From Bifidobacterium dentium JCM 1195 = DSM 20436 (GTDB lineage: Bacteria > Actinomycetota > Actinomycetes > Actinomycetales > Bifidobacteriaceae), in contig NZ_AP012326.1 in NCBI RefSeq assembly GCF_001042595.1, forward strand, positions 372,001 to 436,000: 64,000 nt of DNA, read 5' to 3'. This document shows positions 1 to 64,000 of this stretch, in pieces (position 1 is the first letter of the stretch; each line of letters starts with the position of its first letter). The position numbers were made by a program, and so were the translations under genes. The notes beneath the pieces were generated by a model, which did not search any database, was not told the origin of the DNA, and was given only the letters and a program-made list of their open reading frames with translations.

Positions 1-630
1 GCCGAGACGTTGACGCGACTGGCTGAATTCCTGCGCGCGAAGCAGGTTGAGTACGGTCACGACATCTTCCTGATCTCCGACGAGCCGTATCGCGAAATCG
101 TATTCGACGGCGGCACCCAGCCGTACCCGAGCACGTTCTACGACAATACGCTCTCGTGCTACTCGTACTCCAAGTCGCTGAGCCTGCCGGGCGAGCGCAT
201 CGGCTATGTGGCGGTGAATCCACGTGCCACCGATGCCGAGCTGATCGTGCCGATGTGCGGCCAGATCAGCCGCGGAACCGGGCATAACTGCCCGAGTTCC
301 AGCATCCAGCTGGGCGTGGCCAAGGTGGTCGACGAGACCAGCGATCTTTCCGTGTATGAAACGAACATGAACCTGCTGTACGACGCGCTCACCCGCCTCG
401 GATTCGAAGTGGTGCGCCCCGGCGGCACGTTCTACATCTTCCCGAAGGCGTTGGAGGACGACGCCAACGCCTTCTGCATGAAGGCCAAGGATTACGACCT
501 GATTCTCGTGCCGTCCGACAGCTTCGGCGTGCCGGGCTACTTCCGTATGGCCTACTGCATCGATACGGAAAAGGTGGAGCGTTCCATCGCCGCACTGGAA
601 AGGTTCGTGCACGAGGTGTACGGGCGTTGA
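1..630 (+). CDS. PLP-dependent aminotransferase, C-terminal part (start lies outside window)
   Basis: The frame is open from the first base, so the true start is upstream and only about the last 209 residues are present. The segment SYSKSLSLPGERIGY carries the lysine expected to bind pyridoxal phosphate in class I/II (fold-type I) aminotransferases. The later RPGGTFYIFPKA and FRMAYCIDTEKVERSI stretches fit the small C-terminal domain of that fold. The amino donor cannot be read from this part; an aspartate- or aromatic-type enzyme is likely. It converges on gnd, with a perfect 12-bp hairpin between the two stop codons. Confidence 0.85.
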   Translation, partial: AETLTRLAEFLRAKQVEYGHDIFLISDEPYREIVFDGGTQPYPSTFYDNTLSCYSYSKSLSLPGERIGYVAVNPRATDAELIVPMCGQISRGTGHNCPSSSIQLGVAKVVDETSDLSVYETNMNLLYDALTRLGFEVVRPGGTFYIFPKALEDDANAFCMKAKDYDLILVPSDSFGVPGYFRMAYCIDTEKVERSIAALERFVHEVYGR

Positions 631-635
631 CGGGC

Positions 636-663
636 GAGTGCTCCCTCTGATGAGGGAGCACTC
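636..663. terminator. Bidirectional hairpin between convergent aminotransferase and gnd
   Basis: Perfect 12-bp inverted repeat (GAGTGCTCCCTC / GAGGGAGCACTC) with a 4-nt loop, just after the aminotransferase stop and just beyond the gnd stop. It lacks a long T run, so strong intrinsic termination is inferred from position and stem strength only. Confidence 0.6.
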
Positions 664-686
664 ATGTACCGTTGATCGTACGCCGT

Positions 687-1580
687 TCAGTGAGTGGCGA
701 TTTCGTCGATCTTGGTGACATGGCCGCCGAACTGGGCGCGCATGGTGGACACCACGCGCAGAATGTCGTCCGCGCCGCCTCGTGAGGTCTGGCGGGAATA
801 CAGTGCGGCCGCGGTCGCCGGCGTAGGCACGCCCAGCTCGAGCGCCGCCTCGATCATCCACTTCGCTTCGCCGGATTCATTGGCGACGGGCGGCATGGAG
901 GCAAGCGTCGGGTCGGTCCTGAAGGCGATCGCCAGCAGATCCAGCAGCCACGACTGCACCACCGATCCATCACGCCAGGAAGACATTACGGCTGCAGGGT
1001 CTTCGACCAGCTCGGACTTCACCATGGTGGCGAAACCCTCTCCGAACGCCTGCATCATGCCGTATTCGATGCCATTGTGCACCATTTTGGCGAAATGACC
1101 GCCGCCGACCGGTCCGGCCAGCACCAGACCGGAGTCGCCTTTCGGCTTCAATGCCTCGAAAATCGGGCGGGCCGATTCGAAATTCTCCTTGCTGCCGCCC
1201 ACCATCAGCGCATATCCGCGGTCGATGCCCCACACGCCGCCGGAAACGCCGCAGTCCATGAACCGAATGCCCTTGCCGTCGAGCTGTGCCGCATGACGGG
1301 TGTCGTCGGTATAACGTGAGTTGCCGCCGTCGATGATCATGTCGCCGGGCTCAAGCAGCTCGGCCAGTTCGTTGACGGTACCGTCGGTCGCTTCGCCGGC
1401 CGGCACCATGATCCATACGATGCGGGGAGCGTCGAGCGCGGCGACCAGCGCTTCCAAGCTGTCGACGGTGCGGTCCGATTCGGGCGAACGGTCGTAGCCG
1501 ACGACGTCGATGCCTGCCGCGGCGATGCGCTTCGCCATATTGCCACCCATTCGGCCGAGGCCAATCATTCCGAGCTGCAT
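687..1580 (-). CDS. gnd: 6-phosphogluconate dehydrogenase (decarboxylating), short GndA/YqeC-type
   Basis: Oxidises 6-phosphogluconate to ribulose 5-phosphate and CO2. The 297-residue protein has an N-terminal Rossmann fingerprint GLGRMGGNMA (about residues 7-16), a DGGNS motif near 84-88 and the catalytic-lysine block HFAKMVHNGIEY (Lys about 165). At about 300 residues it belongs to the short 6PGDH type, which often prefers NAD, rather than the 470-residue enterobacterial type; the cofactor is inferred. It is the third gene of a leftward gntK-gntP-gnd set, so gluconate would be imported, phosphorylated and decarboxylated by one module. A purine-rich AGAAAGAAGA precedes the ATG. Confidence 0.93.
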   Translation of the reverse strand: MQLGMIGLGRMGGNMAKRIAAAGIDVVGYDRSPESDRTVDSLEALVAALDAPRIVWIMVPAGEATDGTVNELAELLEPGDMIIDGGNSRYTDDTRHAAQLDGKGIRFMDCGVSGGVWGIDRGYALMVGGSKENFESARPIFEALKPKGDSGLVLAGPVGGGHFAKMVHNGIEYGMMQAFGEGFATMVKSELVEDPAAVMSSWRDGSVVQSWLLDLLAIAFRTDPTLASMPPVANESGEAKWMIEAALELGVPTPATAAALYSRQTSRGGADDILRVVSTMRAQFGGHVTKIDEIATH

Positions 1581-1680
1581 GATGATCTTCTTTCTACTGT
1601 TGGGATAGGGGTTGGGGATTGCATATGGATCCGATTGGTGATTGTTGGGAAAGGTTGCCGCCCGTTCCGTCTTCCCCGGC

Positions 1681-1712
1681 CTTCCGCAACGCAGGAAAGA
1701 AGGTTGCGGAAG
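1681..1712 (-). promoter_or_regulatory. Intercistronic hairpin between gntP and gnd
   Basis: Perfect 10-bp stem CTTCCGCAAC / GTTGCGGAAG with a 12-nt loop, in the 154-bp gap between the gntP stop and the gnd start. Flanking CGTCTTCC and GGAAGACG can form an alternative pairing. No T run follows on the minus strand, so it looks more like an mRNA processing or stability element, or partial attenuator, than a full terminator. Confidence 0.45.
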
Positions 1713-1734
1713 ACGGGACGGACGGCAAGTATTG

Positions 1735-3081
1735 TCACAGGACCAGCGAGAGCAGCATCACTCCGCCAAGGCCGACGACCGAGAGTACGGTCTCCATCAG
1801 CGACCAGGTCTTCAGCGTCTGGCCGACGGTCATGCCGAAGTATTCCTTGACCAGCCAGAAGCCGGCGTCGTTGAGGTGCGAGAAGAATACGGATCCGGCA
1901 CCGATGGCGAGTACGAGCAGTGCGAGATGCGTCGGGCTCATGCCGGTTGCGAGCGGCACCATGATGCCGGATGCGGTGACGGTGGCGACGGTAGCGGAAC
2001 CGGTGGCGAGACGAATGAGCACGGCTACCAGCCAGCCTGCGATCAGCGGGTTCATGGCGGATTCGGTGATTGAGCTGGCAATCACATCGCCGATGCCGGA
2101 ATCGACCAAGGTCTGCTTGAAACCGCCGCCGGCGGCGACGATCAGTATGATGCCGGCCACCGAACCGAACGACTGGCCGACCATGCCGTTGACCGCGTCG
2201 CGGGTGAACTTCTGCAGGTAACCGAGCACGACCATCGCGAAGATCGTGGTGAGCAGCAGTGCGACGAGCGGGGTGCCGAGGAATGCCAGCACGCGGCCCC
2301 ATGCGGTTTCGCTCTGACCGGTCAGATCAACCACGCTGGCGGCGAGCATGAGCACGACCGGTAACATGATCACGGTGATGGCCGAAGCGAATGACGGGCG
2401 GTTCTCTGCGGATTTCGGGGCTTCGGCTTCGGCCTTGTTCTCGGGGGCGGAGATCGGCACCCACTTGGCGGCGAGCTTGCCGAACAGCGGGCCGGAGATG
2501 ATCACGGTCGGAATGGCTACGAGCAGGCCAAGCGCCAACGTGATGCCGAGATTCGCGTTCAGTGCGCCGATGGCGGTGAGCGGTCCGGGGTGCGGCGGCA
2601 CGAAGGCATGCAGGGTGGATAGGCCGGCAAGGGCCGGAATGCCCAGCAGGATGACCGGGGTCTTGGCGCGGCGGGCGGCGAAGAGCACCACCGGGATGAG
2701 AATGACCACGCCGACTTCGAAGAACATCGGGATGCCGACGATGAATGCGATCAGGGCCATGGCCCAAGGCAGGCGTTGCAGCGGCGTCTTATCCATGATG
2801 GTGTCGACGATGGTGTCCGCGCCGCCGGACTTGAACAGGATCGTGCCGATGATCGAGCCGAACGCGATGAGCAGGCCCACATTGGAGATCGTCGATCCGA
2901 CGCCGGATGTGAAGCTGTCGAATGCCTTGTCGTATTCCACTCCCGCGCATACGGCCATGGCGAACGAGCCGGCCAGAAGCGAAAGGAACGGATGCACCTT
3001 GCATACCGCGATCAGTATGACGATGATGGCGATGCCGATGATCGCCGCGGCTATAAGATTCATGAATCCTCCTTGATTCAC
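1735..3081 (-). CDS. gntP: Gluconate:H+ symporter, GntP family
   Basis: A 448-residue, very hydrophobic inner-membrane permease with about 12-14 predicted membrane spans, the usual size for GntP. Features typical of this family are FVPPHPGPLTAIGAL, the charged loop near the middle (APENKAEAEAPKSAENRP) and the C-terminal SHLNDAGFWLVKEYFGMTVGQTLKTW. It would import gluconate or a related aldonate with protons. It sits 45 bp after gntK and upstream of gnd in the same direction, which supports gluconate as the substrate. The start ATG has GGAGG about 6 bases upstream. Confidence 0.92.
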   Translation of the reverse strand: MNQGGFMNLIAAAIIGIAIIVILIAVCKVHPFLSLLAGSFAMAVCAGVEYDKAFDSFTSGVGSTISNVGLLIAFGSIIGTILFKSGGADTIVDTIMDKTPLQRLPWAMALIAFIVGIPMFFEVGVVILIPVVLFAARRAKTPVILLGIPALAGLSTLHAFVPPHPGPLTAIGALNANLGITLALGLLVAIPTVIISGPLFGKLAAKWVPISAPENKAEAEAPKSAENRPSFASAITVIMLPVVLMLAASVVDLTGQSETAWGRVLAFLGTPLVALLLTTIFAMVVLGYLQKFTRDAVNGMVGQSFGSVAGIILIVAAGGGFKQTLVDSGIGDVIASSITESAMNPLIAGWLVAVLIRLATGSATVATVTASGIMVPLATGMSPTHLALLVLAIGAGSVFFSHLNDAGFWLVKEYFGMTVGQTLKTWSLMETVLSVVGLGGVMLLSLVL

Positions 3082-3126
3082 GTGCTACGTTGCTTGGAAA
3101 AGACGGGATTGCCGTGGGATTGCGGT

Positions 3127-3666
3127 CTAGGCGGCCTGCTGCCGGGATTGCGGGGCGACGGATCGCGCATACTCGTTTACAGCGTCAAGCGCACGTTCCA
3201 CCATGGTGTCCACACTGCCTTCGATGGAAACCTCCACGCCGTTCTCGTCGGGGGAGAGCGGCTCGAGGATGGCGAACTGGCTCGGCAGAAGCGCCGGTGG
3301 CATGAAGTGCCCCTTGCGCTCGTTCAGGCGCTGCTGGATGAGTTCCTGCGTGCCGCTGAGGTGAATGAAGAAGGTCGGTACGTTCTCGGACAGTGCTTCG
3401 CGGTAGCTGCGCTTCAGCGCGGAGCTGGAGACCACGGTGTTCTCGCCGAGTGCCTCGCGTGCCACCATCCATTTGTTGATGACCTGCAGCCAGGGCCAGC
3501 GGTCCTCGTCGGTCAGGGGAATGCCGGCGGACATCTTATCGATATTGGCCTGCGGGTGGAAGTCGTCGCCTTCGGCGTACGCATAGCCGAGTCGTTCGTG
3601 AATTGCCTCCGCAACGGTGGATTTGCCGCAGCCAGCAACGCCCATCACCACTACGTGAATGCTCAT
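3127..3666 (-). CDS. gntK: Gluconokinase
   Basis: Phosphorylates gluconate to 6-phosphogluconate with ATP. The 179-residue protein begins with the P-loop GVAGCGKST (residues 9-17). It also has the substrate-side YAEGDDFHPQANIDKM and DEDRWPWLQ segments and the SSSALKRSYREAL block, all typical of GntK-type gluconokinases. Length matches the family (about 170-180). It is the first gene of the leftward gluconate operon and lies divergent from the GntR-type regulator. A good SD (GGAGAGCG) precedes the ATG. Confidence 0.94.
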   Translation of the reverse strand: MSIHVVVMGVAGCGKSTVAEAIHERLGYAYAEGDDFHPQANIDKMSAGIPLTDEDRWPWLQVINKWMVAREALGENTVVSSSALKRSYREALSENVPTFFIHLSGTQELIQQRLNERKGHFMPPALLPSQFAILEPLSPDENGVEVSIEGSVDTMVERALDAVNEYARSVAPQSRQQAA

Positions 3667-3723
3667 TGTCGCTCTCCTTCAAGTGTGCGCCTGCCGTTGC
3701 CACTTCGCATCGACATTGAGACT

Positions 3724-3753
3724 ACTATAAATCTTAAAAGTACTATCTGTCAA
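3724..3753 (-). promoter_or_regulatory. gntK promoter (TTGACA-18-TATAGT)
   Basis: On the minus strand a consensus -35 TTGACA (3748-3753) is followed after 18 bases by TATAGT (3724-3729). The expected transcription start is about 50 bases upstream of gntK. An AAAAGTACTA box lies inside the spacer and a second lies just upstream of the -35, ideal places for a repressor. Confidence 0.75.
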
Positions 3754-3766
3754 ATCAAAAGTACTA
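3736..3766. promoter_or_regulatory. Paired AAAAGTACTA boxes, candidate operator of the gluconate regulator
   Basis: AAAAGTACTA occurs at 3736-3745 and again at 3757-3766, exactly 21 bp apart (two helical turns, same DNA face). A related inverted copy (TAGTAC) lies at 3803-3808 next to the regulator's own -10. The core AGTACT is palindromic, as expected for a dimeric GntR-family protein. Binding by the adjacent regulator is inferred from position. Confidence 0.5.
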
Positions 3767-3789
3767 CGAAACGGAAAAATCGTGTGACT

Positions 3790-3798
3790 TGGTATGAT
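3790..3798 (+). promoter_or_regulatory. Extended -10 promoter for the GntR-type regulator
   Basis: TGGTATGAT is a TGn-TATGAT extended -10 without a convincing -35. It would start transcription about 170 bases upstream of the regulator's ATG, leaving a leader that contains the 13-bp tandem repeats. Confidence 0.4.
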
Positions 3799-3824
3799 TC
3801 GGGTAGTACAAATGGCGGAAATCA

Positions 3825-3866
3825 ATGGTGGAAACACATGGTGGAAACACATGGTGGACACCATGG
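3825..3866. repeat. 13-bp tandem direct repeat in the regulator leader
   Basis: ATGGTGGAAACAC is repeated exactly at 3825-3837 and 3838-3850. A partial third copy (ATGGTGGACACC, 3851-3862) and the start of a fourth (ATGG) follow, and a diverged copy precedes them (AATGGCGGAAATC, 3811-3823). With the promoters and boxes above, this is the content of the 308-bp gene-free stretch between gntK and the regulator. Confidence 0.85.
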
Positions 3867-3974
3867 GAAAGAGGGCATGCGGACAATCCGCGCAACATGC
3901 GGTCTTCGTCATGATGCAGACGTCACGGCGTGCCGCACACATGCGGAACAAGTCGGAAGCGTAAGGAGAGGGAC

Positions 3975-4700
3975 ATGGCAGCAATCGCCGAAAACGCAGG
4001 CGGCGAACTGATGCAGGATTCGGTAAGCCAAACACTGGCCATCGAAATGCTCGACGGCATATGGCAGGCCGGCGACAGTCTGACGCTGGAAGACATGCAA
4101 AGCCGTTTCGGCATCTCCCGAACCGTGGCGCGCGAAGTCGCGAAAACACTCGAATCCCTAAGCGCAGTATGGGTACGCAGACGCGTCGGACTTGTGGCGC
4201 GGCCGTTCAGCGAGTGGCAGGCACTCAACCGTCAGGTCATCGAATGGAGACTGCACTCCACGCAACGCGAACAACAGCTCTATTCACTCACCGAACTGCG
4301 ACTGGCCGTGGAACCGGCCGCCGCCGCCTCGGCGGCCCGACTCGCACCCATCGACGTCAAGGCAAAATTCCCCGTCTATACGGCACAGATGCGTCAAGCC
4401 GCCGAAACCAGTGAGGAAGGCGAAGACGGGCTCTCCCGATTCCACGAGCTGGACGTGGAATTCCACAGTCTGATCCTGCGTGAAAGCGGCAACGAACTGT
4501 TCGCGGCGCTCGCCGGCACCATCGCCACCGTGCTGCGTGGGCGGGTGGAACTGGGCAAATACCCGATGAAGCCGAAGCCGGCCGCGCTCGATGCGCACGA
4601 CGCCGTGGCCGATGCCATCGCCAAAGGTGAGCCTGAACGCGCCCGCACGGCCATGCTCGACATCGTCGACGAAGTGGCCCGCGCGCTCAAATTCTTCTAG
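3975..4700 (+). CDS. GntR/FadR-subfamily transcriptional regulator of the gluconate module
   Basis: The start was chosen at the ATG preceded by GTAAGGAGAGG, giving 241 residues; an upstream in-frame ATG has no SD. Residues about 20-80 form a winged helix-turn-helix (EDMQSRFGISRTVAREVAKTLESL). The rest is an FCD ligand-binding domain with the metal-type FHELDVEFHSLIL and DAHDAVADAI helices. FadR-group regulators commonly sense organic or sugar acids. Divergence from gntK suggests it responds to gluconate or 6-phosphogluconate and represses gntK-gntP-gnd; that role is inferred. Confidence 0.88.
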   Translation: MAAIAENAGGELMQDSVSQTLAIEMLDGIWQAGDSLTLEDMQSRFGISRTVAREVAKTLESLSAVWVRRRVGLVARPFSEWQALNRQVIEWRLHSTQREQQLYSLTELRLAVEPAAAASAARLAPIDVKAKFPVYTAQMRQAAETSEEGEDGLSRFHELDVEFHSLILRESGNELFAALAGTIATVLRGRVELGKYPMKPKPAALDAHDAVADAIAKGEPERARTAMLDIVDEVARALKFF

Positions 4701-4733
4701 GGTCGCATAGCCGGGGCGCCCTCCCGCATGCGC

Positions 4734-6188
4734 TCACAGGCCCCGTCGTTTGAGATCGGCGACAAGTTGCACATAGAACTCACGCACGTCGAAACCAGGA
4801 ATGTTCTCGCGGTTCAGATCGATCATGTCGGCGTGCGAAATGCCGCGATCGCCTTGCGGCTCAATCCATGTGAAGCTCTCGCCCCAAAGGAACGAAGACC
4901 GGGCCACCAGACCGTCATTCGGACCGTCGAACCATTTGACCAGCGGATACGTGAAATTCAACGGGAACTTGCCGGTGGTCGCATGCTTCAAGCGTGAACC
5001 GACGCTACGGCACACCATACCCGCGAAACGGCTGTTGTTCAACGGTTCCGGCATAGGGCTCCGAACGGCATCGGCATGCGCTTCGGTCTGCTTGCGCTGC
5101 GGCGGGTTCGCGGATTCGGACTGCATCTCGGCGTTGAGCCTCGCACAACCGGCCTGCGTGAGATCGTGTACGGCGGCCATGAAATCCGGCTGGGGGTCGC
5201 CAAGCCGTGCGGCGGCGGCATTGTAGGCGGCCTCCACCTGACGCTGCACGGCCTCGGGAATGTTCGACAGCAGATAATCGGCGAAGCCGCAACCGCGATG
5301 CGGCGTATTGATGGTGGTCAGCGAGGCGACGAACGGCGCGGCCCCGCATCGGGCGATCGCGTAGCGCATGTCAAGACCGCCTTTGGAATGTGCGATCACA
5401 TGCACCTTGCCGCAGCCAGTCAGTTCCACGATCTGCCGGATGCGTTCGGTCAGCTCATATGCGCTACTGCGTACGGACGCCGCCGACTGATGGTTGCCAT
5501 AGTGGATGGTCGCGCCGTTTTTGCGCAACTCGTCGGGAATGCGCCCCCAATAGTTGAGCACGTTCGAGTCACGGAAGAATACGCCATGCACCAGCAGGAT
5601 CGGGTATGTCGTGGCGCAGATCCGTTCGGCTTCGCGGTCGGCGTCAAGCCGTTCCTTCGCCTCCTCGAACACGACCTCCGCGTCGGTCGTGCGAATGATC
5701 CTGACGAGCGCGATCAGATTGGCGATCGGAATCCAGCCACAGATCAGGCCGATGGCGCGAATCTTCAGGCCGAGTTGCACGGAACTGACGTACACGGCGA
5801 TCATGCCACGCCAAAACAGCAGGCTCTCCACCAGAAAACAGATGATCGCACTGCCGAGCCACAACTTCCAACCCGAAGGAAGCAGGTGGAAGGCAAGTAC
5901 GGTCTGCACGACAATCGACAACGCGGCCGACCACCAGAACGCCTTCAGCGCCGCCGTTCCCCGGTAGCAGATTTTCAGATTGCGCGCCCGCAACGTTTTC
6001 GGATGCGTCGGATTGCCGGGAATCATGATTACCGCCGCAGCCAGGACGACCGCGACCGCAACGTTCATCGCCGTCGCGGCCCCGTCGAGATGGGCGGACT
6101 CCAGCGGGAGTACGCAATTCGCGACCGCCGTGATGATGATCGTATCGACGGCCAGCCACGATGCCTCCGTCGTCATGCTGTGGTGCAT
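4734..6188 (-). CDS. Membrane-anchored alpha/beta-hydrolase, triacylglycerol lipase-like
   Basis: A 484-residue two-part protein. Residues about 10-165 contain four to five hydrophobic spans. Residues about 193-484 form an alpha/beta-hydrolase with the oxyanion segment YPILLVHGVFF and the nucleophile motif IAHSKGG (Ser about 268; a GxSxG variant with Ala in first position), as in bacterial lipases and PGAP1-like esterases. A downstream FDGPNDGLVARSS segment fits the region carrying the acid residue. The active site should face one side of the membrane; substrate unknown. The gene converges on the gluconate regulator. Confidence 0.8.
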   Translation of the reverse strand: MHHSMTTEASWLAVDTIIITAVANCVLPLESAHLDGAATAMNVAVAVVLAAAVIMIPGNPTHPKTLRARNLKICYRGTAALKAFWWSAALSIVVQTVLAFHLLPSGWKLWLGSAIICFLVESLLFWRGMIAVYVSSVQLGLKIRAIGLICGWIPIANLIALVRIIRTTDAEVVFEEAKERLDADREAERICATTYPILLVHGVFFRDSNVLNYWGRIPDELRKNGATIHYGNHQSAASVRSSAYELTERIRQIVELTGCGKVHVIAHSKGGLDMRYAIARCGAAPFVASLTTINTPHRGCGFADYLLSNIPEAVQRQVEAAYNAAAARLGDPQPDFMAAVHDLTQAGCARLNAEMQSESANPPQRKQTEAHADAVRSPMPEPLNNSRFAGMVCRSVGSRLKHATTGKFPLNFTYPLVKWFDGPNDGLVARSSFLWGESFTWIEPQGDRGISHADMIDLNRENIPGFDVREFYVQLVADLKRRGL

Positions 6189-6208
6189 GCATCCAGATTA
6201 CCGGCGAA

Positions 6209-6240
6209 ACCGGATTGCCGACAAGACCGGATTGCCGACA
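6209..6240. repeat. Short direct repeat upstream of the lipase-like gene
   Basis: ACCGGATTGCCGACA occurs twice, at 6209-6223 and 6226-6240, in the 84-bp gap between the nucleotidyltransferase stop and the lipase-like start. No function can be assigned. Confidence 0.7.
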
Positions 6241-6272
6241 GGGCGTCGTTCGTGGACGTCCGTCTACGGTGC

Positions 6273-7064
6273 CTACAGGTTCGTGTCGACGCTCCGCTGC
6301 AGATTGTCGACGATGATCTGCAAGGTGCCGCTGAGCTGATCGACGTCAGTGAACATGGTGCCGAACAGCGTGTCCAGATTGGCTTCGAAATCCTTCGGCA
6401 GGATTGCGCAATTGCGGGAGGCGAGCTTTTCCAAGCGCTTCTCGCCGGGGTGTGTAAGCCGGTTCAACGCGAACAGCACATCAAAATAGGATTCCATGAA
6501 CGCGGCCACGCGGTGGTTCACGGCGACTTCGTCACCACGGATCGCGGCTTTGCGGATCTGCGCATCGTACGACGGCAGATTGCCATGCAACAGTCGCGTA
6601 TTGCGCTCGATGATATTGCGGCGCAACGGTTCGGGGAACGGTACGGAGAAGCGCCGTTGGGCCGCGGCGAACCGGCCGTTCCGGTCAAAGACGATCGTGC
6701 TGGTGATCACGTTATGCCACAGGCAGGTCGTGTAGCCATTGCTGGCGTGGAAATGCTCGACCACATCGGCGACGCCGTTCATGAAGGAATCGAGGTCACG
6801 GTACAGGATGTCGATGTCGGTGCCGTCGTTGAGCGTGCAGTTGTCTTCGTTCTCCCAGAAATTATTGTCGATCTCCATGCGGCTGCAGTAGTCGGACAGC
6901 AGTTTCTTGCGGCGCTGCGTCGGTACGGGTGCGGTCACATACAGGTAGACGTCGTAGTCCGACTTCTCGTCGGCGTTGCCGGTTGTGCGCGAACCGCCCA
7001 ACGCAATCGCCTCGACTTCGGGCCATGCGTGCATTGCCTCAAATAGTTCCTCCACGGATGACAT
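6273..7064 (-). CDS. Nucleotidyltransferase-fold protein (DUF4037-like)
   Basis: A 263-residue protein whose N-terminus carries the polymerase-beta-type nucleotidyltransferase signature GGSRTTGN (about 23-30) followed by SDYDVYLY (about 35-42), with a further acidic DGTDIDILY segment. The C-terminal half is helical (EPLRRNIIERNTRLL, HRVAAFMESYFDVLFALNRL), resembling DUF4037 or aminoglycoside-nucleotidyltransferase-like helical domains. It could nucleotidylate a small molecule or a protein; no partner antitoxin gene is adjacent, so an MNT/HEPN toxin pair is unlikely. Substrate unknown. Confidence 0.75.
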   Translation of the reverse strand: MSSVEELFEAMHAWPEVEAIALGGSRTTGNADEKSDYDVYLYVTAPVPTQRRKKLLSDYCSRMEIDNNFWENEDNCTLNDGTDIDILYRDLDSFMNGVADVVEHFHASNGYTTCLWHNVITSTIVFDRNGRFAAAQRRFSVPFPEPLRRNIIERNTRLLHGNLPSYDAQIRKAAIRGDEVAVNHRVAAFMESYFDVLFALNRLTHPGEKRLEKLASRNCAILPKDFEANLDTLFGTMFTDVDQLSGTLQIIVDNLQRSVDTNL

Positions 7065-7137
7065 CGTTTACCTCTCTCCACCTCTTCGTTGAGTGACGCA
7101 TCCTTGCGCCATCGCTGCAAACGTTTGACATCCTAGC

Positions 7138-7172
7138 ACATGGAACGGGAAGCGTGGCCGTCCGTTCCATGT
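7138..7172 (-). terminator. Hairpin after the MFS transporter gene
   Basis: An 11-bp inverted repeat ACATGGAACGG / CCGTTCCATGT, starting 33 bases beyond the MFS stop on the minus strand and upstream of the nucleotidyltransferase gene. No T run is present, so the terminator role is tentative. Confidence 0.4.
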
Positions 7173-7204
7173 GCGGCGGCATGCGGCGGCTCGTGGTGGC
7201 TTGG

Positions 7205-8497
7205 CTATGCGCGGGTCGGATCCTTCTGCAGGAGCAGGAAGGCGAGCGCCACGACCAGCAGTACCGCGATGGAGAGCACGCCGAGCGAGGCGTTGCCGGT
7301 AACCGACGTGGTGGTGGCCACCAGGAAGGTGCCGATGATCGAAGCCGTCTTGCCGAAGATATCGTAGAAGCCGTAGTATTCGTTGGCGTGCTGTTTGGGG
7401 ATGATTTTGCCGTAATACGAGCGGGAGAGCGCCTGGATGCCGCCTTGGAACATGCCGACGAGAATCGCGAGAATCCAGAATTCCACGGCGGAACGCAGAA
7501 GGAACGACGCAAAGAACACGATGCACATGTAGGCGACCACGGCCGCGGTGATCATGGTTTTCGCGCCGAATCGATTGGCCAGCTTGCCGTAGATGATGGC
7601 GCTCGGGAACGCCACGAACTGCGTGACGAGCAGTGCGACGACCAGCTGGGTGGAGTCGATGCCGAGCTGTGTGCCGTACGAGGTGCTCATGGAGATGACC
7701 GTGTTGACGGCGTCGATGTAGAAGAAGAATGCGATCATGAACATCCACAACGGCTTGTTCTTGCGGATCGCGCGGAACGTGGAGGCCAATTCGGAGAAGG
7801 TGTGGCGGATCGCCTCGCCGGTCTGGTCGGCGGTGGCGCGGTAGTGCACCTGCCTGTAGCTGGTGAGCAGTGGAATGGTGAACGTCACCCACCAGGCGGC
7901 GGTGATCACGAACGAAGCGCGCGTGCAGGCCACAGTGGTCCATCCGAACAGGCCCGGCCCACCGAAAATGAGCGCGATGCATACGATGAACGGCACGGTG
8001 GAGCCGATATAGCCCCATGCGTAGCCATGCGAGGAAACGCGGTCCATGCGCTCGTTGGTGGTGGTGTCGACCAGCATGGAGTCATAGAAGGTGAGCGAAC
8101 CGTTGAGTCCGATGGTAGCCAGCACACACACAATAAGGAACGCAAGCCAGCCGAGCGGCAACGCCATCGCACAGCACATGACCACGCCGGTGAGGAAGAA
8201 ACCGGTAAAGAACTTGATCTTCATGCCCTGCACGTCGGCGATGGAACCGAGCAACGGCATGAGCACGGCGATGACCAGCGATGCGATGGTCTGCGCATAG
8301 CCCCACGTCGACACGATGTTCGTTTCGCCTGCGGCCTTGAGCAGCGAATTCGCATAAATCGGCACCACGGCTGTGGAAAGCAGTACGAATGCGGAATTGC
8401 CGACGTCGTAGACGATCCATTTCTTCTCGCGGGTGGTCATCTTCGCATTCGCCTCCGGCGATTTCGAAGTGGTATCGGCAGTGGTGCTGTACGTCAT
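7205..8497 (-). CDS. MFS transporter, UMF1/Atg22-like family
   Basis: A 430-residue protein with about 12 hydrophobic spans. The opening KKWIVYDVGNSAFVLLSTAVVPIYAN is characteristic of the UMF1/Atg22 branch of the major facilitator superfamily, as is DSMLVDTTTNERMDRVSSHGYAWGYIGS. A central loop near residues 215-240 (SYRQVHYRATADQTGEAI) separates the two six-helix halves. In fungi Atg22 exports vacuolar amino acids; bacterial substrates are mostly unknown, so none is assigned. GAAAAGAG lies upstream of the start. Confidence 0.85.
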   Translation of the reverse strand: MTYSTTADTTSKSPEANAKMTTREKKWIVYDVGNSAFVLLSTAVVPIYANSLLKAAGETNIVSTWGYAQTIASLVIAVLMPLLGSIADVQGMKIKFFTGFFLTGVVMCCAMALPLGWLAFLIVCVLATIGLNGSLTFYDSMLVDTTTNERMDRVSSHGYAWGYIGSTVPFIVCIALIFGGPGLFGWTTVACTRASFVITAAWWVTFTIPLLTSYRQVHYRATADQTGEAIRHTFSELASTFRAIRKNKPLWMFMIAFFFYIDAVNTVISMSTSYGTQLGIDSTQLVVALLVTQFVAFPSAIIYGKLANRFGAKTMITAAVVAYMCIVFFASFLLRSAVEFWILAILVGMFQGGIQALSRSYYGKIIPKQHANEYYGFYDIFGKTASIIGTFLVATTTSVTGNASLGVLSIAVLLVVALAFLLLQKDPTRA

Positions 8498-8804
8498 GCG
8501 CTGACTCTTTTCGGGTGAATGTCAGTTCCATTGTGGCTTATTCGTCTGTCTTATTCATCTTAGGGCTGACGCACGGGGCTGTCGCTTGCATGAGATGAAC
8601 AGCGGGTGAACGTACTCATCGACTACGGGGGTATCGGGCGTGAGGATTGTCTTCGAACGGACCGTTTCGTCGGATAGGATGGGTAACAGGACCTGCTCAC
8701 GCCGATGGCCGATAGGCCCGGTGAATGCAGGCGGAGAATCGATGCAGGTTACGGTTATGCGACGATGATTGCCCTGTGACCGCCGGATTGCAAGGAGCCT
8801 GAAC
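8498..8804. other. Intergenic stretch between divergent MFS and TPR-like genes
   Basis: About 307 bases separating two divergent starts, so promoters for both must lie here, but no convincing -35/-10 pair could be picked out. The palindromic GAACGGACCGTTTC at 8656-8669 is a possible operator half-site pair. No coding potential supported by an SD was seen. Confidence 0.4.
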
Positions 8805-10751
8805 ATGGGCGCGGATGTTCCGAACGTTTTGGATGCGAATGCGGATATGCTGCAGTTGCTGGTGAACCAGCCGCTGCCGGACGCCGTCGACATGATCATA
8901 TGGCGCGGCTCCACGAATGCCGAGCAAGCCGGTCCGTTCGAACGGTTCGCGGCCCGTCTGCTCATTGAGGCGGGCGCGGCGCGGATTCGCGATATCGCAG
9001 CCGGATCCGATCTTGAGGCCATTCGGCTGAGCACCACGAAACGATTCTGGCTCCGCTTCGACGCCGGAGAGCTGAGCCAGGAGCAATGCGACCTGCTGCA
9101 TGCGGTTGAATCGGCCCTCAATCGCATCGACTATGCCGATGACGAGGCTCATGCCACAGTGCAGGACGGCATGTCCGCGGACAGTATCGATGAGCGCTTC
9201 TATCTGCGCAAATCGCAGGAGTTTATGAGCGATGTATCGCACAAGATCGGCATCATCGATGGGCTGCAAGCTGGTGAAAACCGGTTCCGTACCATGCGTG
9301 GCGTCGAAGGCGTGCGTGGCGGTGACTGGGACATCAGCACTCGCTTCGCCAACGTGTGCGAAAGTCTCTCGTTGCCGTTCCGCATGAGCTACCGTTTTGA
9401 CGAAGACGCCCGTGCCGGCGTGATGGTGGTGCATTTCAGCGTTCCGAAGCCTGCGATCATGCCGGTTGAACGCCAGCATGCGGACGGTTTCGCTTCAGCC
9501 TATGCCGTGCGATTGGGTGGTCTGCTGGCGTGGGCCGCATTTTCGTCGGGAGTGCGCATTACGCAGGTCGATCTGACCGGCTGCCTTGGCAATACGGATG
9601 GCACGCCCGTGATTTCCATGGGATTCGACCGCGTGCCGTTCATGATGGGCGCGCTTCCCGCCATGAAGAACGGCCAATGCGACGAAATGTCGCTGGACGT
9701 CGATCCTCTGGCCCTGCTCAACCTGCTCAAGCCGGTGCGTTACCGTGGCCAGTTCGACGCGAATCGAGGATTTACGCAGATTGAACCGTTGACCATGCCG
9801 GCTGTGTTCCTGCAGAAGCGCGTACCGGAATGGCAGGATCAGCGTGAACTTCCGGAATCGTTGCGCGGGTTCCTGCGCGCCGACCGTGCCTGCGAGCTGG
9901 ACGTCATGCACGACGAGTCGCCGATTTCCACCGACGATGTGATCGCGATCGTCGAGGAGAACGAGGATTCCCCGATGGTCGCGGAGCTGCAGCTTGAAGT
10001 CGCACTGACCCAACTGGGCGAGGCCGGCGAAGCGAAGATTGGCGCGAACGGCGAGATTCCGCTATATTGCAGCCGTTCGGCTGGCCGCCTTATGGTGTCG
10101 TTGCTGGAAGGCGATGAACACACGCGTTACTGGAAACTGCCGGACGCTGCGGTGGACGTGCACCAGAACCTCGGCATGCTCGCCAAAGACAACGGCGGCA
10201 AGGAGCGTGCCGAAAGCGAGGGACTCACATGCATCAAACTCGGCCCGACCTGCATGAGGTTCCGCGAGGAACTCGCGCAGGTGTACGCCAAGAACGACGA
10301 ATACGGCAAGGCCGCGGATGTGCTCATCGAAGCGCTCAAACTGGCCGTGCTGCCTGTGGACTGCGAAGTGCTCTACTACCGGCTCGGATACGCACTGTGG
10401 CAGATCGGCCGTCTGCAGGAGGCGCTTGCCTGCTATACGATGATGGTCAACGGCGGCACCCCGTTCCGTAACGCAGCCCGCGACGAGGCATATGAGCTGA
10501 GCCAACAGATGGGACTGGCTTCTGCGGAGATGTCGTACGACGATGCCTGCTCCGCGATGCGCGCCGGCGGCATACCGGTGGCGCCGAGCGAGAAGGTTCT
10601 GGACGTGCTGGCCCGTGCGGCCATCGAGCTGACCGATGCGGGATTCCCGCTGTTCGCCCAGGATGCCGTCTGGGTATTGGGGTCGCGTGTCGGAGGCGAT
10701 GTGATGGGTTCCGTTTCGGCCAGTTTGCGTATGGGCGTGATGGAATCATAG
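8805..10751 (+). CDS. Large TPR-like protein of unknown function
   Basis: The start was set at the ATG preceded by CAAGGAGCCTGAAC, giving 648 residues. No signal peptide or membrane span is visible. Residues about 1-340 contain blocks that match no family I can name. Residues about 455-570 look like tetratricopeptide helices (FREELAQVYAKNDEYGKAADVLIEALKLA, then LYYRLGYALWQIGRLQEALACYTMMV). TPRs usually mediate protein contacts. The gene stands alone between divergent MFS and rpmB; its function is unknown. Confidence 0.75.
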   Translation: MGADVPNVLDANADMLQLLVNQPLPDAVDMIIWRGSTNAEQAGPFERFAARLLIEAGAARIRDIAAGSDLEAIRLSTTKRFWLRFDAGELSQEQCDLLHAVESALNRIDYADDEAHATVQDGMSADSIDERFYLRKSQEFMSDVSHKIGIIDGLQAGENRFRTMRGVEGVRGGDWDISTRFANVCESLSLPFRMSYRFDEDARAGVMVVHFSVPKPAIMPVERQHADGFASAYAVRLGGLLAWAAFSSGVRITQVDLTGCLGNTDGTPVISMGFDRVPFMMGALPAMKNGQCDEMSLDVDPLALLNLLKPVRYRGQFDANRGFTQIEPLTMPAVFLQKRVPEWQDQRELPESLRGFLRADRACELDVMHDESPISTDDVIAIVEENEDSPMVAELQLEVALTQLGEAGEAKIGANGEIPLYCSRSAGRLMVSLLEGDEHTRYWKLPDAAVDVHQNLGMLAKDNGGKERAESEGLTCIKLGPTCMRFREELAQVYAKNDEYGKAADVLIEALKLAVLPVDCEVLYYRLGYALWQIGRLQEALACYTMMVNGGTPFRNAARDEAYELSQQMGLASAEMSYDDACSAMRAGGIPVAPSEKVLDVLARAAIELTDAGFPLFAQDAVWVLGSRVGGDVMGSVSASLRMGVMES

Positions 10752-10845
10752 GGCGTGTGGCAGGAGCGTGCCGCCGGGTCGTATCGGGCAGTTGTGCCAT
10801 CGGTCCATGTTGCCGGCTCATGTTGCCGATCCATGTCGGTAGGGT

Positions 10846-10874
10846 TTGCGATTGGTCGGGGCTGGTTGTATAGT
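10846..10874 (+). promoter_or_regulatory. rpmB promoter (TTGCGA-17-TATAGT)
   Basis: TTGCGA (10846-10851) and TATAGT (10869-10874) are separated by 17 bases, and the implied start is about 80 bases upstream of rpmB. Confidence 0.7.
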
Positions 10875-10961
10875 TGAGAAGTTGTGTGTTCTGCCACGCA
10901 TTCAGTTGCGGGCGTCGAACGCGCAGACTTGCAAGTCAATAGTAATTATAGGGAGTCCATT

Positions 10962-11156
10962 ATGGCAGCTCGTTGCGCAGTGTGCGGCAAGGGACCGCAG
11001 ACCGGTTACACCGTTTCGCACTCACATATTCGCAATAAGCGCACCTTCCGCCCGAACCTGCAGCCGGTTCGCACCACCATCGACGGCGAGAACGTTCGCG
11101 TTCGCGTTTGCGTCAAGTGCTTGAAGGCTGGCAAGGTTCAGCGTGCTGAAGCGTGA
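10962..11156 (+). CDS. rpmB: 50S ribosomal protein L28
   Basis: A 64-residue protein starting [21 protein letters not shown], with SD-like AGGGAG eight bases upstream. The two pairs of cysteines (CAVC and CVKC near the ends) make this the zinc-binding C+ form of L28, and [13 protein letters not shown] is typical of the family. Large-subunit protein. Own promoter and strong terminator indicate a single-gene transcript. Confidence 0.97.
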
Positions 11157-11175
11157 ATCGCGAAATAACAGCTTG

Positions 11176-11212
11176 AAACCCCGGTAGGTCCAAGGCCACC
11201 GGGGTTTTGCTT
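11176..11212 (+). terminator. rpmB terminator
   Basis: Ten-bp stem AAACCCCGGT / ACCGGGGTTT with a 12-nt loop followed by T-rich sequence, 20 bases after the rpmB stop. Confidence 0.85.
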
Positions 11213-11280
11213 TATCTGTTCGCCCTTGCGGGTCATATTGATGCGGGGCGAATATGGGGTATGTGACACAATGAAGTGTT

Positions 11281-13926
11281 ATGAACGCCACACTGGAAAC
11301 CCCGATTACCTCGATCGAAACGAATCGCCGCCGCGTCGGCGCGTTGAAGTCATTGGGCGTGGTGTCAATCGGTGATGCGCTGACCTACTATCCGTTCCGT
11401 GTGACCGAACCGGTGCCGTTGCGAGCCCTGCGCGAAGCGAAAATCGGGGAGAAGATGGCATTCGCGGCGCATGTGCGGGAAGTACGCGTGTTCCCGATGG
11501 CCCGCCGGGGATTCCGCCTGATCGCCACCGTGGACGATGCACGATTCGCGCAATCCCGCCGCGTCGCCGGATCGCTTGCCTCATTGGTGTTCTTCTCGTA
11601 TCGCAAATCATATGTCGACTGGGTGCAACGCAGGTTGCATGACGGTGCACTGCTGGTAATCGCGGGGGAGCCGAGCGTCTACAACGATCGTCTGCAGTTC
11701 ACCCATCCCGACATGCTCACCGTCAATCCGACGGATATGCAATCAGATAGGCACCATGATATGCAATCGCCGGCGGAATCCGGGGAATGGAACGATGGGC
11801 CCGGCGACGGGCCCGCGTGCGATCCGCTGCAATCCAATCTCCCGCAATCCAATCTCACATTCGACGCGGAAACGGTACAGGAAGCATTGACCCGCGTCTG
11901 CCGGCCGAGACCGGTATACCATGCGAATTCGCGCATCTCCAGCGAGCACATCCACGAGTCGATCCTGAAATACATGGATGCGCTGCGCGGTGACGAATAC
12001 CTGGCCGCGCAACGGGTTGCAACTGTAGAATCCGGACGAGCCGGGGAATTCGACCGGCCGAACATCGACCGCGCCGCGCAGACCGAGGCGCTCGCTGCAG
12101 CCGTTCCCGACATCGTTCCGGAACATCTGCGCGCCGCCGAAGGCCTGATGCATCGTGCGGAAGCGTTCATGGCGATTCATGATCCGACGAATACCAAGGA
12201 TTGTGATGCCGCATTGCATACGTTGCGCTACGAGGAGGCGCTGATTTGCCAGACCGCGCTCGTCAAGTCGCGCGACGCCTCGCGCAAGGCGGCCGCTTCG
12301 GCCTGCTCCGAAACCGCATTGCTGGATGATTTCATCGCATCCCTGCCGTTCGACCTGACCGCCGGGCAGCGACAGGTCATCGCCGACATCTCCGCCGACA
12401 TGGCGTGCGATTATCCGATGCAACGACTGCTCCAAGGCGAAGTGGGCTCCGGCAAGACGGTGGTCGCCGTCGCCGCGATGATGCAGGCCGTCGGATCGGG
12501 ACTGCAGGCGGTGCTCGTCGCGCCGACGCAGGTGCTGGCCGAACAACATTACGAGAGCATCTCCAAGATGGTTCAGCGTATGGGAGGCGCCGTACGCACT
12601 GCGGAATATGGGGAATCCCACGAACAATCTACTCACAATCAGGGTGTGGATGGCGGTGCACAAGTCGGCGGAAGGTCGGCTGGTGGGGAACTGGCTGGTA
12701 CGGGGCCGACAGGTGGCGGACTGGCTGCCGGGGAATCGGGCATCGGGAATCTGCCGGGCGGGGACATTCCGGTGCTGCTGCTCACCGGTGGCATGAAACT
12801 GTCGGCGCGTCGGCGCGTGCTCGCCGTGGCGGCAAGTGGCACGCCGTGCATCGTCGTAGCCACGCACGCCGCATTCTCCAAGACCTTCCAAGCGCCGAAC
12901 CTTGCACTGGCAGTGATTGACGAACAGCACCGTTTCGGCGTAGAACAGCGCGAATCGCTGAATGCCAAGGCCGACAAGGCACCGCACCTGCTGGTCATGA
13001 CGGCCACGCCGATTCCCCGCACCGCCGCCATGACCTGGTTCGGTGACCTTGACATCTCGTGGCTCACCGAACTGCCGGGCGGACGCAAACCGATTCGCAC
13101 CTTCGTGGTGCCCGAAGCGGATGCGCATACCATGGCCAGCATGTTTGCGTTGATTCGAAGCCGCCTCGACGCAGGGGAGCGCGCCTATGTGGTATGCCCG
13201 CGCATCGATGCCGATTCCACCGAAGTCGACACCTCACCTGATGAGGATCCGGGGCGCTCGTTCGATGAACTGTATGAGCTGGGCGAGGACGACGAACAGC
13301 GTGCACAGCGTCCGCCATTGCATTCCGTGGCCGAGATCAAGGAACGTCTGGCGGGATTGCCGCAGTTCGCCGGCATTCGCTTTGCCACATTGACCGGCAG
13401 GGATGATGATGAGACCAAAATGCGGGTCATGGCCGATTTCGCGGCCGGTACCACGCCGATTCTGGTGGCGACCACTGTGATCGAGGTCGGCGTGGATGTG
13501 GCGCAGGCCAGTTGCATGGTGATCTTTGATGCGGACCGATACGGATTGTCCCAGTTGCATCAGCTGCGCGGGCGCGTCGGGCGAGGTGGCACCAATTCGT
13601 GGGCGTTCCTGATCTCACGTGCCGAGGCTGGCAGTGACGCTGCGCAACGTCTCGAAGTGATTCGCGGATCGCTTGACGGCGCGGAAATCGCCCAGGCTGA
13701 CTTGGAATTCCGCGGGGCCGGCGATGTGCTGGGCGATGCCCAATCGGGCGGACGGTCGAGTCTGAAGCTGTTGCGCGTGGTCAAGGATGTGAAAATCATC
13801 GAACACGCCCGTACCGCCGCAGAAGAGTTGGTGGCCGCCGACCCCGACCTGCTTGGAGAGGTACAGCTCGCCGGTGCCGTGCTCGACTTCACCCGTGGCA
13901 ACGAAACCTTCCTTACCAGCAATTAG
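11281..13926 (+). CDS. recG: ATP-dependent DNA helicase RecG, with lineage-specific insertions
   Basis: RecG remodels stalled forks and branched DNA. At 881 residues it is some 150 longer than typical RecG. An N-terminal wedge/OB region is followed by helicase motifs: GEVGSGKT (about 386-393), DEQH (about 547-550), TATPIPRT and the C-terminal HQLRGRVGRG. Extra length comes from a low-complexity block near residues 155-200, a Gly/Ala-rich block at about 443-495 between motif Ia and the next strand, and an acidic insert near 640-685. The core motifs are intact. rsmD follows 10 bases later, likely co-transcribed. Confidence 0.95.
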   Translation: MNATLETPITSIETNRRRVGALKSLGVVSIGDALTYYPFRVTEPVPLRALREAKIGEKMAFAAHVREVRVFPMARRGFRLIATVDDARFAQSRRVAGSLASLVFFSYRKSYVDWVQRRLHDGALLVIAGEPSVYNDRLQFTHPDMLTVNPTDMQSDRHHDMQSPAESGEWNDGPGDGPACDPLQSNLPQSNLTFDAETVQEALTRVCRPRPVYHANSRISSEHIHESILKYMDALRGDEYLAAQRVATVESGRAGEFDRPNIDRAAQTEALAAAVPDIVPEHLRAAEGLMHRAEAFMAIHDPTNTKDCDAALHTLRYEEALICQTALVKSRDASRKAAASACSETALLDDFIASLPFDLTAGQRQVIADISADMACDYPMQRLLQGEVGSGKTVVAVAAMMQAVGSGLQAVLVAPTQVLAEQHYESISKMVQRMGGAVRTAEYGESHEQSTHNQGVDGGAQVGGRSAGGELAGTGPTGGGLAAGESGIGNLPGGDIPVLLLTGGMKLSARRRVLAVAASGTPCIVVATHAAFSKTFQAPNLALAVIDEQHRFGVEQRESLNAKADKAPHLLVMTATPIPRTAAMTWFGDLDISWLTELPGGRKPIRTFVVPEADAHTMASMFALIRSRLDAGERAYVVCPRIDADSTEVDTSPDEDPGRSFDELYELGEDDEQRAQRPPLHSVAEIKERLAGLPQFAGIRFATLTGRDDDETKMRVMADFAAGTTPILVATTVIEVGVDVAQASCMVIFDADRYGLSQLHQLRGRVGRGGTNSWAFLISRAEAGSDAAQRLEVIRGSLDGAEIAQADLEFRGAGDVLGDAQSGGRSSLKLLRVVKDVKIIEHARTAAEELVAADPDLLGEVQLAGAVLDFTRGNETFLTSN

Positions 13927-13936
13927 GCTTGTGTCC

Positions 13937-14524
13937 ATGCGCGTTATTTCAGGACGATTCAAGGGTGTGGCGCTGACCACGCCGAAAGCCGGTACCAGGC
14001 CGACCACCGACAGGACCAAAGAAGCGATATTCTCGCATCTGGATTCGTGGGGAGTGCTGGACGATGCGCGCGTACTCGACCTGTTCGCCGGAACGGGAGC
14101 TTTGGGCATCGAGGCGTTGAGTCGTGGCGCGCGAGAACTCGTAGCGGTGGAATCCTCCGCACCGGCGGCAACGTTGATCGCGCATACGCTGACTGCATTG
14201 AAGCGCAACCGTTCATGGGAATCGGGCATGAGCGCGCGCGTGATCAAGGCGCGTGCCGAAAAATATGCGGCAGGGGCCGCCGTCGCATCGTTCGACGTGA
14301 TTTTCATCGATCCGCCGTATATCTTCGAAACCGAGGCCTGCAATCAGTTGCTGTCTGACCTAGCGGGCGGCGACATGACATCCTCCGATACCATCATCGT
14401 GCTGGAACGGCCCACACGATCCGATGACCCGACTCCGCCGGACGGTTGGGTGATCGCCGACCGCCGTGACTATGGTGAAACCGCCGTGTACTACATCGAG
14501 CCCGCCAGCGTCGGTAATCTCTGA
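13937..14524 (+). CDS. rsmD: 16S rRNA (guanine966-N2)-methyltransferase
   Basis: A SAM-dependent methyltransferase of 195 residues starting MRVISGRFKG, the conserved RsmD opening. Motif I is DLFAGTGALGIEAL (about 48-61), and the catalytic DPPY is at residues 125-128 in FIDPPYIFE. A GTG two codons upstream is an alternative start. The last residues (ASVGNL, stop) are encoded by a half-copy of the intergenic palindromic repeat that follows, so the native C-terminus may have been replaced or extended. Confidence 0.94.
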   Translation: MRVISGRFKGVALTTPKAGTRPTTDRTKEAIFSHLDSWGVLDDARVLDLFAGTGALGIEALSRGARELVAVESSAPAATLIAHTLTALKRNRSWESGMSARVIKARAEKYAAGAAVASFDVIFIDPPYIFETEACNQLLSDLAGGDMTSSDTIIVLERPTRSDDPTPPDGWVIADRRDYGETAVYYIEPASVGNL

Positions 14525-14628
14525 CGTCCTCAATCCACCGACGCTGGCGGGCGTGCCAGCGTCGGTAGTTTGGGTATATCCTCAATCCACCGACGGTGAG
14601 GGGTGTGTCAGCGTCGGCAGATTGAGGG
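14500..14628. repeat. Palindromic repeat cluster A (two elements plus a half element)
   Basis: Elements at 14528-14574 and 14580-14628 each contain CAATCCACCGACG on the left and CGTCGGTAG or CGTCGGCAGATTG on the right, 52 bp apart. A half element at 14502-14519 forms the end of rsmD. A 15-bp perfect inverted repeat (14500-14514 with 14538-14552) competes with the internal hairpin of the first element. The second element encodes the last 15 residues of trmD on the minus strand. The cluster lies between convergent genes, where a terminator would be expected. Confidence 0.9.
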
Positions 14629-15541
14629 ATTCGCGCTTGCGTGGGTGAGGACCGGAAACCTCCCACCCCAAGGACATCAGTGTTTTGCGGTCAGCCTTGT
14701 CGAGCTGGGTGCAATCGAGAGCCTCGATCAGGTCCGGGCGCAGTTCGTCGGTCTTGGACAACGCCTCATCACGACGGAACCGATCCACCTTGCCATGATC
14801 GCCGGAAAGCAGCACATCCGGCACCTTGAGCCCACGCCATTCGGCTGGTTTCGTGTACTGGCGGTGCTCCAACAACGCATTGCCACCGGTGTAGGATTCC
14901 TCTACGATCGATGCCGGATTACCCATGAACCCCGGCATCAGGCGCGTAATGGCTTCCAACATGACGGAAACCGCCACCTCACCGCCATTCAGCACATAAT
15001 CGCCGATTGAATATTCGCGTACGTCAACGCCTTGCGCACGGTAATACTGCGGAATGCGAGCATCATAGCCTTCGTAACGACCGCAACCGAACAGCAGATG
15101 ATCGGCGTGGCTCAGCTCGGTCGCATCCTGCTGCGTGAACAGGGGAGCGGACGGATTCGGAAAGATCAGCACCGGGCGAGGCGAATCAGCGGCGGTACCA
15201 TCCGGAACTTCGGCAGTCGTATCATCCGTGGAAATCGATGCCTCACCGTCGCAAGTGCCGCAAGCATGTTCGGCAGCGCAATCGACGGCATCCGCGGCAA
15301 TCGTGGCCGGTGCGAGTCCCAGCAAATCATCAAGGCACTCGCTCCACACCTCCGGTTTCATGACCATGCCGGCGCCGCCGCCGACCGGGGTGTCATCCAC
15401 GGAATGATGCACGTCGTGCGTCCAATCGCGCAGATTGTGCGCCTGAACGGTGACCAGGCCCTTCGCCTGCGCCTTGCCGAGAAGACTGAGGTTCAGCACT
15501 TCGAAATACTCCGGGAACACGGACACGATATCGATCTTCAT
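14582..15541 (-). CDS. trmD: tRNA (guanine37-N1)-methyltransferase
   Basis: A SPOUT-class methyltransferase of 319 residues (usual 230-260), starting MKIDIVSVFPEYF. The knot motifs LLFGCGRYEGYDARI (about 149-163) and EYSIGDYVLNGGE (about 176-188) are intact. Two additions explain the length: a 50-residue insert at about 72-122 with three cysteines (C88, C94, C97) and many acidic residues, and a C-terminal tail from about 305 (SLNLPTLTHPSPSVD) encoded by a palindromic repeat element. The upstream in-frame ATG at 15634 was rejected because the family begins at MKID. Confidence 0.95.
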   Translation of the reverse strand: MKIDIVSVFPEYFEVLNLSLLGKAQAKGLVTVQAHNLRDWTHDVHHSVDDTPVGGGAGMVMKPEVWSECLDDLLGLAPATIAADAVDCAAEHACGTCDGEASISTDDTTAEVPDGTAADSPRPVLIFPNPSAPLFTQQDATELSHADHLLFGCGRYEGYDARIPQYYRAQGVDVREYSIGDYVLNGGEVAVSVMLEAITRLMPGFMGNPASIVEESYTGGNALLEHRQYTKPAEWRGLKVPDVLLSGDHGKVDRFRRDEALSKTDELRPDLIEALDCTQLDKADRKTLMSLGWEVSGPHPRKRESLNLPTLTHPSPSVD

Positions 15542-15664
15542 ACTGCTCCACAATAGTGGGATGCCTGCCAAGAGGATTGCCAAAAGGGTCATCGAAGCGG
15601 GAAGATCCCGAAGCGTGAACGTCGCCGCGAGCATCGGAGCATGGATGCCGGGGCAATCCGATGT

Positions 15665-17149
15665 CTACTTCTTGAGGCAACCATGCATGGCGCCGGTCGG
15701 CATGCAATGCATGTGGGTCAGATTATGCGGATCGAGGATGGAATCGAGCAATTCGGGGCTCAACACCTTCTCCTTCTGCGCGATCTCACGCACGGTGGTG
15801 TTCCTGACGAGCGCCTCCTGCGCGATGGTCATGGCCCGTTCGTAGCCGATATAGCCGATGAGCGCAGTGGCCAGTGACGAGGAACGCATGACCTCATCCA
15901 TGCCGGCTTGCTCGTTCACCGTGATGCCGCTCACGCAGTGCTCGCGGAGCGTGTCCATGGCGTTGGCGAGCGTGTGCATGCCGGTCAGCAGCGCATGCAG
16001 CATTACCGGTTCGAATGCGTTGAGCTGCAATTGCCCGGCTTCGGCGGCACAGGATATGGTGGCGTCCATGCCCATGATCATGAACACGCACTGGTTCACG
16101 CATTCCGGAATGACCGGATTGACCTTGCCCGGCATGATTGACGAGCCTGCCTGACGGGCCGGCAGATGAATCTCCTCAAACCCTGCGCGTGGTCCGCTTG
16201 CCAGTAGCCGCAGATCGTTGGCGATCTTACCCAAATGCAGGGCGGTACGTTTGATGGCGCCGGACAAGGTGACGAAATCGCCGACGTCGCTGGTGGCTCC
16301 CACCGAATCGTCGGCCGCGCGGATCGGCAGATCGGTCAGCTCCGCAAGATGCCGGATCGCACGCTCGCGGAAACGTGCGTCGGCGCAGATGCCGGTGCCG
16401 ATTGCGGTGCCGCCAAGATTGACTACGGCAAGCGGCGTTTGTTGCGATGACAGCAGTCGTGCGTCGGCGTCGAGTTGCGAGGCGAAGCCGCCGAACTCCT
16501 GGCCGAAGGTCATTGGAACGGCGTCCTGCAGTTGCGTGCGGCCGATTTTGACGATCGGCATGGTGCGCTCCGACAATGTATGGAAGGCGTCGACGAGCTG
16601 GCTGGTGCGGTCGACCAGCATGCCGGAAGCGCCGATCAGGGCGAGTCGGCATGCCGCCGGATAGGTGTCGTTGGTGGATTGCGACTTGTTGACGGTGTCG
16701 TTGGGATGGATGATGTCATACTCGCCGCGTGCGTGGTGGCCGAGTTCCAACGCACGATTGGCGATTACCTCGTTCACGTTCATGTTGGTGGAGGTGCCGG
16801 CACCGCCTTGCAGCACGTCGACGGGGAATTGGTCGTTAAGCTCGCCGGAGGCCACGTCTTCGCAGGCTCTGTCGATGAGTGCCGCCTGATATGCGTTGAT
16901 ATTGCTGAGTTCGCCGTTGGCGCGGGCACAGGCTTGCTTGACCTGCGCATAGGCGCGGATGAGTTCCGGATGATCGCTGACGGTGATGCCGGAGACGGGG
17001 AAATTATCGATGGCGCGTAGCGTGTGAATGCCCCAGTAGGCTTCGGCGGGTATTTCGGCCGATCCGATGCAATCGTGTTCGATTCGGGTCTGATGCGCCT
17101 TGCGGGTCGGCGCGATGGGCCGCTGCGGGGTATGCAGTGTCAGTGCCAT
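15665..17149 (-). CDS. aspA: Aspartate ammonia-lyase
   Basis: Deaminates aspartate to fumarate and ammonia. The start is the ATG preceded by GGAGGAAC, giving 494 residues. Superfamily signatures are TSTNMNVNEVIANRA (about 119-133) and GSSIMPGKVNP (about 335-345), the flexible catalytic-serine loop. IVKIGRTQLQDAVPMTFGQEF fits aspartate ammonia-lyase better than fumarase C. Length is near that of AspA (about 470). A promoter and a long perfect inverted repeat lie upstream. Confidence 0.9.
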   Translation of the reverse strand: MALTLHTPQRPIAPTRKAHQTRIEHDCIGSAEIPAEAYWGIHTLRAIDNFPVSGITVSDHPELIRAYAQVKQACARANGELSNINAYQAALIDRACEDVASGELNDQFPVDVLQGGAGTSTNMNVNEVIANRALELGHHARGEYDIIHPNDTVNKSQSTNDTYPAACRLALIGASGMLVDRTSQLVDAFHTLSERTMPIVKIGRTQLQDAVPMTFGQEFGGFASQLDADARLLSSQQTPLAVVNLGGTAIGTGICADARFRERAIRHLAELTDLPIRAADDSVGATSDVGDFVTLSGAIKRTALHLGKIANDLRLLASGPRAGFEEIHLPARQAGSSIMPGKVNPVIPECVNQCVFMIMGMDATISCAAEAGQLQLNAFEPVMLHALLTGMHTLANAMDTLREHCVSGITVNEQAGMDEVMRSSSLATALIGYIGYERAMTIAQEALVRNTTVREIAQKEKVLSPELLDSILDPHNLTHMHCMPTGAMHGCLKK

Positions 17150-17191
17150 GGTGTTCCTCCTGGTTGCCGGATGTTTTCCGGTCCATGGCTC

Positions 17192-17220
17192 ACCATAATC
17201 GTAAGAAATACATCGCACAA
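17192..17220 (-). promoter_or_regulatory. aspA promoter (TTGTGC-17-TATGGT)
   Basis: On the minus strand, TTGTGC (17215-17220) is 17 bases from TATGGT (17192-17197), placing the start about 35 bases before the aspA ATG. The -35 is 7 bp from the inverted repeat that begins at 17228. Confidence 0.5.
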
Positions 17221-17227
17221 GATGAAT

Positions 17228-17283
17228 ATATCCCCGATATTCCGTAGGATGAGTCGATTCAATCGATGGAATATCGGGGATAT
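17228..17283. promoter_or_regulatory. 16-bp perfect inverted repeat upstream of aspA
   Basis: ATATCCCCGATATTCC (17228-17243) and its exact reverse complement (17268-17283) flank a 24-bp spacer that holds the nested palindrome TCGATTCAATCGA (17253-17265). Flanking TGAATATA repeats at 17223 and 17287 extend the symmetry. It is directly upstream of the proposed aspA -35 and downstream of rimM. It could be an operator or activator site for aspA, or a hairpin ending the rpsP operon; no T run follows. Confidence 0.7.
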
Positions 17284-17358
17284 GCTGCTGAATATACTTC
17301 GGGGGGCGGCGTCCGGGAATCTGCTTTGGCGGGAATCCGTTTTTTTGAGGGATTGCCG

Positions 17359-17958
17359 TTACAGTCCTGGAATGAGTCCGCCTGGCGGATTCAAAGTGAG
17401 ATAGCCTTCCTCCAAATCGATGTCCGGTACGAGCTCGTCGACGAACGGCACCAACGCACTGTTCTCAACGACCACGCCATCGGCATCCTTGACCGGGTTG
17501 GCGAGACGGATTTTCAGCAGCCATTGGGCCACCTCAATCACATCCACGACCTTGCCGATCGCCATACCGGGTTCGAGCCCCAGTGTGTTGTCGTCGGCAA
17601 GACGTGCCTCCAGACCGATCAGGTCTTTCGGATACCACTCGTCGGCCTGAAGCATCTCCTCCGGATCGTCGGCCTCGCCATAGAGCACAGTGCCGTTGGC
17701 GGCTTCTGACGAGTCACGATTGTCGATGCCCTCGAATTTGATGATCCAACGGTTCTTGAAGGTACGGGAGTGTTCCACCACGTACTCTTCTTCGCCGTCT
17801 TTCGTGTACAGCACAGCACCGGGAGCGAATCGGTATTCCGGTTCGTCCGTAAAGATCTGCACGGTGACTTCACCTTTGAGTCCCTGCGCACGTCCGATAC
17901 GACAGACCCTCAGCAGCTCAGGCTGTTGAGGGTCGTCTACATGCATCTCACGCACCAC
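17359..17958 (-). CDS. rimM: 16S rRNA processing protein RimM
   Basis: Assembly factor for the 30S head that binds S19. Of 199 residues, the N-terminal RimM domain (LRVCRIGRAQGLKGEVTVQIFTDEP, about 15-39) is followed by a PRC-barrel domain with EWYPKDLIGLEARL and PFVDELVPDIDLEEGYLTLNPP. A second ATG four codons in (17946) is an alternative start. It closes the rpsP-khpA-rimM operon, 9 bp after khpA. Confidence 0.93.
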   Translation of the reverse strand: MVREMHVDDPQQPELLRVCRIGRAQGLKGEVTVQIFTDEPEYRFAPGAVLYTKDGEEEYVVEHSRTFKNRWIIKFEGIDNRDSSEAANGTVLYGEADDPEEMLQADEWYPKDLIGLEARLADDNTLGLEPGMAIGKVVDVIEVAQWLLKIRLANPVKDADGVVVENSALVPFVDELVPDIDLEEGYLTLNPPGGLIPGL

Positions 17959-17967
17959 GCTAGGATC

Positions 17968-18207
17968 TCACCTGCGCACATCCATGATGTCGACGCGCAC
18001 CTTATGGTCGGACAGCGCCTGTACCACGGTGCGGATCGCATTGGCCGTGCGGCCGCTGCGTCCAATGACGCGACCGATGTCTTCCGGGTTCACGCGCACG
18101 CGAATAAGTTCGCCGCGCGCGTTCTCATGGGACTTGACGGAAACGTCGTCGGGAAAATCGACGATGTTCTTGATCAGATGTTCCACAGCCTGGGCGAGCA
18201 TGATCAC
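17968..18207 (-). CDS. khpA: KH-domain RNA-binding protein KhpA
   Basis: A small single KH-domain protein (79 residues from GTG). The KH core [18 protein letters not shown] holds the GxxG loop (GRSG). The GTG overlaps the rpsP stop as GTGA, indicating translational coupling; an ATG two codons on is an alternative start. Found between rpsP and rimM in many Gram-positive bacteria, where KhpA proteins bind many RNAs and affect cell division. Confidence 0.92.
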
Positions 18208-18653
18208 TCAGCTTCCGCAGCCGGCTCTTCAGCCGGGGCTTCCTCAGTGGCGGCGGCTTCGGCTTCGGCGGCGGCCTTGGCGGCGGCTTCAGACTTTGCT
18301 GCCTTCAGCTTCTGGGCCTGGGCTTCGACGGCCTCAACACGAGCGGCGGCATCCGGACCAGCCTCAACGGTTTTCAGGGTGCCCTCAGCACCGTCGAGAC
18401 CCTTGAACTTCTGCCAGTCACCGGTGATCTTCAGCAGGTTCAGCACCTGCTCGGTCGGCTGGGCGCCAACGCCGAGCCAGTACTGAGCGCGCTCGGAATT
18501 GATGTTGATGGTCGAAGGCTGGGTGTTCGGATTGTAGGTACCGATCTCTTCGATGGCGCGGCCATCACGCTTGGTACGGGAATCCATGATCACCACGCGG
18601 TAGAACGCGTAGAACTTCTTACCCATGCGCTTCAGACGAATCTTGGTTGCCAA
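18204..18653 (-). CDS. rpsP: 30S ribosomal protein S16 with Ala/Glu-rich tail
   Basis: The conserved S16 core ([21 protein letters not shown] to about residue 90) is followed by a tail of some 55 residues built of Ala, Glu, Lys and Pro, so 149 residues in total against about 80-90 in E. coli. Such tails are common in actinobacterial S16. AAGGAGAGC is the SD. First gene of rpsP-khpA-rimM. Confidence 0.96.
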
Positions 18654-18777
18654 AATGGCTCTCCTTGTAACTAGGGGTGTGTGTTTCGTGTTCTGTGTGG
18701 GGCACGGAATCCGAAACCCACGTGTTCCTCACGTCACGCGATAGTTAGAGGGCTTCGCGCGCGCGAATAACTGGGTA

Positions 18778-18783
18778 ATTATA
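18778..18783 (-). promoter_or_regulatory. rpsP -10 box
   Basis: A perfect TATAAT on the minus strand about 125 bases upstream of rpsP. No clear -35 at the normal distance, so the assignment rests on the -10 alone. Confidence 0.45.
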
Positions 18784-18833
18784 ACTGTGGGGTCTGGACG
18801 CGCCGGCATCGCGCGTCGGCAATCCTCCTGCTT

Positions 18834-19035
18834 TCCCAATCTACCGACGGTGGCGTGCCCTTAGCGTCGGCGGATTATGGCGCCACCCAATCTACCGACG
18901 GTGACAGCGTCTCAGTGTCGGCGGATTGTGAAGATCACTCAATCTACCGATTCTGGCAGCGCCTTGCCGTCGGTAGATTGTGAGGTTTCCCAAACTGTCG
19001 ACGGTGGCGTGCCTTTAGCGTCGGTGGATTGGGAA
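18834..19035. repeat. Palindromic repeat cluster B (four elements)
   Basis: Elements at 18834-18880, 18884-18930, 18938-18984 and 18987-19035, spaced 49-54 bp. Left arms read CCAATCTACCGACGG, or variants in the third and fourth copies. Right arms read CGTCGGCGGATTA, TGTCGGCGGATTG, CGTCGGTAGATTG and CGTCGGTGGATTG. This is the only cluster in a divergent region, between the 5' ends of rpsP and the EEP gene, so not all clusters sit at gene ends. Confidence 0.9.
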
Positions 19036-19192
19036 ACGACTTGCCGGGTTGTCTGATTCTGGAGAATCGGACAACCGTGAGGTGTTTGGGCGGGTCTGAT
19101 TGTCCGGACTTCCGGAATCAGCCAAATTGGATACACTGGGGAATCTACGTATTCGATCTTGCAACGAACGGTTTGCAAAGGGAGTTGCCTCG

Positions 19193-20236
19193 ATGATTAT
19201 CGCGCTTTGGATTGTGTTGCTGGTCTGCATCGTGTGGATTGCGCTCGGTGAAATGCCTGCCGGATGGGACGGCCATCTACCGTTGCCGTATCTGATTGCG
19301 CTGATTCCGTTCATGTGGATTCCGACGCTGACCATTTCGATTGCTGGGTTCGCGCTGCATGAAATCGCTCTCGGCTGCACTGCGCTGGCCGTCTGCCTTG
19401 CATCACTATTGCGTAAGGAACAGTATTGGATCAACAATCTGCAGACGCACAACACTGCGCAGATGATTGCCGACAGGCTTGCGGAAAAGCGTGAAACATC
19501 GCGTGAAAACAATACTGAGGAGACCGAGACTGGAGCGGAGGACGCCCGGCATGGTCAGTTCCGCGTGATGACGCTGAACTGCCGATTCGGCCGTGCAAAT
19601 GCTGCCGCGATTGTGGAAGCCGTCAAACGATATGACATCGCCGTACTTGCGTTGCAGGAACTTACGGAGAACCTGATCGCCGAGCTGGATGCGGCGGGCC
19701 TTGCCGATCTGTTGCCTTATCGTCAGCTGGGCGAGGTGAAGGAATCGGATAATGGCGGGTTCAACGGCGTCTGGATTCGTGTGGAACCAAGTGATGCTTC
19801 ACCGGTCACGGTGGTGATTCCGGCCGCCGATGTGCCGGGACTATGCTTTCCGATTGATTCGATGCGGAGCATCACCTTTGCGTCGGCGCATCCGAAATCG
19901 CCGATGCGCGGCTGCCGCGACTGGTCTGCTGGCATTATCGGATTGGGCGCCTTCGCTACTACGCAGAATCAAGGTGATATCACCGTGGTGATGGGCGATC
20001 TGAACTCCGGTACCGATCATCCGAGTTTCAGAAAGCTAATGCGGCTGGGATTCAAGGATGCCGCGTTGGTCGAGGCGAAAGGTCGCCGTGCTACGTTCCC
20101 CTCATGGCTGCCGTGGCCGCGCATCATTCTTGACCATGTATTGTTCACGTCGGGGCTGGATGCCTCCGACGTGCGGTCCTTCACCGTCGAAGGTAGCGAT
20201 CATCTGGCGCTGGCCGCCACCCTGACTCTCAAATAA
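19193..20236 (+). CDS. Membrane-anchored endonuclease/exonuclease/phosphatase (EEP) family protein
   Basis: Starts at the ATG preceded by AAAGGGAGTTG, giving 347 residues. Three hydrophobic spans occupy about 1-95, followed by a charged linker (about 105-120). An EEP domain follows with RVMTLNCRFG, LALQELTENL (catalytic Glu), VVMGDLNSGTDHPSF (Asp/Asn pair) and the terminal GSDHLAL (Asp-His). The fold includes nucleases, sphingomyelinases and phosphoinositide phosphatases; the bacterial membrane-linked versions are uncharacterised, so the substrate is open. It converges on ffh. Confidence 0.85.
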   Translation: MIIALWIVLLVCIVWIALGEMPAGWDGHLPLPYLIALIPFMWIPTLTISIAGFALHEIALGCTALAVCLASLLRKEQYWINNLQTHNTAQMIADRLAEKRETSRENNTEETETGAEDARHGQFRVMTLNCRFGRANAAAIVEAVKRYDIAVLALQELTENLIAELDAAGLADLLPYRQLGEVKESDNGGFNGVWIRVEPSDASPVTVVIPAADVPGLCFPIDSMRSITFASAHPKSPMRGCRDWSAGIIGLGAFATTQNQGDITVVMGDLNSGTDHPSFRKLMRLGFKDAALVEAKGRRATFPSWLPWPRIILDHVLFTSGLDASDVRSFTVEGSDHLALAATLTLK

Positions 20237-20243
20237 TCCGGCA

Positions 20244-20396
20244 TCCTCAATCTGCCGACGCTTACAGCACCCTGAGCGTCGGCAGATTGAGACAGCACCG
20301 CAATCTACCGACGGTGACGGTCCGTGAGTGTCGGCAGATTGGATATTCTCCCAAACTGCCGACGGTGAGGTGCTGTGAGCGTCAGCAGAGTGAGGA
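20244..20396. repeat. Palindromic repeat cluster C (three elements)
   Basis: Elements at 20244-20292, 20299-20342 and 20349-20396, about 50-55 bp apart, starting 7 bases after the EEP stop. Arms read CAATCTGCCGACGC, CAATCTACCGACGG and CAAACTGCCGACGG on the left, with CGTCGGCAGATTG, TGTCGGCAGATTG and CGTCAGCAGAGTG on the right. The third is the most degenerate of the family. Confidence 0.9.
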
Positions 20397-20417
20397 GAAT
20401 GAGAAGGCATACGCGAA

Positions 20418-20449
20418 GAGGGCATCGGATTGGCTTCCGATGCCCTCTG
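20418..20449. terminator. Bidirectional hairpin between EEP gene and ffh
   Basis: A 13-bp inverted repeat AGAGGGCATCGGA / TCCGATGCCCTCT with a 6-nt loop, in the convergent gap after repeat cluster C. No T run on either strand. Confidence 0.65.
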
Positions 20450-20463
20450 TTGGCGAGTGAACC

Positions 20464-20568
20464 GATCCGTAGGTGGGTGGTTCCGCAGGCGGGTGGTTCC
20501 CAGTAGGGGTGGATGGCTCGTGAGCGGACGATCACCCCATAGCGGATAGATCCGCAGGCGGGCGATCC
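20464..20568. repeat. Degenerate GATCCGCAGGCGGG-type direct repeats
   Basis: Related units of about 20 bp: GATCCGTAGGTGGGTGGTTC (20464), TTCCGCAGGCGGGTGGTTCC (20481), a diverged copy near 20501 and GATCCGCAGGCGGGCGATCC (20549). They fill the rest of the 347-bp convergent gap up to the ffh stop and differ from the ACCGACG palindromes. Confidence 0.6.
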
Positions 20569-20583
20569 TGCAGTCGGAACGGG

Positions 20584-22227
20584 TCAGTGCAGCAGACCGG
20601 ACAGACCGCCGCCGAAGTTCGGCGGCAACTCCGTGCCCGAATCGCCCATCACATCTTGCAAACCAGCCGGAAGCGCCGGATTCTGCGGTTTCTTGGCGAA
20701 AGCGGAGCCACTCGACTTGCCGCCGGAGTTCTTGCCGGCGAGCTTGTCCCGCAATGCTTTCTCCTCAGCCTCGCGCTTCATCGGATTGCCGGACTTGGAA
20801 CCCTTCTTCTTGCCCTTCTTGCTCTTGCCCTTGCCGCCACCCATGGACGGGCCGCCGAAACCGGGCATGCCGGCACCGGCTTTGTTGCTCATGCGGCGCA
20901 TCATCTTCGAGGCCTGCTCGAAACGTTGCAACAGCGCATTGACCTGCGAGACGGTCACGCCGGAACCGTAGGCGATACGGGCGCGACGGGAACCGTCGAT
21001 AATCGAAGGATCGCGTCGCTCCGCCGGAGTCATCGAACGGATGATGGCTTCGGTACGGTCGATCTCCTTCTCATCGAACTGTTCAAGTTCCTTACGGTGC
21101 GCGGCCATGCCAGGAATCATGCCGAGCAGATTCTTCATCGGGCCGAGCTTGCGCACCTGCTGCAGCTGGTCGAGGAAATCGTCAAGACCGAAGGAGCCGT
21201 CGGAAATCTTCACGGCGGCCTTACGGGCCTCCTCCTCATCGAACTGCTTCTGCGCCTGCTCGATCAGGGTGAGGATATCGCCCATGTCGAGGATGCGGGA
21301 AGCCATGCGATCCGGGTGGAAGACTTCGAAATCCTTCAATCCTTCGCCCGTCGAAGCGAACAGGATCGGCTTGCCGGTAACGGATGCGACGGAAAGCGCG
21401 GCACCGCCACGAGCATCGCCATCAAGCTTGGAAAGCACCACGCCGGTGAAGTCCACGCCTTCGTCGAACGCCTTCGCCGTCTGCACGGCATCCTGACCGA
21501 TCATCGCGTCGATGACGAACAGGATCTCATTCGGTTGCACGGCATCGCGGATATCGCGGGCCTGCCTCATCAGTTCCTCATCAACACCGAGACGGCCTGC
21601 GGTATCGATGATGACCGTGTCATACAGCTTCTGCCTGGCGAACGCCACGGAATCGCGGGCCACCTTCACCGGGTCTCCGGTGGTCAGGCCCGGAGAGGCA
21701 ACGGCCTCACCGCCGGCGGACTGCACGCCCTTTTCCGGCGCATACACCGGTACGCCGGCGCGCTCGCCGACCACCTGCAACTGCGTCACCGCGTTCGGAC
21801 GTTGCAAATCGGCCGCGACAAGCAGCGGGGTATGGCCGGAATCCTTCAGCCAATAGCCCAGCTTGCCGGCGAGCGTCGTCTTACCGGCGCCCTGAAGGCC
21901 TGCGAGCATGATGATCGTCGGCGGATTCTTTGCGAAGTTCAGCGGACGATCCACGCCGGCGCCGAGCACGTCAGTGAGCTCTTCGTTGACGATCTTCACG
22001 ACCTGCTGCGCCGGATTCAGCGCCTGCGAAACCTCAGTGCCGAGCGCACGCTCGCGGATACGGCCGGTAAAGGAACGCACCACGTCGAGCGCCACATCGG
22101 CGTCGAGCAGCGCGCGGCGAATCTCACGGATCGTACCGTCGATATCGGCCTCGGAAAGCTTGCCTTTGCTCTTCAGATGCTTGAAGGCATTCGAGAGCCT
22201 GTCTGTCAAAGAACTAAATGCTGCCAT
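20584..22227 (-). CDS. ffh: Signal recognition particle protein Ffh
   Basis: GTPase that binds signal peptides and the SRP RNA for co-translational membrane targeting. 547 residues. An N domain (about 1-85) is followed by a G domain with G1 GLQGAGKTT (110-118), DTAGR and SKLDGDARGGAALS, and an M domain with KLGPMKNLLGMIPG and the methionine-rich RRMSNKAGAGM. An extra loop (KGVQSAGGEAVASPGLTTGD) follows VPVYAPE in the G domain. The C-terminal 90 residues are a Lys/Gly/Ser-rich tail, longer than in E. coli Ffh (453). Confidence 0.97.
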   Translation of the reverse strand: MAAFSSLTDRLSNAFKHLKSKGKLSEADIDGTIREIRRALLDADVALDVVRSFTGRIRERALGTEVSQALNPAQQVVKIVNEELTDVLGAGVDRPLNFAKNPPTIIMLAGLQGAGKTTLAGKLGYWLKDSGHTPLLVAADLQRPNAVTQLQVVGERAGVPVYAPEKGVQSAGGEAVASPGLTTGDPVKVARDSVAFARQKLYDTVIIDTAGRLGVDEELMRQARDIRDAVQPNEILFVIDAMIGQDAVQTAKAFDEGVDFTGVVLSKLDGDARGGAALSVASVTGKPILFASTGEGLKDFEVFHPDRMASRILDMGDILTLIEQAQKQFDEEEARKAAVKISDGSFGLDDFLDQLQQVRKLGPMKNLLGMIPGMAAHRKELEQFDEKEIDRTEAIIRSMTPAERRDPSIIDGSRRARIAYGSGVTVSQVNALLQRFEQASKMMRRMSNKAGAGMPGFGGPSMGGGKGKSKKGKKKGSKSGNPMKREAEEKALRDKLAGKNSGGKSSGSAFAKKPQNPALPAGLQDVMGDSGTELPPNFGGGLSGLLH

Positions 22228-22287
22228 AATGTTCCCCAGTCTAGCCGTTTGCTCGGATAGATGACTATGCGATGGACGATTGGACGA

Positions 22288-23931
22288 CTACTGCAGCGAC
22301 CAAGTGGAGCCCTGCGGACCGTCTTCGATGGCGATGCCTGCCGCGTTCAGTGCGTTGCGAATCGCGTCGGCTCGGGCGAAATCCTTGGATTTGCGGGCTT
22401 CGGCACGTTCGGCCAACTGTTCGGAAACGAGCTTGTCGAGCGCCGCATGCTCGGCGGAATCGGCGGCAGCGCCAGCCGCGCCTCCTGCAACGCCGCCATT
22501 CACCCATGGTTCGGCCAGCGGATCCAATCCCAACGTATCGAGCATCGCACGCACATTCACGAGTGCTTCGCGCACTTCGGCTTTGGCGGCATCCGAATCG
22601 GCGCGGTCGGCCAGTTTCGACAGCAACGTGTTGCCGGAACGGATCGCCGTGAAAATCGCAGCGGTCGCACCGGAAACGTTGATGTCGTCATTCATTGCGG
22701 CAACGAAATCGGCCGGCAGCGCATCCGCGGAAATCGCGGCGATCTCATCATGGGACGGCTGTTCGCCGACGGCGGCGCCGGCGCGTTCGATGAAATTCGC
22801 CACGCGATCGTAGGCGGACTGCGCTTCGGCCAGCGTCTGATCGGACCATTCCAGCATGGAACGGTACTGTACGGAACCAAGTGCGTAACGCACCACCCAG
22901 GCGGAATTTTCCGCCAGAACCGCCGGAACGGACAGGCCGTTGCCGAGCGACTTGCTCATCTTTTCGCCTTTTGCGGTGACCCAAGCGGAATGCATCCAAC
23001 GGGCGGCCGAATCGTAACCGGCGGCGCGCGTCTGCGCCATCTCGTTCTCGTGGTGCGGGAATCGCAGATCGAGGCCGCCGCCGTGAATGTCGAACATGTC
23101 CTTCAGATAGCGATGGCTCATCGCGGAGCATTCGATATGCCAGCCCGGACGACCCGTACCGAACGGTGTGTTCCAACGGGCGTCGAGCGGATCGGAATCC
23201 TTCGGGGCCTTCCACAACGCGAAATCGCGCGGATCATGCTTGTCGGGCGACATGTCGGCCGGGTCGATCGGGTTGTATTTGTCGTCGCCGGCATTGTCGA
23301 CGGACGGTCCCATCGCGTCGGTGATCTTGGATGCATCATCGGAGACGGCGGTTTGTTTCTGATGCGTCAGTTCGCCATAATGCGGCCAGCTGGCCACGTC
23401 GAAGTAGACGTTGCCGGTCGGATTGCCGTTCTCGTCGGTCACCACATAACCGTGGCCGTTGTCGATGATCTTCCGAATAAGGTCGATCATGTCGATCATG
23501 TGGCCGGTGGCGCGAGGTTCGTAGGTCGGCGGCTCGACGCCGAGCGTATCGTATGCTTCAGTGAACTCGCGTTCGTAGATGTAGGCACGTTCCCACCATT
23601 GCTGACCTGCGGCGGCCGCCTTGTCGAGAATCTTGTCGTCGATGTCGGTGACGTTGCGCACGAATGTGACCTTGTAGCCGAGACGCTGGAACCAGCGACG
23701 TACCACGTCGAATGCGACGGCAGCGCGGATATGGCCGATATGCGGTGAGCTCTGCACCGTGGCGCCACACACGTAGATACCGACCTGGCCGGGTCTGAGC
23801 GGCACGAAACTCGACACCGTGTGCGAGGCGGTGTCGTACAGCTTCAGTTCGGTTGCGGCGCCAGCCACCGTTTGGACTGTGCCGGCAACGCCGGAAGTGT
23901 TGGTATTCTGCGGTTCTTGCGTGTTCGTCAT
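22288..23931 (-). CDS. cysS: Cysteinyl-tRNA synthetase
   Basis: Class I synthetase of 547 residues. A zinc-ligand cysteine lies at VCGATVQ (C55), HIGH at 64-67 and KMSKS near 324-328. The helix CSAMSHRYLKD and the FPHHENEMAQT segment are typical. The ATG at 23931 is preferred over the in-frame ATG at 23961 because neither has a strong SD and the shorter form matches family length. About 30 residues precede the conserved start ELKLYDT. A TTCACA-16-TACAAT promoter lies upstream. Confidence 0.94.
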   Translation of the reverse strand: MTNTQEPQNTNTSGVAGTVQTVAGAATELKLYDTASHTVSSFVPLRPGQVGIYVCGATVQSSPHIGHIRAAVAFDVVRRWFQRLGYKVTFVRNVTDIDDKILDKAAAAGQQWWERAYIYEREFTEAYDTLGVEPPTYEPRATGHMIDMIDLIRKIIDNGHGYVVTDENGNPTGNVYFDVASWPHYGELTHQKQTAVSDDASKITDAMGPSVDNAGDDKYNPIDPADMSPDKHDPRDFALWKAPKDSDPLDARWNTPFGTGRPGWHIECSAMSHRYLKDMFDIHGGGLDLRFPHHENEMAQTRAAGYDSAARWMHSAWVTAKGEKMSKSLGNGLSVPAVLAENSAWVVRYALGSVQYRSMLEWSDQTLAEAQSAYDRVANFIERAGAAVGEQPSHDEIAAISADALPADFVAAMNDDINVSGATAAIFTAIRSGNTLLSKLADRADSDAAKAEVREALVNVRAMLDTLGLDPLAEPWVNGGVAGGAAGAAADSAEHAALDKLVSEQLAERAEARKSKDFARADAIRNALNAAGIAIEDGPQGSTWSLQ

Positions 23932-23997
23932 ACCCACGAGAGTATTGCCAGAATCGGACATACTAATGCATGGAATCCGCAGGCTAAGTGGAAAACG

Positions 23998-24025
23998 ATT
24001 GTAGCTGATTTGTCGAATTTGTGAA
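23998..24025 (-). promoter_or_regulatory. cysS promoter (TTCACA-16-TACAAT)
   Basis: Minus-strand TTCACA (24020-24025) and TACAAT (23998-24003) with a 16-base spacer, about 65 bases upstream of the preferred cysS start. It overlaps the short region that must also hold the promoter of the divergent amidotransferase gene. Confidence 0.5.
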
Positions 24026-24058
24026 TGTTGTTTACGTGGGTGATGTAACAATGGTTGC

Positions 24059-24787
24059 ATGACGCAATCACAGGTGTTGATTCTGCAGCACGTCCCGTGG
24101 GAGAAACCGGGACGCATTTTGGATGGCTTGGATGACTTGGGGTTGTCATACCAGATCATGAATGTGGCCAAGGAAAAGAAGCCGGAATTCCCTGATTTCG
24201 ACGAGGTGGCGGGAGTGGTGCTCATGGGCGGACCGATGGGTGCGCTCGACTACGACAAGTATCCGGGGCTGAAGGCTGAAGCCAAACTGACGCGTGCCGC
24301 GGTCAGCGTCGGCAAGCCCGTGCTGGGCGTATGCCTAGGGCACCAGATCATCGCGACCGCGCTTGGAGCGAAACTGAAAAGCGGGGATGCTCCGGAAATC
24401 GGTTTTGCACCGATCAAGCGTGTGGATAAACACGATTTCTTCTCGATGTGGAACAAGACGGTGGATGTGCTGCATTGGCATAACGACGTGGTGACGCTTC
24501 CCGAAGGCGCACAGCCACTGGCACGCAGTGAGAAGACAAAGAACCAGGCGTTCCGATTCGGCTCCGCGCTCGGATTGCAATTTCACTTGGAAGTCACGCC
24601 GACCCTGCTGGAGGAGTGGCTCGACGAGCCGGGTATGGTCAAGGATCTGAAAGCCGCCGGCGGATCGAAATCGAAGCTGCGCGAGGCATACGTCGAATGC
24701 AATCCGCAGCTGCAGCCTCTTGCCGATCAGGTTTTCTCCGGATTCGCTGCCCGATGCAATTCATACGCGCAGTCATTGCAGGGCTGA
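24059..24787 (+). CDS. Class I glutamine amidotransferase domain protein (GMP synthase-like)
   Basis: A stand-alone GATase domain of 242 residues. The nucleophile elbow GVCLGHQ holds Cys92; LQFHLEVTP provides His176 and Glu178, completing the triad. VVLMGGPMGALDY is the conserved GGP strand. No synthetase domain follows, so it is not GuaA itself; related proteins hydrolyse gamma-glutamyl compounds or donate ammonia to unknown partners. No SD precedes the ATG, and a TAACAA -10-like hexamer ends 8 bases upstream, so translation may be leaderless. Confidence 0.85.
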   Translation: MTQSQVLILQHVPWEKPGRILDGLDDLGLSYQIMNVAKEKKPEFPDFDEVAGVVLMGGPMGALDYDKYPGLKAEAKLTRAAVSVGKPVLGVCLGHQIIATALGAKLKSGDAPEIGFAPIKRVDKHDFFSMWNKTVDVLHWHNDVVTLPEGAQPLARSEKTKNQAFRFGSALGLQFHLEVTPTLLEEWLDEPGMVKDLKAAGGSKSKLREAYVECNPQLQPLADQVFSGFAARCNSYAQSLQG

Positions 24788-24794
24788 ACTGCCC

Positions 24795-24899
24795 CTCCTC
24801 AATCTACCGACGCTGAGGACCGTCTGAGCGTCGGTAGTTTGGGATGTTCCCCAATCTACCGACGGTGAGGGGCCGTGAGTGTCGGTAGATTGAGGAGGG
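24795..24899. repeat. Palindromic repeat cluster D (two elements, nested)
   Basis: Elements at 24795-24844 and 24847-24899, 52 bp apart. Besides each internal hairpin, the outermost arms form a perfect inverted repeat of about 20 bp (24791-24810 with 24881-24900), so the whole cluster could fold as one long cruciform-type hairpin. It lies between two co-directional genes, after the amidotransferase stop and before the ABC-F start. Confidence 0.9.
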
Positions 24900-24952
24900 G
24901 GACTGTTCCGGTAATCCTCCATGTTCCGCCGTTCCCGCTACATTGGTGGATT

Positions 24953-27175
24953 ATGCCGACTTATGATTTGGGACTTGAACACGTATCGCTCGCCTTCGCC
25001 ACGAAAACGATTTTCACCGATGTGACGCAAGGTGTTTTCGAAGGTGACCGCATCGGCATCGTCGGCAAGAACGGCGATGGCAAATCCACGCTACTGCACC
25101 TGTTCAAGGGTACGCAGGAACCGGATTCCGGTCGAGTGACCAAACGTAACGGTCTCACGTTCGGCATGCTTGATCAGCGCGATCCGCTCGATGACGACGC
25201 CACCGTGCGCGAAGCCGCGCTGGAGGGTCGTGAGGATTACGAATGGGCCGCTGAAACGAAATCACGTGAGATCGTCGAGGCGTTGCTCGGCGGCATCAGC
25301 CTGGACGCGCGGATCGGCTCGTTGTCCGGCGGCCAGCGCCGTCGCGCCGACCTTGCCCGCCTGTTGCTTAAGGATTGGGATATTCTCGCCCTCGACGAGC
25401 CCACCAACCATTTGGACGTCGTGACGATTCACTGGCTCGCCGAACATCTGAAGAATCGTTGGTCCGCCGGCGCCGGCGCATTGCTGCTCGTCACCCACGA
25501 CCGCTGGTTCCTCGACGAAGTGTGCGAATCGATGTGGGAAGTGCATGACGGCGTGATCGAACCGTTCGAGGGCGGCTATTCCGCCTACATGTTGCAGCGA
25601 GTGGAACGTGACCGTCAGGCTGACGTGCGTGAGACGAAGCGCCGTAATCTGGCCCGCAAGGAACTCGCTTGGCTGACCCGCGGTGCCCGCGCCCGTTCCA
25701 CCAAGCAGAAGTTCCACGTGAAGGCCGCACGCGAACTCATCGCCGACGTGCCGCCAGTGCGCAATACGCTCGAACTGAAGCAGATGGCGACTTCCCGCCT
25801 AGGCAAGCAGGTGGTTGATCTGATCGATGTGACGCAGATCTTCGAGCATGTCAACGGCGAGTCCGACATCGACCCCGATGTGGCGGAAATGGAAGCCTCG
25901 GCTTCCCGTGTGGATGTGGTGCCGGCCATGTACGCCGAACCGCAGGTGCACGGCAGTGTGGAAGTCGCCGTCGACGATTTGACCGACCCGCGACTGGTAG
26001 ATGCCGGCGTTCCAGCCGCGCAACAGGCCGTTGAAGCAGCCGGAAGGTCGGTTGGAAAATCGGCCGGGACAACAGCTGAGCAGACGGCTGCGGTTCCATC
26101 GCAAGACGGTGCGGAGCCTGACGATTCCGCGCCGCAAGTGACGTCCGCCGCGCAGAAGATCACCGTCACCGGTCGTAAGATCCTCGATGACGTGACATGG
26201 CTGATCGGCCCCGGCGACCGATTCGGCATCGTCGGCGCGAACGGTGCCGGCAAATCGACGCTGCTGAAGATTCTCGATGGCACGATCACTCCAACCGCCG
26301 GTCATGTGAACATCGGCAAGACCGTGAAATTCGCGGTGCTGTCGCAGAGACTCGACGAACTGGAGAAACTCGGCAAATACAAGATCAAGGAAGTGCTGAG
26401 CCGCTACAAGCCGAGCTACATCGTGGACGGCAAAGAAACCACGCCGGGGCAGATGATGGAGCGTCTCGGCTTCGAATCCGCGCAGCTCATGACGCCGATC
26501 AAAGACCTGTCGGGCGGGCAGAAGCGCCGCATGCAGCTGCTGCTCATCCTGCTCGACGAGCCGAACGTGCTTATCATGGACGAGCCCGGCAACGATCTCG
26601 ACACCGACATGCTCGCTGTGATGGAGGACCTGCTCGACACTTGGCCGGGTACGTTGATTGTGGTCTCCCACGACCGCTATCTGCTGGAGCGCGTCACCGA
26701 CCAGCAGTATGCGCTGATCGGCGGTAAGGTGCGTCATCTGCCTGGTGGTGTGCAGGATTATCTTGATATGACCGAAGCCATCAAGAACGGTAAGAATCCG
26801 TTCGCCGATGAGAAGTCTGCAGACAAGGGACGCAGGAACGGCAATACCGGCGATTCTCATGCAGACGTCGGCTCGGCTACGGCTTCCGCTGGTATGGCGA
26901 CCGGCGCAATCGGCGATTCGGCCGGCAGTCCAGCCGCTGATTCGGCAAAACTCACCGGCAAGGCATTCCATGAGGCATCCAAGCGCGTTGCCGCAATCGA
27001 ACGCAAGCTGGCCAAACTGGAAGAGCGGAAAGCCGAGTTGGAATCGCAGATGGCCGAACATGATCCGAGCGATTACGAAGGCCTAGGCAAGATCAACGGG
27101 CAGTTGCAGGCCGTTGCAGACGAATCCGAATCCCTCGAAATGGAGTGGATGGAGCTCTCTGAACAGCTCGAGTAG
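24953..27175 (+). CDS. ABC-F ATPase (Uup-like), translation-associated
   Basis: Two fused ABC domains without membrane spans, 740 residues. Domain 1 has Walker A GIVGKNGDGKST, signature LSGGQRRRADLA and DEPTNHLD. Domain 2 has GIVGANGAGKST (about 425), LSGGQKRRMQLL and MDEPGNDLD. The tail (about 665-740) is a charged coiled coil like the C-terminal domain of Uup. A low-complexity stretch (about 345-400) lengthens the linker. ABC-F proteins act on ribosomes or give drug resistance; here a housekeeping Uup-like role is more likely. The domain-2 Walker B reads DEPGND rather than DEPTNH. Confidence 0.92.
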   Translation: MPTYDLGLEHVSLAFATKTIFTDVTQGVFEGDRIGIVGKNGDGKSTLLHLFKGTQEPDSGRVTKRNGLTFGMLDQRDPLDDDATVREAALEGREDYEWAAETKSREIVEALLGGISLDARIGSLSGGQRRRADLARLLLKDWDILALDEPTNHLDVVTIHWLAEHLKNRWSAGAGALLLVTHDRWFLDEVCESMWEVHDGVIEPFEGGYSAYMLQRVERDRQADVRETKRRNLARKELAWLTRGARARSTKQKFHVKAARELIADVPPVRNTLELKQMATSRLGKQVVDLIDVTQIFEHVNGESDIDPDVAEMEASASRVDVVPAMYAEPQVHGSVEVAVDDLTDPRLVDAGVPAAQQAVEAAGRSVGKSAGTTAEQTAAVPSQDGAEPDDSAPQVTSAAQKITVTGRKILDDVTWLIGPGDRFGIVGANGAGKSTLLKILDGTITPTAGHVNIGKTVKFAVLSQRLDELEKLGKYKIKEVLSRYKPSYIVDGKETTPGQMMERLGFESAQLMTPIKDLSGGQKRRMQLLLILLDEPNVLIMDEPGNDLDTDMLAVMEDLLDTWPGTLIVVSHDRYLLERVTDQQYALIGGKVRHLPGGVQDYLDMTEAIKNGKNPFADEKSADKGRRNGNTGDSHADVGSATASAGMATGAIGDSAGSPAADSAKLTGKAFHEASKRVAAIERKLAKLEERKAELESQMAEHDPSDYEGLGKINGQLQAVADESESLEMEWMELSEQLE

Positions 27176-27232
27176 GCCCAAGAACATAGACCCAGAACAT
27201 GGATGGCAGCGTTGCCGTCGGATGCTGAGGAC

Positions 27233-27280
27233 GATGAAGGGCGGTACCTGCGAGATGAATCGCAGGCACCGCCCTTCATC
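27233..27280. terminator. Bidirectional terminator between ABC-F gene and ilvN
   Basis: A 20-base arm (27233-27252) pairs with 27261-27280 with a single mismatch and an 8-nt loop, located centrally between the convergent stops. Confidence 0.8.
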
Positions 27281-27306
27281 GTGTTTCGATGTAACTCAGA
27301 CGCCGA

Positions 27307-27861
27307 TCAGCGACCGGTGATCTCGGAACCGAGCACCTTCTCGCTCAGCGCTTTCGGACCGCGGGTCACGGCCACCGCGCCGGAACGGACCAGCTCGATG
27401 ATGCCGTAATGTTCCAGCAGACCAAGCAGTGCGTCGATCTTACCTTCGGCACCGGTAGCCTCGATGGTCAGCGACTCAGGGTTCACGTCGACCACGCGTA
27501 CGCGGAACAGGCGCACGATTTCCAGCACGTCGGAACGGTTGGACTCGTCGGCGGCCACCTTGATGAGCACCAGCTCGCGCTCCACGGTGGTGTTCGGATC
27601 GAGATCCACGATCTTCAGCACATGCAGCAGCTTGTTGAGCTGCTTGATGATCTGCTCGAGCGGCACCTCCTCCACGTCGGCCGTAACGGTTACGCGAGAG
27701 ATGTCCGGACGTTCGGTAGGGGAGACGGACAGCGAGTTGATGTTGAACGCACGGCGGGCGAACAGGCCGGCGATACGCGCCAGCACGCCCGGACGGTTCT
27801 CCACGAGCACGGACAGCGTATGCCGCTTGGAACCCGGCTGGGATGCAGGATAGTTTGCCAT
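27307..27861 (-). CDS. ilvN: Acetolactate synthase, small (regulatory) subunit
   Basis: 184 residues. An N-terminal ACT domain (HTLSVLVENRPGVLARIAGL, then FARRAFNINSLSVSPTERPDISRVTV) binds the feedback inhibitor valine in this family. A C-terminal domain (about 85-170) contacts the large subunit. It lies 27 bp after ilvB and is surely co-transcribed. Length fits the IlvH/IlvN long form (about 160-185). Confidence 0.96.
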   Translation of the reverse strand: MANYPASQPGSKRHTLSVLVENRPGVLARIAGLFARRAFNINSLSVSPTERPDISRVTVTADVEEVPLEQIIKQLNKLLHVLKIVDLDPNTTVERELVLIKVAADESNRSDVLEIVRLFRVRVVDVNPESLTIEATGAEGKIDALLGLLEHYGIIELVRSGAVAVTRGPKALSEKVLGSEITGR

Positions 27862-27888
27862 GATTGGACCTTCCTTCCGCTTACTCGT

Positions 27889-29754
27889 TCACTCGTTCTC
27901 GGCCGCGGCGCGCTGCAGCGGCTTGATACCCGGCATGTAGGTCACGTCGTCGTTGGAGGCGCCGGCGGCGACCATCGGCCATACCATGGCATCCTTCCAC
28001 ACACGGAAGTCGATGAGTACCGGTCGGTCGTTGATCGCGTTGGCCTTCTTGATGCATTCGATGGCCTCTTCCTCGGTGAATGCGCGCATTCCGACGCAAC
28101 CATACGCCTCGGCGAGTTTCACGAAGTCCGGCACGTCCATGATGTCAGGCGTGTTTTCGCCATCCAGCAGATTCGTGGCGGAATAGTGATGCTCGTAGAA
28201 CAGGGTCTGCCATTGGCGCACCATGCCGTATACGGAGTTGTTCAGCAGGGCGATCTTGATCGGAGTGCGGTCGAGGAACGCGGTGGCCAGCTCTTCGGAG
28301 GTCATCTGGAAGGAGCCGTCGCCGTCGATCAGCCACACCGGCTTCTTGTCGGCGAACTCGCGTGCGGAGCCGACGCGTGCACCGATGGCCGCGGGTAGGC
28401 CGAAGCCCATCGTGCCAAGTCCTCCGGAGGAGATCCAGGAGTGCGGCTTGTCGAATTCGATGATTTGGGTGGCCCACATCTGATGCTGGCCCACGCCGGA
28501 AACCCAGATGGTGTCGGGGTCGGCCATAACGGACAGCTGCTTGACGACCCATTGCGGGGCGAGTGAGCCGTCGGTGGGCTGCTCCCACTTGATCGGATAG
28601 TCTTCGACCCACTTGTTGATGACTTCCCACCAGTGACTTATGTCCGGCTTGCCGTGCATGGCCTGCTCGCGCTTGATTTCCGGGATGAGATCCTTGAGCA
28701 CGGTCGCCACATCGCCTACGATTGGCACGTCCGGTTGACGGTTCTTGCCGATTTCCGCCGGATCGATGTCTATATGGATGACGCGCGCGCCCGGTGCGAA
28801 AGCATCGAGCTTGCCGGTGACGCGATCGTCGAAACGTGCGCCGATTGCGACCAGCAGATCGCAACGCTGCACTGCGCCGGTTGCGGCGATGGTACCGTGC
28901 ATGCCGAGCATGCCGAGCACCTTCGGATCGGAATCCGGCACGATGCCGCGTGCCGGCAGCGTGGTGACGATCGGTGCATCGGTGATCTCGGCCAGCTCTT
29001 TGACGAGCTCGCCCGCGTCGGAACGCACCGCACCGCCGCCTACATACAGCACCGGGCGGTAGGACTGCTCGAACAGTTTGGCAGCATCGGACAGCACGCG
29101 GCCGTGAGCCTTGGTGGTCGGATTGTAGCCGGGCAGAATCATGCGCTGCGGCCAGGAGTAGTACATGTCACCGGTCTGTGCGGTCTTGGTGATGTCCACC
29201 ACCACAGGGCCGGGGCGACCGGAGCGTGCGATGTAGTGCGCTTCGGCAAGCACGCGCGGAATATCCTGCGCGCGCGTGACGAGGTAGGAATGCTTGACCA
29301 CCGGATAGGTGGCTCCGACGATATCGGCCTCCTGGAAGGCGTCCGTGCCAATCGCGTTCACGCCCACCTGCCCGGTGATCACGACCAACGGAATGGAGTC
29401 CATGTTCGCATCGGCAATCGGGGTGATCATGTTCGTGGCGCCCGGGCCGGAGGTCACGATGCACACGCCCACACGGCCGGTCGCCACGGCATAGCCTTCG
29501 GCGGCATGGCCTGCGGCCTGCTCGTGGCGCATCAGTACGAATCGGAATTTCGTATCGTCCTTGATCGCATGGTAGACCGGCAGAATCGCACCGCCCGGAA
29601 TGCCGAAAACGTCCTGAACTCCCAGATCCTCCAGCGAACGAACCAGCGCTTCGGCGCCGGTCATCTTCTCGCCGTCGACAATGGTCTGCTTTTCAGTGTT
29701 GGCGGATGCCTTGGGCATGCCGCTGAATGCCTGCAGAGGCGTAGGTAACACCAT
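27889..29754 (-). CDS. ilvB: Acetolactate synthase, large (catalytic) subunit
   Basis: ThDP-dependent first enzyme of valine, leucine and isoleucine synthesis. The second ATG is preferred as start because AGAGGGAA sits just before it and would lie inside the first codons of the upstream ATG (29766); this gives 621 residues. The ThDP-activating glutamate is in RHEQAAGHAAEGYA, and the metal/diphosphate motif is DGDGSFQMTSEELATA, followed by LLNNSVYGMVRQWQ. With ilvN it forms the complete enzyme. Confidence 0.97.
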   Translation of the reverse strand: MVLPTPLQAFSGMPKASANTEKQTIVDGEKMTGAEALVRSLEDLGVQDVFGIPGGAILPVYHAIKDDTKFRFVLMRHEQAAGHAAEGYAVATGRVGVCIVTSGPGATNMITPIADANMDSIPLVVITGQVGVNAIGTDAFQEADIVGATYPVVKHSYLVTRAQDIPRVLAEAHYIARSGRPGPVVVDITKTAQTGDMYYSWPQRMILPGYNPTTKAHGRVLSDAAKLFEQSYRPVLYVGGGAVRSDAGELVKELAEITDAPIVTTLPARGIVPDSDPKVLGMLGMHGTIAATGAVQRCDLLVAIGARFDDRVTGKLDAFAPGARVIHIDIDPAEIGKNRQPDVPIVGDVATVLKDLIPEIKREQAMHGKPDISHWWEVINKWVEDYPIKWEQPTDGSLAPQWVVKQLSVMADPDTIWVSGVGQHQMWATQIIEFDKPHSWISSGGLGTMGFGLPAAIGARVGSAREFADKKPVWLIDGDGSFQMTSEELATAFLDRTPIKIALLNNSVYGMVRQWQTLFYEHHYSATNLLDGENTPDIMDVPDFVKLAEAYGCVGMRAFTEEEAIECIKKANAINDRPVLIDFRVWKDAMVWPMVAAGASNDDVTYMPGIKPLQRAAAENE

Positions 29755-30031
29755 GTTCCCTCTCATGCTCGTTCGTGGAATCTTCTCGCTGGGCTTCGTG
29801 TGCGGGCGCGTCGGTGAGCGCCGGGTGTCGAAGCCCCTTTTCGGAATGCGGCGTAATCGCTTGTGGCGACTGGGCTGCGCAAATTCCTTCGCTAGTAATC
29901 AGTCTATGCTAACGGCTGACAGCGGCGAAAAGCCGCAACGGCCCACATGCTGGCGTGTTGCGAAGGGGCGTGGTATAAGCCATCGGCGTAGTCTACTGAG
30001 TTCACTGCCAGCCCTTCGCCGATGAGCATGG
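29755..30031. other. ilvB leader and rnc 3' flank
   Basis: About 280 bases without a gene. A GCGGC-GAAAA-GCCGC hairpin lies at 29932-29946, and an 8-bp CATCGGCG / CGCCGATG inverted repeat close to the rnc stop could end rnc transcription. No leader peptide rich in Val, Leu or Ile codons was found, so classical attenuation of ilvB is not supported. Confidence 0.4.
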
Positions 30032-30916
30032 TCAGTGGCGATTGTCCAAAGCCTTCCAGCCGGCCTCGGCGGCGGCAAGCTGAGCCTTGCGCTTGCTGGA
30101 GCCCTTGCCGATGCCAATCACCTCGTCGGAGCCTTCGAGCATGGCTTTCGCGGTGAAAACCTGCGCGTATTCCGGGCCGGAAACCGACATCCGGTAATAC
30201 GGCTCGCCCAATCCCATGTCATGGGCCTTGACGGTCAGCGAGGTCTTCCAATCCAATGCCGGGCCTTCGGTGGCGACTTCGGCCAAAGTGTCATCAACCA
30301 GATGGTGCACGACTTTTCGCGCCTCATCGATACCGTGCTGAATGAACGTCGCGCCGATCAGCGATTCGACGATGTCGCAGAGAATGGAACTCTTCTCCGC
30401 GCCATGCTGTTCCGCCTCGCCGTTGCCGAGCAGGATGTACGGGCCGACATGCAGCTTCTCGCGGGCGATGTGGCTTAACGACTCTTCGGAAACGGCTTTG
30501 GCGCGCATCTTGGCGAGCTGGCCTTCCGTCATGTCGGGATGGGCCGCATACAGCGTTTCCGTGGAGACGAGTTCAAGTACGGCATCGCCGAGGAACTCCA
30601 GGCGTTCGTAGTTCTTCGCGCCTGGATGCTCGTGTGAGAAGGAGCGGTGGGTGAGCGCCTCGACCAGCAGTTCGGGGGCGAGTGTGGTGCCGAGTGCTTC
30701 CAGCAGCACGTTGGCGGTCATCTCGCCTTCCGTCGTGATGGAGGTGGAGATATGGGTCCTCTCCCGTGTATTCCCCGTAGACGCGGCGGTTGGGTCGGCA
30801 GGTGCCGTCTTCCCCTTGACCGCTGTTGGCCGTATGGCCTTGGACGTCTTGGACGCTTCAGGCGTCCGGGGGTTCTTGGATGTGGAGTTCTTGGTTCCGG
30901 TCTGATGGTGAGCCAT
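30032..30916 (-). CDS. rnc: Ribonuclease III
   Basis: Cleaves double-stranded RNA, including rRNA precursors. 294 residues. The catalytic signature ERLEFLGDAVLEL lies at about 104-116, the second acidic cluster is CDIVESLIGATFIQHG, and a dsRNA-binding domain fills about 222-290 (GIGKGSSKRKAQLAAAEAGWKAL). The first 65 residues are a Lys/Thr/Pro-rich extension. The ATG has the SD GAAGGAAG; an in-frame internal ATG at residue 66 would give a family-size protein and is possible. Confidence 0.95.
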   Translation of the reverse strand: MAHHQTGTKNSTSKNPRTPEASKTSKAIRPTAVKGKTAPADPTAASTGNTRERTHISTSITTEGEMTANVLLEALGTTLAPELLVEALTHRSFSHEHPGAKNYERLEFLGDAVLELVSTETLYAAHPDMTEGQLAKMRAKAVSEESLSHIAREKLHVGPYILLGNGEAEQHGAEKSSILCDIVESLIGATFIQHGIDEARKVVHHLVDDTLAEVATEGPALDWKTSLTVKAHDMGLGEPYYRMSVSGPEYAQVFTAKAMLEGSDEVIGIGKGSSKRKAQLAAAEAGWKALDNRH

Positions 30917-31108
30917 GATTGCTTCCTTCGTTAATCAGCCGTTGCGCACGTGGCGAGGCGACCAGTCACCTGGTCTCATTGCTACGCAAACAACGAATTC
31001 GTGCATAATCGTCGAGCGGAGGTTGATTCCGCCGATCCGCACTATGGTCAAGTCTAGCGAAATGGGGGACCGGAAGATCGCGGACCGAATCGCACTGCCC
31101 CAAATAGC

Positions 31109-31140
31109 AAAAACCCTGCCACCCGTCGATGGCAGGGTTT
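31109..31140 (-). terminator. rpmF terminator
   Basis: On the minus strand an AAACCCTGCCA / TGGCAGGGTTT stem of about 11 bp is followed by TTTTTTGC, 30 bases after the rpmF stop. It separates coaD-sepIVA-DUF177-rpmF from rnc. Confidence 0.9.
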
Positions 31141-31169
31141 CAATGCTATATACCGTTAGTCGGCAACAC

Positions 31170-31364
31170 TCACTTGGTGTGAATGGAGCGGACGGCCTCG
31201 CGGTACACACGGCCGCGGAAGGAGCCGCAGCTCGGGCAAGCCATGTGCGGCAGCGCCGGGGCGCCGCAGTTCGGGCAGGTAACGGTCTGGGCGGCCTTGG
31301 CCTTCCAGTTTGCGCGGCGGGAATGAGTATTCGCGCGCGAGGTCTTGTACTTAGGCAGTGCCAT
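31170..31364 (-). CDS. rpmF: 50S ribosomal protein L32
   Basis: 64 residues starting [20 protein letters not shown], typical for L32. The four cysteines in CPNCGAP and CPSCGSF form the zinc ribbon. SD GAGGAAAC. It follows the DUF177 gene, as in most bacteria. Confidence 0.97.
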
Positions 31365-31449
31365 GGTGTTTCCTCTATTTCGTTCGAACGATATGAGCTT
31401 AAGCGTTCAGTATCTTAACGTGAGCTCCGTACAAACGCCAAATCGAGCA

Positions 31450-32070
31450 TCATTCGCCATCGGCGGTACCCTCGAGACGGGCCTTGAGTCCTTCCAGCGC
31501 GGCGAAACGGATATCGGTCACATCATGATGATGATCGGGCTGCTCGTTCAGATCGATGCCACACTGCGAGCACAGTCCCTTGCAATCCGGCTTGCAGAGC
31601 GGTTGCAGAGGCAGCTCCTCCACCAGGGTATCGCGCAGCAGCGCCTCCAAATCGGCCCATGAACCGCCTTCGAGCAGCGGATAGGTGTCTTCGGACTCGT
31701 CTTCGCCCGCAACGATGTCGACTTCCTCCTCGGAGGCCTTGGCGCCATTCTTGCCGCCCTTGACGGCGGTTTTGTCTTCATAGGGGAAGAAGGCGGTGAC
31801 GTTCACGTCCCAGTTGCGCTGAATCGGCTTCAGGCAACGAGTGCACTCCGCATGTACCGGTGCGCTGATGCGCGCCGAAAGAATCAGACCGTCGACGATC
31901 GAATCGAAGGAGCCGACGACCTGCACATCCGCACCCTCGTCAACGCCGACGATTTCATCGCCGATGCCGCTGGGAGCGGGGAACATCGCGTCGAGCGGTT
32001 TGCTCTGACCTGCGCGGGATGCCACCTGCGCCACGGAAACCGCCCAAGGGGAGTCTTCGATACGTGCCAT
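31450..32070 (-). CDS. DUF177 (YceD) family protein
   Basis: 206 residues. Two conserved cysteine pairs, CTRCLKPIQRNW near the middle and CKPDC / CSQCG near the C-terminus, and the acidic segment between them define the DUF177/YceD family, which is usually encoded next to rpmF and is implicated in 23S rRNA processing. It starts 2 bp after the SepIVA-like gene stop, so it is translationally linked. Confidence 0.92.
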   Translation of the reverse strand: MARIEDSPWAVSVAQVASRAGQSKPLDAMFPAPSGIGDEIVGVDEGADVQVVGSFDSIVDGLILSARISAPVHAECTRCLKPIQRNWDVNVTAFFPYEDKTAVKGGKNGAKASEEEVDIVAGEDESEDTYPLLEGGSWADLEALLRDTLVEELPLQPLCKPDCKGLCSQCGIDLNEQPDHHHDVTDIRFAALEGLKARLEGTADGE

Positions 32071-32072
32071 AT

Positions 32073-32816
32073 TCAGCCTTCCGGATAGTCGTTCGATTCA
32101 AGGTGGGGCAGGTGCTCGCCGGCCTCGCGCTGGCGGTCGTACAGCACCCGCAATCCCGCTTGAACATCATGGTCAAGCTTGCCGAGCTGCTGCTGCAGCG
32201 ACTCCATCACCGTGGAACAGTACTTGTCGGCGCCCTGCGTGAGATGATCCGCCTTCGCCTGCGCCTGGTCGAGAATATCACGCGCCTTCCGCCGTGCGAT
32301 TTCGGTGACGTTCTCTTGCCCGGCCAGGAACTGCGCCTGCTCATTCGCCTCACGTACCGTATCGGCCGCTCGCGACTGCGCGGAGGCCACGATCGCATTC
32401 GCCTGCGTCTGCGCGCTCTCCAACCGACGTTCGGCCTCGCGCATCAGCGCCGATGCGCGCTCGAGCTGTACCGGAAGCATCTTCTTGAGCTGATCGAGCT
32501 GGTCGGTGAACATCTCACGATCCACCTTGACCACGCTGGGAGCGAACAGGCTCGGTTTGGCCTCCGTCAATGCGGCCTCCATATTGTCGATGATGTCGTA
32601 CACCGTCGTGAACTCCTCACGACTGTGTCCGGTCGGGCCCTCGGCGGAAGCGTCCGGATCGAGGGTCTCGCGCAGATCCGGCAGATCCGACATCGAGAAG
32701 GACGGCTTGCCGGAGGTCCGTGCGGCTACGGAAGCGGCCTGCACCGGCTGCTGCGAAGTCTGGTCGTCATCATCGGCCTGCGCAACGTCATAGGGTTGCG
32801 TTTCGTCTGTCATCAT
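32073..32816 (-). CDS. Coiled-coil protein in the SepIVA/DivIVA-like position
   Basis: About 247 residues; two adjacent ATGs are possible starts behind AAAGAGAG. The N-terminal 110 residues are acidic and unstructured, then about 115-245 is a long alanine/glutamine-rich coiled coil ([38 protein letters not shown]). The gene order coaD / this gene / DUF177 / rpmF / rnc parallels mycobacteria, where SepIVA, a DivIVA-domain septation protein, lies upstream of DUF177 and rnc. A septum or cell-envelope scaffold role is inferred from position and coiled coil. Confidence 0.7.
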
Positions 32817-33307
32817 GCTCTCTTTTCGTTCTTCAGCGCCTCGCCAAGCAGCGGAATCACGCAATCCGGCACCATGCCGGTGACGTCGCCGCCGTGACGC
32901 GCCACGTCCTTGACGATGGAACTGGAGATATGTTCCAGATCCGGCGCGGCCGGCAGGAACAGCGTCTCCACGTCGGCGAGCTTGCGATTGACCAAGGCCA
33001 TGCCCAGTTCGGCCTCATAGTCGCCGTTCTGACGCAGTCCCTTGACGATGACCGTGGCTCCGACCCGCTTACAGTAGTCGGTGATCAGCCCGGTGGTCGA
33101 AGCGACCTTGATATTGCGGCAACCGCGCTCTTTCAGCGCCTGGCGGATGATATCGACACGAGTGTCTTCCGAAAACATCGGTGTTTTCGCCGCGTTCACC
33201 GCGACCACCACATGCACTTCGTCGAAGAAATGCGCGCACCGCTCGATAACGTCCAGATGGCCGGCGGTGACGGGGTCGTACGACCCGGGACATACTGCAA
33301 TCGTCAT
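32813..33307 (-). CDS. coaD: Phosphopantetheine adenylyltransferase
   Basis: Penultimate step of coenzyme A synthesis. 164 residues. The nucleotidyl-transferase motif [13 protein letters not shown] (about 7-19) includes the HxGH-type TAGH, and the second motif is [15 protein letters not shown]. The stop overlaps the next gene's start (ATGA), so the two are coupled. Confidence 0.96.
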
Positions 33308-33471
33308 AGTCTTAAGGGTACCGCGCGCGGGCGAAGAAGCTGAGCATCTCCTTTATATATGAACGGTGCGTGGTTTACGAGGTTATGATAGAGGACAGTT
33401 GATGGCAGCGTATTGCATGGGATTCCGGCTGCGGGGTCCGCTGCCGAGGTTTTGTAAGGACGGAGCACACC

Positions 33472-33792
33472 ATGGCTTGGCATGCGATTGTTGATGGCGT
33501 CTATGATGACGCCGACCCGGTTTCGCCGCTTTCCGACCCGGATGCGGGCACCGGCACTGCGGTGCTGGAGCGTCCGGAGGAAAAGACGCAGCTTGATGAC
33601 GGCGGCAACGGTGATGCCGACCGTTTCGCGCATTACGTGTCGCGCGACCGCATCCAGGAATCGAAGCTCACCGGTCGCCCGGTCGTGGCGCTGTGCGGCA
33701 AGGTGTGGGTGCCTAAGCGTGATCCTTCCCAGTATCCGGTGTGTCCTGATTGCAAGCGCATCTATGACGAGATGATGAATTCCTCCTTCTGA
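33472..33792 (+). CDS. DUF3039 family protein
   Basis: A 106-residue actinobacterial protein. An acidic N-terminal half is followed by the conserved DRFAHYVSRDRI and VVALCGKVWVPKRDPSQYPVCPDCKRIYDEM. The cysteines (ALC, CPDC) suggest a small zinc-binding module. Function is not known. SD AAGGACGGAG. It lies divergent from coaD and is followed by a strong hairpin. Confidence 0.92.
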   Translation: MAWHAIVDGVYDDADPVSPLSDPDAGTGTAVLERPEEKTQLDDGGNGDADRFAHYVSRDRIQESKLTGRPVVALCGKVWVPKRDPSQYPVCPDCKRIYDEMMNSSF

Positions 33793-33865
33793 CGAGCCTG
33801 TGGCGTCGGCGGATCCGCAGAGGTTCCGTGAAAGCGGGCAAAAGCGGGCGCATGCGGAGGACATA

Positions 33866-33903
33866 TACGGGGGTTCGCGCAGTCTTGCGTGAGCCCCCGT
33901 ATG
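33866..33903. terminator. Bidirectional hairpin between DUF3039 and aldo/keto reductase genes
   Basis: ATACGGGGG pairs with CCCCCGTAT, extended inward by partial CGCG/TGCG pairing, in the convergent gap. Confidence 0.75.
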
Positions 33904-33939
33904 CGTGAATCCCGTGTTATGCCGAGTCGATGTGGCAGA

Positions 33940-34950
33940 TCAGCGTGACGAGATTTCGTCGATGCGACGTAGCTCCTCGTCGGTGAACGTGATGTTCCGC
34001 AGCGCGCCGATATTGTCGAGCAACTGTTGCGGGCGGGAGGCGCCGACCAGTACCGAAGTCACCATGCCGTCATGCAGCAGCCATGCGAGTGCCATCTCCG
34101 CGAGCGTCTGCCCGCGTTCGGCGGCCAGACCGTTCAGGTCGCGAATCTGCTGCAGCTTTGCCGGGGTCAAGGCATTCTCCTGCAGGAACCGCCCATCGTG
34201 CGCGATTCTGCTATCGGCCGGAATCCCGTTCAAATATCGGTCGGTCAGCAATCCTTGATCGAGCGGTGAGAAGGTGATCAGGCCCTTGCCGAGGCGATGT
34301 GCGGTCTCCTTCAATCCGTTGCGTTCCACGGTGCGGTCGAAGATGTTGTAGCGGTTTTGGTTGATGATGAACGGCACATGCAATTCGTCCAGGATGGCGG
34401 TGGCCTGTTCGAGCGTCGGGCCGTCGTAGTTGGACAGGCCCACGTAGAGCGCCTTGCCGCTGTGTACCGCGGTGGCCAGTGCGCCCATGGTCTCTTCGAG
34501 CGGAGTGTGTGAATCCATGTGGTGATGGTAGAAGATGTCCACGTAGTCGAGACCGAGGCGTTCGAGGCTTTGGTCGAGCGAGGCGAGCAGGTATTTGCGG
34601 CTTCCGAGGTCGCCGTAGGGGCCGAGCCACATCTCGTAGCCGGCCTTGGTGCTGATGATGAGTTCGTCGCGGTGATGGTGGAAATATTCGTGCAGCAGTC
34701 GTCCGCAGTTCTTTTCGGCTGAGCCGGGTTCCGGGCCGTAGTTGTTGGCCAGATCGAAGTGGGTCACGCCGTTGTCGAATGCGGTGAACACGATCTGCCG
34801 CATGGTGTCGTATGGGGTGATGTCGCCGAAGTTGTGCCAGAAGCCGAGGGAAACGGCCGGCAGTTTCAGGCCGCTTGCGCCCACGTGGTTGTAGGTCATG
34901 CTGTCATAGCGTGCAGGCGATGGCGTGTAGACGGTGGTTGGTTCGAGCAA
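33940..34950 (-). CDS. Aldo/keto reductase, YghZ/Gpr-like
   Basis: NADPH-dependent oxidoreductase with a TIM-barrel fold. The likely start is a TTG four bases after AAGGAGG, giving 336 residues; the ATG upstream at 35013 has no SD. DNGVTHFDLANNYGP carries the catalytic Asp and Tyr, LIISTKAGY the Lys and VDIFYHHHMD the His. MTYNHVGASGLKLPAVSLGFWHNFGD matches the YghZ group, which reduces L-glyceraldehyde 3-phosphate or methylglyoxal. It is divergent from a MerR regulator. Confidence 0.9.
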   Translation of the reverse strand: MLEPTTVYTPSPARYDSMTYNHVGASGLKLPAVSLGFWHNFGDITPYDTMRQIVFTAFDNGVTHFDLANNYGPEPGSAEKNCGRLLHEYFHHHRDELIISTKAGYEMWLGPYGDLGSRKYLLASLDQSLERLGLDYVDIFYHHHMDSHTPLEETMGALATAVHSGKALYVGLSNYDGPTLEQATAILDELHVPFIINQNRYNIFDRTVERNGLKETAHRLGKGLITFSPLDQGLLTDRYLNGIPADSRIAHDGRFLQENALTPAKLQQIRDLNGLAAERGQTLAEMALAWLLHDGMVTSVLVGASRPQQLLDNIGALRNITFTDEELRRIDEISSR

Positions 34951-35106
34951 GGTTCCTCCTTGAAAAAACGGGGCTGTTCGCCGCGATGCGTTGCGCGGCG
35001 CCGTTGAATCCATCGTCGCACTTCAAGTAAACTTGAACGCAAATCGTGGCAGGTGATGCACCTTCTGCCATGAGGGAATCTCAGGAAAAGGATTTGAGGA
35101 GGGGAG

Positions 35107-35529
35107 ATGGGCTCGTACACGATTCGCGAGATGGCGAGGAAGTTTGGCATGCAGCCGTCCACGTTGCGGTACTACGAAGATCAGGGATTGCTGACCGACG
35201 TCGGCCGCGACGATGCGGGGCGTCGTGTCTATGGCGACGAGCATATCGGGCAGCTGGAGGCGATCGCCTGCTTCAAGCATGCGGGCATGAGTATCGACGA
35301 GCTCAAGCGGTTCTTCGCCTATGAAGGCGACGAACGTACGCATATTTCGGACATGGTGGAGCTGTTGGAGAATCGCCGTGACGTTATCGTCGAACAGCGT
35401 GCCTCGTTGGAGGAGGCGTATATGCACGTGTTGCGCAAGCTGCATCTGTACAAGGATCTGCAGAGCAGTTATGAGAATGGTACGCAACCCCCGGATTGGG
35501 CCGATTACGACGGCAAGGACTTCCGGTAA
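35107..35529 (+). CDS. MerR-family transcriptional regulator
   Basis: 140 residues from the ATG behind GAGGAGGGG. The winged HTH YTIREMARKFGMQPSTLRYYEDQGLLTDVGRD is near the N-terminus, followed by the MerR dimerisation coiled coil (about 80-120). No cysteines suited for metal binding are seen in the C-terminal part, so a small-molecule or redox/aldehyde sensor is more likely than a metal sensor. It probably controls the divergent aldo/keto reductase. Confidence 0.9.
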   Translation: MGSYTIREMARKFGMQPSTLRYYEDQGLLTDVGRDDAGRRVYGDEHIGQLEAIACFKHAGMSIDELKRFFAYEGDERTHISDMVELLENRRDVIVEQRASLEEAYMHVLRKLHLYKDLQSSYENGTQPPDWADYDGKDFR

Positions 35530-35561
35530 CGCCTCTTCTCACCGTCGGCAGTTATAGGCAC

Positions 35562-35712
35562 TTCCTCAATCTACCGACGCTGAATGGTTGTAGGTGTCGG
35601 TGGTTTGGTTGGTTGCTCAATCTACCGACGGTGAGTGGTTGTGAGCGTCGGTGGATTGGGTGGTTGCTCAATCTACCGACGCTGAGTGGTTGTGAGCGTC
35701 GGTAGATTGGGT
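35562..35712. repeat. Palindromic repeat cluster E (three elements plus remnant)
   Basis: Elements at 35562-35610, 35614-35661 and 35665-35712, spaced 51-52 bp and the most regular of all clusters: the second and third differ at only a few positions. A reverse-oriented remnant (CTCACCGTCGGCAG) lies at 35538-35551. The array fills the gap between the convergent merR-type and pncB genes and reaches the pncB stop codon. Confidence 0.92.
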
Positions 35713-37034
35713 TAGAGGACGGTGACCTCGGTCGGGATGACCGGATCGCCCTTCATGAGGCTCTGTGCGCCGATTGGCAGTTCGGCCAACGCCTTCGCAC
35801 GGTAGTTGTGCGCGTTGACGATGGCGTCATGGCCCTGATATTCGGTGTGGTTCTCGCCATTGGTCACATAATCGACCAGCAGATCCTTCCAGCCTTCTTC
35901 CGGCTGGTAGGCGGCCAGCTTTTCTTCGGAACCGGAGATGACATGCTCGCATTCGGCCAGCGAGTATTCATAGGAACGATAGGCGAGCTTGCGGCCCGGA
36001 ACAGTGGCCTTGTCCTTCGACTTCTTGGCGACCGGCTGCATGTCGCCCGCGGAATTCTCGCGCTCGGTGAGCTTGTAGACCATCGCGCAGGTCGGCGCGC
36101 CCGAGCCGGTGACGAGCATGGTGCCCACGCCGTAAGAATCGACCGGAGCGGTCTGCAGGGAAGCCAGCGCGTACTCGTCGAGGTCGTTGGTCACGGTGAT
36201 CTTCGTATTGGTGGCACCCAGCGCATCCAATTGGTTGCGTACACGCTGGGCCAGGGAGGCGAGGTCGCCGGAGTCGATGCGTACGCCGCCCAATTCCGGT
36301 CCGGCCACTTCGACGGCCGTCTTCACCGCCTCTTCGATGTTGTAGGTGTCGACCAGCAGAGTGGTGTTCCTGCCGAGTGCGGCGATCTGCGATTCGAAGG
36401 CGCTGCGCTCGTCGTCATGCACCAGCGTGAAGCAGTGCGCGGCGGTGCCGATGGCCTTCAGGCCGTACATTTGCGCGGCCAGCAGGTTCGCGGTGCCCTT
36501 GAAACCACCGACCACCGCGGCGCGTGCGGCCGCGACGGCGGCCCATTCGTTGGTACGGCGGCCGCCCATGTCCATGCACGGACGATCCTTTGCGGCGCTG
36601 ACCATGCGGGAGGCTGCGGAGGCGACGGCGGAATCATAATTCAGGATGCTCAGCAGCAACGTTTCCAGCAGCGTGCATTCGCCGAATGTGCCTTCGACCT
36701 GCAGGATGGGGGAGTTCGGGAAGAACATCTCTCCTTCGCGATAGCCCTTGATGGAACCGGAGAAACGGAAATTCTCCAACCATGCGATGGTTTCGGGGCT
36801 CACCACCTTTCGGTCGGAGAGAAACTTCAGGTCGTTGTCGTCGAGATGAAAGTGTTCAAGCGCATCGAGGATGCGGCCCTGACCGGCGACCACGCCGTAG
36901 TGACGGCCCAGCGGCAGATGGCGGGTGAAGATCTCGAATACGCATTTACGGTTGGCCGTACCGTCTTTCAGGCATGCGTCAAGCATGGTGTATTCGTACA
37001 TGTCGGTCATCAGGGCAGGTGAATAATCCAGCAT
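35712..37034 (-). CDS. pncB: Nicotinate phosphoribosyltransferase
   Basis: NAD salvage: converts nicotinate and PRPP to nicotinate mononucleotide. The start is the ATG eight bases after GAAAGG (MLDYSPALMTDMYEYTM, 440 residues), in agreement with the family. DMGGRRTNEWAAVAAARAA and GTAAHCFTLVHDDERSAF carry the phosphoribosyl-binding and catalytic-His regions, and GVRIDSGDLASLAQRVR is a further family motif. Confidence 0.95.
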   Translation of the reverse strand: MLDYSPALMTDMYEYTMLDACLKDGTANRKCVFEIFTRHLPLGRHYGVVAGQGRILDALEHFHLDDNDLKFLSDRKVVSPETIAWLENFRFSGSIKGYREGEMFFPNSPILQVEGTFGECTLLETLLLSILNYDSAVASAASRMVSAAKDRPCMDMGGRRTNEWAAVAAARAAVVGGFKGTANLLAAQMYGLKAIGTAAHCFTLVHDDERSAFESQIAALGRNTTLLVDTYNIEEAVKTAVEVAGPELGGVRIDSGDLASLAQRVRNQLDALGATNTKITVTNDLDEYALASLQTAPVDSYGVGTMLVTGSGAPTCAMVYKLTERENSAGDMQPVAKKSKDKATVPGRKLAYRSYEYSLAECEHVISGSEEKLAAYQPEEGWKDLLVDYVTNGENHTEYQGHDAIVNAHNYRAKALAELPIGAQSLMKGDPVIPTEVTVL

Positions 37035-37067
37035 TTCCAAAGCCTTTCTTGACTTTTGGTGAAACTG

Positions 37068-37096
37068 ACCATAAGTGTAGTCCGGACGGTGACCAA
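37068..37096 (-). promoter_or_regulatory. pncB promoter (TTGGTC-17-TATGGT)
   Basis: Minus-strand TTGGTC (37091-37096) and TATGGT (37068-37073), spacer 17, about 30 bases upstream of the pncB start. Confidence 0.55.
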
Positions 37097-37315
37097 TTAC
37101 CGCTTGCATATCATCATACGTGCATCGTCTTGGCTCTCCGGTCCGAATCTTCGCTCTGACGGGACTGACCGACGGAACAAGCCGACGGACGGACACCATC
37201 TTGTCCCTGCCTCGGCAGGCTCCATCTGCGGCGTGACTCCAAGGAGGGCAAGAGGACGGATGGTGATAGTGTCTCTTGGTAGGAAATCCGAGATTATCGA
37301 CACGAAAGCAGTGCA

Positions 37316-38080
37316 ATGGTAGCGATTAAAGACATGCTGGGCGAGCAGACCGTGATTCGTGCGGACGGGCGCAAGGTGGACGAACTGCGTCCGGTTCGCA
37401 TTACCCGCCGTTTCACGGACGTTCCGGAAGGTTCCGTACTCATCGAATGCGGCAATACGCGCGTGATGTGCACCGCCACCTTCACCTCCGGCGTACCGCG
37501 TTGGCGCAAGGATTCCGGCCTGGGCTGGGTCACTGCCGAATACGCGATGCTGCCACGTGCCACCGCCGACCGCACCGACCGCGAATCCGTACGCGGAAAG
37601 ATCGGCGGCCGTACGCATGAGATCAGTCGACTGATCGGCCGCTGCCTGCGCGGCGTGGTCGACATGAAGGCGTTGGGCGAGAATCAGGTGCAGATCGATT
37701 GCGATGTGCTGCAGGCCGACGGCGGCACCCGCACCGCCTCCATCACCGGTGCATATGTGGCACTGGTGGACGCAATGCGTTGGGCCGAGCGGCACAGGCA
37801 CATCAAATCCGCCGACAGGGTGCTCAAAGACTGCGTTTCCGCAGTCTCCGTGGGTGTGATCAATGGCAAGCCGATGCTGGACCTGCCGTATATCGAAGAC
37901 AGCCAGGCCATGACCGACATGAACGTGGCCATGACCGGTTCCGGCGAATTCATTGAGATTCAGGGCACCGCCGAGCACCGTCCGTTCAGCCGTGCCGAAC
38001 TCAACGCCCTGCTCGATCTCGCCGAACAGGGCAACAAGGAGCTGCAGGCCGCACAGCGTGCCGCACTCGCCTTGGATTGA
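37316..38080 (+). CDS. rph: Ribonuclease PH
   Basis: Phosphorolytic 3'-5' exoribonuclease trimming tRNA 3' ends. 254 residues. [19 protein letters not shown] near the start, [17 protein letters not shown] and [20 protein letters not shown] are family blocks. It is followed 43 bases later by rdgB, an arrangement common in actinobacteria. Confidence 0.96.
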
Positions 38081-38123
38081 TTGAATCCTGGTCATTGATG
38101 AGGGCGCAGACTGAAAGGAAACC

Positions 38124-38813
38124 ATGAAAATCATCGTCGCCACCCACAATGAGGGCAAGCTGGTGGAAATACGCCGCATTCTGGAGGAAAGGCTTGGCGC
38201 CGGCGCAGCCGATGCGGAGCTCGTCTCCGCAGGCTCGTTGAACCTGCCCGATCCCGTGGAAGATGGCGTGACCTTTCAGGAGAACGCGCTGCTCAAGGCC
38301 CGTGACGTGGCCGCACGTACCGGCTGCCCGGCAATCGCCGACGACTCCGGCCTGATCGTGGACGTAATGGGCAACGCTCCGGGCATCCTGTCTGCCCGCT
38401 GGGCCGGCAGGCATGGCGATGACAAGGCCAACAACGCGCTGCTGCTCGCCCAGATCGCCGACATTCCGGAGGCCAGTCGTACCGCGCGATTCCGTTGCGC
38501 CGCCGCACTTGTGGTGCCGGGCGCCAAAAGGGAAGACGATACGGCCGAATCCGCCGGCAAACCGTATGCCATTACCAGTGAGACCGTGGAGATCGGTGAG
38601 ATGCCGGGTGTGTTGCTGCATGCTCCGCGCGGCGAGCACGGTTTTGGCTATGATCCGCTGTTCGTGCCGGACGACCAGCCGACGCGTGCCGTCGAAGCTG
38701 GCGTGAGGCTTACCTCGGCCGAGATGGAACCTGCCGAAAAGAATGCCATCTCCCACCGTGGCAAGGCCTTGCGTGCGCTCGTGCCGGCCGTGGAAGCCCT
38801 GCTCAGGCAGTAG
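38124..38813 (+). CDS. rdgB: Non-canonical purine NTP pyrophosphatase (RdgB/HAM1)
   Basis: Hydrolyses ITP, dITP and XTP to keep them out of nucleic acids. 229 residues. The opening ATHNEGKLVEIRRIL, AIADDSGLIVDVMGNAPGILSARWAG, the phosphate-side GFGYDPLFVPDD and the final ISHRGKAL are the hallmark motifs. An insert (KREDDTAESAGKPY) lengthens the middle. SD GAAAGGAAACC. Confidence 0.96.
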   Translation: MKIIVATHNEGKLVEIRRILEERLGAGAADAELVSAGSLNLPDPVEDGVTFQENALLKARDVAARTGCPAIADDSGLIVDVMGNAPGILSARWAGRHGDDKANNALLLAQIADIPEASRTARFRCAAALVVPGAKREDDTAESAGKPYAITSETVEIGEMPGVLLHAPRGEHGFGYDPLFVPDDQPTRAVEAGVRLTSAEMEPAEKNAISHRGKALRALVPAVEALLRQ

Positions 38814-38873
38814 GCGGACGGCTCGCTCCCCATAGGATCGCGCAGGATTACCGCGACATCACAAGAAGCGAAT

Positions 38874-39881
38874 TCACGCGAGCGCTGTGACCAGAACATG
38901 GGTGCCGGTCATCATGATGAGGCTGATGATCGCGCTGATCGACAGGGAGAAGCCGGCAAGCTTCGCATTGCCGAGCACCTTGTCGGTGAACAGCGTGGAG
39001 AATACGGCGATCGGCGCCAGGCAGCACATGGCCACGGCTTCGCGGATCGAAGCGTCGAACGGCAGCATGAGCCAGGCCGCGGCCGCGAATGCGATGCCGA
39101 ACGGCAGTCTCCAGCCGATCACCTTGAGCAGCTTCATGACGTCCGCACGACCGGCGGGCAGATCCATAAGCATGCCGACCATGAGCATCGCGCAGAACGA
39201 ATTCGCGTTCGACAGCGGTTGCGCCAATGTGGCGATTACGGCGGGAATCTTCACGTCCGCAAGCGTCAGCACGATCATCAGCAGGTAGGTATCGAACGGT
39301 ACCGAGCCGAAGAATCCCTTGAACACGTTCCGGAACAGGGCCTTGCGGGCGAGTCTTTTCGCGTCCCTGTCCTTCGGCTTTACGTAGGGCAGGGTAGGCG
39401 CATGGCCCTGATACTGCTCGCCAAGCGTCTTGCCGGGCTGAATGTGCAGCAGGGTCTGCGTCATGACGTTCGTGCCGGCGGCCACCATCACGCAATTGCC
39501 GATATCGAACATGGCGGCCGGGACGATCGCGGCCGTGCCGAGAAAGGCCTGTACCACGGGAAAACAGAAGCATCCGACATTGAAGCCGGAACCGTTGAGC
39601 ATGGTGAAGGCGCGATCCTGCACAGGCCGTTTGCGTGATGTCAGAAAGATGATGACCGGCGGAATGAAGGCGACGACAAAGCCGAACACGGAGATCCATA
39701 GCATGCTGGAATCATGCGGATTCGTGGCGAACGAGTAGACGATTGCGCCCGGTAACACCAAATCGAACATGGCGGTCTGCAGAATGCGGTAATCACGATC
39801 CTTGAATCTGCCGGCGCGTTTGAACAGATAGCCGGTAAGGATGATCAGCAGCAGCGCAATGGGTTGAATCAGCGCGGACAT
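38874..39881 (-). CDS. AEC (auxin efflux carrier) family transporter
   Basis: 335 residues with about ten hydrophobic spans in two halves, joined by a charged loop (KPKDRDAKRLARKALFRNVFKGF). NGSGFNVGCFCFPVVQAFLG in the first half corresponds to the conserved Asn/Gly-rich unwound helix of the fold. Bacterial members export or exchange organic acids such as malate or malonate; substrate unknown here. Confidence 0.88.
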   Translation of the reverse strand: MSALIQPIALLLIILTGYLFKRAGRFKDRDYRILQTAMFDLVLPGAIVYSFATNPHDSSMLWISVFGFVVAFIPPVIIFLTSRKRPVQDRAFTMLNGSGFNVGCFCFPVVQAFLGTAAIVPAAMFDIGNCVMVAAGTNVMTQTLLHIQPGKTLGEQYQGHAPTLPYVKPKDRDAKRLARKALFRNVFKGFFGSVPFDTYLLMIVLTLADVKIPAVIATLAQPLSNANSFCAMLMVGMLMDLPAGRADVMKLLKVIGWRLPFGIAFAAAAWLMLPFDASIREAVAMCCLAPIAVFSTLFTDKVLGNAKLAGFSLSISAIISLIMMTGTHVLVTALA

Positions 39882-39988
39882 GGGGCTTCGGACTCTCTTC
39901 GCTTCGTTATGTACTCACTCTCTGCATGCTATCTTAGAGGCTGGGGTGGCGGTCGCTCCTTCGCGACGCCACATTCTGGAGATCAAAG

Positions 39989-40069
39989 TGCGCGAGATGG
40001 GACTTGAACCCACACGTCAAAGACACAGGAACCTAAATCCTGCGCGTCTACCAATTCCGCCACTCGCGC
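39989..40069 (-). tRNA. tRNA-Leu (anticodon UAG)
   Basis: A full cloverleaf on the minus strand: acceptor GCGCGAG / CTCGCGC, D arm GCGGAATTGGTAGACGC, anticodon arm CAGGA-TTTAGGT-TCCTG, a 12-nt variable arm with a small GTC/GAC stem, T arm GTGGG-TTCAAGT-CCCAT, discriminator A. CCA is not encoded. It lies downstream of tRNA-Thr in one transcript. Confidence 0.95.
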
Positions 40070-40111
40070 GTGATATGCAAAACCCTAGACGTGCACACAC
40101 ATCTAGGGCAA

Positions 40112-40187
40112 TGGAGCCACTTGACAGAATCGAACTGTCGACCTGCTCATTACGAGTGAGCCGCTCTACCGACTGAGCTAAAGTGGC
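40112..40187 (-). tRNA. tRNA-Thr (anticodon CGU)
   Basis: Acceptor GCCACTT / AAGTGGC, D arm GCTCAGTCGGTAGAGC, anticodon arm GCTCA-CTCGTAA-TGAGC, T arm GACAG-TTCGATT-CTGTC, discriminator U, encoded CCA. A strong promoter is 43 bases upstream. Confidence 0.96.
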
Positions 40188-40229
40188 GCAATGCCCGGGA
40201 AGCATACGCTAGCCGCGCACAAGACAGCA

Positions 40230-40258
40230 ATCATAGCGGAGATGTTCGATTTGCACAA
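40230..40258 (-). promoter_or_regulatory. Promoter of tRNA-Thr/tRNA-Leu (TTGTGC-17-TATGAT)
   Basis: Minus-strand TTGTGC (40253-40258) and TATGAT (40230-40235) with a 17-base spacer, followed by the tRNA-Thr gene. Confidence 0.7.
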
Positions 40259-40335
40259 ATCGATGAAGTCGGAAGTGTCACGGCCGGCGGCGACCTGCGA
40301 TTTGCGAGACGGTCGATTTGCGAGACAATGGGCAC

Positions 40336-41484
40336 ATGAGCAGCGACACTGGTTTCGACGACTTCCATGCGATTATTCCCGCCGGCGGCACGGGCACAAG
40401 ACTGTGGCCGCTGAGCAGACGTGACCGGCCGAAGTTTCTGTACGACCTGCTGGGGCAGGGGCGTACGCTCATCCAATCCACTTACGACCGGCTGGAGGCG
40501 ATCGCCGGCAAGGGCAATGTGTACGTGAGTACGGGTGTCGGGCATGTGGGGGCCGTGCGCGAGCAGCTGCCACAGCTCGATGCGGACAATATTTTCGCCG
40601 AGCCGATTCCCCGGGATTCCACCGCGGCCATCGTACTGGCCACGGCGGTGATCGCGCGGCGTTGCGGCGAACGTTGCGTGGTCGGTTCGTTCGCCGCCGA
40701 CCATGTGATTCGCGGGCGTCAGTCCTTCGCCGAATCGGTGCGTCAGGCGGTGGCGACAGCCCGTGCCGGCTACGTCACGACCATCGGCATCGCCGCCTCG
40801 CGCCCCTCGACCGCGTTCGGTTACATTCATCAGGGTCGTTCGTTGGCGGCCGACGTTCCGGACGCACCTGCGGCGCGGTTGGTGGAACGGTTCGTGGAAA
40901 AACCGGATGCCGCGACCGCGCAGGCCTATCTGTCGACGGGTGAGTACCGTTGGAATGCCGGTATGTTCGTGATGCGCGCCGACGTGCTGCTCGATCACAT
41001 CAGGCGTGCGAAGCCGCTGATGTACGAGGCGATTTCGCGTATCGCCGACGCCTACGAATCCCCCGTGCGAACCCGTGGGGCGGCCGTTGAGCGGGCGATG
41101 GCGCGAGATTGGGCCGGCATCGAGAAGATAGCCTTCGATTATGCGGTGGCCGAACCGCTGTCGGTGGCGGGCGGTGTGGCCATGATTCCGGGCGATTTCG
41201 GATGGGATGACATCGGGGATTTCAATTCGGTGGCCGCCTTGCTGCCGAGCGCCAACGAGCGCAATATCAAAATCCTGGGGGATGCGGAATCCGTGGCGTA
41301 TCTGGATTCCGCGGGCGACGTGGTCGTGCCGGAAAGTGGGCGTACCATCGCCCTGCTCGGTGTCAATGACATGGTGGTGGTAGATACGCCCGACGCGCTG
41401 CTCATCGCGCCGCGCGCCCGCAGTCAGGAAGTCAAAAGCATGGTCGCTCATCTCGACAGGCTCGGGGCCGAAGACATTCTCTGA
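40336..41484 (+). CDS. Mannose-1-phosphate guanylyltransferase
   Basis: Makes GDP-mannose from mannose 1-phosphate and GTP. The ATG (382 residues) is preferred over an upstream TTG. The nucleotidyltransferase signature IIPAGGTGTRLWPLSRRDRPKF (about 11-32) and the VERFVEKPD motif are typical of the ManC/RfbM type, but the isomerase cupin domain of bifunctional enzymes is absent. No mannosylation genes are adjacent. A role in glycolipid or cell-wall mannose supply is inferred. Confidence 0.9.
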   Translation: MSSDTGFDDFHAIIPAGGTGTRLWPLSRRDRPKFLYDLLGQGRTLIQSTYDRLEAIAGKGNVYVSTGVGHVGAVREQLPQLDADNIFAEPIPRDSTAAIVLATAVIARRCGERCVVGSFAADHVIRGRQSFAESVRQAVATARAGYVTTIGIAASRPSTAFGYIHQGRSLAADVPDAPAARLVERFVEKPDAATAQAYLSTGEYRWNAGMFVMRADVLLDHIRRAKPLMYEAISRIADAYESPVRTRGAAVERAMARDWAGIEKIAFDYAVAEPLSVAGGVAMIPGDFGWDDIGDFNSVAALLPSANERNIKILGDAESVAYLDSAGDVVVPESGRTIALLGVNDMVVVDTPDALLIAPRARSQEVKSMVAHLDRLGAEDIL

Positions 41485-41611
41485 TCTTCACGTTGCGGAT
41501 TGCATACGATTGCATCGTCACGGATTGGCGTGTTCGTGTATGGTGATGGCATGAAAACGGCAATATCAGGCGAATCCGTACGTGAGCGGCGGTCTTCGGA
41601 TTGTTTTTGTG

Positions 41612-41639
41612 TTGTTCTGTCTGCTTTTGTGAGTATCTT
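41612..41639 (+). promoter_or_regulatory. Candidate pgi promoter (TTGTTC-16-TATCTT)
   Basis: TTGTTC and TATCTT with a 16-base spacer in a T-rich stretch about 85 bases upstream of pgi. Other -10-like words nearby make this uncertain. Confidence 0.35.
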
Positions 41640-41723
41640 GTGAGGTGAAGAGATACGGTGCGTCGCGCTGGAAACGGACGTTGCGCGCCGCTTCACAGTG
41701 ATGATGAAAGGACCCTATCAACC

Positions 41724-43421
<1,698 letters not shown>

Positions 43422-43444
43422 TTTTCGATTGAGAGCGTAACCGA

Positions 43445-43480
43445 ATACCTCATCCGTGTCTCGCGGATGAGGTATTTTTA
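43445..43480 (+). terminator. pgi terminator
   Basis: Perfect 12-bp stem ATACCTCATCCG / CGGATGAGGTAT with a 7-nt loop, followed by TTTTA, 23 bases after the pgi stop. Confidence 0.88.
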
Positions 43481-43691
43481 TTAATTGCTGTGCCGAAAGG
43501 CGGGACGCCGCATAATCCTGCTTTTCCTTGGGTCCAGCCGGAACAATCGCAAGATTGCATCTTTCCGGCGGATTGGCAATCCTGCGCAGGCAGACCTGCG
43601 CAGAACATGACAGGCTGATGTGGCAATCGCAAGAATGTCGCAAAAGCCCTTACCTGTGCGCTGATATGCGGCGGCGACTCGAGGAAACACA

Positions 43692-44057
43692 ATGGTTAAC
43701 GCTATTGAGGCATTTGACGCCAAGCACATGAAGCCGGCCGAGGAGATCCCTGCTTTCCGTCCGGGTGACACCGTTGAAGTCAACGTGAAGATCAAGGAAG
43801 GCAACAACTCCCGTATCCAGGCCTTCACCGGCGTGGTGATCGCCCGTCAGGGCGGCGGCGTCCGCGAGACCTTCGTGGTCCGTAAGATCAGCTTCGGCAC
43901 CGGTGTCGAGCGTCGCTTCCCGCTGCACTCCCCGATCATCGACTCCATCAAGCTGGTTCGCAAGGGCCGTGTGCGTCGCGCCAAGCTGTACTACCTGCGC
44001 AAGCTGCGCGGTAAGGCCGCTCGCATCGTCGAGCGTCGCGACAACTCCGCCAAGTGA
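43692..44057 (+). CDS. rplS: 50S ribosomal protein L19
   Basis: 121 residues. [46 protein letters not shown] and [18 protein letters not shown] are the conserved L19 blocks; length matches the family. SD GAGGAAAC. Its terminator separates it from lepB. Confidence 0.97.
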
Positions 44058-44081
44058 GTGCGATGCGCGAATAAAGCGTGA

Positions 44082-44117
44082 AATCGGCCCGGCAACTGCA
44101 TGGTTGTCGGGCCGATT
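44082..44117 (+). terminator. rplS terminator
   Basis: Perfect 15-bp stem AATCGGCCCGGCAAC / GTTGTCGGGCCGATT (one wobble) with a 6-nt loop, just after rplS and before the lepB leader. Confidence 0.8.
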
Positions 44118-44179
44118 CCTATATTCGACGCTATGATAAAGGCCATTGCGTTCGTAACGAGACAACCGAAGGACCCAAC

Positions 44180-44824
44180 ATGAAGCATGCCGCAAACACA
44201 GGCGCCGATAACGGCTTCGATTGGCGCGATACCCTGATATGGTGCGGGGTGCCGGTAGCCATCGTACTGCTGGTCCGTATGTTCCTCGTCGGCTTCTATG
44301 TGATTCCCTCCGGCTCCATGATGGACACCATCGAACCGGGCGATCGCGTAATCACCACCAAGCTCACCCCGAAACTGTTCTCGTTGCGACGCGGCGATGT
44401 GGTGGTATTCAAAGATCCGGACCACTGGCTGCAGGAGGAGAACAGCGGGAGACTCGGCGGCGACTTTCTCATCAAACGTCTGATCGGGCTTCCGGGCGAC
44501 ACCGTGGCCTGTGAGGGGCCGGGCCAGCCGGTCACCGTCAACGGCGTGGCCATCGATGAATCCTCGTACATTCGCTCCGGCGTGGACCCGAGTTCGTTCG
44601 CTTTCAAGGTGAAGGTGACGGCCGGCCACATATTCGTATTGGGCGACAATCGCGCGAATTCCGCCGATTCCCGATATCATCAGGATGACTCCTCGCATGG
44701 TCTGGTGCCGATCGACGACGTGGTGGGCGTCGGCTTGGCCACCTACTGGCCGTTGAACCGCATCGGTGCGTTGGACGCGCATCATGATGTGTTCAAGGAT
44801 GTGCCGGAAGGATCGGCGGGCTGA
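44180..44824 (+). CDS. lepB: Type I signal peptidase
   Basis: 214 residues, one N-terminal membrane span (about 17-40). The catalytic serine is at 46 in VIPSGSMMDT and the general-base lysine at 99 in FLIKRLIGLPGD. The C-terminal FVLGDNRANSADSR is box E. Starts behind GAAGGA. The stop overlaps the rnhB start (ATGA-type), giving a coupled pair. Confidence 0.95.
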   Translation: MKHAANTGADNGFDWRDTLIWCGVPVAIVLLVRMFLVGFYVIPSGSMMDTIEPGDRVITTKLTPKLFSLRRGDVVVFKDPDHWLQEENSGRLGGDFLIKRLIGLPGDTVACEGPGQPVTVNGVAIDESSYIRSGVDPSSFAFKVKVTAGHIFVLGDNRANSADSRYHQDDSSHGLVPIDDVVGVGLATYWPLNRIGALDAHHDVFKDVPEGSAG

Positions 44825-45528
44825 TGGCGGTTTCCACGGTGCCTACGTTGCAATTGGAACGTGAGATTGCAGCGCGGGGGTACGATGTGATCGTCGGCTT
44901 CGACGAAGTCGGACGTGGCTCGTTGGCTGGGCCGGTCATGGTTGGTGCCGCTGCGATCCGGACGGCAGATCTGGACGGCCCGGATGCCTTGGATGTGCCG
45001 GAAGGCGTGGCCGATTCCAAAATGCTGACGGAACATCGCCGTGAAACCATCTTCGAATCCCTGAAATCATGGAGCGCCTCATGGGCCGTCGGAGCGTCCA
45101 GCAATGCGGAAATCGACGAATGGGGCATCTCATACGCATTGGGCGTGGCCGCGTTGCGCGCGCTGGATGAAGTGGAACGTGAGCTGGGAATCGCCGATGA
45201 CGGGCGGCCGATACGGGTCGGTGCCATTCTCGACGGACCGAACGACTACATCACCAAGGCTTTGGGTACTTTCGATGCGCCCGACGTGCCGGTTCCCGCA
45301 ACGGTCACCACCAAGGTGAAAGGCGACCGTTATTGCGCGACCGTAGCCACGGCTGCCGTCATCGCCAAGGTCACGCGAGACCGGCTCATGATTGAACTGG
45401 GTGAGCGTCCCGAATATGCGATCTACGAATGGCAGCGTAACAAGGGCTACGGTTCCGCTGCGCATCGTGAGGCCATCGCTGCGCACGGGCCGAGCGACCT
45501 ACATCGGATTTCCTGGCATTTGGGGTAG
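44824..45528 (+). CDS. rnhB: Ribonuclease HII
   Basis: Removes ribonucleotides from DNA. 234 residues. VIVGFDEVGRGSLAGPVMVGA carries the catalytic Asp27-Glu28 (DEVGRG); VADSKMLTEHRRETIFESL and YCATVATAAVIAKVTRDRLM are further motifs. Translationally coupled to lepB. Confidence 0.95.
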   Translation: MAVSTVPTLQLEREIAARGYDVIVGFDEVGRGSLAGPVMVGAAAIRTADLDGPDALDVPEGVADSKMLTEHRRETIFESLKSWSASWAVGASSNAEIDEWGISYALGVAALRALDEVERELGIADDGRPIRVGAILDGPNDYITKALGTFDAPDVPVPATVTTKVKGDRYCATVATAAVIAKVTRDRLMIELGERPEYAIYEWQRNKGYGSAAHREAIAAHGPSDLHRISWHLG

Positions 45529-45926
45529 GCGCATATCGGGTATGCCGGGCCTCCGCCTCGGATCGTCGGATGGGATTGGTTCGCCGTCAGTGAAATCTGC
45601 CATGCCTGTATGCCGATGAGCATGCACGACTGCATACGGCAATGGATTTTGGGAATCGTGCACGAGAACATCACCCAAGGGGGTATTGGCTCTTCTGGAT
45701 TCAGGGTTCGAATGCGGGAATTAGCCCCCCTTTCCGTGGATTGCTCCGCACGATTCTTCAAACAGGTCTCTTTCGCATGTCGTGCATGAACGCAGGGGAG
45801 ATGGATACGCCTGCGGAACGTTCGCCTGAAGCATGCATGCCCCTAATCCCTGCGGATGAGGACGATCGGAAGATTCATCCTGCCGCAGGATGGTCGTGAC
45901 GGTGCGGTTTCCGTAGCGTATGAACC
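45529..45926. other. 398-bp gene-free stretch with inverted repeats before the ABC transporter
   Basis: No ORF with an SD and recognisable product is present. An imperfect 14-bp inverted repeat (CCATGCCTGTATGC near 45599 / GCATACGGCAATGG near 45632) could end rnhB transcription. A second interrupted inverted repeat is at 45849-45889: CCTGCGG-ATGA pairs with TCAT-CCTG-CCGCAGG, 40-80 bases upstream of the ABC gene, and could be an operator or attenuator. Confidence 0.45.
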
Positions 45927-46772
45927 ATGGAAACCACAACACATCATGTACTTAGGGCATCCGATCTGGTCATGGACTACGCAGCTCAGCCTGGCACTGC
46001 GAAACCCGTTGCCTCCGCCATGCATATGCTGGCGCTCAACCATGTGAACTTCGCCATCCGCGCCGGCGAAAGCATCGCCGTCATGGGGCCGTCGGGCTCC
46101 GGAAAATCAACCCTGTTGCACGTATTGGCCGGCATCGTCAGGCCGACTGCCGGAAACGTGAGCTTCCGCGGCACCGACTTGGCGAGGCTGCCCGATGCGG
46201 ATTGCACCAAGCTGCGCCGCAGTGCCTTCGGATTCGTATTCCAGTCCGGCCAGTTGCTACCGGAATTGCCGGCCGTCGAAAACATCGCCCTGCCGATGAT
46301 GCTGGGCGGTGCACGCTACCAGCAGGCCGCCGATACGGCCATGCTGTGGCTGGAACGATTGGGATTGCGTCAACTTGCGGCCCAACGTCCCGGTGAGATG
46401 AGCGGCGGCCAGATGCAACGCGTCTCCATCGCCCGCGCACTCGCCGTGCAGCCGGCCGTCGTTTTCGCCGATGAGCCGACCGGCGCGCTCGACCAGAGTA
46501 CCGGCCGCGACATCATGGGTATCCTCATGGATGCCTCCCGCGCCAACGGAGCAGCCGTAATCGTGGTGACGCACGATCCGAACGTGGCCGCCTTCTGCGA
46601 CCGTACGCTCATCATGCGCGACGGCCAGCTGTACGACGAAGGTCCGCACCCGCAGCCGACGCAGGCAGAGCTGGCGGCCGCACACGGCCCCGGTGCGCAA
46701 TGGCCGCAACCGGTCACCGGTGCGCACGGCGTTCCGATGTACGGCAATCCTCCGCAGGGAGGCATGCGATGA
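45927..46772 (+). CDS. ABC transporter ATP-binding protein (LolD/MacB type)
   Basis: 281 residues. Walker A GPSGSGKST (54-62), signature MSGGQMQR (158-165), Walker B VVFADEPTGALD. The MacB/LolD/BceA type works with FtsX-domain permeases, and exactly such a gene overlaps its stop (ATGA). The last 50 residues are a Gly/Pro/His-rich tail not found in most members. Such systems export or sense peptides, lipids or antimicrobials; the substrate is unknown. Confidence 0.92.
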   Translation: METTTHHVLRASDLVMDYAAQPGTAKPVASAMHMLALNHVNFAIRAGESIAVMGPSGSGKSTLLHVLAGIVRPTAGNVSFRGTDLARLPDADCTKLRRSAFGFVFQSGQLLPELPAVENIALPMMLGGARYQQAADTAMLWLERLGLRQLAAQRPGEMSGGQMQRVSIARALAVQPAVVFADEPTGALDQSTGRDIMGILMDASRANGAAVIVVTHDPNVAAFCDRTLIMRDGQLYDEGPHPQPTQAELAAAHGPGAQWPQPVTGAHGVPMYGNPPQGGMR

Positions 46773-48277
46773 ACACGTTTGCGCTTTGGCGGCTATTCCA
46801 CCGTCCCGGCACGCGCGGCACCGCCGGCCACACCTCGGTGCTGGCCGTGGTCGCCTTCGCGGCCGCGACCACGATCTTCCTCACCGTGCTCGGCGGCGTG
46901 CACGGTTTCATCTGGCGAGCCTCGGCCGACCATACCATCGGCTGTATGATCAACCCCGGTCCGAGCAATTGCGCGCCCGGTACGTATGAGGCCTGGTCGA
47001 AAACCCTGGAAACGGGCAACAGGCTCATGATTCATGGCAGCGGCCATTGGACGGCGGCACAATCCGCCGCCGTTATGAACACCTACGCCGGAGGCTACGT
47101 ACTATTGGCCGGATTCGCCTGCATGCTGCTCATCGTGCCGTTCGTGGCGCTCGCCGGTTCAGCCGCCCGTCTGGCCGCCTCCCGTCGGGACGCCCGTCTG
47201 GCCGCACTGCGCCTGGCCGGTGCCACCACGGCGCAGGTCACGAAATTGACTGCGCTCGATGCGGCCTCCCAGGCTCTGCTCGGCTCCCTCATCGGCATTC
47301 TCGGCTATGTTGCGGTGATGCCGTTGATCATGCTGCTCAACTTCCAGAACAGGCGTTTCACCTTCGAAGAGCTGTGGGTCGGCTCGTTGGCCCTGATCGC
47401 CGTAATCGCAGGCGTTGCGGTACTGGCACTGGCCTCATCCCTGATTACCCTGCGCCGCGTCGCCATCACCCCGCTCGGCGTGATGCAACGTACTTCGCCG
47501 CCTCTGCCGACCAAGTGGCGTGTGTTGATCTTCGCGGTGATCATGGCGGTCGGGTATATGGTGCTGAGCAACCTGCAGTCATTCGCCCGTTTCGGTGAGG
47601 GCACGGTCTACGCGATGGTGTTCGGCATCATCTTCCTGTGCTTCGCCTTGGTGAATCTCGTGGGTACGTGGGTGGTGACGTTCCGCGCCAAGTTGCGTGC
47701 CCGCCGACCGAAGGATGCGGCGACCATGATCGCCATGCGCCGTATTCTCGACAATCCCAAGCGTGCCTGGCGTAACGTGTCCGGTGTGGCATTGGCGGTG
47801 TTCATCGCCGGCATGACGTCCGTGTGCGGATTGGTGGCCAGCGGCATCAACGGCAATGTCGACCCGCTTGACCCGAGCATGCTGTACGCACGCGACATCA
47901 GCACCGGCGGATTCCTGACCCTTGCTTTCGCGGCCGTGCTTGCCGCCGTCAGCTCCGGTGTGATGCAGGCCGGCAGCGTCTACGATCAGGTCGGTGAATA
48001 CCGCATGCTTACGTTGGAAGGTACCGATAAGACCACACTCGACAAGGCGCGCATGATGGAAGTGATCACGCCGCTCAATACGGTGGTGGCCGTTTCCGGT
48101 GGCTGTTCGCTGCTGCTGCTGTTCCCGATCATGGCGGCGGCACTGTTCAGGCCGGCCACGCTGATGACGTTGGTCGCAGGAATCGCCTTGTGCTACGCCC
48201 TGATCGCCGTGGGGGCCATCGCCGCCAATCATGTGGCCCGTACCCTCAATCTCGCCGATTATCGCGCCGACGATTGA
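46769..48277 (+). CDS. FtsX-domain ABC transporter permease
   Basis: 502 residues, start overlapping the ATPase stop, with GGGAGGC as SD. About eight to ten spans in two FtsX units: one span near 20-45, three near 105-245 with ARLAALRLAGATTAQVTKL (the coupling helix), and a second set at 345-490 with YRMLTLEGTDKTTLDKARMM. The extracytoplasmic part between spans is short, so no large periplasmic-type domain as in MacB. Forms an exporter or peptide-sensing complex with the preceding ATPase. Confidence 0.88.
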   Translation: MNTFALWRLFHRPGTRGTAGHTSVLAVVAFAAATTIFLTVLGGVHGFIWRASADHTIGCMINPGPSNCAPGTYEAWSKTLETGNRLMIHGSGHWTAAQSAAVMNTYAGGYVLLAGFACMLLIVPFVALAGSAARLAASRRDARLAALRLAGATTAQVTKLTALDAASQALLGSLIGILGYVAVMPLIMLLNFQNRRFTFEELWVGSLALIAVIAGVAVLALASSLITLRRVAITPLGVMQRTSPPLPTKWRVLIFAVIMAVGYMVLSNLQSFARFGEGTVYAMVFGIIFLCFALVNLVGTWVVTFRAKLRARRPKDAATMIAMRRILDNPKRAWRNVSGVALAVFIAGMTSVCGLVASGINGNVDPLDPSMLYARDISTGGFLTLAFAAVLAAVSSGVMQAGSVYDQVGEYRMLTLEGTDKTTLDKARMMEVITPLNTVVAVSGGCSLLLLFPIMAAALFRPATLMTLVAGIALCYALIAVGAIAANHVARTLNLADYRADD

Positions 48278-48296
48278 GTGCGGCCGGACATGACGA

Positions 48297-49241
48297 TTAG
48301 CTGAGCAGTGCGGCGATGATTGCGATGAAAACCGGCGAGGTGAGCGTCGAGAAGAGGATGCCGTCACGTGCGAAGGAAAGGCCCACGTTGTAGCGTGCCG
48401 CATAGTTGTAGACGTTCTGACCGGTCGGCAGGGCGGCAAGCACCACGCACGCGTATAGCGTGGGGCCACGGAACCCCATCACGAAGTAGCTCAGCAGGAA
48501 TGCGATGATCGGCATCACGATGTTCTTCAGCGCCGCCACCGTGAACGTCGCCGGAATGTCGGCCTTTTCCTGCAACGGCTTCGTGCCATGCAACGACATG
48601 CCGAACGCCATCAGGATCATCGGCACCGCGGAATTGCCGATCATGTTGATCGGATCGAAGATGCAGCTCGGCACTACGAAATGGCCGGCCTTCGCGGAGA
48701 TCGCGGAGACGACGATGCCTAGCAACGAACCGATGAGCAGCGGTTGATGCAACGGCTGCTTGAGGATTTCCTTCGCGGAGACCCTGCCTTTCGTGGTGAC
48801 GTCGAGTACGGTCAGCCCGATCGGGGTGAACACGGCCTGCTGCATGACCAGGATCGGTGCCACGAGTGCGGGGTTGCCGAGAATGTAGGTGGCGATCGGC
48901 AGGCCGATGTTATTCGAGTTGAGATACAGCGAGTTCAGTGCGCCGATGGTCGCATCCGCCGGCTTCATGTGGAAGAACAGACGGTTGAGAATCAGGAAGA
49001 CGGCTCCGACGAGCATGGCCGAGAAGAACGCGACGATGATGGAGGAGTGGAAGATCTCGAAGATCTTCTCCTTCGACAGAATCGCGAACATCAGGCATGG
49101 GCTGGACACGAAGAAGCTGAAGCGGTTGAGCACCATCTGCGCGGTCGGCCCGCCGATACGCAACCGTGCGGCCGCATAACCGGTGCCGATCACGATGCCG
49201 ATGACGCAGAAGCCTTCCATCGCGCTTAACAGACCCGGCAT
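48297..49241 (-). CDS. AEC (auxin efflux carrier) family transporter
   Basis: 314 residues, about ten spans. NSLYLNSNNIGLPIATYILGNP is the conserved Asn-rich helix of AEC carriers, and KNIVMPIIAFLLSYFVMGFRG lies in the second half. SD AAAGGA. It is the second AEC gene in the window, not closely similar to the first (38874-39881). Substrate unknown; organic-acid efflux is the usual guess. Confidence 0.88.
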   Translation of the reverse strand: MPGLLSAMEGFCVIGIVIGTGYAAARLRIGGPTAQMVLNRFSFFVSSPCLMFAILSKEKIFEIFHSSIIVAFFSAMLVGAVFLILNRLFFHMKPADATIGALNSLYLNSNNIGLPIATYILGNPALVAPILVMQQAVFTPIGLTVLDVTTKGRVSAKEILKQPLHQPLLIGSLLGIVVSAISAKAGHFVVPSCIFDPINMIGNSAVPMILMAFGMSLHGTKPLQEKADIPATFTVAALKNIVMPIIAFLLSYFVMGFRGPTLYACVVLAALPTGQNVYNYAARYNVGLSFARDGILFSTLTSPVFIAIIAALLS

Positions 49242-49391
49242 GCATTCGTCCTTTCCCTGCTTCCCGTGGTGATTGAGCCGTCAATCAAGCCAATCATCAG
49301 TGTGGCACTGTGCGGGCGAGATTCGCCGGTTCATCTCAAAAGCGGTATTCCGATGCCGTGATATCGGTCGGTCTGGCGGATAATGAGACGC

Positions 49392-50588
49392 ATGAGTGAA
49401 CTTGAGATTGGATTCGATGCCTCCGCCGGCAAGCAGGCCGCACTGAACACGTTGATGGAACAGATCATGGGCAGCTATTCCGTCAGTGATGACGAAGGTC
49501 CGCTGACCGATGCCGTTGAGACGTTCCTGACGATGCAACCGCACCTGACCGTGCATCGTCATGGCGATACGCTGGTCGCCTCCACGGATTTCGGTCGTGC
49601 GCAGCGGGTGATTCTCGCAGGTCATCTCGACACGGTGCCGGTAATCGACAACTTCCCGCCGAAATGGCTGGAACCGGGCGATCCGCTGATTCGTGAGGAT
49701 GTCGCTGCCGGGCATGAAGGCGAACGCGTGATCTGGGGTCGTGGAGCCACTGACATGAAGGGCTCCGACGCCGTGATGCTCTACCTGGCAGCCACGTTGA
49801 CGGACGCCAGATATGACCTGACGTATGTCTTCTACGACCATGAGGAGGTCGCAGCCGAGAAGAACGGCCTGCGCAAGGTGGTTGAGGCGCATCCCGACTG
49901 GATTGCCGGCGATTTCGCCATCATCGGCGAACCGACCGACTGCGGCATCGAAGGCGGTTGCAACGGCACCATGCGTTTCGATGTGGTCACGCATGGCGTG
50001 GCTGCGCATTCGGCGCGTGCCTGGATGGGCGAGAACGCCATCCACAAGGCGGCTGAGATCCTGAACCGTCTGAACGCATACGAGAATCGCGCCGTCGAAG
50101 TGGATGGGTTGACTTACCAAGAGGGATTGAACGCCACGTTGATCTCCGGTGGCAAGGGAACCAACGTGATTCCCGACGAATGCCGCGTGCACGTGAACTA
50201 CCGGTTCGCGCCCGATAAGACGCTTGCCGAGGCGAAGGCGTTGATGATCGGCGTCGGCGCGGGTGCCGAACTCGGCAATGGCGAGCATATGGCCACCGGC
50301 GGCGTGTTTGCGGGCTTCGGCATTGAAATGAAGGACGAATCGCCTTCGGCGCGACCGGGACTGAACTCTCCGTTGGCCGCTTCGCTGGTGGACCTTGTCA
50401 GGGATCGCACCGGCCGCGACCCGCTCGCCAAGCTCGGTTGGACGGATGTGGCGCGTTTCGCCATCCTAGGCATTCCGGCCGTAAATCTCGGTGCCGGCAG
50501 TCCGCTGCTCGCCCACAAGCATGATGAGCAGCTGCCGGAATCCGATCTGGTGCTGATGGCCGACCTGCTCGAGGACTGGCTGCGCTGA
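49392..50588 (+). CDS. dapE: Succinyl-diaminopimelate desuccinylase
   Basis: Lysine/diaminopimelate pathway, M20 metallopeptidase family. About 398 residues; an ATG three codons earlier is equally possible as no clear SD is seen. Metal-ligand motifs are AGHLDTVPVIDN, WGRGATDMKGSDAVM and the catalytic YDHEEVAAEKNGL; a dimerisation domain follows (about 190-310). The order of motifs fits DapE rather than ArgE. Confidence 0.92.
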   Translation: MSELEIGFDASAGKQAALNTLMEQIMGSYSVSDDEGPLTDAVETFLTMQPHLTVHRHGDTLVASTDFGRAQRVILAGHLDTVPVIDNFPPKWLEPGDPLIREDVAAGHEGERVIWGRGATDMKGSDAVMLYLAATLTDARYDLTYVFYDHEEVAAEKNGLRKVVEAHPDWIAGDFAIIGEPTDCGIEGGCNGTMRFDVVTHGVAAHSARAWMGENAIHKAAEILNRLNAYENRAVEVDGLTYQEGLNATLISGGKGTNVIPDECRVHVNYRFAPDKTLAEAKALMIGVGAGAELGNGEHMATGGVFAGFGIEMKDESPSARPGLNSPLAASLVDLVRDRTGRDPLAKLGWTDVARFAILGIPAVNLGAGSPLLAHKHDEQLPESDLVLMADLLEDWLR

Positions 50589-50612
50589 TGACGTATGTGC
50601 TCCGACGGGTTT

Positions 50613-50639
50613 CGCGCTCCTTCCTGTGGTGGGAGCGCG
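50613..50639 (+). terminator. Hairpin after dapE
   Basis: Eight-bp stem CGCGCTCC / GGAGCGCG with an 11-nt loop, 24 bases after the dapE stop, no T run. Confidence 0.5.
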
Positions 50640-50925
50640 GGTGAATTCGGAAAATTTTCCGTTATGTCACGTCCCGTTGTTTTTTGTGTCATACTTGTAG
50701 ACGGTGGTTCTGCAAACCGCCGACGCATCCGATGGCGTTGATCCCCTCGCGTGAGATTCCTTTGTGTCCGCGAGCGCCGGTGTCCGCCGTCGCATGATGA
50801 AGACTTTTGACGGAAGTTGCTTCCTACGGGCGCCAAGATGCGCGGTCACGGTGAGAGCGTGATGTGAGGACCGTACGAAGCCGTGTAAGCAGGCGATGCG
50901 ATTGCAGCGTGTCGCAAGGAGCATA
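50640..50925 (+). other. Long leader region of the RNase E/G gene
   Basis: Together with the dapE hairpin this makes a 337-bp gap. It contains a T-rich tract (GTTGTTTTTTGTGTCATACTTG) probably forming the promoter region near 50670-50695, which leaves a leader of some 220 bases, including a GGCGGTTTGCAGAACCACC-type short hairpin near 50700. RNase E autoregulates through its leader in E. coli; that is only an analogy here. Confidence 0.35.
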
Positions 50926-53676
50926 GTGCCCAGTAATACCAGTGAGGGCTTCGATGAGATCGAAGCCGTAGTGTCAGCAAATGCAGATTCCACCGTTCCG
51001 GCTCCGCGTCGCCGTCGTGGCGGCCGTCGTGTGGTGCGTGGCGTCGGAGCTGCGGGTGCCTCCCTTGAACTCAAGGTCGAGGAGCATGCCCCGGCCCCGT
51101 TGTTCGAGGAGCCGAAGCTGCCGACATCCAAGCCGGAGTCCGAGGATGCGGAGTCTCGGGACGAGGCCGAGCCGGTGCGTCCGGTTCGCCGTCGCCGTCG
51201 TGCCGCGGATGCCGAGGATGAGGTCGAATCCCGTCCGGTTCGCCGTCGTCGCGCGGATGATGACGATGAACGTGATGATTATGAGGCTCCGCGTCGTCGT
51301 GCCGTGGATGACGATGACGACCGTCCGGCCCGTCGTACGCGTGGCCGTCGTCGTGCCTCCGCCGACGTGGAATTCCGCGACTCGCGTGACGAGCATGGCG
51401 AGGAATCGACTGACGAACGTGCGCTGGATGCCGTTGAGATGTTGCCGGAGGGGCATGTGCAGCGTCGCGGTTCGCGTCCGATGACGTCGTTGCTGTTCCA
51501 GGAGCCGGTGCTGCCCGCCGTTCCCGCGCCCCGTGAGGATGCCGATCGGGATGATTCGCACGATGCAGATGGGTCCGTGGACGTTCAGGAGGAGCGTTCG
51601 TCGCGTCGCCGTCGCCGTCGCTCCCGTGATGCCGAGCAGGATGAGCAGAGCCGTCGTGACGAGGACGATCGCAATGATCGCAATGATGCTTCGGGAGACG
51701 ATGAGGAGGGATCGTCCCATCGTTCCCGCCGTTCGCGCCGACTGAATGCGCAGGAACGTCGTGCCGCGGCGGAAGTCGAACAGATCGAAGAGGATCTGGT
51801 GCTGGATGACATCACCTACGCTCCCATCGATGACGAATCGCGCAGCGGCAAGGACGACGATGACGAGGGCGAGGCGCCGACGCGTACTCGTCGCCGTCGC
51901 CGTTCGCGCGGCAATCATGAGGATGCCGACGAACAGCAGGGTGCGGATGAGCAGTCGGGCAACCGTCGCCGTGTCCGTGATGAAGATGACGACGAGGATG
52001 GCGCCGTCACCCGTCGCCGTCGCCGTCGCCGTGGCGGGGCGAAGTCCGAGGACGCCGAGGAGCCGCTGGTCCGCCGTTCCCGCAAGCAGCAGTACATCGA
52101 TGAGATCACCGATGTGGAGGGTTCCACGCGCCTTGAGGCCAAGAAGCAGCGTCGTCGCGACAACCGTCGTGAACGTAGCCGTCAGAGCCAGCTCATGGAA
52201 CAGGATTTCCTGGCGCGCCGCGAGCATGTGGACCGTCTGATGGTGGTGCGTGAGCGTGAGCGCCATACGCAGATTTCCGTGATTGAGGACAACGTGCTGG
52301 TGGAGCATTACGTTTCCGACATCCAGGAGGTTGCGACCGTCGGCAACATCTATCTCGGCCGCGTGCAGAACGTGCTGCCGAGCATGGAGGCCGCGTTCGT
52401 CGACATCGGCCAGGCGCGCAACGGCGTGTTGTATGCCGGTGAGGTGAACTGGGATTCCGCCCGTCTGGAGGGCCAGCCGCGCCGTATCGAGCTCGCGTTC
52501 AAGTCGGGGGACCCGGTGCTGGTGCAGGTTACCAAGGATCCGATCGGGCATAAGGGCGCGCGCCTGACCTCACAGGTCACGTTGGCCGGCCGTTTCCTGG
52601 TGCTTGTGCCGTCCGGCGGCATGACCGGCGTGAGCCGTAAGCTCAGCGAGCGTGAACGTTCCCGTCTCAAGGGCATTGTCTCGAAGATCGCCCCGAAGGA
52701 TATGGGCGTGATCATCCGTACCGCCGCCGAGGGTGCCTCCGAGGAGGCCATCACCAAGGATCTGGAAAGCCTGGTCCGCCAGTGGGAGCGTATCAGTGCC
52801 AAGCGTGACGAGTTCCTGCATGGCAAGCGTCCGAAGCTGCTGCAGGGTGAACCGGACGTGGCCATTCGCGTGGTGCGAGACATCTTCAACGACGATTTCG
52901 GCAAGATGATCGTCGAGGGCGAACGTGTGTACGGCCGTATCGAGGAGTATCTCGACACCATGGCTCCCGATCTGAAGGATAAGCTCGAGAAGTGGGATCC
53001 GGCCGAGCATGAGGGCAAGGATGTGTTCGACAAGTGGCAGATCGACTCCCAGCTTCGCAAGGGCATGGAACGTCAGGTCTATCTGCCGTCGGGCGGTTCG
53101 ATCGTGATCGACCGTACCGAGGCCATGACCACCATCGACGTGAACACGGGTCGCTTCATCGGCCGCGGCAAGAGCCTCGAGGAGACGGTTACGCGCTGCA
53201 ACCTCGAAGCCTCCGAAGAGATTGCGCGCCAGCTACGTCTGCGTGACATCGGCGGCATGGTGATGATCGATTTCGTCGATATGGTCATGCCGGCCAACCG
53301 CGATCTGGTGTTGCGCCGACTGGTCGAATGCCTGGCCCGCGACCGTACCAAGCATCAGGTGGCCGAAGTCACTTCGCTCGGTCTGGTGCAGATGACCCGA
53401 AAGCGTATCGGCCAGGGTCTGGTCGAGGCGTTCTCCGAGGAATGCCCGACCTGCAAGGGCCGTGGCTTCATCCTTCACGATGAGCCGACCGTGTCCGCCG
53501 ACTATGACGACCCGTACGCCTTGAAGGGCGGCGATCCGTTCGTCAAGACGAACAAGCACGGTCATGGAACGGACGTACAGGTGCCGAAGGGCTCCTCGCC
53601 GGACGTGAAGGCCAAGCTCGCGCAGATCGCAGCGGCCGCCGTGGCCGCGAATAATGCGGAACCGGACGAAGAATAA
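50926..53676 (+). CDS. rne: Ribonuclease E/G with long disordered N-terminal extension
   Basis: The likely start is a GTG behind AAGGAG (916 residues). The first about 400 residues are Arg/Asp/Glu-rich low complexity with many RRRRR/DDDD runs, predicted disordered. Then come the S1 domain (EVATVGNIYLGRVQNVLPSM) and the catalytic core with Asp738 (IDVNTG) and Asp782 (MIDFVDM), 44 apart as in the E. coli enzyme (43). The zinc-link CPTCKG starts at Cys840. Extension at the N-terminus, not the C-terminus, is the actinobacterial layout. Confidence 0.94.
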   Translation: MPSNTSEGFDEIEAVVSANADSTVPAPRRRRGGRRVVRGVGAAGASLELKVEEHAPAPLFEEPKLPTSKPESEDAESRDEAEPVRPVRRRRRAADAEDEVESRPVRRRRADDDDERDDYEAPRRRAVDDDDDRPARRTRGRRRASADVEFRDSRDEHGEESTDERALDAVEMLPEGHVQRRGSRPMTSLLFQEPVLPAVPAPREDADRDDSHDADGSVDVQEERSSRRRRRRSRDAEQDEQSRRDEDDRNDRNDASGDDEEGSSHRSRRSRRLNAQERRAAAEVEQIEEDLVLDDITYAPIDDESRSGKDDDDEGEAPTRTRRRRRSRGNHEDADEQQGADEQSGNRRRVRDEDDDEDGAVTRRRRRRRGGAKSEDAEEPLVRRSRKQQYIDEITDVEGSTRLEAKKQRRRDNRRERSRQSQLMEQDFLARREHVDRLMVVRERERHTQISVIEDNVLVEHYVSDIQEVATVGNIYLGRVQNVLPSMEAAFVDIGQARNGVLYAGEVNWDSARLEGQPRRIELAFKSGDPVLVQVTKDPIGHKGARLTSQVTLAGRFLVLVPSGGMTGVSRKLSERERSRLKGIVSKIAPKDMGVIIRTAAEGASEEAITKDLESLVRQWERISAKRDEFLHGKRPKLLQGEPDVAIRVVRDIFNDDFGKMIVEGERVYGRIEEYLDTMAPDLKDKLEKWDPAEHEGKDVFDKWQIDSQLRKGMERQVYLPSGGSIVIDRTEAMTTIDVNTGRFIGRGKSLEETVTRCNLEASEEIARQLRLRDIGGMVMIDFVDMVMPANRDLVLRRLVECLARDRTKHQVAEVTSLGLVQMTRKRIGQGLVEAFSEECPTCKGRGFILHDEPTVSADYDDPYALKGGDPFVKTNKHGHGTDVQVPKGSSPDVKAKLAQIAAAAVAANNAEPDEE

Positions 53677-53718
53677 GTGATCGCGCCGGTATGTCAACCT
53701 GACACGCCGGTGGCGGAC

Positions 53719-53747
53719 TTGCGGTTGTACGTGGGTGTGTGTAAATT
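53719..53747 (+). promoter_or_regulatory. rplU promoter (TTGCGG-17-TAAATT)
   Basis: TTGCGG (53719-53724) and TAAATT (53742-53747), spacer 17, about 70 bases upstream of rplU. Confidence 0.65.
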
Positions 53748-53820
53748 AGATTGCTGGTGTCTGGCCGCGAGGCTCGAACGTGCCGGGCAGTAAGCTTTCC
53801 AAGTTAATAAAGGAACGGAT

Positions 53821-54129
53821 ATGTACGCGATTGTGAAGGCCGGCGGCCATCAGGAAAAGGTCGAGGTCGGTGACGTCATCCTCGTCAACCGTCTCAAGGC
53901 TCAGAAGGGCGAAACCGTGGAATTCCCGGTTGCTCTTGTGGTGGATGGCGCCAACGTCATCCTCGGTGCCAAGGATCTCGCCAAGCTCAGCGTCAAGGCT
54001 GAGGTGATCAACGACGAGGCCAAGGGTCCGAAGATCAACATCATGAAGTACAAGAACAAGACCGGCGTTGCTCGTCGCAAGGGCCATCGCCAGCAGCTGA
54101 CCGCTGTCAAGATCACGGCTATCGCCTGA
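53821..54129 (+). CDS. rplU: 50S ribosomal protein L21
   Basis: 102 residues starting [20 protein letters not shown], the family opening, and ending with [25 protein letters not shown] sequence. SD AAAGGAACGG. Co-transcribed with rpmA, 40 bases downstream. Confidence 0.97.
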
Positions 54130-54169
54130 TTGACGCAGGGGTTGGAGTCAAGGACCGAAAGGAACAGAC

Positions 54170-54421
54170 ATGGCACATAAGAAGGGCGCTTCCAGCTCGC
54201 GCAACGGTCGCGATTCAAACGCGCAATACCTCGGTGTGAAGAAGTTCGGCGGCGAAGCCGTCGTGGCCGGCAACATCATCGTTCGTCAGCGTGGCACCAA
54301 GTTCCACCCGGGCGAGAACGTCGGTATGGGCAAGGACCACACCCTGTTCGCCCTCAAGGACGGCAGCGTGAAGTTCGGTGTGCGTCGTGACCGCAAGGTC
54401 GTCGACGTGATTGCCGCCTGA
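54170..54421 (+). CDS. rpmA: 50S ribosomal protein L27
   Basis: 83 residues: [20 protein letters not shown] is the standard L27 N-terminus without the cleaved extension found in some Firmicutes; [22 protein letters not shown] is also conserved. SD GAAAGGAAC. Confidence 0.97.
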
Positions 54422-54444
54422 GATACGCGCAATTAACGCTTTAG

Positions 54445-56211
<1,767 letters not shown>

Positions 56212-56221
56212 AGACCATACC

Positions 56222-56264
56222 AAGCCCGCTGATGTGCCGATAGCAGCACATCGGCGGGCTTTTC
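56222..56264 (+). terminator. Terminator after obgE
   Basis: AAGCCCGC-GATGTGC pairs with GCACATC-GCGGGCTT (a single bulge on each side), followed by TTT. Confidence 0.8.
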
Positions 56265-56318
56265 AGTGGTATGCCAATGGTATTCGAATGACCGGTACGC
56301 ATAGACCGGGAGGGACAT

Positions 56319-57452
56319 ATGAACACGCCATCGCAGGCACAGGTGCGCAGGGCCATCGCTGAGGCGCAGACCATCGTGGTGAAAGTGGGCTCCAGTTCGC
56401 TGACCGAACCGAGTGGCCACCTCGATCCGGAACGATTGAACGCTTTGGTGGCGGCTTTGGCGCGGGTGCGGCTGATGGGTGGGCGTGTGGTGCTCGTGTC
56501 CTCCGGCGCCATCGCCGCAGGCTTCGGTTCGCTGGGGTTCGACGCCCGCCCGACCGACGTCGCTGACCAACAGGCCTGTGCGGCAGTGGGACAGGGACTG
56601 CTGATGGCGCAATACGAAGCCGCTTTTGCACGGTACGGCTTGCGTGTAGGGCAGATTCTCATCACCGTTTCCGATACGATCGCCCCGCAGCAGTACCGCA
56701 ATGTGCGCCGAACGCTGGAACGGCTGCTCGACCTGGGTGCCGTGCCGATCATCAACGAAAACGATTCCCTGGCCTCCAATGAGATTCGCTTCGGCGACAA
56801 TGACCGGCTGTCCGCGTTGATCGCCAATATCGTGGTCGCCGATGCCCTGGTGCTGCTCACCGACGTGGACGCGCTGTATACCGCACCGCCGAGTGAGCCG
56901 GAATCCAAGCGCATCGCGTACGTGCCGAATGTGGAGGACGCTTTGGAAAAGGTGCAGGTCGGCGGAACAGGCTCGAACGTCGGTACCGGCGGTATGGTCA
57001 CCAAGATGGAGGCCGCGCGCGTGGCGGCCGTCTCCGGTATCCCGTCCGTACTCACCTGCGCCGCCAATGCCGGACCGGCCATGATGGGCGATCCGGTGGG
57101 CACGGCGTTCGCGCCGATTCACGACCGCGGATCGTCGCGCCGACTGTGGATCGGCTTTGCGGCACATCCATTCGGCACGTTGGTGGCCGACGCGGGCGCC
57201 GCCAAGGCCGTACGCGGAGGAGCGGCCAGTCTGCTCGCCGCGGGCGTGTTGGAGGTCAGAGGCGAGTTCGCCGCGGGAGACGCCGTATGGATCGACGACG
57301 AGGCCGGCAACCATCTGGCCAAGGGTCTGGCCGGCTTCGATTCCGAGGAAATCCCACAGATGCTTGGACGCAATACCGCTCAGCTCAAGCGGTTCCTGGG
57401 AGAGGAATACGCGCATCCGCTCGTACACCGTGACAATCTCGTACTCGTCTGA
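56319..57452 (+). CDS. proB: Glutamate 5-kinase
   Basis: First step of proline synthesis. 377 residues: an amino-acid-kinase domain (TIVVKVGSSSLTEPSGHLDPERL; VVLVSSGAIAAGFGSLGF; PIINENDSLASNEIRFGDND; GTGGMVTKMEAARVAAVSG) and a C-terminal PUA domain (about 285-370). Length fits the two-domain form of E. coli (367). SD GGGAGG. Confidence 0.95.
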   Translation: MNTPSQAQVRRAIAEAQTIVVKVGSSSLTEPSGHLDPERLNALVAALARVRLMGGRVVLVSSGAIAAGFGSLGFDARPTDVADQQACAAVGQGLLMAQYEAAFARYGLRVGQILITVSDTIAPQQYRNVRRTLERLLDLGAVPIINENDSLASNEIRFGDNDRLSALIANIVVADALVLLTDVDALYTAPPSEPESKRIAYVPNVEDALEKVQVGGTGSNVGTGGMVTKMEAARVAAVSGIPSVLTCAANAGPAMMGDPVGTAFAPIHDRGSSRRLWIGFAAHPFGTLVADAGAAKAVRGGAASLLAAGVLEVRGEFAAGDAVWIDDEAGNHLAKGLAGFDSEEIPQMLGRNTAQLKRFLGEEYAHPLVHRDNLVLV

Positions 57453-57536
57453 AGCCGACCGCGCGCCGGGTATGCCGGCGCGGCCCCCGCATGACGCGTG
57501 TCGCGAGGGTTCCGTTTTTCGTGTGGCGGGTCTAGC

Positions 57537-58760
57537 ATGACAGACATGACTATGGCTGACTGGCAGACTCTTTCCGACCGTATCAATCGCGTGGCTCCGA
57601 GCGCCACCCTAGCCGTCGATTCCAAGGCAAAGGCGATGAAGGCCGCCGGCATCGACGTCATCGGGTTCGGCGCAGGCGAGCCGAACTTCCCGACCCCCGC
57701 ACCGATCGTCGCGGCCGCGGCCTGCGCGGTGCAGGATCCCAAGAACTATCGGTACACGCCGACTGCGGGCCTGCCGGAACTGCGCAAGGCAATCGCCGAC
57801 AAGGTGTCGCGCGATTCCGGCTATGAAGTCGACCCGAGTCAGGTCGTCGTGACCAACGGAGGCAAGCAGGCCGTCTACGAAGCCTTCCAGATCCTGCTCG
57901 ACGAGGGAGACGAGGTCATCATCCCCGCCCCGTACTGGACCAGCTATCCGGAGGCCGTGAAGCTGGCCGGCGGCGTACCCGTCGAGGTATTCGCCGGCGC
58001 CGACCGCAACTTCGAACCGGATATCGACGCCATCGAAGCGGCGCGCACCGAACGCACCAAGGCCATCATCGTGACCACGCCGAATAATCCGACGGGTGCC
58101 GTATGGAAGCCGGAAACCGTCAAGGCCATCGGCGAATGGGCCTTGGAGCACCATGTATGGGTCATCTCCGACGAAATCTATGAGCATCTCAACTATGACG
58201 GTGCGAAGACCACGTACATCGGTGCCGTGGTGCCGGAAGTGCGTGGCCAGCTGCTCGTGCTCAACGGCGTGGCCAAGACCTACGCCATGCCGGGCTGGCG
58301 TGTCGGCTGGATGGTCGCTCCGGCGGAAGTGGCCAAGGCCGCCTCCAAGCTGCAGGGTCATATGACCTCCAACGTGAACAACATCTCCCAGCGTGCCGCC
58401 ATCGAAGCCGTTTCCGGCCCGCTTGACGCCGTCTATGACATGCGTGCCGCGTTCGACAAGCGCCGCCGGACCATCGTGACGGCACTGAACGACATCGAAG
58501 GCGTGAACTGCCCAACCCCGACGGGTGCGTTCTACGCGTTCGCCGATGTGACCGCATTGCTGAACAGGCCGCTCGGCCCGAACAGGACCGTGTTCGCCGA
58601 TACCACCGAACTGGCCGCGGCCCTGCTTGACGAAGGCCATGTCGCCGCCGTGCCGGGTGAGGCGTTCGGTGCTCCCGGCTACCTTCGCTTCTCCTACGCC
58701 TTGGCTGACGACGACCTCGTCGAAGGCATGAAGCGCATGAAGGCATGGGCGGAGGCATAG
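57537..58760 (+). CDS. Aspartate aminotransferase-type PLP enzyme
   Basis: Class I aminotransferase, 407 residues. [13 protein letters not shown] near the start, [13 protein letters not shown] in the middle, PLP lysine 247 in [16 protein letters not shown], and FLRFSYAL-type Arg motif ([12 protein letters not shown]) near the end. These fit the Ib/AspB subgroup of aspartate aminotransferases. An ATG three codons downstream is an alternative start. A strong terminator follows. Confidence 0.92.
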
Positions 58761-58792
58761 GCGGACGGCCCGATACCGTTGACTGGAAAATG

Positions 58793-58833
58793 GATTCGCA
58801 CCCCGGTGACATGCCGAGGTGCGAATCTTTTTT
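58793..58833 (+). terminator. Terminator after the aminotransferase
   Basis: Ten-bp stem GATTCGCACC / GGTGCGAATC with a 15-nt loop and a run of six T. Confidence 0.92.
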
Positions 58834-58875
58834 CGTTGGAAAATAGCGGTTTTTTGACTGTTGATGGAAAAACGA

Positions 58876-58905
58876 TTGGACGAAGTCGCAATTACCCGCT
58901 ATTAT
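58876..58905 (+). promoter_or_regulatory. Promoter of tRNA-Trp/secE region (TTGGAC-18-TATTAT)
   Basis: TTGGAC (58876-58881) and TATTAT (58900-58905), spacer 18. A second candidate -10 (TAAAAT at 58952) lies closer to the tRNA. Confidence 0.5.
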
Positions 58906-58991
58906 TTCAACTTGGCGGTTTTGCCGTTTACTTCTTGCGTGGTTTTTCGCATAAAATCCTCGCCGGCAAGTAGAAATGGCAGAGTACACCT

Positions 58992-59067
58992 AGGGAAGTG
59001 GCGCAATTGGTAGCGCAACGGTCTCCAAAACCGTAGGTTGTGGGTTCGAGTCCCGCCTTCCCTGCCA
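58992..59067 (+). tRNA. tRNA-Trp (anticodon CCA)
   Basis: Acceptor AGGGAAG / CTTCCCT, D arm GCGCAATTGGTAGCGC, anticodon arm ACGGT-CTCCAAA-ACCGT, T arm GTGGG-TTCGAGT-CCCGC, discriminator G, encoded CCA. It is 32 bases upstream of secE, the usual tRNA-Trp/secE/nusG arrangement. Confidence 0.97.
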
Positions 59068-59099
59068 AGTTCTTACAACAAGCCAAGCGGAGGATCATA

Positions 59100-59327
59100 A
59101 TGGCGAAGGCAAGCAATCGCGAAAAGGCCGTCAAGCCGAACATCTTCATGCGCATTGGTTTGTTCATCAAGCAGATTATCGACGAACTCCGCAAGGTAGT
59201 GACCCCGACCAGCAAAGAGCTGTTCTTCTGGGCCCTCGCCGTGTTTATCTTCGTGCTGTTCCTGATGGCACTGGTCACCGGCATGGACTTCGGTCTGGGC
59301 AAGCTCACGTTGTGGATCTTCGGCTGA
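59100..59327 (+). CDS. secE: Preprotein translocase subunit SecE
   Basis: 75 residues behind GCGGAGGATC. A short cytoplasmic amphipathic helix with the conserved ELRKVVTPTSKELF is followed by a single membrane span (about 43-63). Single-span form typical of Gram-positive bacteria. Upstream of nusG. Confidence 0.95.
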   Translation: MAKASNREKAVKPNIFMRIGLFIKQIIDELRKVVTPTSKELFFWALAVFIFVLFLMALVTGMDFGLGKLTLWIFG

Positions 59328-59350
59328 CAGACACGTGAAGGTGAAGGTGC

Positions 59351-60163
59351 ATGACTGACGAAGTGATTTTCGACAACCTCGACGAAGCTCCCGAGGCTAC
59401 CGAAGAGGCTGTGGCTGCCGTTGAGGCGTTGCCGGAGGCTGGGGAGACCGAGGTCTCCGAGGAACCGGCCGCCGAGGAAACCGCCGAGCAGGTCGAAACC
59501 GAAACCTCTGCCGATGCCGCCGTTGAATCCGAACAGGATGAGCGTGATGCAGGTACCAAGGCAGTCGAGGAATTCTCGAAGAATCTGCGCACGCTTGAGG
59601 GCAAGTGGTACGTGTTGCACACCTACTCCGGCTATGAGAAGCGCGTGAAGACCAACGTTGAATCCCGCGTGGCCAGCTTTGGCTTGGAAGACAAGATCTT
59701 CCAGATCGAAGTGCCGATGGAGGAGGTCGAGAAGCACACCGAAAAGGGCAAGAAGATCATCACCCGCGTGCGTGTTCCCGGCTATGTGCTGATCCGCATG
59801 CTTCCTGATGAGAACGCCCGTCGCATCGTGCGCGAGACCGAAGGCGTCACCGGCTTCGTCGGACCGACCAAGGAACCGGCGCCGCTGTCGCGCAAGGAAG
59901 TCGTATCCATGATGGCGCCGATGATCGCCTCCGAGGCGCTCAAGAAGGCTGGCGACAAGCCGGCCGCGGCCAAGAAGCGTACCCTCGAGGTCTCCTACGC
60001 CGTCGGCGATCAGGTCACCGTCACCGATGGTCCGTTCACCACCATGGCCGCCGTTGTCTCCGACGTGGAGCCGACCACCCAGAAGCTCACCGTGCTCGTG
60101 TCCATCTTTGGTCGTGACACTCCGGTGGAGTTGGGCTTCAACCAGGTCGAAAAGCTCGCCTGA
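59351..60163 (+). CDS. nusG: Transcription antitermination factor NusG
   Basis: 270 residues. An acidic, Ala/Glu-rich N-terminal extension (about 1-85) precedes the NGN domain ([22 protein letters not shown], then [22 protein letters not shown]) and the KOW domain ([23 protein letters not shown]). The extension is common in actinobacteria. SD GAAGGTG. Confidence 0.96.
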
Positions 60164-60238
60164 CGTCCCGTGACGGTGTGCCTTGACGTCACACATGTTC
60201 CGGAAGTCGGGAATCAATCGTGAGGAACCTGAAACTTC

Positions 60239-60268
60239 GAACCCCGCAGCGATGCGGGGTTCTTCGGT
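60239..60268 (+). terminator. nusG terminator
   Basis: Nine-bp stem GAACCCCGC / GCGGGGTTC with a 6-nt loop, followed by TTCGG. Confidence 0.7.
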
Positions 60269-60400
60269 ATTCACGCAATGTCGCGACGCAATGTCGTGGC
60301 GGGTAGGCATAATGGGAAAGCTTGTGTCTGGAGGGTTTCGTATGCCCGAAACGAGCTCGTGGCCCGCTAGCACAGCACAGCAATATACGTTGCGGAAGGA

Positions 60401-60426
60401 ACCGGTTATGGGAAACCACATCCGGT
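60401..60426 (+). promoter_or_regulatory. GNRA-capped hairpin in the rplK leader, possible L1 autoregulatory site
   Basis: ACCGG-TTA-TGG-GAAA-CCA-CAT-CCGGT: two stems around an internal loop (TTA/CAT) closed by a GAAA tetraloop, ending 37 bases before the rplK ATG. L1 represses its own rplKA mRNA in other bacteria through a two-helix site that mimics its rRNA target. Identity with that site is inferred. Confidence 0.4.
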
Positions 60427-60463
60427 GCCGCTAACACCGCTTCATAGAAAGAAGAACCATACA

Positions 60464-60895
60464 ATGGCTCCTAAGAAGAAAGTCTCGGCGCTGATCAAGC
60501 TCCAGATTCAGGCCGGCAAGGCCAATCCGGCCCCGCCGCTGGGCCCGGCTCTGGGTTCCCATGGCGTGAACATCATGGACTTCTGCAAGGCATACAATGC
60601 CCAGACGCAGGACAAGATGGGTCAGGTCATCCCTGTCGAGATCACCGTCTACGAAGATCGTTCCTTCACCTTCATCCTGAAGACCCCGCCGGCGGCAGCT
60701 CTGCTGAAGAAGGCCGCGGGCATCCAGAAGGGTACCGAGAACCCGCTGACCCACAAGGTCGGCTCCGTCACCAAGGCTCAGGTCCGTGAGATCGCCGAAA
60801 TCAAGATGGCCGATCTGTCTGCACGTGACGTCGAAGCCGGCATGAAGATCATCGAGGGCACCGCCCGCTCGATGGGTATCACGGTTACCGACTGA
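60464..60895 (+). CDS. rplK: 50S ribosomal protein L11
   Basis: 143 residues. [44 protein letters not shown] and the C-terminal RSMGITVTD are family features. SD AGAAAGAAGAA. Co-transcribed with rplA, 14 bases downstream. Confidence 0.98.
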
Positions 60896-60909
60896 GAGGA
60901 GAAGGACAA

Positions 60910-61602
60910 ATGGTAAAGCGTTCCAAGAAGTATCGCGAAGCGGCCGAAAAGGTCGATAGCAACAACCTTTACACCGCCAACGAAGCCATCGCTCTCCTCA
61001 AGAGCATGCCGGAGTACAACTTCGACCAGACCGTTGAAGCCGTGCTGCGCCTGAACGTGGATCCGCGCAAGGCCGATCAGCTGGTTCGCGGTTCCGTGAA
61101 CCTGCCGAACGGCACCGGTAAGACCGCCAAGGTCCTCGTCTTCGCCCGTGGCCCGAAGGCCACCGAGGCTCTCGAGGCCGGCGCCGACATCGTCGGTGAC
61201 GACGACCTCGTCGAGAAGGTCGCCGGCGGCTTCCTTGACTTCGATTCCGTCGTGGCCACCCCGGACATGATGGGCAAGGTCGGCCGTCTCGGCCGCGTGC
61301 TCGGCCCGCGTGGCCTGATGCCGAACCCGAAGACCGGTACCGTGACCATGGATGTCACCAAGGCCATCAAGGACATCAAGGGCGGCAAGGTCGACTTCCG
61401 TGTCGATAAGAACGGCAACCTGAGCTTCCTCATCGGCAAGCTCTCCTTCACCGAGCAGGCTCTGGAAGAGAACTTCAAGGCTATCGCCGACGAAGTCAAG
61501 CGTCTGAAGCCGTCCACCGTGAAGGGCCGTTACGTTACCAAGGCGACCATCACCTCCACGATGAACCCGGGCGTCCCGGTCGATCCGGCGATTCTCGCCT
61601 GA
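60910..61602 (+). CDS. rplA: 50S ribosomal protein L1
   Basis: 230 residues. [20 protein letters not shown] opens as usual; [21 protein letters not shown] is the L1 signature. SD GAGAGGAGAAGG. Likely autoregulator of the rplKA mRNA. Confidence 0.98.
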
Positions 61603-61629
61603 TTGCACGCCTGGCTGTAATCAACGCCT

Positions 61630-61671
61630 GACAAGACCCGCACCTGTCGATTGACGGATGCGGGTCTTGTC
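61630..61671. terminator. Bidirectional terminator between rplA and the PucR-type regulator
   Basis: Perfect 13-bp stem GACAAGACCCGCA / TGCGGGTCTTGTC with a 16-nt loop in the convergent gap. Confidence 0.85.
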
Positions 61672-61732
61672 GTATGCGGAACCATGCGGAATCAGGAGGG
61701 AGGGATTCCGAACAGCCGCAATCGAGTGCGGC

Positions 61733-62512
61733 TCAGTGCTCACGCATGCGGCCGATGGCAAGAGCGGTGGTGAGCACATAGGCGTCGCGCGGGTCGGTGG
61801 CATCCCAGCCGGTGGTCTCCGCGGCGCGCTTGAGTCGGTAACGCACCGTGTTCGGGTGCACATTAAGCTCCTTGGCGGTATTCTCCAACGAACTGCCGTA
61901 CCTGAGGAACGTGGAGACCGTCAGATAGGTCGGGTCATCGGGATTGTCGCCGCGCAATACACGGTAAACGTTCCGATACAGTTCTTCGCGGGCGTAATCG
62001 TCACCCAGCAGCGCACGTTCCGGCAGCAGTTCATCCGCACGCAACGGGCGCGACTGCGTCGATAGGGCCGGTGCCGCCTGCAATGAGAACAACGTCTCCC
62101 GCAGGGCATGCGAGGCACCGGCGACACCGGAACGTACCGGACTCAGATACACGGGATCGGATTCGGCGAATGCCGGCATCACCGAAGTGCAGGTGACCTC
62201 CGGAGTGGCCGCGCCAATCTGCCGCACCAACATCAGCAGAAAACTGCCATATGTGCCAATAATCGCGTTCTCACCGCCTAAATCGCGTACGGACTTGCGG
62301 GCGGCCAGCGAAGCGGCCATCGGATTGGAAGCCGGCACCCCGCCGATGGCGAAGCAGTCGAATGCGCCGCGCCATGCGAGCACATTCAGCAACGAAGTGA
62401 CGCGTTCGTCGGCGATGCCGTTCATCAGGCATTCGAACGCGAGCCGTTCGATGGTGGAATCGTCGGTATGACCTGACAGCAGGTCAAGAATGTCAGCCTG
62501 ATCGGAATTCAT
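61733..62512 (-). CDS. PucR-type transcriptional regulator (short form)
   Basis: 259 residues from the ATG at 62512; the frame continues upstream but reads antisense over the divergent membrane protein. The C-terminal 60 residues (YGSSLENTAKELNVHPNTVRYRLKRAAETTGW) are the PucR/CdaR helix-turn-helix. The N-terminal 190 residues fit the GGDEF-like middle domain only loosely, and the N-terminal sensor of full-length PucR proteins is missing. In actinobacteria such regulators (FasR) lie near fatty-acid synthesis genes; none is seen here. Confidence 0.8.
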   Translation of the reverse strand: MNSDQADILDLLSGHTDDSTIERLAFECLMNGIADERVTSLLNVLAWRGAFDCFAIGGVPASNPMAASLAARKSVRDLGGENAIIGTYGSFLLMLVRQIGAATPEVTCTSVMPAFAESDPVYLSPVRSGVAGASHALRETLFSLQAAPALSTQSRPLRADELLPERALLGDDYAREELYRNVYRVLRGDNPDDPTYLTVSTFLRYGSSLENTAKELNVHPNTVRYRLKRAAETTGWDATDPRDAYVLTTALAIGRMREH

Positions 62513-62597
62513 ACTCGTCAAGTCTAGTCGGTGACGCCATGAATTGCGGTGGGTCGCGTGCGACGGGTGCATCGCGCATTCGGGCCGTAACGGTAAT

Positions 62598-64000
62598 ATG
62601 CCGGATATGACCGAAGTACGAAAATCCAGGAGCCGCGGTGCGCGACTCTCCGGCTTTTGCCGTTGGACGCTGGCCGTATTGGCATGTCTGTGGCTGGCAT
62701 GGTGCTGCGCCATCGGGCCGCTGTACTGGTACAACGTGGGATTGGACGGCTTCGGCTGGGCCAACATGCTGATTCTGGCGCTTTCCTTCGCCGTGTTTTT
62801 CGCCATCGTCGTGGCACTGGTCAGATTCGGACGGGGCCAGCGCGTACTGCCGAGGTATTTCACACGACGGCATGAGCGGTTGCATGAAGAAGTCGAGGGC
62901 ACGCCGACCACCATTCTCGGCATCGTGCTGAAGCATGTGCACGATGCCACGCATAGCCGTCCGGGGCGTGCCGTGCATGCCGTGGTCATCTGGGTCGGAC
63001 GCAAGCTGACGCGTTGCACCGACTGCTGGTGGAAGCTCATGCTGGTGTTCGTGATCGGCTGGCTGTGGATTCCGACCACATTGCTGGCTGCGTACGGTGC
63101 CGACATCCGTTCGCAGATCCGTGAGTTCAGCTGGGCCTGGAACCAGTGGACCGGGCTCAAACAGCCGTATATCGGTTTCTTCTCGTTCGTGCCGATGGAC
63201 ATCTATCCGACCGCGCACTACATGTGGCCTGCGAACCCGACCTATCTGACCGATCAGCACAATATCGTGCTGACGGTGTTCTACGGCGCAGTAGCCGCAA
63301 TCTCACGCTATTTCACGGATTCCAATGATGCGGGCATCGTGACGCTGGCGGCGTTGCAGTGGCTGTTCGCCGCCTTCTGCTGCGCGGCCACCGCAAACCG
63401 TTTTTTCAACCTGCCTTGGCGCAGACTTGGCGTCGGTTCCTTCGATTTCTCCCATCCGGAACGTCATGACTGTTGGAATCAGCGTGATTTCATGCATCCG
63501 GAAGCCGGTGTGGTCGCGCGCCCCTCCCGTTTGCGCGCCGGTGCGAAGACGCGTTTCGTGATACTGCTGTTCTTCATGGTGTGCCCGTTGGCCGTGTTCG
63601 CCACGATCTCACTAACCAAGTCGCCACTGTTCGCCTTCGCGTTCGTATGGTGGTTCGGGGTGTGGTACGAACTGCATATGACACATATCAAGGCATTGCC
63701 GACCATCAACGGCAAGCCGACGCGACTGCGCAAGCGTTCCATGCTCGCATTCTTCATGTCGAGCGTGGTGATGCTGATCAGCGCGAAATACGCCTGGTAC
63801 ATCATCGTGCTGGCGTTGATTCTGGCGTTGCTGAACGACCGCAAGCGCTGGAAGACCTATGTGGTCACCCTGCTGCTGCCGACCGTGCTCATCCATGGCG
63901 GCATCGTATTCCTCGCGGATTCCGGTGCGATCATCAGCGGTGACCCCATCGAAAGCCGAGGCATTCAGCTGCAGCAGATCGCGCGCGTGGCGAAATACAA
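62598..64000 (+). CDS. Polytopic membrane protein, N-terminal part (3' end outside window), DUF6020-like
   Basis: An open frame of 467 codons with no stop runs to the end of the window. The ATG at 62607 (MTEVRKSRSRG) is an alternative start. At least eight hydrophobic spans: about 20-40, 48-70, 140-165, 222-240, 252-272, 325-350, 380-400 and 405-440. A conserved-looking loop is DPIESRGIQLQQIARVAKY at the cut end. It resembles large multi-span DUF6020-type proteins or lipid-linked glycosyltransferases of bifidobacteria, but the family call is from memory of such loops and is weak. Divergent from the PucR-type gene. Confidence 0.65.
   Translation, partial: MPDMTEVRKSRSRGARLSGFCRWTLAVLACLWLAWCCAIGPLYWYNVGLDGFGWANMLILALSFAVFFAIVVALVRFGRGQRVLPRYFTRRHERLHEEVEGTPTTILGIVLKHVHDATHSRPGRAVHAVVIWVGRKLTRCTDCWWKLMLVFVIGWLWIPTTLLAAYGADIRSQIREFSWAWNQWTGLKQPYIGFFSFVPMDIYPTAHYMWPANPTYLTDQHNIVLTVFYGAVAAISRYFTDSNDAGIVTLAALQWLFAAFCCAATANRFFNLPWRRLGVGSFDFSHPERHDCWNQRDFMHPEAGVVARPSRLRAGAKTRFVILLFFMVCPLAVFATISLTKSPLFAFAFVWWFGVWYELHMTHIKALPTINGKPTRLRKRSMLAFFMSSVVMLISAKYAWYIIVLALILALLNDRKRWKTYVVTLLLPTVLIHGGIVFLADSGAIISGDPIESRGIQLQQIARVAKY

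Follow-up and report, generated by a model that had tools for sequence, protein, structure and literature searches.

What are the five intergenic clusters of tandem, roughly 50-bp palindromes in this 64,000-nucleotide stretch of the Bifidobacterium dentium chromosome (the window) kept for? Discussion of such REP-like repeats usually treats them either as RNA hairpins or as miniature transposons. All 14 palindromes that a first-pass annotation had placed in five arrays were found, 2-5 bp off the positions given there; their arms mostly carry 0-3 mismatches to the arm it had stated, and the window holds 47 arm matches at ≤3 mismatches, against 20.9 in shuffled sequence (sd 4.7, maximum 31; 100 shuffles). 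Within clusters the copies are direct repeats with a start-to-start distance of 51-53 bp, inside the 49-55 bp proposed earlier, and each copy is indeed a hairpin, since its arms pair at 86.6% of cells in register and at 27-50% when slid. None lies deep inside a gene, as had been claimed: the arrays are intergenic, with the sole exception of palindrome 14583-14624, which lies on the last codons of trmD. The contexts of arrays 1 to 4 below rest on Pfam matches of the neighbouring genes.

14531..14624: array 1, two palindromes (14531-14572, 14583-14624), flanked by convergent rsmD-like (Cons_hypoth95) and trmD genes; the second one lies across the 3' end of trmD (stop at 14582)
18837..19031: array 2, four palindromes (18837-18877, 18888-18928, 18940-18980, 18991-19031), flanked by a divergent rpsP-like gene (18204-18653) on one side and an Exo_endo_phos gene on the other
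20248..20392: array 3, three palindromes (20248-20289, 20301-20341, 20352-20392), between the convergent Exo_endo_phos gene and ffh
24800..24892: array 4, two palindromes (24800-24841, 24852-24892), 13 bp past a GATase gene and ahead of an ABC-transporter ATPase gene
35543..35709: array 5, three palindromes (35567-35607, 35618-35658, 35669-35709), between convergent merR-type and nicotinate phosphoribosyltransferase genes
35543-35555, strand -: weak leading half-site of array 5
35567..35579, strand +: example half-site CAATCTACCGACG, a left arm in array 5
35595-35607, strand -: partner arm of that half-site; the inner gap is 15 and the outer gap that follows is 10

The name rpsP beside array 2 was inferred from the position of the gene next to rimM, not from a search.

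The motif is not restricted to these five loci. Across the whole 2,635,669-bp chromosome, the family comprises 20 loci (18 arrays and two single palindromes) with 116 half-sites and 53 complete arm pairs. The kept half-site is CAAWCYRCCGACG-STGA, with C at position -1 in 97 of the 116, and half-sites are 83% identical among copies, against 38-41% for loop cores and 29% for spacer cores. A gene 3' end lies no more than 45 bp away at 16 of the 20 loci, where random placement gives 5.1 (sd 1.9) and none of 2000 placements reaches 16; ten loci occupy convergent gene gaps (random 2.4) and three, as scored, divergent ones. The likeness to REP/BIME elements noted at first pass therefore holds for size, extragenic placement and 3'-end preference when set against section 15 of PMC3733652, where REPs of other bacteria are said to favour gene 3' ends and convergent gaps. 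Short, dispersed extragenic palindromes in regularly spaced arrays, close to the 3' ends of genes and in convergent gaps, are likewise features of REP/BIME elements in the available passages of PMC2817692 and, for the placement, PMC3733652. The 53 arm pairs nevertheless fall below the more than 100 copies described as usual for REPs in a passage of PMC2817692. Clustering towards the origin was rejected, a hand calculation giving no significant shift once neighbouring loci had been merged to 13 places; dnaA lies at 466-966, and only one of the 20 loci falls within 0.79-1.9 Mb.

Placement right past stop codons would suit RNA elements, hairpins in 3'-untranslated regions with a role in mRNA-end stability or in the attenuation or termination of transcription, as proposed for REPs, which are reported in part of PMC2817692 to facilitate Rho-dependent termination. 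Predicted RNA folding is also strong (-84.4 kcal/mol, z -9.2 for array 5), which counts against a double-stranded reading of the arrays. The arms, however, do not behave as RNA stems should. Single-base differences had been described as often compensated, yet the 14 window copies pair at 86.6% against 87.8% with arms dealt at random, and they hold one two-sided compensated pair where random dealing gives 2.8. Genome-wide, the arms agree at 12.36 of 15 positions in the 53 B. dentium pairs and at 12.31 (sd 0.13) after shuffling, and in an unrelated family from B. ramosum/hapali (family D) the 51 pairs have 793 identities against 794.6 (sd 9.6) when shuffled within species. Compensatory stem changes, the sign of a structured RNA, are thus not in excess in either family, although at the trmD 3' end in three other species the arms do, by eye, change together. 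Variation in one arm is thus independent of that in the other, so that it is not the hairpin fold that is conserved, and the selection on folding that the first-pass annotation had suggested is not supported in either family. That annotation had staked its reading on a motif found beyond these loci and on arms that covary among strains; the former was borne out, whereas covariation, tested here among copies within species, was absent from both families.

Other observations bear on the same point. A mid-stem mismatch at the W position is present in 24 of the 53 B. dentium arm pairs. Intrinsic terminators were rejected for the window arrays: there is no T run, none of the 28 flanks of the 14 palindromes having 5 T in 8, and of the 11 terminator-like sites detected by a scan restricted to loops of 3-8, none falls in an array. 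Rfam covariance models at gathering score matched three tRNAs only in the window, and no array. Nor does an RNA model offer a reason for the helical periods and fixed spacers described below, and we consider RNA elements an improbable explanation.

What the arrays do keep is spacing, a property overlooked at first pass. Among neighbouring half-sites on opposite strands that stand up to 30 bp from each other, the inner gap in B. dentium was 15 bp in 30 cases and 16 bp in 23 (53 of 53), and the outer gap was 9-11 bp in 42 of 42, although the loop and spacer sequences are near random. Gaps this close to exact place successive palindromes near whole helical turns apart, therefore presenting the same face. 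For 20 of the 24 sequence families, the period differs from a multiple of 10.3 bp by at most 1.5 bp (p 5.6e-8, with 29% expected by chance), and for the other four it is off whole turns; the 1.5-bp tolerance and a cut at period 90, which excluded 13 of 46 pooled arrays, were chosen after the data had been seen, and the 24 families are not phylogenetically independent. A phase-fixed scan over 6-16 bp peaks at 10.3; unphased or relaxed analyses are blunter, the strict set with free phase peaking at 10.8 for the named loci and at 10.5 for the pooled arrays, and the best of seven values under relaxed detection being 9.5 (named loci) or 10 (genus sample). A comparison sample of E. coli BIMEs yielded no strict and one relaxed array in 200 kb, too few to compare, and an outgroup sample yielded one strict array in 344 kb.

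The same layout recurs in other bifidobacteria with unrelated words, which the earlier reading had also missed. In B. ramosum/hapali, the half-sites alternate as in B. dentium, but with a period of 63, inner gaps of 15 in 50 of 51 cases and outer gaps of 24 in 46 of 47; the B. ramosum array word is CGTAACTCA. In B. cebidarum (family E), where counts rest on 68 of the 90 sites listed, another unrelated word alternates with a period of 61, inner gaps of 16 in 23 of 23, outer gaps of 17 in 21 of 21 and same-strand steps of 61 in 34 of 34. Among 112 genus genomes, one per species, 21 have at least one match to the model and seven have at least 40. Within the B. dentium family, outer gaps in one further genome (G006) are 9-10 (seven cases) or 20 (two cases), about one turn extra, and in another (G051) inner gaps are 15-16 in 22 of 25, the remaining three being 11, 23 and 29. 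An empty-site comparison at C2:225823 in G051 was set aside, since the B. dentium homologue is too diverged there and the palindrome of G051 is a different, longer hairpin.

Several of these observations would also be expected of selfish or relic REP-like repeats, spread long ago by some transposase or by replication or recombination, which inherited the spacing of a founder unit and are tolerated where an insertion does the least damage, at the 3' ends of genes. The preference for 3' ends and convergent gaps is shared with REPs of other bacteria in the passages of PMC3733652 given above, the families are species-specific, copy number differs within shared arrays, and positions turn over at larger distance, 3 of the 13 G006 arrays listed adjoining DNA that matches a B. 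dentium array locus. At shorter distance, positions are stable, 18 of the 20 B. dentium loci having a counterpart in B. moukalabense. Between these orthologous arrays, half-sites are 85% identical (a low value to which misaligned copies contribute), loops 76% and spacers 70%, while flanking non-coding DNA is 90% identical; half-sites being less conserved than their flanks, the arrays therefore turn over internally. Descent from a recent founder unit could explain part of the fixed spacing. Neutral decay, however, should give indels, and the near-randomised loops and spacers are fixed in length to 0-1 bp; a founder unit also sits poorly with near-whole-turn periods shared by several unrelated families.

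The transposase evidence points both ways. The first-pass annotation had seen no transposase in the window, and for the Y1/HUH type this absence extends to the whole genome (PF01797, no matches) and to all seven genus genomes with at least 40 model matches; mobilisation by a RAYT was rejected on these grounds. PF01797 is present in 7 of the 112 genus genomes, of which four (G019, G059, G060 and G069) carry 2-11 model matches each, an enrichment over the 21 of 112 genomes with at least one match (p 0.02), and a RAYT link may apply to a few low-copy genomes. On balance, we find a selfish or relic origin doubtful. Other mobile or guide-bearing classes were also set aside: array 2 had no match in a phage collection, array 5 had none in a plasmid collection, and the Nop domain PF01798, the Nop-domain Tas protein being the marker of TIGR-Tas arrays, is absent from the genome.

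Recombination sites were considered on account of geometry. Simple site-specific recombinase sites consist of inverted arms around a short core, and the paired 17-bp arms here, inverted on either side of a variable core of 7-8 bp, match this, in which case the arrays would gain and lose gene cassettes. The B. dentium arrays at 2181121-2181237 and 2185413-2185552, which have some 50 bp of nearly identical sequence in common, flank an MFS/LacI/nucleoside-hydrolase cassette, and B. moukalabense has one array there. This is, however, a single clear case, and ordinary homologous recombination between the repeats would account for it; elsewhere the arrays keep their positions, and no recombinase is tied to the arrays in a search that covered the Y1 family alone. 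We attach very little probability to this explanation.

The arrays look more like a putative protein docking array than RNA hairpins, and we judge the chances evenly balanced that they are untagged REP/BIME-like arrays kept as double-stranded sites for a putative binding protein. The conserved feature would be a double-stranded recognition geometry, with half-sites of about 17 bp in alternating orientation separated by near-exact inner and outer gaps. From this layout, we infer a sequence-specific, probably dimeric DNA-binding protein that would fill the half-sites side by side and whose identity or tuning would vary from one species lineage to the next. An occupied row, in most cases just past a stop codon and often in a convergent gap, may serve as a roadblock or insulator where transcription units end, acting on read-through, antisense transcription or supercoiling.

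Operator arrays of DNA-binding proteins have conserved half-sites, dyads and whole-turn spacing, and the bifidobacterial arrays resemble them in their dyad half-sites at whole-turn spacing. They differ in three respects: (i) the 20 loci lie mostly at gene ends rather than at promoters, (ii) no known regulator is attached to them, and (iii) the recognition word changes between species. Unlike REP/BIME elements, the B. dentium palindromes have arms that do not covary and a fixed loop of 15-16 bp; the bifidobacterial periods near whole helical turns may be a further difference. In excerpts of PMC6006769, RAYT-type REPs carry a GTAG/GTGG tetranucleotide 0-2 nt 5' of the stem; B. dentium differs in lacking such a head as well as the Y1 transposase, none of its 116 half-sites having a GTAG head and GTAG occurring solely inside the paired arm. 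The CGTC-tagged REPs of Di Nocera et al. 2013, as described in passages of PMC3733652, are likewise palindromic and extragenic with no dedicated transposase known, but have an 8-9 bp stem, a 4-5 bp loop, an unpaired CGTC end and rare clusters, whereas in B. dentium the CGTC is part of the stem, the loop measures 15-16 bp and clustering is usual; the published GTAG/CGTC tag arrangement was not found in this family. The palindrome passages of PMC2788695 and PMC7693768 concern CRISPR. No description of such arrays in bifidobacteria was found among publications represented mostly by titles and abstract openings, which is no proof of absence in print.

To conclude, in two families the covariation expected of hairpins fails while a double-stranded geometry holds, namely near-exact gaps, near-whole-turn periods and words unrelated across species. 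Tentatively, and with more doubt than confidence, genus-wide arrays, half-sites at whole turns and a word replaced from lineage to lineage can be read as the trace of a fast-evolving putative DNA-binding protein co-evolving with its gene-end sites. The question of which protein, if any, REP-like arrays serve becomes directly testable in a culturable commensal, and the arrays may lead to a new DNA-binding system at the ends of transcripts, one that evolves rapidly.

All five clusters and all 14 palindromes claimed by the first-pass annotation were found in the window, and a check for the motif beyond them showed that the family is genome-wide, occupying 20 loci on the B. dentium chromosome. This is a single contig of 2,635,669 bp, in agreement with the published length for B. 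dentium JCM 1195T (PMC4392159); the window spans its positions 372001-436000, and dnaA lies at 466-966. The 13-mer arm gave 69 genome-wide matches with at most one mismatch versus 2 for the reversed control, and a covariance model built from the 14 window copies gave 108, both strands together, at E up to 1. The loci, resolved from model matches and a half-site scan, comprise 18 arrays plus two palindromes standing alone at 1499871 and 2215098. A half-site matrix finds 116 half-sites (single palindrome arms) there, counted only within 30 bp of 20 intervals compiled by hand from the half-site scan; four lone arms outside arrays (157087, 363325, 1373921 and 1893361) were excluded.

The half-sites, with consensus CYCAAWCYRCCGACGSTGA, alternate in orientation, a same-strand neighbour pair being seen once. 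Near-invariant positions are C8 (113/116), C9 (115/116), G10 (115/116) and A11 (116/116), and variable ones, over the same 116, are W (T 67, A 45), Y (T 86, C 29) and R (A 70, G 46). Among neighbours at most 30 bp apart, the inner gap between the arms of one palindrome is 15 bp (30 cases) or 16 bp (23), and the outer gap between adjacent palindromes 10 bp (35), 11 bp (5) or 9 bp (2). Between copies, half-sites are 83% identical, loop cores (7 to 8 bp) 38 to 41% and spacer cores 29%; the length of loops and spacers is conserved, their sequence is not. In B. moukalabense (G051), 22 of 25 inner gaps are 15 to 16 bp, and in genome G006 outer gaps within one family are 9 to 10 bp (7) or 20 bp (2).

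Of 112 genomes of the genus, 21 had a model match at E up to 0.001; a family-level search gave 21 of 189 (one a weak match in another genus), and a class-level search of 256 (E up to 1e-4) gave B. dentium itself and no other. Seven genomes of the genus have a Y1 transposase, and four of these (G019, G059, G060 and G069) also belong to the 21 matched by the model, with few matches each. B. moukalabense has counterparts for 18 of the 20 loci (15 one-to-one, 2 in one merged array, 1 in stretch L159), none being found there for 1996641 and 1997960, and 16 of its 17 clusters with at least two half-sites adjoin DNA with a match to an array locus in B. dentium. In G006 (2,021,974 bp) this holds for 3 of 13 listed clusters, in a comparison covering only array-bearing B. 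dentium stretches. Shared arrays vary in copy number between genomes. Among the stretches read, two related words, CTTCTRCCGACGCTGAG and CAAACTGGCTACGCTGAG, occur intermixed in one region in G008 and G014, and G100 and G101 carry CTTCTRCCGACGCTGAG. At L183:18101-18651 (contig C9 of G008), CCGACG and GGCTACG half-site types are intermixed, like mosaic elements. The two B. dentium arrays at L072:6642-8126 (chromosome 1996641-1998125) enclose a 283-aa reading frame with a low coding score and no Pfam match.

Across 15 orthologous arrays, B. dentium and B. moukalabense are 90.4% identical in coding sequence, 90.2% in flanking non-coding sequence, 85.2% in half-sites, 76.0% in loops and 70.2% in spacers; the arrays change faster than their flanks, fitting recombining repeats, and half-sites are best kept within them. 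At L074:5122-9553 (chromosome 2181121-2185552), two B. dentium arrays with about 50 nearly identical bp in common lie on either side of a cassette of MFS, LacI and nucleoside hydrolase genes; B. moukalabense lacks the cassette and has a single array that joins both flanks without a break. Arrays can thus provide the homology by which genes are gained or lost.

A sequence-blind search of 80 named loci around trmD, from Bifidobacteriaceae including a few Gardnerella and others, found 43 tandem-palindrome pairs, or 40 arrays in 1.59 Mb, and one shuffle for each of the two trmD-region searches gave none; elsewhere it found 6 arrays in a 0.75-Mb sample of other genus regions and 1 in 0.34 Mb of outgroup genera. 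At five loci in other species, arrays of differing words adjoin trmD:
L083:10979-11092, tandem palindromes at the 3' end of trmD or immediately beyond it
L084:10948-11063, the same position
L088:10927-11040, the same position
L102:10970-11073, the same position
L108:10873-10968, the same position
This suggests that the trmD 3' end repeatedly hosts such arrays across species. Family D, with the word CGTAACTCAACA, has 179 matches in B. ramosum versus 5 for the control and 69 versus 12 in B. hapali; in 20 stretches chosen from the places listed, plus L088, its inner gap is 15 bp in 50/51 cases and its outer gap 24 bp in 46/47. The B. cebidarum word GCAAGAAATTCSGG has 90 matches versus 31 for the control (two mismatches allowed), 68 of which form 18 clusters with a period of 61 in 34/34 steps; B. 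jacchi has pairs spaced 61 to 62 bp. Beside the second window array, a different palindrome, GGTTGTCTGATTCTGGAGAATCGGACAACC, lies at 19047-19076; the closely similar TGTCCGATTCTG forms tandem palindromes with a 51-bp period in L082 and L203, and by this resemblance a second family adjoins that array.

In 20 of 24 families the period falls no more than 1.5 bp from a whole multiple of 10.3 bp (p 5.6e-8). The families group, by arm similarity, 33 strict arrays whose periods are at most 90 bp; another 13 with longer periods were omitted. The grouping is imperfect, unrelated words being mixed in a few families, and the tolerance and period cut were chosen after the data were seen. A phase-fixed scan over 6 to 16 bp had its maximum at 10.3; with phase free, the maximum for the strict set was 10.8 in the named loci and 10.5 in the pooled arrays, and that for the relaxed set, out of seven values tried, was 9.5.

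In the 14 window copies the arms pair in 86.6% of cells in register versus 27 to 50% when slid. The proposal that differences in one arm are compensated in the other was not borne out: pairing measures of these copies did not exceed shuffles, and 53 inner pairs genome-wide agreed at 12.36/15 versus 12.31/15 for randomly paired arms. A single-position covariation test gave 1 of 21 positions at 0.04, and arms facing across the outer gap likewise agreed no more than random pairs. Family D arms showed no covariation excess when shuffled within species and a weak excess of agreement (0.02) in an unstratified shuffle. The exception is the trmD 3' end of B. biavatii, B. aerophilum and B. ramosum (L083, L084 and L088), where by eye the loops look similar and all arms differ by species, yet are still palindromic; concerted arm change therefore does occur at this position.

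With genes called from codon usage and window neighbours named by Pfam, a gene 3' end lies within 45 bp of 16 of the 20 B. dentium loci (random 5.1, sd 1.9), a 5' end within 45 bp of one (random 6.6), and ten occupy convergent gene gaps (random 2.4); three scored as divergent, one of which (787723) scored as tandem in another run. For family D, 11 of 23 clusters have a 3' end at most 45 bp away, and one of the 23 is divergent. In one published account (PMC3733652), most REPs in convergent gaps lie no more than 20 bp from 3' ends. At window 14582-14624 a palindromic element encodes the final trmD codons, and the B. moukalabense trmD end likewise overlaps its array (L079 10855-10896).

For the B. 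dentium arrays the evidence speaks against (i) an RNA element under structural selection, (ii) a RAYT-type REP and (iii) an intrinsic terminator. The resemblance to REP/BIME elements proposed earlier stands for placement; what the arrays conserve, however, is double-stranded geometry. The reason for this geometry would most likely be a bound protein, and we class the arrays with REP-like ones, as a variant that is new and untagged.
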